64,000 nucleotides of DNA from Rhizophagus irregularis (taxonomy: Eukaryota; Glomeromycota; Glomeromycetes; Glomerales; Glomeraceae). The notes beneath the pieces are model-generated. The model did not search any database, had not been told where the DNA came from, and worked only from the letters and a program-made list of their open reading frames with translations. The stretch covers positions 2,992,001 to 3,056,000 of the forward strand of contig NC_089458.1 of assembly GCF_026210795.1 (NCBI RefSeq), in the 5' to 3' direction. Both the position numbers and the translations under genes were made by a program. Of this stretch, positions 1 through 64,000 are shown piece by piece. Every line of letters begins with the position of its first letter. The first letter of the stretch is position 1.

Positions 1-769
1 AGTTCCCGAGAAACCAAATGCAGCATTATTATCACTTTATGGACATATTTTGGCATGTGCCAGAAGTTATGTCGGTGCAATTGGTAAGTTGTTATTAATG
101 CTCGGTTCATTTCACATACATAATATGTTTGAAATTGACTGGAAAAATCTATCTGTTTTCAGGATACTATTCTCGTGCGTATTCGGTTAAACCAAAAGAT
201 CCATTAATTAGTTTGTCGATGGGACTTGCATATATGCATCGGTCTATGCAAAGAATAAGTGATAATCGACATTTACAAATTATGCAGGTCTTTAAAAATA
301 TCAATTTTGTAAATGTATTACCTTTTTTCAAAATAATAATTAAAATTTCTTTTATATTAGGCATTTACATTTTTGTATAATTATTACGAACTGAAAGAAA
401 GAAACCAAGAGGCTGAATATAATCTCGGAAGAGCTTTTCATGAACTTGGTTTATATCATTTAGCTGTGCCTCATTATGAAAGATGCTTAAAGTTACCTTC
501 CCTTCAGCAAGTTTTCAGAGAGCAACATGAGAAGGTAAAGTAATAAATTACCAATAAATAAATAAAATATATGTATTTTTTAAACTAATTTTTTAAAATT
601 TATAAAGGGTAAATCATCCGAAAATCTTTCCGAAGAATGTCCCGTCGAGGATGATGATGACCCTACAAGCCTTAGAAGGGATGCGGCATATAACTTATCA
701 ATGATTTATGTGGGAAATGGATCTCCTGGCTTAGCGGCAGTATTATTAAGACAATATTGTACTATATGA
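1..769 (+). CDS. TFC4: TFIIIC subunit TFC4/GTF3C3, C-terminal part (5' truncated by window edge)
   Basis: TFC4 (tau131 in yeast, Sfc4 in fission yeast, GTF3C3 in human) is the TPR-rich TFIIIC subunit that recruits TFIIIB to RNA polymerase III genes. Four exons can be read: 1-83, 163-287, 361-534 and 608-769. The phases join without a break and end at TGA 767-769. The last two exons carry the conserved family tail: a TPR-like stretch around AEYNLGRAFHELGLYHLAV, then LRRDAAYNLSMIY and a C-terminus of the form LLRQYCTI. This matches the GTF3C3 C-terminus as I know the family. An acidic insert (EDDDDP) lies before the last TPR. The N-terminal acidic region and most TPRs lie outside the window. 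Introns are 73-79 bases with GT-AG ends. Confidence 0.88.
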
Positions 770-1688
770 TTAATCCTAATTAATTACATGTTAAAATTAG
801 CGAAAAAAAAAAGTTTAGTTTTATCAACTAATACATATTTATTTAATATTAAAGATATACACAACTTTATTAATAAATATTAGCAAATAAAATTTTAATA
901 TCAGTGAGTGACAATCGATCGGTTCTGCAGTATATCAAATAGTATGGCACAGCATTAATAACTTTAATGGATAATAACTGATAAGTGATAAATAAATCTA
1001 TAATAAAATTTGGAAAAGTTGAGCGTGTGTGATCATTAATTCGGGATTCTAATAAAAAATTTTTTAGTATCCTTAATATTCATTTGTGCTAAAGAAATTT
1101 GTTTTCAAATGATCGGGGCTCATGAAAACCTATCACAATTTTTTTTAAAAGCATTGTAATGTTGGTTATCAATTGAATTTCTGATCATTGCTAAAATTAG
1201 TATAAATTAATTTAACATGTTCACATGTTTCTTGTCAATTATACATGATTTGTTAACTCATTTTTAGATAAATATCTAAAAAATTTTCGAAAAAAGGTTT
1301 AAAGGCCCTTTTTTTTTTAATTTAATACAACAATTAAAAACGAATGTACCATATGAGAGATTAAATTATATGAGACCTTTGAGGCTATGACGAAATTTCA
1401 AAATAAAAGAGAAATATCACGTGTAAGTAGTTAAGAGAAATTACATTGTTGATTTCAACGGTTTTGTTCTTTTATATATCACGAATGTTGGATTAAAAGT
1501 ATATGTTCAATCATAACAATAATATCAAAAATAGAAATAATTAACAATTGTTACATTTTGGTGCGAAAATTCTGCATGCACAATGTCTGGAAGATATCAT
1601 AAATAAATATTGTAAAATATTCTAAATGTCGCAACGTTCAATAAAACTATTTTTTTGATTATAAAAGAAAGGTTTTGTATCCTTCGTC
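770..1688. other. Intergenic region between TFC4 and the 1005-residue gene
   Basis: AT-rich sequence without a supportable gene. It should contain the TFC4 3' untranslated region and the promoter of the following gene, but I see no clear TATA or other named site beyond generic AT-rich runs. Confidence 0.6.
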
Positions 1689-4600
1689 ATGCAAAACTTG
1701 AATGATAACGACAAATCTTTATCTATAGCGGACAACGAGAATATTACTAGTAACCCAAGTGAAACCATAAAACTACCCGAAAAAAACTCTACAGATACAG
1801 CTTTGAACTTAGACTCCGATTTTAAAAATATAGATTCAACTGAAGAGCCACCTATTCCCGATAGTTCTTCCTCTGCTTCATACCAACCAACTTCAGTAAC
1901 ACCACCAACACCAGCAATGACGGTTACAACGAAAGCAACTACAACTTCTACCACAACGACGATTTCGAGACAACCAGATAAAAAATCTAAATATGGCTTT
2001 ATATCTAACTTACTAAGTAGCAACAGTTCTTCCAATTCTGTGTCTACAACGTCGTCTGGTACAGATGTTTCGAAAAAAAAATCAAGTTCAATGGACTCTG
2101 GAATTAGATTCAAGTTATTTAAGTCTTGGAATAATAATACACAAGATAATGAATATAAGAGTATAGAAAAAGCCTTGGCGAGGTATGATAAAATTAATTT
2201 TAAAGTCATTTATGTTTTCAAAAATTGATATTAAAAAACATTGCAGATTTCAATCCAAGGATCGTCATAAAGTGGATGTTATAAAATCAGTTTTAATTCC
2301 TTGGCTCAAAAAATATATAACAAGTAAATAATTCGTCTTTTCCTCGTTATTTTGCTTTATATTATAGTTAATAAAAACATTCTTTATAGTAAACGCAACA
2401 GACAAAGGTTTACAACATGGCCGAGTCATTTTGTTAAAGTGGTTCGTAATTTATATATAATATTTTTGTTTTTTTTTAGAATGTGAAACTGGAATTGATT
2501 TATTTTATTTTTAAAGGTGGAATATATTAATTTCAAATCTACCTAATGCGGCGTATACAGATCGAACCCTTTATTTTGAATGTATTTTATCGTTAATGAC
2601 TAGGTATTCATATTAGAATATATTATCGCTGGTTATTTTGATCTATTTTAGTAACAAATAATTTATTTTTAAACAGAAACGAGTTTGAATTTTTCGGCAA
2701 GTTTATAAGTTTAAATTTATATTTTATTTATTTTATTTAAACAAAGTTAATTATATATGTATTAATTGAATATTAATTATACAGACCGGATAGGATCAAT
2801 TCCTCAACTTGATACTGCAGACACATACATGGAAATTCCTATTAATACCATAATAACATATCGTGCTGCTTTAATGTCAACTTTACATTACGCGATTGAT
2901 AGACTTAATCAAAAAGGCGTTTACTCGAACGTAATTTCATTTTGTGCGCGTGTTTTAGGTAATGATAAAGGTCGCAATGTTTTAATCAGTTTTTCGACTC
3001 TTATTTATTATTTTTATCTTTATTTTATTCAGCTTTATGTTTTTTCAAAATTCCTGGTGTTGGATTTGCTTTATTGCAAGCATTGCCGGTAAGTAAATCA
3101 CACATCAAGCGAATACTAAAGGAGACAGCCGGTGAAGAAGATTCTAGGTAAATTTTATTTTACATTGCGTGACGATGATGACTTTTTTGATTTTTTTTTT
3201 TAATATTTAATTTGTTTATTAAATTAAAATAAAAAAAAAACAGTCCCGAACGTATGAAAGAACAGAACGAAAAAATTTCTGCTTTGTTTCCAGAACATTT
3301 AAAAATTTTGTGCTTCTTAAATTTAAGATCATGGTGGCGACAGTTTGAAAATGCAAAACGTATTTGGGGTGAGCCACCTATAGAAATGAGTGGTAATTGG
3401 ATAAGGCGGTAAGGATACATCATATGTTAATGGTTTAACCAATAATAATTTGTTTACTTATACTTATTTTGATATTATAAGTTGGCAGAGTGACGATAGT
3501 GAATTGTTCTTTTCGTTCTATAAATACTATCATGTCGTGCTTAAATCTTACCTCGCGTCGCATTTCACTCGATCGGTCAAAACTGCGACTCCACCGTTTG
3601 AGTTTATTACTGCACCGGGTTATATTCATCTTGCATCATTTTTCCTTCTCAAGATTGAATCTCTTATCCATCGTAATATTCATACGATCACGACAGTGAT
3701 TCAATTTGAACATCCAAGAGGAGGCGGAAATACAAATAGTGTTATACAAGGAGGTAATGGAATATCAAATGGAATGAATCCTAATGCAACGGCTATTGGA
3801 ATGGGTTCGATTACAAACACTAGCATTGACGGTGGTATAGTAGCTAATGCAGAAGCAAACGGAAGTGTAGCTTTAGGGGGAGGAGTTACTGTTGGTGCAA
3901 TAGGCGTCAATAGTGGGAAACCAAAGGTTTTGGAGATGGCGGGCCGACGTTTTGTTGAAACTATGGTTTCTATTGTCGACAATGGGTTTTTCCAAGAAAT
4001 GTGTAACATTTGGATTAAAGCTGTAGTTAAGAAGACAAATATGTATGATGTGGAAGGCGTATTTTGTAAGTATTATTTTTGTTTGGTTGTATAGTTTATG
4101 CTTTTTTGAGGAAAATTTTGAGGTTGTCACTTATTTGTAATGTTCGTCTGTAGGTCTATTAGATTTTATTGATACGTTAATTATTGAATTGGATAATAGG
4201 TATTTATTTCGGATTCGTAATGCAAAGTTAATAATAGCTATTAATAACACATTACATAATTTATGCTTTTTTTATTAGGGACAATATTATTTCTTCAGAA
4301 TCTATGATTTCACATTCGGTTAGCTTAGATAACACAGAAAGTTCTCGATTCATTGCACCAAATCTCATAAACATACTTGATGTCCCTTTTTATATTTCCC
4401 TTATTAAACTACTACTCGAACAATCAGACCATTCCATTACCATTCTAAGAACAATAAGCTTTATTTATACGCACTTTTTCCTTTTAACGTCACAAGCCGC
4501 TTACCTTAAACAATTAGTTAAAGAAATACTTTTGGACGAGATGTTTGAAATATTATTTTGTCATTGGTCAAGAAATGTCAGAATATATTATATGCGTTTA

Positions 4601-5556
4601 TTAGTATGGCGTTTAGGAAGAATTGGAGGTGGAGTCGGAAAGCATGATGATAAAAAAGAAGAAGTTAATGACAGTGGTATAATTATTGAGGATAATGAAG
4701 AAATAGTTATTGAGTAAGTGAATAAACATTTTTAGTTTATTTAAATTTACTTAAAATGTAAATAAGTAAATAAACAATTATATATTCTCTTTTTAGTATT
4801 TTAGTCGCATTGCAAAGTCGTCTAGAAAATGTGCGACAGTATCACGAATTTCTATCCAATTATACAGGAGACATGAGGGATATAGAACAAGCTTTTAAAG
4901 CAAAACTGGCTGAACCAACTGTTGAATCAATTACTGAATCAACGGTTGAAGGCAATTCAAACAAAGCTGATAGTAGTAATAACGAAGAAGTGCAAAATCA
5001 GCAAATAGTTGAGCCTCGGAATATTTCTTCTTCTTCATCCGTTTTATCTGTCTCGACTTCGACTTTATCATCGTCTTCACCAAACAAGAACCGCAGGTCG
5101 AGACTGTCATTTAAGGAATTCGCTGCATTACAACAATCGTCTGGCAAAGAAATGTCGACAGCGGCGTGTTTTGTCCGTTGGATTTTTCCAAATGGATCAC
5201 ACAGATCTTCCGGCTCTCACAAATCGAATCAAAAACAAATATCGTCTACGTTGACAACAACACCACAAATTCCTACACGCATAAGAAGTAAAGCAATGAT
5301 ACAGCCCTTAGCAAGGCAGTATGCTACTCATAGACATACTTATGCAGGAAAAGCGATTGTAGAGTACGAAGCTGTTAATCAAGAATATGCTGAATGGTGT
5401 GCACAAATTGCAATTATTGAAAAAGGAAATTTAGGCGATGGTAATGGTGTCAATAATAACATTGAAACAAATTCTATGACGGTCAGATTCCCAGGTTTGG
5501 CAGTGGAATATCCGAAATATTTTGGAAATGGGTTCGGAAATTCTCCATTGATGTGA
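1689..5556 (+). CDS. Large 1005-residue fungal protein, candidate DUF1765 family, 12 exons
   Basis: Twelve exons join to exactly 3018 bases: 1689-2182, 2247-2323, 2390-2438, 2517-2603, 2677-2708, 2785-2958, 3033-3147, 3244-3408, 3482-4065, 4154-4199, 4279-4713, 4797-5556. The first ~150 residues are Ser/Thr-rich and probably disordered. Residues from about 170 on are helical and hydrophobic, with the marked motif RRWQSDDSELFFSFYKYYH near residue 400. A Gly/Asn-rich insert lies at roughly 475-545 and a Ser-rich stretch near 820-860. The helical core and the SDDSELFF motif remind me of the fungal DUF1765 proteins, whose molecular role is not known to me. That family call is from memory and tentative; the gene structure is firm. 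Two oddities: intron 3 begins GTGGTT, and exon 5 is only 32 bases. No signal peptide or obvious membrane segment stands out. Confidence 0.8.
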
Positions 5557-5899
5557 GATCGAATCATCATTATAAACATTGTAAATTTATTTTTTTTATT
5601 TTACTTTTTTCTATTTTTTTTAATTTTATTTATAGAACATTTTTTTTTATTTAATATTATTGTTTTAAAATTCAGAGTTCACAAAAATTTTAGTTAAATG
5701 AGGACGGGAAAAAATGTATTTATATTCATAGACTAAATAATTATAAATTTTTTTTTTTATGTTTCAACAAAAAAATAACTAAATTAAAACAAAAAGATTT
5801 TTAAACTAAAATATTTCAAATATATATATTATTTATTAAAAATTAGCTGCGGAACATCATTTAAAATTGACATAAAAGTATGATTATTTTTGATTATCA
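5557..5899. other. Short intergenic region upstream of TRM6
   Basis: 343 bases rich in T and A runs separate the stop of the large gene from the TRM6 ATG. They must hold one gene's 3' end and the next gene's promoter. No specific motif is recognised. Confidence 0.6.
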
Positions 5900-8113
5900 A
5901 TGAATAAACATCCGAAAAACATGTCTGCAGTAAGTCAAATTACTGAAGATATTATTATTAAAAGTGAAGAGAATCAAGAAGAACGTGAAGAACAAGATAC
6001 TTCTTTGATTCTTGATAACCAATATATATTTATACAATTGCCAAGTGGCAATATAAAAGTTGTTAAACTTCAGAAGGATACGTGAGTGTGTATCCTCTTT
6101 TTGGTTTATTATGATAAACTTTTAGAATCAATTAATTCTATTAAATGTGAATATTACAGTAATGTATCATTAGGAAAATTCGGGACTTTTCATTCGAACG
6201 GTATAATAGGACGACCATTTGGACATTCTTATGAAATTTATGATAATTATCAAGTAAAAGTTATTAAAAATGTTGCATTCTATGAAGTTGGTAAGATAAT
6301 ACAAGACTCTTTGAAAATTATTTTCGCATTTTTACTATATTTTTTTAATAAATATATTAATAAGATGAAACGGATGCTAATAACAAAGAAATATTGGACG
6401 ATCCGTCTAAACAAAAATTGTCTTATCAAGAGATCGAGAAGTTGAAAAAGCAGGGATTAGAAGGACAGGTGAAAAAATTTATCCTACAACTTATGATTAT
6501 TTTTGTTCGTTATTTATCTTACTATAATAATATATATTTGATAGGATATTATTAAAAAAATGGTAGAAGGTCATTCAGCCTTTGATCAAAAGACCGAATA
6601 TTCTAAAGCAAAATATATTAAACGAAAGGAAGCAAAGTAAATCGTAACGAAATATTCTCGTTCGGAAATTCATTTTCACGAGGTCTAATACCTTATACTT
6701 TTAGATTTTCACGAGTTTTCACACCAATAAACCCTACATTATATTCTGTTTGGGAATATTTTTTCTCCAAGAATCCTGGCAAAATAAGGTTAACATCTTA
6801 ATAACTAAATTTGGTAATTAAAAAATTCAGTTAATAAACATTTGATTGATTATGATTAGGGATATGAGAATAGATACACTATCTCAGATATTATCTTTGG
6901 CAAATGTACGAGCATATACAAAGATGCTTGTGGTGGATGACACGCAAGGACTTGTTATTACAGGCGTTATGGAAAGGTTAGGAGGTATGTTTATTTAAAG
7001 TTATTTCGTTTATTTAAAAAACATACTGATATTCTCGATTCAAATTACATAGGTTATGGTATAGTACTTGGTATTCATGACGGTGAAAATCATAATTATG
7101 ATATCGTGAGATATATGAATTTTTCGAAAAAAATTCATGATTCATTATTGACATTATCTTGGCAACAGGTATTCAAGGAGGAGATACAAGGTTAGGAAAT
7201 AATAAATATCTTAATCCCGAAATATTTGTTTCAAAATTGGTAAATTAATTAAAACTATTTTCCAGCTCCTTTTAATTATCAAGATGAATCAACTTTATCG
7301 GAAAAAGATTTAAAATATTATCTTCGAAGGAAGGTAAATTATGAACGAATAAGAGATACAAGAGAAATTTTATGGAGAGGTGAATTTGACGGGTAATTAT
7401 ATAATGAATTCATTTTGTTATATTTAAATATGACAAATAACTGACGATTTACCTCAACTAAACTTTAGATTGATAGTAGCAAGTCAATACCAACCTGAAT
7501 CTATTTTAGAAACACTAATGCCTTATGTATCCGGATCAAGACCAATTATTATCTATCATATAAATAAAGAGGTTAGGTTTAATAAAATGCCACAATAGTT
7601 TATTATTTTATTTATTTATTTATTTTTGCTTTTTTGTGATTTCGATTGAAATCTTAAATAATATTATAGGTATTGATTAATGCGTGTGTATATATGAAAA
7701 TATCCAAAAAGTTTTTGAATCCACAAATTACTGAGAGCTGGTTGCGTCAATATCAAGTAATTATCTATCATATACCGTATATTATTAAATTATCATGTCT
7801 GTTGACTTCTTTATTGAACCTTTAGGTTTTGCCTGGAAGGATTCACCCTTCAATGTCAACAAGCGGAGGCGGAGGATATTTATTGCACGCGACTCATATA
7901 GTAATTAATGAATCTCTTCCTACTCCTATACCTTCTTATATGAAACAAAAAGATACTTTGGAAGAGCTTAATAAATCTGATTTTTGTAACAATAATTCAA
8001 TTGACGAAACTGTAAAAATAGAAAGTTTAGACCAAAATGTTACAAGTGAAAATCATTTGGTAAACAGTGAAGAATTGCAAGAAGCAGAAAATAAAAGAAT
8101 TAAATTAGAATAG
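5900..8113 (+). CDS. TRM6: tRNA (adenine58-N1)-methyltransferase non-catalytic subunit TRM6/GCD10
   Basis: Trm6/Gcd10 pairs with the catalytic Trm61/Gcd14 in the nucleus to make m1A58 in the T-loop of tRNAs, including initiator tRNA. Eleven exons total 1461 bases (486 residues): 5900-6081, 6160-6290, 6365-6468, 6545-6636, 6705-6788, 6860-6984, 7053-7190, 7266-7392, 7469-7571, 7670-7756, 7826-8113. Family features seen: IGRPFGHSYEI in the N-terminal barrel, KKMVEGHSAFDQKTEYSKAKY before the fold-like domain, PTLYSVWEYFFSKNPGKIRDMR, MLVVDDTQGLVITGVMERLGG, and the C-terminal MSTSGGGGYLLHATHI. As expected for Trm6, the domain keeps the methyltransferase shape but shows no obvious SAM-binding GxGxG. 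Start: ATG 5900; ATG 5924 is a possible alternative. The gene converges on the copper-fist gene. Confidence 0.93.
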
Positions 8114-8640
8114 ATATTGAAATATTGTAATTTGAATAAAATATTTTTTTGCGGATCACAAATGATAACCATGCAAGTTCGTGTGAATTTAGATTAGATG
8201 GCTGATACTAATATAATCTCATTGACAAAGTACTGGTACTGAATCACAATGCTATTCCATAACAAGAATACAAACTAATATTAAATCAATAAAAATGTTA
8301 TGCAATCATAATTATTGCATTTTCCTGGACTTCAGGCAAAAATCCCTCATAAATGAATAAGTGTGACGGCAAAAATCCCTCAAAATAATTAAATAACCTC
8401 ATTATTACCACATGATGATAACTTTTTTTTGGGGGAACTTTTAAATTATTTTTTTTCTTTAATAAATACGATTCTCTTTAAGACAAACATATATGGATAT
8501 ATTAAATATTTTATGTACCTTAAACTATTACTTATTTGTTGTTAACATAATTATAATACTGCATATAACTTTTTTTTTGGTATTTTTATAATATAAATTT
8601 CTCTTACATATAAATGAGAATCTCATAAAAAAAAATGTCC
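8114..8640. other. Convergent 3' intergenic region
   Basis: This lies between the stops of TRM6 (+) and the copper-fist gene (-), so it should hold both polyadenylation regions. It contains two direct copies of GGCAAAAATCCCTCA (about 8335-8350 and 8368-8383), 33 bases apart, of unknown meaning. No coding sequence is seen. Confidence 0.5.
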
Positions 8641-10010
8641 CTACTTTAACAAATATTCTGTTTTTTTTTAAAAAAAAAAAAAATTCGAGTTAGTTTGTAG
8701 GGAGAAAAAATTTTTTTTATATATAAAATTAACATACCTTCACACAAATTTTCTAAACAATCCGCACATTCAGTATCTAACTTTTGACAACCACAACCAC
8801 ATAATAATACACCATCTTCATCCCTAATTTTCTTGTGTTCAGGCTGGGTGATCTCATGATGAGAAGAGCAACAACTCGATGACAAACTATTCGATGATAA
8901 ATTATTGTAAGAATATTCAACGTTGACTCTTTTTGCATGAGTATCACAGCCTGAACATTTGCAACCTGGACCACATCTACAAATGGGCATCATTGTTGGC
9001 GAATTATTACCTCCACAACAACTTCTATCAGTCATATTTGTAGAACAACTTTGAAATGAACTATAAATTTTGTTAGCTAAATCGGTAGATGTACTACGAC
9101 AAATTTCTTTACCTAAAATTCCACTTTGGTCATAAGATTTAAAATCCGTATCATCCTCATCATTATATGAATATCCTGACTCTAATGGAGCAGTACTTGC
9201 AAAAGGACTACTACCTTTTTCAACAGAAGAATTAATATGTTTTGAATACCCTCCACCATTATTATTCAAAGAAGTCGTGAAACGTAATTGTGGGTTGACA
9301 CTTTTGCCTTTTGCACTATTATCATAACCGTGAATATATTGATGTTGGTTTAGATTAGCAGAAATAGGTGGTAATGTATAAATTGCAGTTTGAGCTGATG
9401 TGGGCAAATGAGATGAATCATTGTTATTAACAGATGTGTCTGATGTCGGGTTAGAATATAGCATATCGGATGAATCTAAACGACAGCAGATACATTTTGC
9501 TCCAGTTAAGCATTGACATGGGTTCAGCAATGCTTCCACAGAAGTCTTAGATCTTGAAGCGGGCCGATATTCGTCATCAGCTGAAATTCCTTGTGGTAAA
9601 ACTGCAACAGCTTGAGGTTGCGACAAACTCGCTGATTAAAATATATGTAATTCATGGTTAATATGGTTAATATATGAATAAAATAATAAATTAAATCAGA
9701 AAAAGATTACCGACATTCTTCCTTTTTCTTTTCGTTACAATTACATTTCACATGAATTTTTTGAGTTTTACGAAGTTCGCGGCAATGTGAACACTGAGTT
9801 ATAGGTCGACCTTTCCTTTTAATAACAAAAAGTGCACGGTCAGAGTGCTGGCAAGCAGTAGATCGATGACCTTTAATGCACGTTGCACTATTTTAGAGAG
9901 GAAAAAAAACAAAATAAGCTCAAAAAATGATTTTGTAAGAAATAAATAAATAAATAAAAAATAAATCAAATTATATACCAAGCATATTTAACACCGTCAA
10001 TGAAAACCAT
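8641..10010 (-). CDS. Copper-fist transcription factor (MAC1/CUF1/ACE1 type), 371 residues
   Basis: Nuclear copper-responsive regulator. Four exons on the minus strand, 10010-9979, 9887-9711, 9627-8738 and 8657-8641, give 1116 bases. Residues 1-50 form a textbook copper fist: MVFIDGVKYACATC, zinc ligands C11, C14, C23 and H25, the minor-groove motif KGRP at 36-39, then QCSHCRELR. Downstream come Cys clusters: CQCLTGAKCICC near residues 107-118, a CxCx3CxCx2CxxH cluster near 286-300 that resembles the copper-sensing REP motif of MAC1/CUF1, and CGCGC near 346-350. The middle is Ser/Asn/Gly-rich. MAC1/CUF1 proteins activate copper uptake genes when copper is scarce, while ACE1 proteins activate detoxification when it is in excess. 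The REP-like cluster favours the first, by inference. The third exon uses the distal of two AG acceptors, and the 17-base last exon is the least certain part. Confidence 0.92.
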
Positions 10011-10508
10011 TTCTACAGCAAACCCGAAAGGGTGAACTCCGCACTATGGCGGTTAATAGCTAAATAATAAAATACCTCAGTTAATAGTAAAAAATGAAAT
10101 CAAATAAGATATCGAATAAATTATATACAAACCAAAAGTTTGCAATAAGAAATAATTCTACTTAGAAGGAGCTTTTAAAGAATTTCAGTAGAAATGGCTT
10201 TGGTGGCAACGTACAGAAAAAGCCCTATTTTTGACATCATCGATTTTTTATAATCATAAAAAAAAAACTAATGCCGATTCCGATTCACTGGCCAATAAAA
10301 TTTCAACAATACGATAATACAAGTACATAAAATAGACGTTCGGAAAATTAATATCTAGTAATGTTTGACGTGAATTTGCGAAGAGAGTTTGATTCGTAAA
10401 CTCTAAAAATATTAATTATTAGTAAAAAATTTATTATAATACAATACTTTTAATGTTTTTAAACATTACCCAAGATCCTTTTTTGTAATTCAGAATCGGT
10501 CTCAACTT
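10011..10508. other. Upstream region of the copper-fist gene
   Basis: No coding sequence is seen. This should hold the copper-fist promoter, reading leftward. I did not find a convincing copper-response element. Confidence 0.5.
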
Positions 10509-12960
10509 TTAATTTATAACTATCAGTCTCTTGCAACTATCTTCATCCATTTCTTCATTAATATTCGATTCTATTTGAGTTTCTTCTAAGTGCAATCTCT
10601 GATTATATGATTTTGTTAATTCATCAATAGATTTATCTAAGTATTTATAGCAATGTTCACACTTTAAACCTAATACCCGAAAACATTCTTCATGATATGC
10701 ATATCCACATATCAAAACTTCATCCTCTTTGTTTGTTGAATTTCTGCAAAAGTTTTTATCACCAAACTTTTTCATATTTGGAGGTACAGGAGAATGGTAT
10801 CCAAGAGGTAAAGCACCTAAAGGAAAACTAGGAATTGATGTAAATTAATAATAAGGTTTTTTGTTTCTTTTTCCTCCATTTTTTTTCTACTTTTCCATTA
10901 TTTTTCCAGATCTCATCAAAAAATTTCAATAAAAAAAGAGCAGTTCTTTTAATCATTTCATCTAAATCTTTTTTTTTTATATGGATAGTTTCTTTTCGAC
11001 ACAAATGATGTAGCAAATAAATTCTCATTTCTGAAATTATCAATAAATAGAGCATCACATCTAAGGGATTTACTTGAAGAAACTTTGCTGTGGTATGTCT
11101 TCGTAAAAGACTGTGAAAATTTTCAATAACATACTCATCAAACATATTTAAATTATTTTTTAAGGTTTCGATGATGGGATGGTTGATTGATTGCCAATAA
11201 TACACATCAGACAAAAAGGAAGAATTTTATCGTAATTATATCTTTGGAATCTTCTCATCATACACCATAGACGAAATATTGTATCAACATATTCATCAAA
11301 TTTATTATTTCGAAAAAGAACCGTATAGATAGATATCCAGGGTTGCTGGAATAAGGTTATCAAGTAAATCAAAAAACGTTCTATATCCAATAATTTTTGT
11401 ATTGCCAAACCTTTCTACTATAATATTCTTTATAAGTTTCCATCCGGAACTTGCTAGATACATTGATAAATTAATTCTCCAAGGTTTTTGCTTGGCTGCA
11501 AGTTTTTTTTTAGCATCAAAAATTATTAAATAAAGCTGGTTAAAAAATGACCAAAAAACAAGAAAGAGTGATTCACGACTGTTAAGTGAAACATGGAATG
11601 GACCAAGAAAGGGAATTAGGTGTGCAATATTGTTTGATATTGATGCATTATTATCAGATTTTAAAACACCAACAATTGCTCTTCTAATAAATAATTGTCC
11701 ATGAAAATCTGCAGGAATAGGAATGATATACTGTTCTAAATAGGATTTTATTTCGGGTAGTCTTTAAAAAAAAAGTTATTGTGAGTAATTTATAATTATA
11801 AATAAGTTACATAATTACATACTCAATAAAAGACTGAATTGCTTCAACATAATTATTGGTATTTTTTAATGATAATTCTAGTAAGTCAACAAGTTTTGTC
11901 TGATCAAATTTTCGGCCATATCTCCCATAAGTCCGCATCATATGAATGTACAGTTAACGATTCCATTAATTCTCCTTCTCAATAGTTATTCCAATTAGAT
12001 TTAACCAAATTATAACTTTTGCCTAAAAGAAATAAGATGTGTGGACCAAAGTGCTGTCTTAATAATAAGTGCATCTACACCATTTGGATTATGTATAGGT
12101 AGATGGTTACAAGTATAATAGGGGATTGGTGATGCTTCGCTAGTATTAAATAATATAGTGGCCATATGTGATATTTGATCTTTAGATTTTACAGAAGGAA
12201 TTCGTATACTATTATACTATGCAAATTATGATAATCATCAATACAGCCTATTATAAGTTTATTATGCTAAATAAATTATATATAATAATTATTTTAGTAG
12301 CAATCAGTAGCATCTATACAAAAAAATAACTTACTTGTCTATGTATATATTTTTGAATGCTAAGCTGATGATTATTTGCAATATTTTCTAGTTTATTAGT
12401 TTGATATGTTAAAAAATTCCCATATTTGCAAAGTATTTATACAAGTTACTGATGCACTTGAATTAATTAAAAATAATCCAATTGCTGTTTTGGTACCACT
12501 AACTTATTTATTTCGCATTGCTGCAATTTGATAACAAAGCATTATTTTTTGCTTTAATAATAGTCATGTTTGTAAATTTTTGCTTTGGGAATTCATGGAT
12601 TGAAAAATCATATTAAAAAATCCTTTAATTTGTACATTATAATTCTCAATCAATTTTTCAAATTCCATCGCATTCCATACAGGCAAATTTTTTTCACAAA
12701 AATATCTATATAAAATATTTGTGATAATCTGTCCAATTTAATCTGAAAAAAACTTTCAATCCTAATTTAAATTAATCAATAATACTGTATTAAATAAAAA
12801 TTAGATCAATTTGGATTTAAGAAAAAGTAAAATTACCCAGTTCTTTTGCTTTTTCCATCTGATTTAATTGAAGTTCCAAGTCTTCTATTTAATATATAAG
12901 TTTATTATATGCTTTTTGAGTTTTTATAATAAAGAAACTCACTTTGTATCTTCTGGATAA
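10509..12960 (-). pseudogene. Broken multi-exon transposon-type gene with C-terminal Cys/His motif
   Basis: A long minus-strand coding signal is broken by stops and frameshifts. In order of reading: an N-terminal part with NAMEFEKLIENYNVQIKG (about 12650), then IMLCYQIAAMRNK followed by a TAA and VSGTKTAIGLFLINSSASV (about 12440-12560), HMATILFNTSEASPIPYYTC (about 12120-12180), a hydrophobic block with PFLGPFHVSLNSRESLF (about 11560-11640), EYVIENFHSLLRRHT (about 11100) and a C-terminal CGYAYHEECF...CEHCYKYL Cys/His motif (about 10640-10720). I recognise this layout as a multicopy family typical of Rhizophagus genomes. The conserved acidic residue in EYVIENFHSLLR could be the last acid of a DDE-type nuclease, but that is inference. 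Not functional as it stands. Confidence 0.6.
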
Positions 12961-15182
12961 TATGATAAATCTGAATTTTTTCTTTTGTTTCATGTTTTAG
13001 CTATTCTATTCTCAGTTATAAACAACAAAATTATTATAATGAAGCTAACACAATTGACCATTAAATTTAAGTTCAAAAGTAAGTTGTTGAATAGCAGGAC
13101 TTTTTACAGCTTTAGTAAATAAATTTTTTGTTCAGTTTTCTATATTTTTCTCCAGAAATTTGCTAATCATATATAGCATAAAAACCATTATTCTAATGAA
13201 ATTTTACCTTTACCATTACTATTAGGTAAAGTTTATACTGAAATGGAATCAGAAAAAGTTATTTAAGGATTATTATAGTAAAGACAAAGCTAATCTTTTC
13301 ATAAACTTTCAGGTATAATTATTTTGTGATATAAAATGACTTTATTATGCAACCTTTTTTTACATTTTAAAATAATATGTCAATATAATTGCTGATCATT
13401 TACAATTAATTACATAATACATATAATATCCAATAAAAATGATTTTTAACTATGTTCATTACACACTAGTGTGATTTACTATAAATAGTTGGGTCTAAAA
13501 ATTAAGTAATTTATAATGGTCTAACTTTTAAGTAATAATTATCATATTTCAACATCAGTAATTTTTTTGGGATGTAGATACTATGTGGATCCATAAGGAT
13601 TCCTTAAATTGTCTTGGAATCCTTAGGGATCCAGTAATTTATAGAATCCTTAAAAATCTTTAAAGATCCTTAAGGATTCTATAAATTACCAGATTCTTAA
13701 GGATTTCTGAAAAAAAGCCTTTAAGGAATCTTCACCATTATAACATTATTTTAAAATCAATATGAAATTCACATTTCTTTTTTTATTATAGATTTTTAAC
13801 GATATTTAACAATAAACATAAAAAAAAATCTCTCTGAATTTATATTTGATATATAAAAAGTTAGAAATGTTCACACTTTGGTGCAATAAGATGAAAACCC
13901 TATTTCTTTTTTGTTTAAAATTATTTAGTTATAAATGTATGTTTTAATTATAAGTTATAGACAACCTGGCATTCTTATATGTTTAATTAAATTAAATTAA
14001 TGTAAACTATATTTATTTGCAGTTTGAACTTCCTATATACTATAAGAAAGAACATTAGTAACATTCTACTAATACCCTAAATTTTCAATTTAGTCTAATT
14101 TCAACCCACTTTCCATGTCTAAAATCTGGAACTTCAGACATCCAAAACTGGTGTTCCAGACTTCTAATAAATACACGTCCTAAAAAATAAAAGAAAAAAT
14201 GGTTAATATTTATAAAAAAAACAAAGAAAATAGATTACATTCTTCCACTTCTAAATTTTAACCAACATACCTTCTACTATATTTTAAATCCGAAGTTTAC
14301 AAGTCCTAAAACTGTGTTTATGTCCCAATTAGTATTTTTTCTATAAAAAATTACTGCACTCCCTTGCCCCTAATTCCAACCATTATACTTTCCATAGTTC
14401 CATATTCAAAGCTAAGTGTCCAATAGCCTATGTTCCGTTCCTATAAAATAATAAGTAGTTAATAATTTAGTATGACTAACTATTTCTTTAAAAAAAACTA
14501 TATAAAATTGGTTCCTTACTGAGAACATAGTTCCAATAATTATTTATTTTAAAAACTTTACATTACTACAACTTCTTAACTATTTATTGAAGGAAAAGTA
14601 ATTTATATAAAAACGAGACTAAATAAATTACCAATTATATAGAATAAAACTTGGTTTATCATAAAAACCAAAAAAAAAATTTTTTTGATCTTAAAAAAAA
14701 AACCTAAATTATAAGTGCATTTATCCGTTACAAATTTAAAAAAAGTTTATCCTCTTTTTTAAAAGATCCGATTGCCAATCTTTTCTTTTTTGATAAACTT
14801 TATAAAAAAAAAGTAATAGAGTTTGAGTGTAAATAACTATCTACCTTCTCGTAGAATCTAAGCGAAACCGAAATATTTAGTCATTTGACTAAACCGAAAT
14901 AGTTTAGACATTTAAAATTAAAAGATGAAATGCCGAAATTCAATATTCCATAGTATTTCCATGGATTTTTTATAGATTTCCATGGATTTTTAATTATAAT
15001 AATTACTTATAAAAAAAAAAATAATAGATTTATATTAAAATATAATACTTTTTAAAGGAATTTATAAAACTGTTTTATGTATAATATAATTTAATATATT
15101 TTTATAATAAAATTATAATTTTATATAATTAAAATTTAAACTTAAAAAATATTACTATATAGTTTAGTCAATGATGAAACCG
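12961..15182. other. Gene-free AT-rich region
   Basis: No supportable coding sequence. It contains the hairpin element listed at 13580-13735, a GAACATTAGTAACATTC motif at 14050-14066, and two copies of ATTTCCATGGATTTTT near 14955-14990. Confidence 0.5.
13580..13735. repeat. Foldback (MITE-like) hairpin built on AAGGATTC repeats
   Basis: A perfect 19-base inverted repeat, TAATTTATAGAATCCTTAA at 13635-13653 and its reverse complement at 13670-13688, is the core. The similarity continues outward imperfectly on both sides (ATTCCTTAAA near 13590 and its complement near 13720). The sequence is made almost entirely of AAGGATYC/GATCCTT variants. No target duplication was recognised. Confidence 0.6.
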
Positions 15183-15183
15183 A

Positions 15184-15512
15184 AACTACCGTATATCGCG
15201 GCCATAAGTACCCCCTCCCCATGCATAGATCCCCCTTGAAAAATTTCATAAAATTGTATAAGTACGGGGGATATTTTACAATTATCTCGTGATCTAGTGA
15301 TCAGATTTGAGCCATCTTTTTTTGTTTGATAGGCTATCATTGAAATTTCTTGAAATAAAAAAAGTTATTAGTGAAATTGGCAGTAGATCGTGAAATATTT
15401 GCAAAAAAACGGAATTTTTAGACTTTGTTTAGTACCCGGGGGTACAGGGTCAAACCCCCGATTTTTGCAAGATACCCGGGGTACTGTGGCCCGCTATATA
15501 TATACGGTAGTT
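15184..15512. mobile_element. Short TIR element, ends AACTACCGTATAT
   Basis: The outer 13 bases AACTACCGTATAT (15184-15196) are inverted at 15500-15512. Similarity extends inward to GCGGCC...AGTACCCC on both sides. The GC-rich subterminal blocks (GTACCCGGGG) contrast with the AT-rich surroundings. The inside has the motif GATCTAGTGATCAGATTT at 15291-15308 that recurs in other elements here. There is no ORF. If the true ends are CCGTATAT, TA dinucleotides flank both sides; no longer target duplication is evident. Confidence 0.65.
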
Positions 15513-15983
15513 GGTGACAAAACCGAAATTTTTGGCAAAAAGAGTTTAGCCAGGTATCACTAACCTTCTCCCTCAATACCGACATTTTCATAGTACACTC
15601 TGATAAAGTAATAACACTTTTTGTTTGCTATAATACCTTTTTGGCTTTTTAGATTTTAAAACTCATAATTACCATTCAAACCAATAAATAAAACCTAAAT
15701 AACAAAAAAAATTAGTTACTAAATAATAAAAAAAATATAAAAAATAGCGAAATAAATTTAAACTAGAAAGACTTATCATAACTCTATAAGCCACTACTAA
15801 AGTCTAAATCCAGGCAGCTGAAACCTAAATAATAAAAAAAAATAAAATTAAACGAAAACAAAAAATAAAAAGTGAAATTGGTAATAAAACGAATTAATAT
15901 ACCTTTTCTAGAGTTTTATTTACATTTTAATATAGAATCATTAGTAATGTTCATTTTCCATTTTTGTAGGTATCAGCTTTGAA
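15513..15983. other. Gene-free region between two TIR elements
   Basis: A-rich sequence with no ORF. It holds one copy of the near-palindrome GAATCATTAGTAATGTTC at 15935-15952. Confidence 0.5.
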
Positions 15984-16508
15984 CACAGGTCAAAAAGTGA
16001 AAAATCAGGTACCAATCGGTCACCAATTAAGTAGCTGATTGGTGACTGATTGGTGACCGATTGGTGCCTGATTGGCATTTTCGCCAAATACCGTCACCAA
16101 TTAGGCAGTTTGCTAACTTTTGATCCAGTGATCAGAAAAGGATGAAATATAGCTCATTGGAATCGCCTCAGCAAGATGAATCTAATGGTAATAAAATCGC
16201 ATTTCTAGGATTAATACTTGATGAGAAATTAAGTAAAATATAAAAATAAAAATGTATCATTTATATTTTATTTAATTTTTTATTAACTATTAACCCTAGA
16301 GATGCCATTAGATTCGTCTTGTTGAGACGATTCCAATGAGCTATATTTCATTCTTTTCTGATCACTGGATCAAAAGTTAGCAAACTGCCTGATTGGTGAT
16401 GGTATTTGGCAAAAATGCCATTAAAGACCAATCGGTTACCAATCAGGTACCTGATTGGTGACCGATTGGTGACCGATTGATGCCTGATTTTTCACTTTTT
16501 GACCTGTG
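15984..16508. mobile_element. Long-inverted-repeat element, ends CACAGGTCAAAAAGTG
   Basis: About 525 bases whose two halves are largely inverted copies of each other. CACAGGTCAAAAAGTG starts at 15984 and its complement ends at 16508. Inside each arm are repeated CCAATCGGTCACC/GGTGACCGATTGG blocks, a GATCCAGTGATCAG box (16122-16135; complement at 16359-16372), and the ATTGGAATCG...TCTAATGG block that also occurs in the element at 47742. Both flanks begin with GAA, which could be a 3-base target duplication or chance. No ORF; non-autonomous. Confidence 0.75.
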
Positions 16509-17099
16509 GAATTTTCATTGGAATAAAGACAGATACATACATACTGGCAAGGATTTTTGTATAGAACGTTACTAACGTTCATTCTTTTTCTAGGTTATTT
16601 CTTTTTGTTTTTTTTCTATAACTGAAATGTATCTCTTGGATCTTATATTGAGATATTGCTCAAAGATGTAAAAAGTAAATAAATTTACCTTTTAAGAACA
16701 TTTACTAGCGTTCTTTTCAGGAATTCCTGCCTTTGATTTCAATATAACTCCGTAAATATTTGGCCAAAGACTTTTTCGTCTCCCTTTATTTAAACCAAAA
16801 TAACATACTATAAACTGTAAACATAAAAATTAAATAAAAACAAATACAAATACAAATACAAATACAAATACAAAAATAAAAACAAAAACAAAAATAAAAA
16901 CAAAAACAAAAATAAAAACAAAAACAAAAATAAAAACAAAAATAAAAATAAAAACAAAAACAAAAACAAAAATAAAAACAAAAATAAAAATAAAAATAAA
17001 AATAAAAATAAAAATAAAAATAAAAACAAAAATAAAAACAAAAATATTAATAAAATAAAATTAATAATAAAATATATGTCTAAAATTATAAATATAATT
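16509..17099. other. Gene-free region with hexamer-like microsatellite
   Basis: Apart from the A-rich repeat listed separately, it has two near-palindromic sites, GAACGTTACTAACGTTC (16564-16580) and GAACATTTACTAGCGTTC (16696-16713). Confidence 0.5.
16831..17045. repeat. Low-complexity (AAAAAC/AAAAAT/AAATAC)n array
   Basis: About 215 bases made only of A-runs broken every sixth base by C or T. It begins with AAATAC units and changes to mixed AAAAAC and AAAAAT units. The open frame on the minus strand encodes only a Phe-Leu-Tyr polymer and is not a gene. Confidence 0.9.
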
Positions 17100-17706
17100 G
17101 AGAACAGAATAAAAAATATTATTTTGGAACTATCAATCCAGTAATTTTTTGTTTATGTATAATGTAATCTTATCAACTTTCTTTTTTATTGGAATCTAAT
17201 CCTCATATATGTATTTCCTTACAAAGGTATCTATTGATTTTTTTACCAAAAAGACTGACTTTTGTAATCGATCTATTTTTTCTGTTTGTAAATCTTTAAC
17301 TTTATTTGAAAGTTTATTTGAAAGTTTATTTAAATTGTCCTTTACTTTGAATTCTGAAAGTTGATTTAAATTGTCCTTTCACTTAGATTCTGAAGTAATT
17401 TTATCTGTTCAAGAAATGCTTCTTCTTTTTTTTCATAAAATAACTTGTTCACATCTTGGTTTTCATATTAATTCTTTAAATACTAAAATAAATCGAATTA
17501 AAATATTAGCCATGAGTGTTTATACCTCAGCAAGAGATATCTTAAAGTCTTTTTGTAATTTTATTGTTAAAAAGGTTTTAACTTTCACTTCTAATGCCAA
17601 CTGTTGAAACTTTTGAAATTTTTCTGATTTTACTATAACTCCTAATATGTTTTGTAATACTTTTCTAATAAAATCTTTACCTTAACCTCTAATTTGTTTT
17701 TGTTTA

Positions 17707-18545
17707 AAACATATTAAACATGGGGCCCGAAACCTCTGAGAGGATTTCCGAAAGTTTCGGGTTTCGGAATATACGAATCGAAACCTCACCCGAAACCCTA
17801 AACAAGTTCCGAAACCCTAAATAAATCCCGAAACCCGAAACTAATTTCAGTTATCTCGAAACTAATCCCGATATCCAGAAACTCGTTGATTGGATAATCA
17901 CGTGGCAATTTAAATAATTAATAGATCGATATTCAATATATCGTGTTTGATAACCATCTTTACTTTTTACATTCAAGCCTTTCTGTCTCACATTAATTCA
18001 CCTCCCGATATGCTTTTTCTTTTAATTTTATTAATTTTCATTCTTCTTTTAATATAGATATCACTTCCCTAGTATAGTTTCTACCCCTTACTATGTTATG
18101 GACTAGCAGGCCATGCCTTCTCGTCTTCGGGAATAACTGAAAAGGTGGGCGGCTTCTAAGTGGGAGTTTCATACAATTATATATTTTGATTAGTATTCAT
18201 ATTTTATTATGTAATGTCTTAAATCTCTTGTATGACAGTCTATCTATAACATAAAAATAAAAAATAAAAATAAAAATGTTTGGACTTAATTGAGAAGTCT
18301 TTTTAATAAAATGTCAGATAGTAATTCAATATTGTTATAATTTTAGTTATTTTAATAAAAATTAATTAAGTAAATTAATAGGTTTCGGTTATATTTCGGT
18401 ATATAAAAGTTTCGGGAATTTCGGGTCAGTTTCGGGTTTTGAGTTTCGGGAAAAAAACACCCATCCCGAAACTAAGTTTCGGTATATACCGAAACCTAAA
18501 GGGTTTCGGGAGGTTTCAGTTTCGGGCCCCATGTTTAAAACATAT
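17707..18545. mobile_element. hAT-like non-autonomous TIR element (17715-18537) with 8-base target duplication
   Basis: Perfect 19-base terminal inverted repeats TAAACATGGGGCCCGAAAC at 17715-17733 and 18519-18537. They are flanked by the exact 8-base direct repeat AAACATAT at 17707-17714 and 18538-18545. Inside are many CCGAAACC/GGTTTCGG repeats next to both ends, and no ORF. The 8-base duplication and TIRs point to a hAT-type transposase, by family knowledge. It sits within the LINE remnant. Confidence 0.87.
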
Positions 18546-19018
18546 AATTATAGATTCTTTTATTGTAATCTCTAATATTTTTTCCCAAGCCACCTCATAT
18601 GCCTGACATTTAAATAAATGATTCTAATTTTCCTTCTTATTACATTTCATAATAAATTTCATTTCTTTGTAGAGTCTTGGTTTTTTTATTGCTAAAATAG
18701 ATTCTAAAGGGAAATAATTTTGCTATAAAAGTATCGTATGCTAATGTAGTGAAATCCCTTGCAATAATGAAAAATAAGCCAAGTAACTTTTCAGTCTATC
18801 TGATTAACATCTTTATAACATAATTCCTGATTATTTTTTAATAATAACCATTCAGTGGCTTCACCTATAGCTAATATTTTCAAAATAAATCTTCTAATAT
18901 TGATTTCAATAGGATTATCTATAAAAACAGGAAAATAAGATAATATATTATTAATAAAATCTACATTATTCCTAAATAAATTGTTTTCACATTGGCCTTT
19001 CTTTGCTAATTTATCAGC

Positions 19019-19331
19019 TATATCATAGGACCCCGGATATCTCCAAAACAGGTCATAAGTCACACTTTCGGCAGATTGGCCCATTTTTCAGGGGCTCAAA
19101 AAATCGTTTTTTGTAAATATCTCGGCATCCAGTGGTCCAATTTTGATGAACTTTTTTTTAAATTGTAGAGCTAAATGAGGGCTACAAAATAAAAAAAAGT
19201 TCATTAAAATTGAATTACTGGATGCTGAGATATTTACAAAAAACGATTTTTTGAGTTTCAGCAAAAAGGGGTGTTTTTGGCCAAAAGTCCATTATGACCT
19301 TTATATTAGATATCCGGGGTCCTTATATCAT
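19019..19331. mobile_element. hAT-like MITE (19027-19323) inside the LINE RNase H, 8-base target duplication
   Basis: A 297-base element with perfect 16-base TIRs AGGACCCCGGATATCT. Exact duplications TATATCAT lie at 19019-19026 and 19324-19331. Removing the element and one duplication restores the RNase H reading GND followed by IADKLAKKG on the minus strand, so this is an unambiguous insertion. Inside lies a second, long imperfect inverted repeat (CGTTTTTTGTAAATATCTCGGCATCCAGT and its partner), giving a strong hairpin. Confidence 0.93.
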
Positions 19332-19644
19332 TACCTATTATGCCACTATGACCTTTTATTTTAACCAGCTTTAAATTTATATTTGCTTTTCTGATCAACA
19401 TAATTATTTTAATAATGATTAAGTTATTAGTCTTTTTAAGTCATATTCTAGTTGTTAAATTAAAAGCTAAATTAATTGAATTTATAGCACCTAAGCTGTC
19501 TATATAAATAGTTACATTGGAATTTTCTGGTGCTGTCAACAATGCTAAGAAAATAGCTACTATTTCTGCTCTGGTTGATGATGGCTATATAAGCAATTTT
19601 TAAAGATTCATTATTATAAAAGACAATATTATTAGTGCAGAATT

Positions 19645-20174
19645 ATTAAAAGAAAAACTAAAAGAGTTACATATTTAAAGAACTTGATAATATATTTTTA
19701 TTGGTATTATGGAATCATTACCATAAAAAACTTTTTAATGAAAATGAAAAATTGTATTAATAATATTTACATCCTTATAAATAAAAAAATAAGCAGAGTT
19801 TAAAGAGTATACTAGAAATTAGCTGATTTAAAAGAGGGTAAGAGGAGGACTCTGAACAATACTAATACAACTCATATTTGAGTTTATATAAAGTTTATAT
19901 TAAAATTTTTCAAAAGTTGCATATTACAACGTATTTTCAAAATTTTGTTATTCTACATACCAGGACCCCGAACAATATATATATAGGTCAGATGAAAATT
20001 TCAAAATTTACTAAGATCAATAAGCAAATTATTTTCATTCTGCTAAGCAAACTCAAATTGTAACATTAAAATTTTTTGCACTACTAAGCAATTTATTTTA
20101 TGACTTTGTAAAATTAAAAAAAATTTCTTGCTAATTTTAATTATTTATATTATTACTTTATTGATAAATTGACA
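19645..20174. other. Gene-free region between LINE remnant and transposase pseudogene
   Basis: No supportable gene. A GGACCCCG sequence near 19961 resembles the end of the MITE at 19027 but lacks a partner. Confidence 0.45.
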
Positions 20175-23100
20175 TTATTGTATCATATTAATAATGCTAT
20201 TTTTAATAGTATCACGGTTAAAATAATTAAAAATACTACGTACTACTCCTGTTAAAGTTAGTGAACTATCACCAATTATTACTCCATTTGAATTAATATG
20301 ATATATAATATTTTGAGGACACTGATGAGTAAATAGTGTATAACCTTTCACAGTTTGACTTGCAAAAATATTGAGATGAATGGGCAAATATACTTGTAAT
20401 GAAATATAAGACAAATCTTCAATTGGAGTTACTGCATTTTGGCTATAACAATGGTTACCATAACCTTCATAATACATTGCTATTATTTTAGCAATACAAA
20501 TTTTTGTCCCATACAATGCAATTACATAGTCACTTTGTTGCAATGGAAAATCTTGAGTAATATTTGCCGATTCAACACATATAACTAAATTAAATAATAA
20601 ATTATTAATATTAAAAATTATATAAATAAATTACATGATTAACATTATATTTACTTTTATTTGTAACTTTATCAGTTTGTCTTTGCCTTGATAATTCAAA
20701 TTTATGTAAACTTGCAAGATTAGCTGTCATTGCCTTCCAATTTTCTTTCCATCGCTTTTCACGTTGTTTAATAAATCATACTGCCGGATCATCATTATTC
20801 GTAAGATGTGAAATTATATGACTAGCCCTATTTGGATTAATAGTATTTGTGTTTTCATGACCAATCATATATGTACGATTTTGTCTTTCAATTGGTCTTG
20901 AATTATATGCTTCATGATTCCTTCGTAATTTAATCATAACCAAATAATTCAACTCTTCTGTTGGAAAAATATATCTAATAGAAGAATCTTTCACGATTAT
21001 GTTAATACTTAATAATATACTATTAAAAACTTTGATAATATAGTAATATAATTAAAAGAAAAATTCATACCATGAATAAGTTGCTTATTATTAATTATTC
21101 TCATATTATCTAAAGATGAAATAACTTGGGTTTGCTGAATTTGATCATCAACATTCTTAATGTTCGATAAATCAAGAATATCATCAATTCTTTCAGTAGT
21201 ATGCTTAGATGCTTGACTAATTGCATCAGAAATTTCTCTATCGATTTCAAAGAATTCATTTGAATCATTTTCCAGTTCCAAAGTTGGCTTAATTCCAGTT
21301 GATACTTCCAAATTTTAATCATCTATCATTACAAATGGCAGTAATAGTGAATGATTCATATTTGAAGTAGGTTCCATATCAAGTGCTTTAGCAAGTTCAG
21401 ACGCCAATTTGTAAGAATGTTTAACAGCTGAAGTAATATCCTTGTCTGATGGCCAAGCACATAATTCTGCTAACTTGCTTGAATTAATATTTCCGATATT
21501 GTAGTTAAAATGGTAACCTATTTGAAAGAAATATAAGGGAAGGAAGATTTATAATTGGTTAACTAATAGTAATTTTTACTTTCTTTCATTAAAACTAGTA
21601 AATAGATAATAATTAATATTACAATAATACTAAAAGCATGCTTGCTTACATCACGAACTGATTTTTCTTTTTCCAATGTAACATTTTTTGTTCTTAACGC
21701 TTTGGTACATTGAGAAATTTTTGGAACTAATTGTAACAATTCTGAATAATTAAAATCAGAATTAATTTGACGCGCCATGCCAAAAAAGTGTTCACAAGCC
21801 TCTGATCCATGCATCTATGGTAAAAATGGATAATTTGGGTAATATTCCCAATGTGCTTTTACCAACAAGATCATAGACTTCACAAGAGAAACAAAAATTG
21901 CAAAACTTTGATCAGCTAAAAAGTTCTTGCTAACAGAAATAAAATTAGGATACTTTTCACTCATATTTGTTACATATTCTTTCCAAAATCGTAAAGTGAA
22001 AAAGGATGTTATTGACATTTTAATTCTTTTTAATGGTTATTACTTATGGCCAAGTAGCTATCGATAAGTTCGCCTAATTTTCAAATTATAATTTAATAAT
22101 AAAAAAAAAGTACCATTAAATAATTATAACAAAATTATTTTTTATCTAATCCATTATGAAAAGATATACAAAAAGTCCTCACATATCTTCTTCAGTATCG
22201 TGAGCTTCATGACAATTTTGTAAATTTCATGAACAAAATACACAATACGCTGCACTATCGTCTTGACGGTCAAGCTTTATTATATCATAACGATACATTA
22301 CAGAATTAGAAAGATTTGACAATTTTAATAATTGTTCAAATCATGCAGTTGAACTTTCAAGGGTAAGAAGACGGACACCAGACATAATTGCATTACGGCC
22401 AGTTTTTTTTGCGTGCTTAGGGTCTTGTACGCGAATAACAGATCCTACTTTTGGAAAAATTGGGCAGCTGAAATCAACCCCAAGTTTATTATTTTAAAAG
22501 TTAACCGTTCGTCTGTTGAATATGACTGAATTGCAACTTGAGCTTTAAATTCAACAATAGCACCATCTGATCCAATTGATAAAATTGGAAGGTTAAGTTG
22601 CAGTGCTATTTGAGTTAACAATTTTTGATGAAAGCTGGTTATTATCAACTTATTATCAGTTCTGTTATTGGCAATTAATGCAATAACTACTGGAGGGAAA
22701 TTCGGCAATGGTATCTAATAAATTGAATAGTAAGTATTTGTCATTTACGTTATGTAATTGCTTAAATGAACAATAATTACCACTCAATTACCTGCAATAT
22801 ATAAGCGCGCACATCTTTCGCAATTGCTTTTTTTATTTTAATATCATTAATAATCGGTTGAATATCTTCGTATGCATTAATTTTAGTTTGTTCAACTAAT
22901 AGTGTTGATCCAACGATACAGCCTAAAACGGGATTATAATGAAGAGCAGGCTTCAACTTAGTGTTATCAGACATAGCAACAATAGGCCCCCGATAATTTA
23001 ATGTATCAATTAGCCTTTTAAATTTGGCAACGTTTTCAAATGAGAGGTTAGAATTTGTGAGTGTGTCTTCATTATTAGCTCGAAGTTTACTAATTTTATG

Positions 23101-24189
23101 AAAATTGTTAATTATTTTAGGGAAAAATATTAAAGATTAACTAATAAATAAGCAAGTAAAAAATACCGTATATTTTGAATTGTACGTCCTTCTAAATTTT
23201 AATGAAAAAGATTAAGAGCCCGAGTACTAAAACTTCCTAATATAATAAGAAAGTTTGTAAAATGTTCATTATATTGAATATTTTACTTGCCTTTATTATT
23301 ATCTTTACGAACTGCAGCTTGAACTATTACTTCACAAAGTCCTGTAAATACAGATTTTTCTTTAAATGCACCCTTGTTTGCTTTATCTGCTAATGTAATC
23401 CATATATTTGTATCATAATTATCCTTGATAATAGACCAAATCTCAATAAGATCCTGATTTTGCAAATATTTTTTTAAAGAATTATTCTCGAAATAGAATT
23501 TTGGTGTAAATTTAAGATTTTTGGATGCTGGTTTTGGTATAGTAAGGCGATGTGCTAAAATAGGATCGCATTTGAGTGTATAACATTCATGACAAATTAT
23601 TTTTTCAGAATCAGAATATCCTGTACATTTCTTAGCACATACAGCATTACCTATTAACAATATTTGGAAAAGATATTCATTAATTGATCGATGAAGATTA
23701 CAAAAATATAAATAATAATACTTACAATCTTTATCAATATGCCATTGAGATTCTGCATAAATTTTCTGGTTTAATGCACGTTTCTGAGATGGTTTAAGTT
23801 TTTTTCTTGTAAATTTGTTAGAAAATTTTTCAGGATACATTTCTTTAGCAATTACTTCAACACACTGAGCTCCACCATAACATGCTGGTATCCTATCAAC
23901 TAGAGCTCTGAATTTGACCTGATGGATTGGGTGATCCGATGGGTTGACCTGAAAAATTCAGGTCAGGTAGCAGATTTAATAATCCGACCTCGGGTCAGGT
24001 CAGCCACAGTCAGGTACCTGACCTGACCCATTGACCCAACATATTTCAGTCAAAAATAAGACGTTTCAGCATTTTATATATATAAAAAAATGCCAAACTG
24101 ACCTGAATCCGACGTTTTTTCATTAAAAATAATTACAAAAACGTCTTTTTTTATTAAAAACGTTAGGTTTAATTAAATAAACAAAAAAA

Positions 24190-24430
24190 AAATGTTTTTT
24201 TATTAAAAAATGTCAAACCTGACGTTTTCTATTAAAAGAAACAAAAAAAATCATTTCTTTAATTAAAAAACATCGAATCTGACATTTTTTATTAAAGAAA
24301 CAAAAAAAAATTGTTTCTTTAATTTAAAAATGTCGAACCTGACGTTTTTTCATTTAAAAAAACAAAAAAAGTTTCTTTAATTTAAAAATGTCGGGTCTGA
24401 CATTTTTCATTAGAAGAAACAAAAAAAATA
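24190..24430. repeat. Imperfect tandem array, about 60-base unit
   Basis: Four to five degenerate units, each with a TGTCRAACCTGACRTTTTT core, a RAAGAAACAAAAAAAA run and TTTCTTTAATT. The unit boundaries drift, so the copy number is approximate. Confidence 0.65.
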
Positions 24431-24559
24431 CGTTTTGGCGTAATAAAAAGTGCTGAAAAGTACTTTTCCATAAAATAATTGTAAAAAAAAAACGTTCAGC
24501 ATTTTTTTTTATAATTTAATTATAAAAAACGCTAAAATGTTTTTTTCGACCCAAAATAT

Positions 24560-24830
24560 ATCAGGTTAATGAGTACGGATTCAACTAGCCGTTCCGCTTG
24601 CCAAAACCTCTCCAAAATCCTGCGATAAATTTCGGCAAGATTTTACTATATGTTTACTATAGTTTCGGCAGGGTTTTAGCAATTTCGACAAATGGAGTTT
24701 CGGCATTTCGGCAAAGTTTCGGCAGGATTTTTAATATAATTTAATATAGTTTCGACATTTTCCGTATAGGTTTCGGCAGTTATTAAGAAGATTTCGGCAA
24801 GCAACCTTAATCTGAACTGGACCTGTGATA
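24560..24830. repeat. TTTCGGCA-rich repeat block
   Basis: At least nine copies of TTTCGGCA or TTTCGACA spaced 15-40 bases apart, between GCCAAAACCTC and GGCAAGCAACC. This may be a subterminal-repeat remnant of a separate element nested inside the 23901-25459 insertion. No clear termini were found. Confidence 0.5.
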
Positions 24831-24868
24831 TTTGGGTCGATCGCAGTCGTAACTAAACCTTGCCTGGG

Positions 24869-25408
24869 TACGGGATGGTTAGGTCGGTCTGGCATGGGAC
24901 CTATAAGTCCTATTGAACGGACCTGCGGACCTGGTCTTGACCAAGTTATTGTAATAATTAAATATAAAAAAAGTGAGTTGCGATATCGGGATTCACTTTT
25001 TTATATTGATTTTATATAAAAAAAGTGAGTTGCGGTATCGCGATTCACTTTTTTATATTGATTTTATATAAAAAAAGTGAGTTGCAGTATCGCGATTCAC
25101 TTTTTTATATTGATTTTAATATAAAAATGTGAATCGCAATATCGTAACTCATTTTTTATATAATTTTAATAATATAAAAATTGTATTGCAATATTGCAGT
25201 GCACTTTTTTATAATTTATAATTACTTAAAATCAAATTTACAGCAAATTATACATATATAATTTAAACATATAGATCTCTTATAACCTTATGCTAGGACT
25301 TTTTGCAGGCCCTGTCGCTTCGGTCTAAAATTTGGTCCTAAAGATCTGCAGCCAGGTTCTAGGACCAGGTCTTTAGGTCCAGGACCTAGGACTTTACCAT
25401 CCCTACTT
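24869..25408. mobile_element. Probable nested element with GGGATGG ends
   Basis: GGTACGGGATGGTTAGG at about 24867 and the complement of ATGGTAAAGTCCTAGG at about 25390-25405 form imperfect inverted ends. Both sides have many GGTCC/GGACC words inside (GGACCTATAAGTCC; GGTCCAGGACCTAGG). Boundaries are approximate and no exact target duplication was seen. Confidence 0.4.
24961..25130. repeat. Tandem repeat, three copies of a ~54-base hairpin unit
   Basis: Three near-identical head-to-tail units, each AAAAAAAGTGAGTTGCG, ATATCG or GTATCGCG, ATTCACTTTTTTATATTG. Each unit is itself an imperfect palindrome (GTGAGTTGC...GATTCAC). A fourth unit appears in inverted sense just after (GTGAATCGCAATATCG, about 25120). 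Confidence 0.85.
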
Positions 25409-25919
25409 GGGTCAGGTCAAGTCAATTACTCGACCTAACCTAACCTATTCAGAGCTCTACTATCAACATATTTTGCAATTAAATCTGAACACAATCCTAA
25501 ACGTGGCTTTCTTTTTCTACTAGTTTTATTAGTAATTGCTGAGCTGATAATCTCATATTAGCATTTTCTTATCCATTATTAATTGTTTTACCTCGCATTT
25601 TAAATACCACTGTAATAATATCATCATCATCTATTACATCTTCTACCTCACTTTCCTAATCATTCTAATCATCATCTGAATCTACATTATCATCATCTTC
25701 TTTATCAGCTTTTATAGAATTAAAAAACACAAAATACTTTTTTGTTAGATTTCATTTGCATATAGGCCAATTTGCATAGCGATTAATATAGTCTTCGTCA
25801 TATTTCCTATTAAGTTTTATTGCAACTCCACATATACAAATTACCTTTTTAGCACGTATAACCTTGGCAACAAATGGATGTTTTTGTAAACGTTGTTTTG
25901 AGTATTTCCAACCACCCAT

Positions 25920-28900
25920 AATATGCATAAAAAAATGTGAATATGTAAAATAAAAATAACAAATATGCAAAGATGAAGATGTATATGTATAGATAATGAT
26001 AAGATGTAAAGACAAAGAAGATATTAATATGCATCAAACATTTTTCTTTATTATTTAAAATATATAAAATATGATAATTGCCAAATTGGGTATTTGCTAC
26101 GCAAACTCATAACTGAGTTTAGTTAAATTTATAGTTTGTTACGCATCTATAAATCTAACTAATTTAAAATTAGACTATTGGTTAAGCAAATGAAAATCTC
26201 ACATGAGAATAATATTTCTTATGATCGTTATGCAAATATAAATCTGACATATTTATATATTATTCAGGGTCCTATTATAATTACTACTAGTATTGTAATT
26301 ATTATATTATTTCCATTTATACAAATATGTATTATAATATATTAAATCATTTCTTTTTATGATGATATTTGTTCTATAAAAACTTATTTTTGTAATTTTT
26401 ATTTTTCAAAAAGGAAATTTTTGAACAATCATAAGTGTTGTAATACAATACTTTAACTTTAAAAGTAGTAATAGGTTGCAACTCTTATTATTACAATACA
26501 AGGTAATAATTATCAATTACATACTGCATTTTTAGGTAGATGTAATATTATATAAAATTATTTTTCAAATATTATTTATAGTTGAAGAATCATATTTATT
26601 AGTCATAACTGTAAAAATATTTTTAATCAGTATATAACTTTTTTTCTTATCAGATTTTTTCTGCTAATTAGATGTATTATGCTTAATGTTTTTATTTGTA
26701 TTTTATAGTACTCATATTCTACTTGATAATTTTAGCAAATAAAACTACATTCTTTTTCCTTTTGAAGTAAAAGCAGTGGGTTTGATATCCAATCTCTTTT
26801 TAGAATTCTAAGAATCCTTTGTTGATAAAGAGAATATTATGACCAATAATTGATACTTAGTATTTTCAAAAGTTTTCATATCCATTAGGATAATCTTTTA
26901 TAATACTGATATATTATTGGTACATTCTGTTAACATTGCAGATGCAGTTTATTGTTCAAAAGATTGTACTATGAGTCTATCCTTTATATTAGCAGTTTCA
27001 TAATAATTTTCAGCAAAAATATAAACAAAAAATAATAATGTCGCAAACTGTGAGTTGTTTTCTATACCAAATTTCTCAAATTCATTTAAATAAAGTTTTC
27101 ATAAGTTATCTTTGTATTTATATTCCTTTAGAGATATGACAGTTTGTAAAGTTTGAGATATACCAGTTTTGTTAGTCTATCCAAATTTTTTTAAGAGTAG
27201 TAGCAATATATTGTGAAAGAATTTTTCCATACTTTTCTATATTTCTAACCTTTTATAAGGCCATGAAAGGCATGTTTTTATTGTTAAAAATTATATTTTT
27301 GCTGAAATTTTTAATGAAATAATAAATTTTTTTTCACAAACAAATGGTTATAAGTTATAACAATAATTAAAAAGAGTTTATTATAATTCAATTAATTATG
27401 TTTGTCAAAATATATTACATTTGTTAAAATACATTTTAATTAGTAATTCATCAATTTAATAAAAAAGTATATTTATTATCTTACATAAAATTTTATTATA
27501 CAATTAATTTGAATTTACTTTTGAAATAATTAGTAATGTTAATAAAATTTGACTTGTTGATAAAGATGTTGATAAAGATGTTATAATTAAAGCAGATTTC
27601 CATTTGGATTTAACTGAAAAAATCACATTAGATACAGTATACTATCAGAATGTTATATAAATAGAATGCCTATTTTTTAACTAGAAATTCTATAGTAACT
27701 TGAAAAAGTATTTAAAGAAATAGTTTGAACATATAGAGTAGTATAACAGTAAATACTTCTTACTATACATATAATTTGAAATAAAGAAAAAGAATAAGAA
27801 AACCCCATATTTCTTCATAAATAACTGGACTCTTTTTATGGTAAAGTATTTTTATTATTTGAAATAATAATTTTATTGTATTTAGTAAAAACTTCTTTAC
27901 TGGTAAATAGTTTGGTAAAGAAAAGTCTTTACGGTAGTTGGTTATTTTAAAAACCATTTTTAAGAACTTATATTTCTTATAATATAAATATGCTGAGATT
28001 TTTTTTTGAAAAAATTCAATTCTGATTATCTGTTATCTGATGATTAGTCCCGTAAACTAATAATTATTCTAAAGAATATATATAGCTTAATTGAAATTTT
28101 GTAAAGTAAATATTTAAAAAACTTTCAAAAAGAAAATCTTATATCATTATAGATTACCAAACCGGCAAAATGTACAACAATCTTTGTAATGCCACATAAT
28201 TCTGAATAACGAATTTGGATTTGCATTTGCGATATCATTCTCGTCTGATTTGTTTATTACTCATTTTGTGAATTAAATTAAAAATTAAAATTAATTTGTT
28301 CATAAATATGACTAAATATGACTTGTTGTCATAAGACGATAAAATTATATTAGTAAGGGCATAATCATAATACATTAAAAATTATTTGTTTGCGTATCAA
28401 TAAAATTTGTGTAGCACAAAAACTAACCACAGAATATAACAGGATTATCGTATAAACAGTTTGTATGGTACAAAAAAACTGGTTTCTTGGCAATTTATCA
28501 ATATTTACAGTATTTACAGTATTTACAGTATTTACAGTGCAGTACAAATGATTACAAATCAAAAAATTCCAGATGTTGATCAATCAAATGGAACTAGGGG
28601 GCGAAAATTAGTATAGCCATTTACAAGTATTAGATAACACCCAAGTTTCAATAGAGTTGTATTATTTAAGTTATAGCGTTATATCTTATCTGTTATAGCA
28701 TTTTCTCATCTGTTATCATCTGTTATAGCATTTATCTATGAGAAAAGCGACATTTATTATACGTGTCGTTGTAATTACCGAATTATTAATTCAAGCAATT
28801 TGAATATGGCATATATTATTATTTTCATAAATACAATAATGCCATAGATAAATTGTAATGTTAACGTTGATTTTTTGAATGGATTTCTTTTTTTTGTATC

Positions 28901-29854
28901 GTATAATCTTTCTGTATTTAAATTACGGCATAAGCTCCATATGTCGTATGCCGTAACGACAAGTATAGTATTGGCAAATATTCAAAAACCTACCGTTTTT
29001 AACGCGCATCCTGACGAATACGCCTTCTTTATAATTTAACATCACATCCTGTGACGCTAAACGCGTTAAAAAGTTACAGTAAAAAAATGAACGTGTTTCG
29101 ACTGTTTCGTGCTTCGTGGACACATTAAGCACATTATTAAAATGTTTTATTTTTTTTTTCCTTATGAAAAAAAAATTGGTGGAAAAAAAGCAAAAAAAAA
29201 AAAAAAATTCTATAGGTAGAAGATTAGAAAAAGGAAAAGATATATATATATATATATAAGAAAGAGAAGATTAGAAATAACTGGAAAAAAAAAAAAAATA
29301 GGAAATATGTAAAAGAAAAAAAAGTTCTATAAAATTATTTATACGAAAAAAAAAGAAAAGAATTATATATAACACGATAAAAGTTAATTAATTACAAAAC
29401 GTTAAAAATACGATAAAAATTTCGTTGAAAAAAGAGAATCAAATTTCTTTTACAATAATTTCCCCCGTATCCATGACGAAAAAACGAAAAAAAAAGAATA
29501 TCTATCTAATATTGACCGACGGTTTAAAGTATTATTGATTGCCTTAAGATAAATCAATATCAATATAAATATCAATATCAAGTTGGCTTTTCATATATAC
29601 ATGTCTATTCGGTGAAAGAAATAAAAACGAATTGTTTAACGAAAGATTAAACTGATTAAACGTTGTACGTTGAAAATGAAAAACAAAAAAAATATAAGAT
29701 AAAAAAATATACGAAAAAGAAATAAAGTGTTCATAAAAAAAATAAAAAATAAAGAAAAAATATTTCATAAAATAAAAATTATCATAAAAAAAAATAATAA
29801 AAGAATGTATTTTCTCATTATAATAATATAATGAATATAATGAGAGAAGTTAAA
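25920..29854. other. Gene-poor AT-rich region
   Basis: No coding sequence is supported on either strand; open frames are short and biased to Phe/Leu/Ile/Lys. About 28900-29130 is less AT-rich with several CG dinucleotides (ACGCGTT, AACGCGC) and may be an old exon or regulatory stretch, but no family is recognised. It also contains the tandem repeat at 28502. Confidence 0.5.
28502..28537. repeat. Minisatellite TATTTACAG x4
   Basis: Four perfect tandem copies of the nonamer TATTTACAG. Confidence 0.95.
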
Positions 29855-31046
29855 TTATGATGACGATTGTTGATTTGAGATTCTATTGTATACCCATTGT
29901 TTTAAAGAAATTCTTTTATGGTCTGAAAGGATCTTATAAATGTTTGCACCATATTGTAAAGATAATTCCATGGCCAGTTTATTAATATGTAAATTATAAT
30001 TAGGAAATATAATCTGTGGGAGAGGTCTTGCCGAAATGATTCCAGATAATCTTAATTGATTTGATGTATCGAACTCACTAATGTCAGCTGGTAAATTTGT
30101 GTTTAATTGAACTCCTTTGTTAAATACTTGATATATATGTCCAAGAAATGTATGAGCGATGAACTCTCCAACAACATAATTACGATTTGTTTGAAGATTT
30201 GGATTTGTTATGGATTCAACAATTAACGAAGCAAGATCATCTTTAACAGTTACATTTAAGAATATGAACTGATTTGGAGAATTGAAAGTTGAAGTAACAG
30301 TTGAAATATCGAATTGAATCGTTTCAATATCAAAAATACCGACTTGAAACAAAATCCAATTAGTTGTTAATTGAGTAGGAGGAGATTGTTGTTGGAAACG
30401 TTCAAAGTCATAATCTATTAACATTTGATGTAAACGAGTCCTAGGGCACGATTTGTTTCTTACGTGGTGTTCTCTAAAAAAAAAAAAAAGACGAGAATAA
30501 GTTATAACTTCTGTGGCAGTAATTGTAAAATTTTATGAATAAAAAAAAATCGAGAATACTCACAATTCCATACCTGAATCGAATGTTATGAAGAGAGAAA
30601 TTTGTTTATAAATACATGCTTGAAATAAATTGTATTGTATTTCGAAATCGTGATAAAGCATACTAATCACCACAATTGTATCTAAATTTGTAAAAGTATA
30701 AGGAAATAAAAAATGATAAAAAAAAATGATACAAGAAAATATATCAAAATTTACCAGATGTTAAAATATTTATAAAATCTTCGACATCAGACCATTTTCC
30801 CCTGATAACATTTACTCCCAGATTTTGAAACTAATTGGTACAAAAAGATTAATATAATAGATTAAAAAGAGAGAGAGAGAGAGAGAAGAGAGACTTTAAT
30901 AATAACTTTACCTCATTAGGAATCGTTGGTACTAATAAGTAAACATTATTGGCGCGCTTTTTCTTTAATGAGTATACAATTAACGAAGTCATTATTACAT
31001 CATTATTGGCAACCACATAGATGTTATAATCACTAATATCAATCAT
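29855..31046 (-). CDS. NmrA-like NAD(P)-binding-fold protein, 311 residues
   Basis: Four exons on the minus strand (31046-30912, 30830-30755, 30681-30574, 30471-29855) total 936 bases and close exactly in frame. The protein begins MIDISDYNIYVVANND, then MTSLIVYSLKKKRANNVYLLVP, LGVNVIRGKWSDVEDFINIL, DTIVVISML, and a C-terminal part with FLNVTVKDDLASLIVESITNP followed by NYVVGEFI. The pattern of a first beta strand, a 'long-lost arginine' type strand, LGVxVxxGxxxD and a late VDVxDLA-like strand is that of NmrA-like proteins, a short-chain dehydrogenase subgroup that often senses NAD(P) rather than catalysing. The usual glycine-rich GxxGxxG after the first strand is replaced by ANNDVIM, so nucleotide binding may be weak or lost. 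Exon 4 uses the distal AG of TTTAGAG. Family assignment is moderate; gene structure is good. Confidence 0.72.
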
Positions 31047-32466
31047 ATTAAGAACGAAAGGGCTTCGTTATTTCATAAACAACTGCAAGGAAATGGAATT
31101 CATGTTTAGTATGACTTGAATTCATGTCCATACTTAATTATAAATTTAATGATTTTCATGAAACTTACTCGACTCGCCGGACCAAAACTTATTTGTTAAT
31201 GAGTATTAAGCAGAACATAGAAAACATGAAGGGCTTATATATAAGTAAATAATTAATTAAATTAAAAGAAAGTAAATTAAATTGTATAAAAAAAAAAATT
31301 TTTTCATTGGTTGGCCAAATTCCTTAAAAACGCGTTTATTTACAGATTTTTGTTTGTTCAAAATTTAATTCAAAAAAGATGAAAACAAAAAATGGGAAAA
31401 AAATGATTGAAAATTTCTTAAACAGACGGAAAAACTCGGCCTTGATTATTAAACTTAGATTTTGTACAAAGAATTCATTATGCGAAGAGTTAACGAATTA
31501 TGGCATGGCGTGATCTCAATATTTCAATATGAATAATATTTACAATAATATTGTTAATATTTGCATAATTGTTTTGTTGTACAATAAATATTATTTTTTC
31601 GCAATATTTTACTCTTGGATCGATTATGTACTAATTAATAATTCATTAAATTTATTCACTTACAGTATATACTTGAATATAAAACGCGCTTCCAATCGCT
31701 CTCTCACAAAAAAGAATCGCAAATTTGGACAACAATTTTGTTATAAGCTTTGCTTGCTGGTCTCCCTCGTAATGTTCTTGCAGGGGACATTTTTACTTTT
31801 TCTACAAAATATATTCAATCACAAGATTCAAGATTCCAAATTTAGTTAATAATAGGAATTATCAATATATATAAATAAATAAATATATTTATTTATATAT
31901 ATTACTTTACGAAATTTAGTAAGTTCATTTTTTTTCAATTACGATAGAATGAAACCACATAATTTCTTATTATAATAAAGGTATATAATGTTACACTTTA
32001 AACTATGGAACCATTTAGGGGACCACTTTACACTTTTAAAATCATATTAATCGTTATTGGATGGAAACGTGACAGATATTCGGCCCAAAGATTTGTGGCT
32101 TAGCTGTAAATATCATTGATAAAACTGGATTTATAGGATTTATAGGATATGTTTCCGGTAAATGTATTAAATATGCATTACCATATATTTTTCAATTGAA
32201 AAATTGGAGTCTAGATCGTCTAGATGGTACTAGATATTCCTAACGTAATTTAAGGTAATTTTGTAACACTAATTGATTAACCTCTATTTTTTGTCATATA
32301 CAAAAAAGGGAAAAATTTCTTGTGAAACAACAAAAATTTTCATTTGAGAGATGTAACTATTATTTTAAAGGTCATTATTAGAATTTATTTAAGAGTGATA
32401 ATGATGATTTTAAATATCAATCTTTTTTTTTCTCGTAAGTTTATTTTGGAAATGATCTGCAAAGCT

Positions 32467-32506
<40 letters not shown>

Positions 32507-32897
32507 TATTTATTTATTTATATTTAAAATCAAAAAATCTACTTTAAAACTTTATTCCAAACTCTCTAAGCAAAACCTTAGAACAGGTAAAAATAATATA
32601 TTGAAATGATAATCCTTTTTTGTAAAAAATATACACTTAACTTTATCTAAGTTTATTACACAACTTGTAGGCATAAGAATTCACGACTGCTGAAAAAAAA
32701 AAAAACTAATAATTAATAAATAAATAATACCAATAAGATTTTCTTGTTCTTGTATTATAAAATAGAAAACTTTAATTTTCATGTTTAGATTAAACTTTTT
32801 TTTCAATGTTTTCCCATTTTTTTCGTGTTATTATAAAAAAGTAAATTAATATATATAAATGCTATAAGTTTTACAGTAAATATATATTTATAATTAG
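31047..32897. other. Intergenic region with TA microsatellite
   Basis: Holds the promoter of the NmrA-like gene at its left end. There is no supportable complete gene. A (TA)n run lies at about 32470-32502. Confidence 0.5.
32470..32502. repeat. (TA)n microsatellite
   Basis: About 33 bases of uninterrupted TA dinucleotides. Confidence 0.95.
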
Positions 32898-33155
32898 GTT
32901 TATCCATTTACTCATGATAATTTCAAATTAAGAAACCTGCATCTTTTTACGACAGTACCCGGTATCGAAACCATATTTTTAGATGAATTGTTTGAGAATT
33001 CTATTGTATATTTAATTACACAGCGAATTAATGATCGGGATATGCCGGTATCAAAAAAAAGGGGTAACAACCAATTGATTCTTTCTCTTGAAACATTTAA
33101 TACTTTATTTATTAAATTAAAATATAATAAAAAATCGAATTTTAATTATAAATGA
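32898..33155 (+). CDS. Possible last exon of an unrecognised gene
   Basis: After an acceptor-like TAATTAG there is an open stretch of 85 codons with protein-like composition (VYPFTHDNFKLRN, VPGIETIFLDELFENSIVYLITQRINDRDMPVSKK) ending at TGA 33153-33155. It would converge on the NTF2-like gene with only 20 bases between stops. I could not find a convincing upstream exon and do not recognise the sequence; it may be a gene fragment. Confidence 0.3.
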   Translation, partial: VYPFTHDNFKLRNLHLFTTVPGIETIFLDELFENSIVYLITQRINDRDMPVSKKRGNNQLILSLETFNTLFIKLKYNKKSNFNYK

Positions 33156-33175
33156 TATGTGTCACAAAAAAAAAT

Positions 33176-33956
33176 TCAAATGTTCCATTCTTCCAAAGCG
33201 TGTGCTACCTCTTTAGCAGCAATAACTGCACACCCGGTAACCATAGCATTGAATTTCCTTGCAACATCTGCATACAAAAATCCAACGATTGGTAATGATT
33301 CTACTAAATCCTTTAAACTCCAAATATCTTCGTGTCTGACAATCTTTTGTTGCTCGTTAAATTCTAATCTTGTTAATATACGCATAGTAATTTCACTAAA
33401 TTTGTTATTCTTACCAAATATCAAACGTAAACAAGGAAGACGTAAACAAGGAAAAAGAAGGGGAGATTGAAATTTAATTATGGAATCAATACAAACTAAA
33501 TGATGATTTCCTGCTATTTCACTATCAGTGATTGATTGTATGTCTGGTATTATTGAAAGTAAGCTAGATAGTAAGAGAAATTGATTGATTATTTTATCAT
33601 GTGATTCAACAATTAAAATTGGATCCTCAAAAACTAAAAAAAAAAGAAAAAGAAAAAGGGTTAGATAAATTTTAAATAATTAAAATTACTATACTTAATA
33701 TTCTATTTCACATACCAGCATTAACATCATAAAAAGTTTTAATAGCCTTCTTTTGATTCTCTTTTTTATTTGAATATAAATTTAAATAAATAAATCTAGC
33801 AATATCTTTCACGTCTGTATTTGGTATTGATGGCGTCGGCATAGAAATTAACGGTGGAATAGGTAATGATGTTAGTATCGGCATAGAAGATGGTGGTTGG
33901 GATGGAATCGACATCGATAATGGGATTTGTGAATCCGACATCATTTGAATTATCAA
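33176..33956 (-). CDS. NTF2-like (SnoaL-type) small protein, 232 residues
   Basis: Two exons (33956-33716 and 33633-33176) give 699 bases in frame. After a Pro/Ser/Met-rich leader of about 45 residues (repeats of SIPSQPPSSMPILTSLPIPP type) comes a compact domain: ARFIYLNLYSNKKENQKKAIKTFYDVNAVFEDP, then KIINQFLLLSSLLSIIPDI, VCIDSIIKFQSP, and the final strands MRILTRLEFNEQQKIVRHEDIWSLKDLVESLPIVG. The Y-D-x-N-A-x-F-E-D-P start and the HEDIWSLKDL end are typical of fungal NTF2/SnoaL-fold proteins of unknown function. No catalytic residue can be named. Start could be the first ATG or one of two ATGs five and six codons later. The leader is unusual and could be a targeting or disordered segment. 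Confidence 0.68.
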
Positions 33957-35531
33957 AAGAATAAAAAAAATGAAAAAAAAAAATTTATCAATTTTTTTTT
34001 TTTCGTTTTTTTTTCTCGATTTTTATTTATACATGTAAATCATTTTCTAGGCCAATTACGGGTTTTGGGTGTATATTTGCCATTAATTTGGGAAACATGT
34101 GAAAAATCACATCAATCTAAATTTGTTATCCATTTACGGATTTGTTCATGAGGATTTCACACACATATATATATAGATATATAACGAAATTGAGCGGTTA
34201 ATTATTTACCCGTCTATCCGAATCTCTCAAAATAATTTTAGTTTGGGTGATGACATTTCTTCATAATAAATGTTTTATGTGTATTATACAAATATGACTT
34301 AATGTTTATCTTTCATGTGTATTAATAGTAGTTATAATAGCTATCTCGTTGTAATGACGTTTAGTTATTTTGCAAACTTCCCATGAAATTAACTTATTGA
34401 AGTAGGTTAATAATTAACAATTATAAAATTACTTGTAAAAAAATTCGTATTTTCGAACCGTGTAACGTATTTCGAACCATGATAAAACTTGATATTATAA
34501 ATATTTAAAAAGATCAATAAAATAAATATATAAAATATATAAAAAATACTGTATATGTAAATACTTATCTCGGATTATCGTAAATAGTACCGGGACTATC
34601 GGGTATTTCATGGGTTGACCTTGTACAGTTGTACTACAATGTCTATAACTCGAATTTTTATAATTAAATTTTGTTTAAATTTCAAGATTCTCTAAATAAT
34701 AAGATTAATAGAAATTGTAACTTTTTTTTCAAGTAAAAAAGGGGATATTATAATATTACAGTATTATACATGGGGTATAAAAATACGTTATTATATATTA
34801 ATTAGTAATATGATTTGTGTATGTATAAATCAATATACAGTATATACATCTGACTTACAGTATATACGTGATTATTAAATTTTTCTTTGTGTTGATAAAT
34901 AAAATTTATGAAATATTTGATATTTTTAAAGTTCAAATTAAATAAAATTTCTATTTATTATATTTATTTTTAAACGTAAAATATAAAATAGAAAAGGTGA
35001 ACATATAAAATATTTATAATAATAATAATGTATTTGTTTCCAAATATGTAATCAATTTACGGAAATTAGTGATAAAAAGAATTTGAAATTCAAACCTGTT
35101 TATCTTTCGAATCCTGACGCATACTTGAACTTTAAAAAGTGTCAAATTATACTTTTTTTTAAGTTTGGCCCGTGTATGTTTAAATAATATTTGTGTTTTA
35201 CTGCTTGTTTTGTGATACAAAAATATCTAATCTCTTCTATTACTAACCATATTTAGACTCGGGTTTTCTGCTTACTTAACGTCTTAACGTCATGAAAGTC
35301 CTATTTTTTTTTAGTACATCTCTGAATATTTTCCTTAATTTGTGGGAATTCTTCCGATATGTAAGTATTTGTAAGTATTGTTAAGTATTGTAACAAGAAA
35401 CAAAACCGGTTCGGACATAAATCCCGATTATCTAATCTTGTCAAATGCAAAAAAAACATCTCGTGAATTATTAATTATTGTATCACTCATTTTAATGAAC
35501 CCATTTCCATCATGTTAAAAAACTTAAATTT

Positions 35532-35549
35532 GATAATAATAATAATAAT

Positions 35550-35585
<36 letters not shown>

Positions 35586-35621
35586 CATCGTTATTATTAT
35601 TATTAGTTATTATTATTATTA
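35532..35621. repeat. (AAT)n/(ATT)n inverted trinucleotide repeat
   Basis: An AAT/TAA run is followed directly by ATT/TTA runs, so the two halves are complementary and can form a long hairpin. The array is interrupted by TCATCG and GTTATT. Confidence 0.9.
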
Positions 35622-36570
35622 TCGGTCATTATTAACAAGGAAAACAAAGAATTTGTAATATATTCGGTAATTCATAGAGACGTCTTTATTACTATACACG
35701 ATTCAAACCTAATTATTTTGTAAATTTTGTAATACATATTTATAAACCAATAGATTTATCAGATCGCGTTGTTTTATCATTTATTTCCCGATCGATCTTA
35801 CAGTGAATTTTCTATTAAGAAATGATATATGTTGATCTCCCCTATCGTAGATATGGTGCTGTTTTTCTTTTTTATCTTATTATTTACCATAAACTTAGTT
35901 TTCTTTTAAAAATCATTTAAATTTACCATAAATAGGATTCTTCATTTTTGTAAAGATTGTCAATCAATTAAGGTTTTTCGAATTAAATAAAATGAAACTT
36001 AAATCAAATAATAGTTTCTTTTAAATTATTATTGTTATTATTTGTGACACACTATTAATACCATAAATTTCCTATATCTAATTGTTTGGCGTAATAGCAT
36101 TACAGTCAACATCTCATTAACAACGAACCCTTTAAGTCAAATCCCGCTATAAGATTATAAAAGATTTTAATTGGCTGATTCTCTGATTCTGGGATATTTG
36201 ACGTATTTAATTGGTTAAATGTCATGTGTTACAAGTAGCTTTGGTTTATTAAGTATGTAGCTTTACGATGATAACTACCAAAAATTCTTTTACATATAAA
36301 AAATTTGTGTGTTCTTTAATAAATATAATTCATTCCCTGTACAAGTTTCATTACCCACTCATTCATTAAAGATTCATATTAAAATATTTGTTACCCGTGT
36401 CACATTGTCATAAGTATTCAGGGACGAATTTTTTTCAGTAGGTGAAATCCGATTCGTCACATCTTTATTATAGTTAATGAAATTATTAATAAAAAAAAAA
36501 CACAGTTTCGCAACGTTTTCTATCAAAACAATTAAAAATTCTTAAAAATGCGATAAATGCCAGCCAAAAG

Positions 36571-36597
36571 TCACGTGGATGAGTTTAATCCACGTGA
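36571..36597. promoter_or_regulatory. Inverted pair of CACGTG (E-box/G-box) sites in a perfect hairpin
   Basis: TCACGTGGAT at 36571-36580 and its exact reverse complement ATCCACGTGA at 36588-36597 are separated by 7 bases. CACGTG is the known core site of bHLH regulators such as Pho4 and Cbf1. No gene is close, so a regulatory role is only possible. Confidence 0.35.
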
Positions 36598-38374
36598 TTC
36601 AATATATTCCCCCAAAAAATGTTGTAATGATGAGCATTTAAAAAATTAAAGACTCCGACGAGGGTATTACCATTAAATTTAATTAATAAATAGTTAAATT
36701 ATTTATTTATTATATACAAAAAAGCATTCAGAATTTTTTAATAATTAATAAACAACTGAAATTATTATAACAGAAACCTCCGAAAGTTTACAAATTCCGA
36801 GTTCAGTACTCTAAACACTGCAGAATGGGTCTTATTATGAAGCTTTTAATCTATAAATGAATAAGACAAACTGGAATGTTTTAATTGTTAAATATTCCCT
36901 TTTGAACTTCTCAAAGGCATGCACTCAACTTTATGGTTTTCGGTGTTAAACTATAGGATGCTTCCTTTAGTACGAATTACTAAGTAATGTTACAAAAATC
37001 TGTATCGTCATCTAGACTGCACTTCCTGCTATCAACAAATAGAAGAAGATTAACAGCATATATTTATGTGCTTGGAATATAAGCAAGCATGTCATAATTA
37101 TAAGTAATAATAATTTGGAAATTTTGAGGAAACAATATATATATATATATTACCATAACATCAAATGCAAAACCAGAGAGTTACTTAACGAAGCAGTTGA
37201 CAAGGATTCATCTAACTAATGCCAATTGGATTTCATCATCAACTAAATACGGCATCATTTATTCATTTTACCAATTCATGTCACTTCACATGATCATAAA
37301 TGTTACTTCCTTTTTATTCCCGTCACATTATCACGAGTATGTTACTACGCTTATTATGAAATTTAGAAACATTTCCCGTTCGATGTGCCAAGAGAAAGAC
37401 AGCATAATATCTCCCATCATAACAAATATTGGTGTTATACAGCAAACAATGATAAATGCACGGGAAGTAATCAACCTACACAAAAAACAAATACTGATAT
37501 ACCATGTTAGGGTCTCGATAATCAAGACAATATTCCAACATCACATTACAGCCGTTTAGATTATGTCAAGGCGGTTTTCCTTAAATGGACCTGTACATTC
37601 CCAAGAATGTATATTTCAATTGGGTTATTAAAATAAGGTTATGTATAATATTTGACTAAAGCAATACAATTTTTAATCCGATTGATTATGTCGTTAATGG
37701 ATTTATTGTTTGATAATTTTATTTATTTTAGTGATAGAAAATTTTATGTTTTTATTTTATTTAATTTATTTAGTTTTTTCGCTTTATTGTTTTGTAGTAT
37801 ATATTATCATTATGTAGTGCGAGATAATATTTTTCTTTTGGGTGAATAATTTTATAAGCGAAATATTATTCTATATATCCCAATTTTAAATACAATTTCA
37901 GTTAGTGCGCGAAAATAATATTTCTTTTACGTAGCATAGCACCGCTTGGCCTTCTATTATTTAACTTTAATGGTTGGGTGTGTGGATATAGTTTAAAGTA
38001 AAGATATTTGCATGTTTCACAAATTCTTTTGTTAACAATAATAATTGCATATATTACAAACTATTATATTATTAAAACTCAATATAATGACTACAAATAA
38101 CAAATTTCATTATTTTATATAAAAATAATTATATGAAACATAAATTTAATAAAGTGATTTTTTTTTTAGTAAACATTATATTAAGTTTTGACTGTAATTT
38201 AATTTAAAATAAAAATAGTGCTGGTAAAAATTGATAATTCTGGCCAACGGTAATGATCACCCCCCGGTGATTTGAAGTAAAAATCTTTAATTTAAATAAT
38301 AGTTTATAAATATATCCTTATCAACTTGTATTAACTTTTATTGTTTTAACACTGCCTTTCAAGATTATTAAGAA

Positions 38375-38527
38375 GGGCATTGCTAAATCTCACCGCAGGT
38401 GATTTTCACCGCACCAGCATTAGCAAATATTAATGGGCGGAGTTTCATGCCATTTTTAATTCTGCCCAAAATTCTATCCTAATCTTGGCAGGGTGACAAT
38501 CACCAGCGGTGATATTTAGCAATACTC
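38375..38527. mobile_element. MITE with ATTGCTAAAT ends
   Basis: About 150 bases. ATTGCTAAATCTCACCGCAG starts at 38379 and its near-exact complement (CTGGTGATATTT replaced by AGCGGTGATATTTAGCAAT) ends at about 38523, with two mismatches in 26. Each end carries a CACCGC/GCGGTG block, and further GGTGATT copies lie just upstream (38265-38275). No ORF. Confidence 0.7.
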
Positions 38528-41390
38528 CAATTTTTTATTCTTTTTTTTTACAAAAAGCTTTTTAAATTTTAGTAATATAAAAATCTGTTATTATAGCATC
38601 AATTAGTTGTTATTGTAAAGAAAATATAATAATATATTATTATAATTTTCATAATTTTCTACTTAAATTTCCAATTTCTTTTTTAATTTATCTATTAATC
38701 TATTATACTTATTGTTATTTTTGTATTAATTATTACTTCTACTTTTCAATTTTTTATTTCAAATATTATTCTAATTACTGTAATTTTTCATTTTTTTTGA
38801 TTTATTTTCTTTTGGGTTAAGTGTAATCAATTTGTATATTTTACTAATTATTCATTTTTTAATTCTCTATATATTTTTCATTTTTTCTAATTAATTATTT
38901 AAAAGTAATATTTGTTTCTGCATTTTTTATATCTTTTACAATATTAGATATTATATAATTATTGTTATTTAATATATATATATATATTTTTTTTCTGGTT
39001 ATCTTAATTTTTATAATAAAATTTACTATTATCTTTCATCCAAATTGATTTATATGGTACATTTTCTGTAAAAATAAAATATATTAAATTTGTTTTATAT
39101 TTGTATTTAAGGGATGGCCAGAAATGATTTAATTTAAATTTTGGAATTTTTGACTTTCCTCCCTCCTTATATTATCATTTATTTTAGGAAATGTAAAATT
39201 AAAATATAATTTTGGCTAGAATTATATTAATTACAAGTGTCTAAAAATGGAAGATATGTAATATCATTATAGTTTTAACCCCTTTTCCTTTAGGAAATGA
39301 TGTTATTTCTAGCCATTTTCTTAAATGTAATAAATATTTATAAAAGTATTATTTTATTTAATTTTTATAAATTTAACACATTTTATTTTTATAAAGATTT
39401 GAATTCTAAAAATTTATGATTAAATTAGTTTTTATAATATAATTCTTCTTATAATAATAATATTATTCTATTATTATTTACAAATAATCTTTTTATTTAT
39501 TTCCTATTTCTTTTATTTGAATTAATATTATTAACTAATATTTTATTTTCTTCTTATTATTTTTTTTTATATAAATTATAATCTTTATATTTTTTAAATT
39601 ATATATTCTATAATTTTTCATTTCAATTCCATCATCTTCAAATTCATATTTTAAATTATATATTATATAATTTTATTCTTCATTATAATCCATTATATAT
39701 ATTTAACATTATTAAATTGTTTGATATTAATAACTCCTTTAATTATATTTATAATATATAAATACTTTATTTTAATTTTTTTAATTTCTTTTTATTCTAT
39801 TTTATTTCAATCAAATATAATAATAATATTATATATAAGATCTGCAAAATTATCTATTCTTTAAATTATTTATTATAAACAAAATTTCTTAAATTCACTA
39901 GCATAATATAAAGACGATTATCCTTAATATTACATAAATTATAAAAAAAAATAAAACAAAAAAATAATAATTCAGAACTTCATTTATTTTTTTCTGTGAA
40001 AAAAAATTTAAAACATGTAAGAATATTGTATATTTGAATTTATTAAAATGTTATACTAAAGATTAAAAAATTAAGTAATTTTAACCTTTAGTAAAAATAA
40101 AAAATACAATATTAGAATATTTAGTAAATTCTGAAGTTTTATAAATTATATTTAAAATATTAAGAAAAATAAAAAGTAAGTATATCTTTAAAGTTTATAG
40201 TAATTTAAATTCAATTTTTTAGTATTTTAATTTTTATAAAATTGCATTAAGAAATAAAATTAGCCATTTAAATGCAGGAAAAATTATACTATAAATAATA
40301 TAAACTTAGAAAACTCAGAAGATTTTAGCTTTAAATCTGAATAAATTTAATATTCTAATTTTAAAAATTATTATTTTAAACTAAGAATAGTAATACAAAT
40401 TTACTGGCTATAATCTAAAATAATAATCATTAATCAGATTTTTTTTTGCTTAATTAATGCTAATCTAAAGTAGTAATTATTTTGTATAATAATTAAACTT
40501 TTTTTTTTTGATGGAAAAATTCTTTAATTATATAAAATATATTAATTTATTTAATTAATTTCTAACAGATTAATATCATCTATTTTAAAAAATCTTTTTG
40601 ATTCAAAATTTAAAAAAAGTAAGTTTTAAAATAGTTTAAATTAATATTTATTTATAGATTATTATCTAAAAATTAAATAAAAAACAGCATATATATTATA
40701 TAGATTAAATCTGATATAACAGTTAAAATATTTAGTTCAATAGAAAAGAAAAAAGAATTAGAAATTAATATTATATCTGCATATAAAAATTATATTAATA
40801 ATTGGTATTTTATTGATAATTAGAATTTTATATATTAGTTTTTAATTAGATTAAGGCCATTCTGAAATAGTAATTATTAGTTCAGATTCAAATGTGCCAT
40901 AATTGCCATAATGCATAAATAGATCTATATAATAATTTAATTTATTTTTTAATTGAAAAATCCCCTAACCATATAATATACATATAAGCATATTTTTGGA
41001 ATTTGACACATTCTTCTATCTAGAACAATTAATTAGATTTAATAATTTAATATGTTATTGACACATCTCTTATCTAAATCAATTGGTTAAATTTATTATA
41101 ACTAAATTAATATATATTTCAAATTAGTATGATTAACTATATAAAAAAAGTATTATTTGTATAGTTTTAAGATATTATTAATAATTTGAACTATATGTTA
41201 ATTTTAAAATATATTATCTACAACAGACTAATAAGACTATTCCAAAAATACATCTATATGATATATCAAATTTACTTAATCAGCTAATTACTAAATTAAT
41301 ACCATTATTTTAAAAAAATCTTTCAATACAGGATTTTAAAAATATTACAGTATAAATAATATATGGAAAGATAAAGTAATTTGAGAAATT
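38528..41390. other. AT-rich desert
   Basis: Apart from the small element at 39107-39328 nothing coding is seen. Composition is extreme A/T with poly-T and poly-A runs. Confidence 0.6.
39107..39328. mobile_element. MITE with TTTAAGRRATGGCYAGAAAT ends
   Basis: TTTAAGGGATGGCCAGAAAT at about 39107-39126 and the complement TTTAAGAAAATGGCTAGAAA at about 39308-39328 form imperfect TIRs of about 20 bases around a 180-base AT-rich core. No target duplication was identified. Confidence 0.55.
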
Positions 41391-42000
41391 CACTAAAGAT
41401 CAATAATGGGACTGTACATTTGTTAATAATAAAGTAACTGTTAAAACATTAATTGATCCCAAATCCTATTATAATAGTATTAGTAAGACACTTGTTAAAA
41501 AAATAGATTTATATATTTCTAGAAAAGGAAAATCTGAATTTTCTACAATACAAAGACTGGAATTAATGCAAAAACTGGAATTAATGCAAATGCTGGAAAG
41601 AAAGTGATGGTAAAAGGATGGCTTTGATAGAGAAAAAGTTTCTGTCACTTTGCCAAATATCTTTGATGAGTTAGAATCCCTTTATATTTGGGAATAGATA
41701 CAGAAACTTTTGTAGTTGTTGACAAGTCTGCTTTTAGGAAATGTATGGCTAAATGGATTGGAATATAGGATCAATAAAGATATTGGAAACTAATAAAGAG
41801 AAATGTCAATATTATGCAAGAAATGGCATTAATATACTGTCTCTTTCATTATATACATTCTACGAATTATTATTCTCTAATTTCACCACAATTAATTCAG
41901 ATGGGGAGGTCATAATAACCAAGTTTTTCAAGGTTATGGACAATCTTGATCTGAATCTCACCATTGGTTTCGTCCCTGTTTCAGAGTATTCTGAATCATA
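41391..42000 (+). pseudogene. Possible retrotransposon protease fragment, degenerate
   Basis: Around 41400-41540 the plus strand reads FVNNKVTVKTLIDPKSYYNSISKTLVKKIDLYI. This has the spacing of a retropepsin active-site region (strand, L-[IV]-D-[ST]-[GK]-[AS], helix), but with DPKS at the active site. A short direct repeat of CTGGAATTAATGCAA follows at 41559-41590, and then degenerate coding to about 42000 with stops. Low-confidence assignment. Confidence 0.3.
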
Positions 42001-42039
42001 ATACTGAGGATGACTCAGTTACATATGGTAACAATGTGT

Positions 42040-42700
42040 CTCGTCCAAGATTCTATGGTCAGACTTTTAATCCCGACCATTAAACTTAGTCAGTTAGATA
42101 TTAACAATGATTTAGCGCAGGGACGATCGTTGAACCGGAGCGGTGATCATCATTTGGGAAGATTTTTTTGCTGAGCCACAAATTGCGAGTCTCTCAAAAT
42201 TTGAGCCGGAAGCATTATTGAAAAGTTAATGCATCCGTTTGATTCTATTTCCGAAATTTTTACTGTGAACCTTAAGCAGAGCACTTCCATGTCACTGTAT
42301 ACCCCATGTCAGAATAATTTAGCTTACTATCTGTATTATGTAATAGCGATATATTTCGCAAATTTTATTTTATGTATCAGTCAAGACGTTTTTTATTTCA
42401 CAAATAATAAAGCATGTATGAGGTTAAGTATTAAATTACTTATTAGCGATTAAAGTAGATTAGTCATGGTTGGGTTCAAGGACTTGAATACATTCCGGTC
42501 CGTGATACCCTGAGTAGCCAACTGAATTCGCTTTGGCGGGTGAGAGTGAAGTTCGTCTTCCCTCAGGCGTTCTTGAATAGACTTCGCGTTATTGCCATAA
42601 CACAACTGGATGGGTTTGTCCCAACTGGTTGTCAAACTTCGTGTTATGTTATGGTCCACTTTTGTTCGTCAATAATACGGTAGTTTCAAAAATAGGTTAT
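42040..42700. other. GC-richer segment with small open frame
   Basis: This stretch, with the next feature, has visibly higher GC than its surroundings (for example CCGGAGCGG, GGTCCGTGATACCC). A 69-codon open frame on the minus strand (42659-42450; SWDKPIQLCYGNNAKSIQERLREDELHSHPPKRIQLATQG) has protein-like composition but no recognised family; it may be part of a multicopy element. Confidence 0.35.
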
Positions 42701-42737
42701 TTAATTTATACTAATATCTGCTTTCTTTCTATAAAAG

Positions 42738-44217
42738 AATGAGAGATCTTCTGGGAATGTCCTCAATTTCTGGACAACGATCAGTAAAAAACGTAGAATT
42801 AATATCACAAGGGTAAGTGAGAAATACAGTGGTTTTAGTATTAAGTTTCAACATGGTGATCCTAATTATTAATATGACTATAAGGCTGATGGCGTCTTGC
42901 GCATGTTAGAAGGCACGACCGCTGAACAACAGCACGTTTTTAATATTCAGCAACAAGACCTCCTCGGTCTATACCAACCCAGCGACGATGATTTGGTAAT
43001 TTACTGTGTGTTTCCTTATTTTCAAACCTTGGCGAATTGATTTACTTAAACCTATTTAGACAAATACATCTATGATGTCATTGTCAAATATTTTAAATCG
43101 CCCAGTTTGAGGAAGATCATCAGCCCAAGACACCATCTATGAGACCTCGTCAAGTAACTGAAACATACTATGCAACACTTGGCTAAACATTTTTCGATCA
43201 TGATAGTAGATCATGTTGATATAATTCCGAGACAAATTCGTACCTGGCTTGTAGATATATTATCAGTAAGTAGACATAAATCTTTTTAGGTCTTATGACA
43301 AATATTATTAAAAAAATTTATTAACTACTAGTCAGAAAAAGATGTGTTCGAAAGCGCTATTACGGCTTCACTAAATCCAACTCCAGCCCATCCATTTCAG
43401 CAAGTCCGCAAAACAATCTTATATGACTTGTGAGTGTATTATCACGGTCTCTATGCCCCTTTTAGCACAACTGGCTAATTTACCCTGTTTGAAATAGTTT
43501 TTCCATGACTAATAAAGGCCCTTTGAACTGTTTTATTGGATAGGATAGTGCCTTTATTCAAGGCGATTCAATCAGTATATCGAGAGTATTCATTTAATTG
43601 GATCGAAGTACAAGCAAGTTGCATCAAAGATACAAAAGAATGGTTTCCAGAATTCGATTTCACACTAAATAAAGTGTTTTAAAACACGTCAAAGAGGATA
43701 CCGAAAACTCATCAAGGAAGCAATGTTTGGTTTGATCTCTTTACTTAGAGGCTACTTAGATAAAGGCGCAGAAAAAGCAAGAAATATATGCGTACAGATG
43801 TATATCAATTATTTTTTAACTTTTTGTACGCCTGTAAATGCTATCAAATAAAACTATACATTCCGGACAAAGCTTGTCCATCTGAAAAAATGAACTGTAA
43901 TGTAATACGGATACAATCACGAGATGATCATCTAGTCAGGTTATCGTTGCAACCTATCATTACATTCATCATTACATTAGCTTTGATCTAGGAGTCTTAG
44001 TCATTATATTTAAAATGAAGCGCAAAATATTACTCGATGTTTTGTCATTAAATTTGTAACTACACCTCATTTCAAATAATTTTCGTGTTTTCTTGAGAAA
44101 AAAATCCCGTTTTTTTAGATAATTTGCGAGTAAATCATAAGGGAACTGGACGTAAAAGGAGTCTCGTAGGGGAAAAGTTCTATGCGGAATTCTCATCCGA
44201 GTTTTGGAAAAGACTAG
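42738..44217 (+). pseudogene. Unrecognised multi-exon gene, partly broken
   Basis: Several protein-like stretches follow in order on the plus strand, separated by intron-like GT...AG gaps. From 42738: ERSSGNVLNFWTTISKKRR, KYSGFSIKFQHGDPNY, one TAA, YKADGVLRMLEGTTAEQQHVF and LLGLYQPSDDDL (to 42995). From 43060: TSMMSLSNILNRPV, an extra T, then DHQPKTPSMRPRQVTETYYA with further stops. From 43333: EKDVFESAITASLNPTPAHP. From 43545: IVPLFKAIQSVYREYSFNW, then KEWFPEFDFTLNKVF (to 43680). From 43697: RGYRKLIKEAMFGLISLLRG (to 43850). From 44122: NLRVNHKGTGRKRSLVGEK to the GT at 44218. I do not recognise a family. At least three stops and one frameshift suggest a young pseudogene or a copy of a repeated family. 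Confidence 0.5.
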
Positions 44218-46742
44218 GTATTTACATTAGGCGCACACTTCACATATATTTTACTTCTGTGTATTACTGTTTTGGAGTTAAGCTTGAGAAATTAATCAAA
44301 ATAGAGTAGACATTATTGGTTGTGAAGCCAGGCCAGTCTTTAGTTGCATGGGCAGTAAGTGCTAGAATTCGATTACAAGAAATATTAGCCAGGCAGAAAA
44401 CTAGTATATACCACCAACATTGCTTATTTGCTAAGATGTTTAATTCTGCCTATTATCATCCTAGAATCCATAAAGGCCAAATGGCTATTTGAGCCAGAAA
44501 AAACATATTTTATTGAATGGTATATGAGATTAAATCTGAGAACTTGATGAAATATCATTGGGATAATGAATGCTCTAAAGCTTAAACTCAAAATGGAAGT
44601 GCATTATGATTTTTAAAATCACAAGCAGTAAGTTACATCTTATCTAAAGAATTTATCAAAATTATAGAAAAAGATCTGTTTTATTAGCAAAATAAGCTTA
44701 AAAAGCAATTATAAATGATAATACTCTTAATCATCAGAACAACTTTATTGTACCAAAAACTAGGTGTTATAAGAAATAGCAATTGTCTGATAGACTAGTT
44801 ACAGCAAAAAATACTTTTGTAAATACTTTATTACTAGATATATATCTTAAAAAAGTCCAATTATGAAAATAATTAGAAATGTAATATATATATATATAAT
44901 TTATTTTAAAATTATTATATCAGCAAAGCTATATAATTATTAAAAGTTTAGAGTGAATTAATATATTAAAATAGCCACTAAATTCTGAATATTACTACTA
45001 TATTGATAAAAAATATTATAACTTTAAAAACTTCATTAGAATTTTAAAATATAAGAAATATAAATGTAAATTATTAGGTATATAATATATATGTAATTTA
45101 CTGATAAACAATTTAAAATTTCTATTGTTTATTTAAAAAGAAAACTATTATAAATTTATTAGATTTGAGCATCTATAAACTTGTAACTATAGATAATATT
45201 TTTTAATATAAAAATTTTAAAAATAAGTGTGATAGTAATTATAAATAGATTGTGATTATATAGGATAGATTTTATTAATAAAATATTTTAAATATCTAGC
45301 ATATCTAGCTGATGTAAGTATATAATATATAATAGAATATAATTATAATAAAAATGACTATAAAAAATTATAAAAATTATATGTTAAGTTGTAATTTTAT
45401 TAAAATTAATTATAAAAAATAATTTACTACTATTTAATTTATTAAATAAAATTAACTTTAATATAATATATTTACAATTTTAAGTAAATTTCAAATCACT
45501 TCAAACTTAAAAAAATTTTAAATTAATTTAATTTAAATTTAAAATAATTTTACTACTATAGTTACTGAAAATATTATATGCAAATTATTTTTATATTCAA
45601 ATTATTTTATGTATTATTATTAGATTATTTATTTAATAGTTAAATATTAAATTTTAAATATATTATACTTATATAAATTAAGAAATTAATAAATTATTAT
45701 GTATTATATCAAGAAAATTTCTAATTTTAATTAGAGAAAAAATTCTTTTCATAATGAATAAGAGGTAGCAAATAGGATTTTTAATATAAATTTCAAATAT
45801 TTAAATTAATTAACAAAAATAAAAATTATGGAATGTAATATACTGTAATACTAAATAAACCTAACTTAATCTAATTTTAGTCTAATCCTAATTTCTAATA
45901 AATATTAGATAAAAGAATTTCCTTTCTGGTTAAATGTAATTTTTTTACTTTAGTAAAAAAAATAACTTCTTAGTAAATAAAGTTATTTAGTAAAGTAAAA
46001 TTCATTTAGATTTTATTTTTATAAGATTTTAATTAATATTTATAAAAGTATTTGTATTTTTTATAATAAATTACCATTTTTTTTTTATTTATAAATTTAA
46101 AGTATAATTTTGGTATTTTGATTAAATAAAATTATTTAATAGATGTATAATTTAATTTTTTATAAAGTCATAATAATTATTTCTAAAGTAATATATATTT
46201 TTGTAACTGAATTAACTTTTAATTTCTGAATTTTTACATTTTTGATTAGTAATTTTAAAGCATAATTTTAATATTTTAGTCAAAATAAATTGCTTTTTAT
46301 TATTTAAATATAGTTGATTAATAAAATCAAAACTACTTGTAATTTAATTCTTGTAAGATTTTTAATTGATATTTATAGAAAAATAAAATTAACATTTATA
46401 TATATATTTATTTAGTATATATAAACTTCAGAATATAATTTTGATACTTTAATTAAAGTAAAATACCTTTTATTAGGACTCCATCTATTACTAAAATATA
46501 TTACTGATAGAAATTTATTCATATAAAAGATGAAACTTTACCTTAGGAATTGTTTAAATTCTGTTGGTTAATTAACTAAAAAGAAAAAAAATCATAACAA
46601 TGTAACATAAAATTTCCAAAATCTTTAAAAAGTTTTATATATAAATCTTCTATAGGGTAACCTATCTTAATAGTAGGTGGGATCTTCTTTTATTACTTAA
46701 ATAAAATTATTTAAAAGAGTTAAAACTATATATAATATATAT
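44218..46742. other. AT-rich desert with coding debris at its left edge
   Basis: Up to about 44800 there are short protein-like pieces, possibly more of the preceding pseudogene or a retroelement. From there to 46742 only A/T-rich noncoding sequence is seen. Confidence 0.5.
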
Positions 46743-46902
46743 GGGGTCTTTGCAATAGAAAGATACAAAACTCAAAAAAAATTTAAATTTTACTTTATAT
46801 GCTAATTATGTTTTTTTTACTGAAATAAACTGAATGCAAATTTAATATTAATTCAATTTTTAATTTTTTTTGAGTTTCGTACCTTTCTATTGCAAAGATC
46901 CT
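46743..46902. mobile_element. 160-base MITE with GGTCTTTGCAATAGAAAG ends
   Basis: Left end GGGGTCTTTGCAATAGAAAG (46743-) and right end complementary to AGGATCTTTGCAATAGAAAG (to 46902). The pairing continues through TACRAAACTCAAAAAAAATT, so about 45 bases are inverted with four or five mismatches. Both flanks are ATATAT, consistent with insertion into a TA-rich target. No ORF. Confidence 0.75.
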
Positions 46903-47741
46903 ATATATTAATTTTTAAATTGATATTTATGAAGAAATTAGTATTTTTTATATTAAATAGTACTAATTTTTAATCTTTAAATTTTTATTATTTTAATAAA
47001 AAAAATACATTAATTTTAAATAAAAATTCAAGTTGAATAAACTATAAAGCCATATAAACTTGATTTATGATTATTATAATATAAAAATTTTATCAATAAT
47101 TCAGCAATTTGACTTAATTTTTTTTTTCAAAAATTTTATATGTAAAATTTTTTTTCAATTTTTAAAAAATTTTCATTTAGTATAATAATAATATAAAAAA
47201 ATCTTTTTTTAAAACTTAATAAAACCTGATTTGGCTGAATTACAAAACCAATTTTTATCACTTGTATCATTTAACTAAAATTAAATAAAAAAATTTTACT
47301 ATAAATTTATAAAGATAATTAAATTTACTTTTACTTTTAAATTAATATATAAATATGAAAAATTGTTATCATAAATGGAATTGATAAATATTTGATTATA
47401 TGAATGGTTTATATTAGCTATTTATTTATATATTATATTGATTAAATAATTAAATATTATTGATTTTTTTTATTCAATCTACTTTTTTAATAAAACTATT
47501 TTCAATTTTAATATTCTTAAATTCATAGTAATTTAAATAATAATAAAGAAAAAGTAAAAGCAAAGATAAGATGAATTAAAAATCTGTATAAAAAAATTTT
47601 CAGTATTTTTTAAAAGATCATTAATGATAAAAAGACTTTAGTTTTTATAATACTATTAATCAATAGATTATTAAAAAAAATTTATTTGATAATAGCAAGG
47701 TGAAACTTTAATTTCTTTATAGTTAGATAGTATTAAAAATA
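46903..47741. other. AT-rich spacer
   Basis: No gene or repeat beyond poly-A/T runs. Confidence 0.6.
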
Positions 47742-48701
47742 CAGTCAACTCCCTCTATAGTCACTCCCGTTATAGTCACATTCTACTATATAGTCACACC
47801 AGTTGAATGTTCAAAACACTTTATTATTAAAATCTATCCTATATAGTCACAATCTATCTATAGTCACTATCACACCTATTCTCAAAAATCTTATATTAAA
47901 AAGAACCGTTTATAATCACAGTTATATAAAGAATATATTAAATAACTTGGCATCTAATAATCGTACAAAGATGTACTATAGCTTGTTAGAATCGTCTCAC
48001 TGAGACAAATCGAATGGTAGTAGTTTTATCCTTTTACAATTACTGGCTGATGAGTTATTCAACAAAATGTTTAACAACTGCATTATAATATTTCTTGATT
48101 TACGTTTACTGCGCTATTTAACATTTTGCTAAATTTCTCAGTACCTAGTAATTGTAAAAAGACGATTAATAGCTCGTTGGAATCGCCTCATCAAAACGAA
48201 TCGAATGGTGGTAAGCTCATCTCTCTGTGATTAATATTGACGGAGTTATTACTTAAAAACTATTTAATATTTTTAATTTCAGAAATTGATCTAGTGATTG
48301 GATTTCGATGTATCTTATACCATTAGATTCGTTTCATCAAGACGAATCGAATGGTAGTAAGATAGTCTCTCTAGGATCAATATTGGCAGAGTTATTACAC
48401 AAAAACCATTAATATTTTTTTAATTTCGGAAATTAATCTAGTGATTGGATTTCGATGTATTTTATACCATTAGAACCGTCTCATCAAGACGAATCGAATG
48501 GCGGTAAGATCATCTCTCTACGATTAATATTGGCGGAGTTATGATACAATAAAGTTTTAAGTATAATTCTGGTCAAAATTATGTTAATTTTTGGCCGGAA
48601 TTATGATATACTAATATAAGAAATTTTTTATATAGTCACATCTCTTTATAATCACCAAATATGGACTGTCCCAAATGTGTGACTATAAAGAGAGTTGACT
48701 G
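47742..48701. mobile_element. Pogo/Tc1-like non-autonomous element, 960 bases, TA duplications
   Basis: Ends CAGTCAACTCCCTCTATAGT (47742) and complement of CAGTCAACTCTCTTTATAGT (to 48701), flanked by TA on both sides. CAGT...ACTG ends with a TA duplication are characteristic of pogo-like Tc1/mariner elements. Subterminal TATAGTCAC repeats continue on both sides. The interior has the 146-base tandem units listed separately. The short open frames inside (47803, 48661) are not transposases. Confidence 0.85.
47989..48560. repeat. Tandem array of ~146-base units inside the 47742 element
   Basis: The block GAATCGYCTCATCAAGACGA followed by ATCGAATGG starts at 47989, 48180, 48326 and 48473. The last three are spaced 146 and 147 bases. 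Units contain TCTCTMBGATYAATATTGRC, GAGTTATTAC and GATCTAGTGATTGGATTTCG. The same block occurs in inverted pair in the element at 15984-16508. Confidence 0.85.
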
Positions 48702-49122
48702 TATTTTTTTGTTAGGATATAAAAGATATAAGAATCAAATAATACATAAAAGAATTAAGTTTTTCATTAAAAGTAATAAGTATAATATTACTTTATTAAA
48801 TAAAACTAACATAATAGCAAGTAGAATTTTCATAAAAATTAAAAAAGTGAAACTTTAAGAATTATTATAAAATAGAATATTATACAAAAATATATAAGAT
48901 AAATGCTGAAAAAAGAAATTAAATTAACAAATTTTTTTTTAAAATAACAAATGTTCTGAATCAAATAATCAGATTTACATCTATTTTACTTATAAATTTT
49001 TTTAAAAAAAATTTTAATTTGATCTTTTTTTCTAATTTACCTTATATATTGCATACTAATTAATTATAATAGTTAATTTATTTATTTGTATACTAATTAT
49101 TATAATGAATAATATTTATAAC
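48702..49122. other. AT-rich spacer between elements
   Basis: No supportable feature. Confidence 0.6.
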
Positions 49123-49557
49123 TATGGTGGCTGTCACCTATAAACAACAATAGTCCGAAATTTTGAAATTTATTTATTTATATTGTGTAACTTATGTTTT
49201 AAAGTACTTTGTCAAAATATTAATTGCTGCGTGAGCGGCAAAATTTTTTTTTTGCCATATTACATGGAATTCTTGTGGATTTCCATGGAATTTTTGTAAA
49301 ATCCATAAAAATTACATGAAAACTAGTCCGAAATTTTATATTTTTATTATTGCTACTTATTAAAATTATCCAACTTTAGCCTATAATATTAATTAAAATT
49401 CTTATTAAATTCTATAAAATAATCCGATAGAAATGTTCAGTACATGTTGCTATATCATTTTATCAGTTTAGTTTTTTCTTTTTACTATTCAATTTACAAT
49501 TTATAAAAATTTGAAGTCACTTAATATTAGTGTGGTTTATAGGTGACAGCCACCATA
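49123..49557. mobile_element. 435-base MITE with TATGGTGGCTGTCACCTATA ends
   Basis: TATGGTGGCTGTCACCTATA at 49123-49142 is perfectly inverted at 49538-49557, with pairing continuing for a further 3 bases and beyond with mismatches. The outermost TA may be the target duplication, as in Tc1/mariner-type elements. The two AGTCCGAAATTTT copies inside (about 49152 and 49325) and TTTCCATGGAA are further internal repeats. No ORF. Confidence 0.85.
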
Positions 49558-49623
49558 TTACTTTTAATTTTAATTAATAAGTATCTTTTTAATTTTAAAT
49601 TTGCAAACTTTGAATTATTATTA

Positions 49624-49795
49624 CAGTTAAACTTTGATATAGTGAACCCTTGATATAGTGAATTTTTCAGACAACTATAATAAATTTCCCCTTGTTATAA
49701 CGAATTAACCAATCAAATCTCTTAAAATTTTCACTATAGTCTTATAGTAAAGTTGAGGTCTGGACCCTAGGATTCATTATAACAAGGGTTGACTG
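49624..49795. mobile_element. 172-base pogo-like MITE, TA duplications
   Basis: Left end CAGTTAAACTTTGATATAGT (49624) and right end complementary to CAGTCAACCCTTGTTATAAT (to 49795) form imperfect TIRs. TA lies on each side. Repeated GATATAGTGAA/TTATAACGAA blocks sit next to the ends. This is a deletion derivative by its size. Confidence 0.75.
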
Positions 49796-49823
49796 TATAT
49801 ATTTATTAAATTTCAAAATAATA

Positions 49824-49882
49824 GTTCAAATTACTAGTGTAATTTAAACTAAATCAGCCTGAATTACACTAGTAATTTGAAC
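49824..49882. repeat. Perfect 21-base hairpin
   Basis: GTTCAAATTACTAGTGTAAT plus one T at 49824-49844 is exactly inverted at 49862-49882 with a 17-base loop. No ORF, no U-run after it. Probably a tiny foldback element. Confidence 0.85.
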
Positions 49883-51643
49883 CTAGTTCTTTTATTTCAG
49901 TTGCCAGAGTATTCAATTACTTAATGATTATCTTCAGCTATTATTTCATTTGCTAAAATTCATATAATATATGATTTATTTTAATTGGTTAAAATTTAGC
50001 AGTTGACAAATAAAAATTTACCTCTAGTTGACAAGCAAAATTTTTCTATAAATATAATGCTACATTTGACCTGTATTTTTCAATTTTCTATAAAATTGAT
50101 CAGCATTATGAAAATTTTGGCCAGAATTATGAATTATTGATCGGCAGAATTTTGGGCAACTTTAATTATATATATATATTCATTTAATAAGAATACTGCG
50201 CCATGATTTTTTTTTCAATCTTAATAAAAAAAATTGGCTTTTTTTTGTAGCATTTCCATTTCCAGTAACTGTTACTACTTTATTAATACATTTTATTATT
50301 TTTAATAAAGTTTGGATTATGTAAATCAATAAATCATCAGGTGTATAAATTTTTAATATCCAGATCATTAAATCTAATAAAAACAATAGATCTTAAAAAT
50401 AAATCTAGTTAGTAATTATTATTGATTAATACCTAACACTAAACTTAATCTTAACTTTTAAATAAATTAATGCCAATTAAAGAAAATTATAATTCTGTCC
50501 TCCTGTGAATATAACTTGTTTTGGTTAGAATTTTTTAAAAAAAGTGCCATTATAATATGTAGTAAATAATGCAGATGTAACGTTTAAATGCAAGATTAAC
50601 TAGATTTAAGCTTTTTTTTTTCGGGAAAGTTTTCCTAGTTTGAACGAAAATTTTACGGCGAAATTTCCCGTAAATTTTATTTGCGTATGACTTTTACCAC
50701 GAGAAAGTTCATAACTAAATCATTATAATTTTATAAGATCATCATAATATTTTCATTAAATTAATTTTAACGATTGTAACTTTTTAATCTACGGAGAACG
50801 CGAATTAATTAACATTGTCAGACTAAATAAATGTCTGTGTTGTAACGGAAATTTTCGGTAAATGTACAGAAGTTATCGAGTGCCACAAACTAAATTTGAG
50901 TGTTATTATTTTCTGGCTGTGTTATTGTCATACAAAATGTCAAAAACCGAAAATTTACATGAAACTTAAATATTTAATTATTTTAAAATTTCCTCAAACA
51001 AGAAATTGGCGCACAAAAAAAAAATGTGTCATCGTGATGAACTGATCTATGTATTATTAGGTAATTATGTTACTTATTATTTGCAAGCGAAAAGAAAATT
51101 TAAAAAATTTTATTAGTAAACATCGTTTTCGAGCGATTTAAAAAATTTAAAGAATTCTTGACATTTGATCCATTATGTATCAAATAAAGGGCAATAAAGC
51201 AAATCATCCGAAAATTGATAAATTTTGAAACAGAGGCTCAAACAAAAAAATTTAACCTGCATTCGAAATAATGACTTTTTTGTATAATTTTCATTTTTTA
51301 AACGTATTGTAATTCATTAAATCAAAACATTCATGTATATCATTAAAATCTCTTCGTTTTTTAATAAGTTAGCTTCCAAAATGGACGTTTACTTTATTCC
51401 AAAATTATACTAGCATTGTACTATATTCTTACACATTTTAGGAAACCTAACATGATACGTCGTTTTAAACTATCGATGTTACACCAGAAAAAAAATTTTT
51501 TTCTTACAAATAAATACTCTACAAAATTTTCTTGCTTTCCAACAATTCGAAATTTCGAATAAAAACATTTCACAAAACTAATTATTCTGTACAATATTCA
51601 TTTTGAAATTCAAAAAAATTGTAAACTACCTCCCGAATTAAAC
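49883..51643. other. Region upstream of malic enzyme
   Basis: No gene is supported. The last few hundred bases should be the malic enzyme promoter and 5' leader; sequence there is less AT-rich with TTTCCCG/CGGAAA words, but no named site is evident. Confidence 0.5.
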
Positions 51644-53913
51644 ATGTCTAAGTATACCAACGGAAGCAGTCATCGCAATATCGATAGGATCGAAAGTATT
51701 TCAAGATCACCTTACCTTAATCAAGGTAATTAATTGATTTTTTATTCATTAAATTTAACATAACTTCTCTAAAACAATCAAAATCATTGATGTACAATAA
51801 AGGTACTACTGCGCCTCATTCAATTCGAAATGCTTTGCATACTTCCGGCCTTATGCCATTTGCTGTAGAAAGCGTCGATCAACAAAAGAAGAGAGCTTTA
51901 GCTCAATTAAGATCTAAGAATACTGATTTAGAAAAATACATTTTTCTTGCATGGCTTAGAAATACTAATGTTAGCTTATTTTATCGTATTGTTATTGGTG
52001 AATTGGAGGTAAATTCTTATTCCTGATGATCCTAATTATCATTTTTTTTAGAGTTATATTGAAAATTTTTTTTATATTAGGAAATTACTCCCCTTATCTA
52101 CACTCCAACTGTCGGTACCGCCTGTTTGGAATACTCTCATATTTCTCCTTTCCTTGCCCCACCAGGAATACCAGACGGTCTTTATCTTTCTTTAAATGAT
52201 CTTCCAAATTTAACCCAAATAATCAAAACCTATCGTCCATATCCATACGACGATACTTTAACTCCACAAATTGCTGTGATTACTGACGGATCAAGAATTT
52301 TGGGATTGGGTGATTTGGGTGTAAATGGTATGGGGATTCCCGTCGGAAAACTTCAATTGTACGTTGCGGCAGCAGGAATTGATCCTCGACGTACTTTGCC
52401 AATCACTCTTGATCTTGGTACTAATAATGAAAAGAATTTAAAAGATGAGTTCTACCTCGGTCTTCGAAGTAAGAGGGTAGATGACGATCAATTTTATTCG
52501 TTCGTAGATGCTGTCATGAAATCATTGCTTAAAGTTTATCCCGAACTGTTGATTCAATTCGAAGATTTCTCATCTGAACATGTGGGCATAATTTGATTGT
52601 TATTTATTTTTTTGAAAAAATTTTGTAAATATAATGTAAACGGTTTATTGGTTTCTTTTTTAGGCATTTGATTTATTGTCCAAATATCGAGAAAATACTT
52701 TCTGTTTTAATGATGATATTCAAGGAACAGGAGCTGTTGTTTTATCTGGTTTTATCAATGCTGTAAAACTTGTAGAAAAGGATGTTCATCCAACAAAACA
52801 TCGATTATTGTTTTTCGGTGCTGGATCCGCTGGTGTTGGTGTTGCCAAACAACTCCTTGAATTTTTCAAGGTAGAACATGGAATGTCTGAAGAGGAAGCA
52901 AAGAGATTGGTTTGGTTGGTAGACACAAAGGTTTGTATTTACATCCTTCTCATGATTTATATTTTTACTTCGTTACTTACCTTTATCTTTCATTTCTTTC
53001 ATTTGATAGGGTCTTGTAACATTAGACCGTGGTGACAATTTGGCTAAACACAAAGTATATTTTGCCCGTGATGATAATGATGGAAATCAATTTAAAACTC
53101 TTGAAGAAGTTATAGAATATGTCAAACCAACTGCACTTATAGGATTATCATCAACAGGCGGAGTATTTAATGAAAAAATTATTAATAGAATGGCTGAATT
53201 AAATAAAAACCCAATTATCTTCCCATTATCGAATCCAAAGGTTAATGCCGAATGTACTTTCGAAGATGTAAATATATTTTTTTTTATTTATTTGTTATGA
53301 TTTGTTATCAATACATTTATATTAAATAATCAATAATTAGGCAATGAAGGGGACGGACAATCGTGTGATATTCGCTTCCGGTACAGCATTCCCTGAATAT
53401 ACTGTACCAGAAACTGGTAAAACTAAATATCCGGGACAAGGAAATAATATGTATATTTTGTAAGTAAAAAAAAAAATTTTATAATTATTTTATTATCGCG
53501 TAAAATTTACTAATTACCTTTTATTGAATTTTATTAGCCCTGGTTTAGGTTTAGGTGCAATTCTTGCTAAGCCAAAAGTCATCACTGATAAACAAATATA
53601 TATATCTGCATCTGCATTATCTACTTCGTTAACCGAGGAGGAAAAATCATTAGAACTTCTTTATCCTGTTGTAAGTCGTATTCGTCATGTATCAGCTCAA
53701 GTTGCAGCTGCTGTAATTGTCGAAACGGTGGAAGAAGGTTTAGCACGTGATAAACAAATTATTGAGATGGTACAAAATGATATTGAAGTATTGAAAACTC
53801 GAAAAGGAAAAGAATGGGATAATTTGGTTAAATTTGTTCAAGAAAATATGTGGGATCCTGATAGTGAAAAATTCTTCAATACTGAAGAACTTTTGAGTAA
53901 AAGTAAAATGTAA
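51644..53913 (+). CDS. MAE1: Malic enzyme (NAD(P)-dependent, decarboxylating), 602 residues
   Basis: Converts malate to pyruvate and CO2 with reduction of NAD(P), feeding pyruvate metabolism and, for NADP forms, lipid synthesis. Seven exons (51644-51725, 51803-52008, 52081-52581, 52664-52930, 53010-53267, 53341-53459, 53538-53913) total 1809 bases. Family landmarks: PLIYTPTVGTAC with the catalytic Tyr, VITDGSRILGLGDLGVNGMG, IDPRRTLPITLDLGTNN, FEDFSSEHAFDLL and FNDDIQGTGAVVLSG with the metal ligands Glu-Asp and Asp, GAGSAGVGVAKQL as dinucleotide fold, VKPTALIGLSSTGGVF, PLSNP, FASGTAFP and NNMYIFPGLGLGAI. Length fits the eukaryotic ~60 kDa class. The N-terminus (MSKYTNGSSHRNIDRIES) is not a clear mitochondrial presequence, so location is open, as is NAD versus NADP preference. 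Confidence 0.96.
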
Positions 53914-55743
53914 ATTAATTATTTGTTAATTATTTTAATTATTTTCATGTTTGTTATAGAGAACATTTGTAATTTTTTTCATAAGTTTATATTGTTTTAT
54001 AAATAAATTTTAATAGTTTCGTTATTAAACGAAATTTTGTATGATTAAATCATAAAATCAATCCAATATAACCATATAATCTTTTAAAAATGATTTTATA
54101 ACATGTATGATTTTTGCACTTTGAGTTTGAGCAAATATTGAGATTTATGAATATTTCTTTAAAGCTTTAAATAATATTACAGATGGTAATAAAGAAATTG
54201 ATGATATACAGACATAATACTTTAAGTATCTGCATATATATAATATGTTTTAATATATTGTAATTGTTTATTGTTTACTATGTTAAATGCTATTATAAAT
54301 ATAAGTTTTATTTAACTAAATTCAATCAATTAAAAAAGTAAATAAATATTTGTATAAATTTTAGTAATATTTTAAATTATAATTTATTATTTATATTATT
54401 TATTAAATATTTATTTGTTTTAAAATAATTTAAATACTCAAATAAAATAATAAAATAGCTAAAGTATTTAAATTTCTGTAATAATTTATTTATATTTTAA
54501 AATTCTTTAAATTATGCAAATTAAGAATTATATATAAATCTTAAAATTTTACTTTTAAAATATTTTAACTTGCAGCAGAAGTACACTACCATTACAGTAT
54601 CAGTAGACCTTAATAAGGTGATGATAAAACTATAGACTGGTGAAGTATAGACTGCTCCCCTTGAAGGACTACCTATATGATAGTTTTTGGCCAATTAAAA
54701 AGAAAAGAATGAAAAGATTTTAGGTTGTGTTAATAGGAGTTCCTATTTCTACCACTACAGCATCCTTATATCTGGCTAATTCTGTTTATTTCATTCTCAT
54801 ATTCACTGGATGTAAAGCATTTAAATTAATTCAAGATAGGGGCATTTGCAAATTGATAACTTATAATAAAATCATTGGTAAGACTTTCAGTTTAAATGAA
54901 TTTCTAGTGATTGGAAAAGGTATTATTTTTCTAACTTAAAGTAAAGAAAAAACTGGCATTAAAAGGTGAAGCAAAATAACAAATCTAAAGTATTTCAGAA
55001 AACTACTAATATATTTCAGTTGAGTTACAATTTTGGCCAATATTCTATTAATACTAAGAAAATTAGAAGTATTTTGAAAAATAAAATAGATTGTCTTAAT
55101 TTTAGAAGTGTTATTGTTATAAGGTATTTTATTACTAATTGTTTTATTTTATTTCTATTTTGTTTTTATTTTGTTTTTTTGTTTTATTTCTTTTGGTTTG
55201 AATAGCATCATTTGATACTAAATAATATATCTAGATATTTTCATTACATAATAAAAGTGAGAAGTTTTTCAAAATTTGTAATTTTGTATAACTTTCAAAT
55301 TATTAATAAAGTTTTGACCAGTTATAAAAAAAATATTTTAACTAAATATTTAATTTTTAATCTTTATATTAATATATTAATTATATACATATTTTAATAT
55401 TATATATATGTATTTTCTTTTTTTTTATTTTAAAAAATATCATAATTTTATTATATTATATTTATAAGTAAAAATAAATAATGTTATAATTTTTATTTAA
55501 TGGTATATAAAAAAAACTGCAACGATGAACGATCAGCGGAAATCTTATGTGTTTAATCGCCATTTTTTCTTCTAATATATTGTATTAAATAAATTTAATA
55601 ATTATAATAACTTTATTAATAATATTAAATATTATTGTTCAATTTAATATTACATGTAAAAAAAATATAAATTTTAGATTGGTAAATTATAAATTATTAA
55701 ATTATTAATTATTTCAATTCATAAAGCATAATTCTAACTAATA
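53914..55743. other. Gene-poor region downstream of malic enzyme
   Basis: Only the malic enzyme 3' region and AT-rich spacer. Open frames at 54727 and 54966 have no protein-like features. Confidence 0.55.
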
Positions 55744-56483
55744 CAGTGCGGTACCTCTATAATAGGTACCCCTTATATCTTATGATCTAATGGTCAGAAT
55801 TTTATAAAATTTTAAAATTAGATAGCTTTTAAAAAGATAAATACATTAAGCAAATAAAAAATTTTCTCAATTTTTTTGCTGACATAATACAAAATCACAT
55901 GACTTAAAATAAATTTGATTGGCTAATATAATACTTAATGTTAATTAGAATTATGCATAATTTTTTATATATAATTTATTATTCATTATAATTATTTAAA
56001 AGTAATTTGATTAAGTATATCATCAGGAACTTTTCTATGGGATTTATATTTTTTTAGCAAGTTTTCCTGTAATTTCTTTTTGAGAAATAGGCATAATATA
56101 ATTTGTAATAAATAAAAACTACCAAAGTTTTTTTTTAATTTTTTTCAAAATTTTTTTAACAAAGCATGGGTAAATTTATAAACTAAAATGATTTATTTGA
56201 ATAAGCACTATCAAATGATTATTATTTTTTATATTACACAAAAGTCACTTATTCTCAAATTTTTCCTATCTATCATAATAAATTACCCGAACTTCAAACT
56301 TATGTAACACTAGCAAAATTTATTATTTTTTAATCTAACCCGATAAGTTTAAAAGCTCTTGATATGCTTTATTAAAATTATCGGTTAGAATTTTAAAATA
56401 TTATTTTTTTGTTAATGTGACATTTTTTTGAAAATGTCATATTATGACTATAAAATTGGGTCAGTTATAGAGGTACCGCACTG
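55744..56483. mobile_element. 740-base TIR element, ends CAGTGCGGTACCTCTATAA, TA duplications
   Basis: CAGTGCGGTACCTCTATAA at 55744-55762 is perfectly inverted at 56465-56483, with TA immediately outside both ends. Ends CAGT...ACTG and the TA target fit pogo/Tc1-mariner non-autonomous elements. Inside near the left end is GATCTAATGGTCAG (55784-55797), a variant of the motif shared by other elements here. No transposase ORF. Confidence 0.87.
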
Positions 56484-58000
56484 TATAATATTGAAAATAA
56501 CTTATTATATATTTAATTTTAAATTTTAAAACTACTGAAATGAAAAAAAAATTTGATTACTTTTATAATTATTTAATTAATACAAATAATTATATTTTGA
56601 ATTATTTACTAAATTGATCTTTTCAACTTTAAATAAACTAATGGAAAATAAAGGTACTTATTATGTTACTATTATACTAATAGTTCATTTTATTATTAAT
56701 ATTTATTATTATATAGTAAAATAAATCTATCATTAAATAAGTAATAATAGAATTAAATAAATAACTTACGAGCTATATTATTTAATAATTTTTTAAATAA
56801 AGAAATTAGTTAGTTTAAATTATATGTAAAAATTATAATAATAAATAATAATAAAATTAAATAAATAACCTACACCCTATATTAGTGCACATGTAAGGTA
56901 CTATATTGTATGATAAATGGTTTGTGAGTTAATAATATTTATGTAGTGTAGTAGTTAGTTACATTTATATATACTTTCTATTACTTTTTCTACTTAAATA
57001 AACTTGCAAATGTGCTGTGAAATTAAAAAAAAAAGAAATTTTTACAAAATCAACCTTTTACTTATATCTAAAAATAAATAAAATCTGATAGAATTTTGTT
57101 TAATATATTATATATTTATTTATTTATTTTTTTATTTTCACAAATTATCTAGTGTGATAAATAAATAATCTATTACTATATAATATATGAAATATAAAGA
57201 AAATTTATATATAAGTATAAATCTAATTTTAAACCCAGGATGATTTAACTTAGATGATTTAACCACCTCTAGCAAATTTTATATAATTTTGCCCAAATTT
57301 TCAAAAAAAATATAAATTATAGTTACAATCAAAAACAAGAAAAATTATCAAAAATGTAAGAAAGCTTGGTCATTATGCTCTATAATGTCCAAATAAATAA
57401 AATCTATATAAAATGAATTGAATAATGACACAAACAAATTTTTTTTTTAAAAAAAAAAATTGATTGATGTAAAATATAAATTTTGGGGGTGATTTGGTCC
57501 AAGTTATTTAACCCAGGGGGAAGTTAGCGAAACTCATTATAATTAGACAAGATCATATTATAAAATAAAAAAAAGAAATAATTTGTAAGATTTAAATTTT
57601 AAAAATTAATTTTTTAAATTTTGAAATAATGTTGATTTTGATAAAATATGTATGACGCAAATGTATAAATGTTGGTTTAATCAAAATTAATTTGAATTGT
57701 TATCCCACACGCCTGCACGATCTCCATCTCCTTTCAGTTGTTGCGATGAAATCATTCGTCAATCAATGTAAGGAAGAAATATGAGAAAGTCAAATTTTAC
57801 GGTAAAAATTATTCTGATTACTCTGAAGAAAATCAGATCAGAACATATCGCGTGGATAATCGAAATAATGTTTTTTTAAAAAAAAATACTATACACGATT
57901 TTAAAATTTAATGATCAATAAATATTTTTTAAATTTAATTATTATTTTTATTTAAAAAAAGAAAAAAAAGAACTTGTGATCAATAGTATTATTAATTAAA
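56484..58000. other. AT-rich region
   Basis: No gene. About 57231-57530 may be an imperfect inverted element (AAACCCAGGATGATTTAAC and TTATTTAACCCAGGGGG), but the match is weak. The right end is the 3' region of the sirtuin gene. Confidence 0.5.
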
Positions 58001-59221
58001 TTATTTTTGAAAGTCTATCAATTCTGTTATTTGTTGAGAAATTAAAGGTAAAATATCACCACAAAGCATTTCAATTTTTAACCAAGCTAAATTATCTCCT
58101 CTCGTTTCTCCAGAATTAATGATTACAATATTTTTACCAGAATCATGAGCAGATTTTATCAACCTAAAAGCCGAATAAGTAACCAAAGAGGATCCTACAA
58201 CCATTATTGCACTACAATCCTTTACCATATCAGAAGCAATTAATTTAACGGATGATTTAATATTTTCTCCAAAAAATATAATTGAAGGTTTATAAATTCC
58301 CTTTTTACATTGATCACATGATGGATAACGGAAAGTTTCATACGAAGTATTTGATGGTAAATCTACATCACCATCAGGTCTCACTTTTGGTTTAATCTTA
58401 AATGATTCAATTTGATTTAAAAATTCTTTCCATTCAGGATTTAATTCATTCAATATATCTTGATAATTAGATCTTTTTTGTATATGACCACATTGCATAC
58501 AATGAACTTCATGTAAAGTACCATGAAGTTCTAAAATATTTTTTGTTCCTGCTTTTTGATGTAATCCATCAACATTTTGTGTGACTATATTTTGAATATA
58601 ACCTAAAGATTGTAATTGTGTAAAAGCAATATGTGAGGAATTTGGTTTCGTTTTTTGTACTGGTGGCCATCCGAGAAATGATCTGGCCCAATAACGTTGA
58701 CGAAATCTATGTTGACCTGCAAACTATTATTATTTTAAACTAATTAGAAATAATATAAAAAATATTAATTAAAAACGATAAAATGATAAAAAAAAGGTTG
58801 TAGACATCAAACCTCATGATAAAATATTGGTTTATAATTCTTGTTTATTACATAGGTTCCCTGTTAAAAAATGAACCAATATATTAATAAATAAATTTAC
58901 AAAATTAAACAATTTTTTAATATAAGTTTGACGGCATTACTTGTGGTCCTCGATAATCAGGAATTCCTGAATCAGTACTCACACCTTAAATAATTTCAAC
59001 AAAAAGAAATTAACAATCTTGTAGAAAAAAAAAAGCAAGAATTGTACGCAATAAAAGCATAAAGTTTATTTCCCACCTGCTCCTGTTAATATTAATAATT
59101 TTCCATTATTTGCTTTAAAAAAATTGGACATTCGTTGAATTACTTCTATATTAGATGACGGTTTAATAGCATTTGAATTAACTATAGTCGGAACTATTTT
59201 AATTGGAACAAAAATTCGCAT
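58001..59221 (-). CDS. Sirtuin, SIRT4-type (class II) NAD-dependent lysine deacylase, 319 residues
   Basis: NAD-dependent protein deacylase or ADP-ribosyltransferase, usually mitochondrial for this class. Four exons on the minus strand (59221-59077, 58984-58941, 58860-58813, 58723-58001) give 320 codons. Motifs: GAGVSTDSGIPDYRGP at residues 47-62 (NAD pocket), TQNVDGLH at 127-134, catalytic His in LELHGTLHEV (H146), zinc ligands C154, C157 and C215, C218, FFGENI after the second pair, VVGSSLVTYSAFRL and IINSGETRGD for NAD ribose binding. The GAGxSTxSGIPDYRG form and an RYWARSFLGWPP helix are SIRT4-like. The N-terminus (MRIFVPIKIVPTIVNSNAIKPS) is basic and lacks acids for its first 20 residues, which would suit a short mitochondrial leader. 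No close neighbours of related function. Confidence 0.94.
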
Positions 59222-62200
59222 GGCTTTTCATTCATGTTAAAAGTATTAAAAAAAGAAAACAAACTCTAATTTTGTACATGCCAAATCACATGACTTTTCG
59301 CATCTGATCCAATCAAAGTTGACCTTTCTAAAACCGTGAAAGCCGTGAAACTTTCAATACTTTAATGAAATAAATTTAATATTTCATTGAAGGTGAGCTT
59401 AAATATTTTATCTTTTTGAATATACATAATTTTAAAAATATATATTGTGGATGTAAAGATGGAAACTATCAAATTTTTTTTAAAAATTTTAAAATCATTT
59501 ATCAAATTATTGTGACATAATTTTAATAATATATATTATATTGGAGATGTAATGAAAGATGATTTAAAACTATATTGTTACAGTCCAGAACTGCATAAAT
59601 TACACCTTAAAAATACATGTGGATACTTTGTGCAATAACATGGCCTAATTCATTCGGTTACTAGGATTATACCCGAGTCTTTTAAATGAGGGTACTGAAG
59701 GTACGTTTTTAAAAGAGAATGTTTTTATTTTATGCAGTGCTAAACGATAATTTTTGCGTTCTAATTATCTTCTCAGTTCTCAATTAAATGGATCGCGCTG
59801 CCGCTCACGAATAACATTCAGGGTTACTTCTATAAAAGGTGAAAAGGGGGTGATAAAGTTTGGGACTCTGAACTTATCAGCCAGGAGTACATTTGCACAT
59901 GGTAATAATGATATTAACCAAAGGATAGAAGTTCCATCTCATTTTTGCGCCATGATCATAGAAGTTTTCAGTTAACATAATTAACTGCATATGTCATCAT
60001 AATACATGTGCGTGTAAATTAAAAATTCGTGCGTACATGTAATTAATTATCATCTTACTGCTTACCTTTTTATATAATAAAGATGTTTTTTAAATGATTG
60101 GCAATAAATTACTATATGTAACTATTTGCATTAAAAAGTCTTTCAATACAAAAACAATTTCATTTATTGATTATGTAGGGTCTTACCGATTTTTTATTCA
60201 ATTCGACAATATAACCCAAATATTGATTGATGTAGAGTTTGTTCTAGACAGAAAAAAAAGATTTTATTTTTTTTTGCCTAATTAATCTCTATTTTCATAC
60301 ATTATTATCATTTTTCATACCATTATTTCTCTGCAATTCATTTTAATTCTAAACCTTATATTGTAAAAAAGGAAGTGTTATTGTTTTACAAGATGTGCAA
60401 AGTAAATGGTATGCTTTGTATTAGAACAAGATCATCAGTTATGTTGAGATTTTCATCTGTTTTATCGATATAGTATAATACTGTACCCTGAGCAGTAACT
60501 AGAGGATAACTCTGTGGAACTATATGAGAAGTTATTTGAAGAGTGAATTAGAAGAAAGGTATTATAAAGATTAAAGGCTATAAAGGGAATAACTACCAAA
60601 ATAAATCGATTCTGTAACAGGTAATGATAAATTAGTAAGATCAAAGTTTCATTATATGCTTTCAGTTTGTTTCTTCGACTTAGTCAACATAAAATGAAAT
60701 ATATAAGTAGTGAGTAATTCCTTTTTCTTTATTGGTACAATTGTACATCAGTACGACGATGATAATCAATGAACTTCACGTGTTACTTAAAATTTTAGTG
60801 TTCTTTTAATTGTACAATGATAAGAAAAAAAATATATAATAAAATTTTTTTTGTATTCTTTTATTTGTACAATATGATAAATATACAGAATTAAGTTAAT
60901 AATATATAATATTAAATAAATAAATTAGTACTGCATGTACTGTATATATATATATATATATATATACAATTTTAATAATAAATGAGGAGTAGGTACAGTA
61001 CTTAAAATAAGAAAATAATGAATAAATTCAGGTAAGGGATACTTAAAAATCGCAGGGTAACCATAAAGTGAAAATAAATAAAACTTTGAAGCATAATAAA
61101 TAATAAATAAAAATTACATAATTAAATCATACTGTAAATCTTATATAAAAAATATATTATCTAAGCTGACCCTGCTTAAGGAAATGTCCATAATAAGTTA
61201 TGTAAGGTACTTTGAAAATCAATATTCAATTAGACAAATTCATGAAATTGAAGGAAAAATGGGAAATGACTTTTTAAGAATGTACCCGGATTATTTAGTA
61301 TAAGATAAGAAATATGGTATGATAAGGAATGTAACAGGTAATGTATCATAAGTATATGAAAGAAATCGAATTCTTTTTATTTATTTATTTATTTATTTTA
61401 AATCATAGTGTGTACAGAAAAATCACAATCTCCTAATTCATTTACTATTCCCATCTAAAATATTAAGAGAGTTTGCATGAATTGGCGGATGGACACATTT
61501 TGATAAGTGTACATTATTTCTTGAGTTACCTCAAGATAACATCTCAATGCACAATCTAATGATATTTAAACCTCTTTCAAAAGAGAGAGAAATTAAAAAC
61601 GGATTGAATTTCAGTCCGGTTTTAATTTCTTTTTACTTTCATTTATTAAGAAATTTTTTTTTTAAATATTATATATTGAGATATATTCATATAATTTCTT
61701 TTAAAATTAATTTTTTTTATTTATTGCTCATAAAATAGCAAAAATGAAAGGTTTGTAACACGTTCATTATTGAATATTTATGGAAATCTGCATATCATTT
61801 GCCAAACAAAATTTGTGTTTTTTTTACGTTATGCTGGCTGGCGTAATTCTACCAATAGGTGTCACAAGGATGATCATAACAATTATCGTAGAAATTCTTT
61901 AATTAATAAACCTTAAATAATATTTTAAAGAAGAAATTTAACGATATCAAAAAAAAAAAGAATAAACATCATGGCACATATTAGCATCAATAACAAAATT
62001 AATTATGCCAAAATACTTTTTAATCCCGAGATAATCAAGATGGAAGAAGATTTGATTTGCCAATTTTTAAAGTTTCGGCTATTTAATAAAATTGATTTTT
62101 GGTGCTGAATTTACATATGCAACATTATTTAAATATGAACAAAATAAATTTATGGCTATGTATGTTGAGCACACATTGTTTAATTTAACCTGGGTAATCC

Positions 62201-64000
62201 AATTTGAAACAATATGAAAGATGATCAACAAGCATAAGACATAAGTAACCCTTTCGTTTCATTCAATCATTGACCCTATATAAAGATAAAATACGTTTAT
62301 TACGTTAAACCCACAATAACTTGACATTATTCTTTTGTTAAAAAAAAAATATATAATTATCAGTTTTCTTTTTTATCTACTTTATCTATATAAGTGATTA
62401 TTGATACTAAAAATTTGTTTGAACCCGCTTTTATCTTTTTATCTTAAAAAATACGATAGGAATGAAAAGGTTATGTCAAAACATAGTAACTGTTTAACGT
62501 TTTACAATGAATTATTTAAATGATACCTATGCAATAGAAAGAAAATGTAACAAATTAATTGTGATACTTTTGAACATAAATTTTTCTTTCTCCCTTTGAA
62601 AGAGGATGCAAAACATTGTATATTTCGCTTTGTGAACTTGTAATTGAGTTTAAGCCAATTTTACTAATTAAATCCTTTCCTGTTAATGTCTAATATATAA
62701 ATATAAATATATATATATATTTTTACTTATATATAAAAGTGTCTTGTTCTCATCTCTTTTTTTTCATCATCAGATCGAAAGAAATAAAAAAAAAAATTTA
62801 TACTTAAGAACAATTCGTTTGTTTCTCTCCTACATATTCCACCTTGAAATTAAGCATTACATAAAAAGGCCAAAAAAACATGATTCAATCATTTTAATTA
62901 ATATTATGATGAGATCTTGATCTCAAATATCGATATTTTTTATTATGTTATAAAAATTATGATTACTATTAATAAACAGCAAGGGAACCCGATGCACTTA
63001 TATTAATATATTTTCGACTTCATCGCAATGTTATTTTTTCTTTAAAGGCTATTTTATTCTTTTATAATTACTGCCAATTATGTTATTTTCTTTTCTTTTA
63101 TTTTTTAGTTTGAAAATAGATGGATGAAATTACTACGATATTCTTTCTCCCTTAACCCCCTCTATACATTAAATTACAAAAATATATATTATATTTTATT
63201 GACCAATTCTTTTTATATTTCTTTTAAATCGCTTTTTATATATATTATTAAATATCAATGTCAATCGCTTTTCGGATAATACCAGAGATATAAATTTTTA
63301 AACGTTTAGCTGTATTTATTTATGTGAACATTCATTACGATTATATTTTTCACTTTTTGATTGATTTTTTTTTCGTTATATATAAATTTCGTTAAATTTT
63401 TTTCGTATTTTTCGTATTTTTAGAAGATTAGAAATTTTATTTCCATGGATCTTTTTCCTTTTTCAATTTTATTTTGTTCTATTTATCTCTTTCTTTTTTT
63501 TTTAAAAAAAAAATCAATAGACAAAAATCATAAAAAAAAAATAATAAAATCGGTTTAAAAATCATATTATGGTGTGTTATACTCTAATTATTTTATTCAT
63601 ATCCAAATTTTATTAGCTAATATAAATGAGCGGAGTTATGGGTTAGAAGTTCAAACCCCGTTCAAGGTTATTCTATTATCGTTAAATTAGTCCGTTTATT
63701 ATGTAAATCATGTCATAATACTTTGAATTAGATAATACCACCTGAACGTTGTAGGTAAATAACCTTAATTTTTAATAATTATTAAAGAAATAAACTTGTG
63801 TTTTTCTTTATAGCATATAAAGGTAAGTGCAAATTACCTACATTAATTAAATAATAAATCCGTAAAAAAAAAATACTTTACCGAAAAATAATTAATTTTT
63901 ATTATAAATAAATCGGATAAATAAAATAATTTTTAAATTGGTCTATTTTTTATAAATAACACTTAAAAGAAATATTTATTTATTATATAATCAAACCTTC
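59222..64000. other. Gene-poor right end of window
   Basis: No gene is supported on either strand; open frames of 60-73 codons show no family and biased composition. It contains a (TA)n tract at 60942-60966 and a pol III box-B-like site at about 63648. The start holds the sirtuin promoter. Confidence 0.5.
60942..60966. repeat. (TA)n microsatellite
   Basis: About 25 bases of TA dinucleotides following CTGCATGTACTG. Confidence 0.9.

Follow-up and report, generated by a model that had tools for sequence, protein, structure and literature searches.

A hairpin module shared by terminal-inverted-repeat elements with different tips and flanks in Rhizophagus irregularis

Motif sites and TIR elements in the window

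The window (the whole 64,000-base stretch of Rhizophagus irregularis DNA that was analysed, positions 2992001-3056000 of its contig) is AT-rich and holds five elements bounded by terminal inverted repeats (TIRs), A to E, which together cover ~2,850 bases. An 18-base consensus motif occurs seven times in the window with up to three mismatches, at 15291, 16122, 16358-16371 (minus strand), 19126, 48288, 48435 and 55784, and all seven sites fall within these five elements, in keeping with a sequence-only reading that had listed the motif at the same places (giving the inverted site as 16359). The motif is also more frequent than composition predicts, with seven sites in the window compared to a mean of 0.33 and a maximum of 2 in 100 dinucleotide shuffles, and 1,561 matches (833+728, up to two mismatches) in the genome (146.7 Mb, 32 contigs) compared to 16 (8+8) for the same pattern read backwards. 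Two longer patterns from the arms (34 and 32 bases, up to three mismatches) matched the genome 36 and 235 times, and their controls not at all. The motif proved to be the best-kept part of one arm of a larger hairpin module, in which two inverted arms of ~35-45 bases surround a small palindromic centre, spanning ~140 bases in total.

Element A (15189-15507) has the tip CCGTATATCGCGG and is flanked on both sides by TA (15187-15188 and 15508-15509). For its family the tip is CCGTATATCGCGGGCC, and TA was present at both ends in 26 of the 29 copies in which the ends were located (one of 30 copies being dropped as its ends were not), such that the earlier assignment of A to the 8-base duplication type was not upheld. 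The hairpin module of A lies at 15274-15413 on the plus strand, with a centre of the GAGCT type and the motif in its left arm (15291-15308, plus strand), and is decayed in the window copy. Element B (15984-16508; tip CACAGGTC) is flanked by a 3-bp duplication, GAA. A 3-bp duplication was found in 24 of 26 anchored copies (four of 30 were unanchored and dropped), with none of the 26 agreeing at 4 bp, while pairing left and right flanks from different copies gave 3-bp agreement in only 22 of 650 combinations. The first long arm of B (16073-16188, plus strand), containing the motif at 16122, resembles D and the outside families L7 and G described below and is 94% complementary to the second (16305-16420, minus strand), which carries the motif at 16358-16371. 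The subterminal parts of B at 16003-16073 and 16427-16478 consist of repeated self-complementary ATTGGTGACCGATTGG-like units.

Element C (19027-19323) has the tip AGGACCCCGGATATC and an 8-bp duplication, TATATCAT (19019-19026 and 19324-19331), and such a duplication was present in nine of 11 copies, with a tenth having it with one mismatch and the eleventh lacking it. Its module, of the GAGCT type, lies at 19108-19252 on the plus strand with the motif at 19126. Element D (47742-48701; tip CAGTCAACTCCCTCTATAG) has TA on both sides, as did 5/5 of the D copies fetched, and on the plus strand contains a unit resembling B over ~135 bases (48122-48259; score 74 compared to a top shuffle of 40) together with tandem units of the GTCTC type (48234-48581) that hold the motifs at 48288 and 48435. 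Element E (55744-56483; tip CAGTGCGGTACCTCTATAA) likewise has TA on both sides, again seen in 5/5 copies fetched, and has a possible degenerate arm at 55776-55826 (plus strand) around the motif at 55784, for which the match is marginal.

All five elements belong to multi-copy TIR families, the first-look candidates, with 40 scored per search, being 141 for A, 1093 for B, 878 for C, 1524 for D and 71 for E. The claim that the five differ in their ends and duplication types stood for most of the ends but less fully for D and E, whose tips are alike (CAGT-N6-CCTCTATA) and so cannot count as wholly separate. Within the window alone three flank types are represented (TA, 3 bp and 8 bp), although TA, like the TTAA found elsewhere, might belong to the tips as invariant letters instead of being duplicated target sequence. 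No open frame of at least 150 aa lies inside A to E. Elsewhere in the window the open frames at 52081-52596 and 58001-58723 resemble, by eye in translation, fragments of malic enzyme and sirtuin.

Scanning identified three more TIR elements, raising TIR coverage of the window to ~5,660 bases. These lie at 17715-18537 (TTAAACATGGGGCCCG, with the 8-bp duplication AAACATAT), at 23901-25459 (1559 bp, TAGAGCTCTGAATTTG, with the 8-bp duplication CTATCAAC) and at 49125-49555 (TATGGTGGCTGTCACC, TA-flanked). None of the three had a module match better than E 2.6, the first and third being without the module and the second without a clear one, and the module is thus not universal.

Related families outside the window

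Further families were reached via the motif or the module, such that their number is no measure of how frequent the module is among TIR elements. TIRs are present in F, G, L7, X, Y, Y2, Y3 and Z, and in H (L143 and L144). Family F (L109 and L112) has the tip TAGTGTTCCGCA and an 8-bp duplication matching at 8/8 positions in L109 and 6/8 in L112. L7 has the tips TATAGTTGTTTCCGAAATT and TATACTTGTGTCCGAAATT with a duplication of 8/8 in L007 and L008, and X (L054) has the tip AGGACTCTGG and a duplication of 8/8, both judged by eye. Family G is represented by two copies at different sites (L110 and L111) that are 92% identical, each with the tip AGGACCC and a duplication matching at 7/8, and combines C-like tips with a hairpin of the L7 type. 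G shows the reverse mix, with C-like tips over the other hairpin type.

Using a doubled hairpin (L004) as query brought in the TTAA-tipped families Y, Y2, Y3 and Z, with a possible fifth in L156, each having two to four hairpins. TTAA was found at both tips in 8/11 of these loci (L004, with flank, and L147, L148, L150, L151, L152, L155 and L156), the other three being L149, which is interrupted by a stretch of N, L153 and L154. Two TTAA-tipped copies with four hairpins, L147 347-1136 and L148 324-1114, are 99.6% identical (786/789), which probably reflects recent movement. Overall four flank types are represented (TA, TTAA, 3 bp and 8 bp), and by their centres the hairpins are of the GAGCT type in A, C, F, X and the TTAA families and of the GTCTC type in B, D, G and L7.

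Sequence comparison of the hairpin cores

In pairwise alignments with 60 shuffles per pair, A and C share ~150 bases and B and D ~135, while L7 (the L007 element), which resembles both hairpin types, has stretches in common with each of A to D. Taken by themselves the pairs A-B, A-D and B-C were within the range of shuffles (3/60, 4/60 and 16/60 as high), and E had nothing above shuffles against A, B, C or D (60 per pair), its match to L7 being near the top of the shuffles (2/60 as high) in a stretch away from the motif. Among 14 elements 33 of 91 pairs matched at E<=1e-6, of which 21 cross flank types, and 44 of 91 at E<=1e-3, while 30 shuffled sets gave no pair at 1e-6 and a mean of 1.3 (maximum 4) at 1e-3. 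Twelve of the 14 have a partner at E<=1e-6, E and H having none. The best pairs across flank types were C and Y (77% over 164 bp, E 1e-30) and D and L7, a TA/8-bp pair (72% over 356 bp, E 3e-39). In the cross-family matches inspected the similarity lay in the module, with the best-pair stretches lying inside the hairpin region at 91-225 of 329 bases in A, 72-232 of 297 in C and 79-224 of 276 in F, and the matches not reaching the tips in these three. Between the TTAA families, which are relatives, the likeness extends past one hairpin (over 452 bases in Y and Y2, for instance).

The GAGCT-type hairpin was also described by a hidden Markov model (HMM), built each time without the family being scored, which gave 51.6 bits for A (best of 200 shuffles 4.2), 101.2 for C, 85.9 for F, 86.6 for X and 87.8 for Y, with the score for C not fully independent since the tips of X, which was in the model, and C are similar. 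For families never included the scores were 37.3 for H, 30.9 for L7, 22.1 for G, 14.9 for L121, 5.0 for E (top shuffle 3.8), 3.4 for B and 3.1 for D. The best of 200 shuffles varied between 2.9 and 8.3 depending on the target, and the observed score was equalled by a shuffle only for B (1/200) and D (8/200). As B and D score near the shuffles, they are joined to the others via L7, G and each other. By these comparisons A to D clearly carry the module, with E marginal. The earlier proposal of a common interior thus held in that elements with unrelated ends and different duplications share one, but what is shared is a hairpin module of ~140 bases rather than a short motif, and it is clear in four of the five. 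The sequences show homologous modules within TIR elements of different tips and flanks (TA, TTAA, 3 bp and 8 bp).

Structure and variation of the hairpin

Across an alignment of 23 modules (K_b and N_a, 2/25, being omitted) 80.8% of cells pair, and the covariation score was 0.195 compared to 0.155 when shuffled (0/500 as high) and at most 0.087 in slid controls, the structure scored having come from folding the consensus, which favours it over slid controls (RNAalifold on the alignment gave none). Pairs changed on both sides numbered 20, which was not unusual (110/500 shuffles as high). Between the arms G-U and A-C cells numbered 148 and 88, a difference set aside because orientation was picked by similarity and three column pairs account for much of it, holding ~39 of the 148 G-U cells (13, 16 and 12, depending on ties). 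Folding as single-stranded DNA went beyond shuffles for C (z -16.8), Y (-4.9) and one D unit (-3.8) but was no better than shuffles for the window A copy (-1.4) and F (0.2), while folding as RNA exceeded shuffles in 8/9 stretches (z -2.2 to -18.9), the exception being the window A copy (-1.0). The inverted layout is common, yet decays.

Variation among copies differed between families. In A the module (0.031) was as variable as the sequence beside it (0.032 and 0.037), while in B the arms (0.022 and 0.019) were less variable than the sequence beside them (0.047 and 0.043). A search of Rfam at the gathering threshold gave no match (nine sources, 80,242 bases). Ten miRNA-like sequences given for R. 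irregularis in the part of the published account drawn on here (PMC6399891) had best matches of 4 to 9 mismatches against the window and nine loci, which for these ten indicates no link to the module. A 24-base miRNA-like sequence from the same account has a single exact match in the genome and no further match with one mismatch, in keeping with the genome being that of R. irregularis.

Origin of the shared core

The reading that best accounts for these observations, with a probability of roughly 70%, is that hairpin cores of common descent acquired different ends through rare exchanges and were then multiplied by different transposases. On a few occasions a core would have gained new transposon ends, either by one small element inserting into another or, alternatively, by template switching while a transposon gap is repaired, with each new combination of end and core then amplified in trans by the transposase recognising the ends. 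In a tree of the 23 GAGCT-type modules (H being treated as its own class, K_a left unlabelled and K_b and N_a, 2/25, excluded) branch support was mixed and the modules grouped by family, with four changes of flank type compared to a mean of 7.63 when shuffled (0/1000 as low), indicating that cores were mostly inherited with their ends and rarely switched. At L065 (~1501-2034) a B-family copy interrupts an A-family copy within its hairpin module, showing that insertion of one element into another does occur. Capture or exchange of the module was the best fit among the origins proposed earlier, with no donor or exchange intermediate caught among the elements examined. No autonomous element bearing such ends came to light, and three loci fetched from 22 piggyBac-domain matches had neither TTAATTCGTGAT ends nor a clear module.

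Other explanations would place the module under selection or give it mobility of its own. The module might be kept as a cis-acting part, such as a transposition enhancer, origin, promoter or source of small RNA, and hence appear in different families, a role of the kind proposed for the interior of coral elements by their authors in the passages drawn on here (PMC2872659). The pairing and covariation of the arms and the lower variation of the arms in B are in keeping with this, but in A copies the module is no less variable than its surroundings, pairs with both partners altered are no more frequent than in shuffles, the window A copy folds poorly and F does not fold as DNA, and neither Rfam nor the miRNA-like sequences considered provide a match. 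Furthermore, the covariation may reflect arm-to-arm conversion as well as selection, and selection of this sort is considered unlikely. That the hairpin moves independently, as a small element which has entered other TIR elements time and again, is improbable to a similar degree. Its tandem occurrence in D, L7, Y and Z, its presence in unrelated hosts and the precedent of the B copy inside an A module would all fit, but no target duplications were noticed around hairpins within their hosts (by reading, non-systematically), and TIRs bound all five window cases and the settled outside families (H, L121, L153 and L154 aside).

Descent of all the elements from one old family with degenerated ends is very improbable. 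The tips of D and E are alike, as are those of C, X and G, but each window family keeps consistent tips over many copies together with its own flank type, and in A, C and F the matches between families end before the tips. A single degenerate family was rejected since 3- and 8-bp duplications occur in families with well-kept, unrelated tips. A chance likeness, or one due to the low complexity of AT-rich DNA, may hold for E, whose similarity to A to D is not above shuffles, but as a general account has almost no probability in view of the shuffle controls for the motif, the pairs, the HMM and the family set, and was rejected for A to D on those controls. A fragment of parasite sequence, also suggested earlier, found no support in the phage, plasmid, viral-contig and prokaryote collections searched. 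The C module had no blastn match to phage and plasmid records, and exact degenerate arm patterns had none in viral contigs and prokaryote genomes (non-eukaryote collections). Similar-looking hairpin arms may occur in animal repeats, and a degenerate pattern modelled on arms of this kind found nothing in viral contigs.

Going beyond exchange of cores of common descent, the hairpin core might be a selfish unit persisting and spreading via the ends of successive superfamilies (four flank types in this genome), though this is rather unlikely. If true, the interior would be the lasting lineage and transposon ends its replaceable vehicles.

Relation to known elements and significance

Miniature inverted-repeat transposable elements (MITEs) are of several types, including hAT-, pogo/Tc1-, CACTA- and piggyBac/TTAA-type, defined by the transposase that recognises their ends, and for the elements described here flank length and tips would be the only grounds for assigning a superfamily. 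They are like MITEs generally in being short, TIR-bounded and multi-copy with target duplications. A like principle, one core combined with different ends, applies to SINE families that share a central domain, but SINEs are retroposons copied through RNA while the fungal elements are DNA elements with TIRs. Foldback and palindromic elements likewise have long inverted arms with hairpin potential, but here unrelated TIRs enclose the hairpin, which is internal.

MITE families usually have dissimilar interiors (PMC2872659), unlike the interiors here, which are shared across types. The closest precedent is provided by the CMITEs of the coral Acropora, which in the passages drawn on are described as ~100 bp elements with TTAA duplications, tied to piggyBac-like elements, in which families with different TIRs have one interior that is better conserved than the TIRs and the origin of which was unknown to the authors, with tandem arrays and a composite made by insertion also reported (Wang et al., 2010, PMC2872659). 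Compared by description alone, the elements here are alike in having different TIRs over a common interior, tandem copies and an insertion composite, but differ in that the fungal interior, an inverted module able to form a hairpin, is found with four flank types. MITE subfamilies of Anopheles gambiae differ in their interiors although their TIRs are almost alike, and where the interiors of MITEs come from is called controversial (PMC3212995). C and G, with near-identical TIRs and differing interiors, are like these subfamilies, while one interior under unrelated TIRs is not described in the passages on them (PMC3212995). In the open-access literature searched no prior report was found of one interior across flank types, or of such an interior in this fungus, and what would be new relative to the CMITE precedent is a shared interior that appears to cross flank types, in R. 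irregularis.

Two-thirds of the transposable elements of this fungus are unclassified, according to the part of the source drawn on (PMC11075540). MITE families are sorted by their ends and duplications, with interiors usually treated as filler, and for repeat annotation the shared core is a trap, as clustering based on interiors would merge unrelated families. The comparisons made here suggest that in the course of evolution the interiors of elements have been paired with various ends, and a core that crosses transposase types would offer a traceable marker of how MITE families are assembled.
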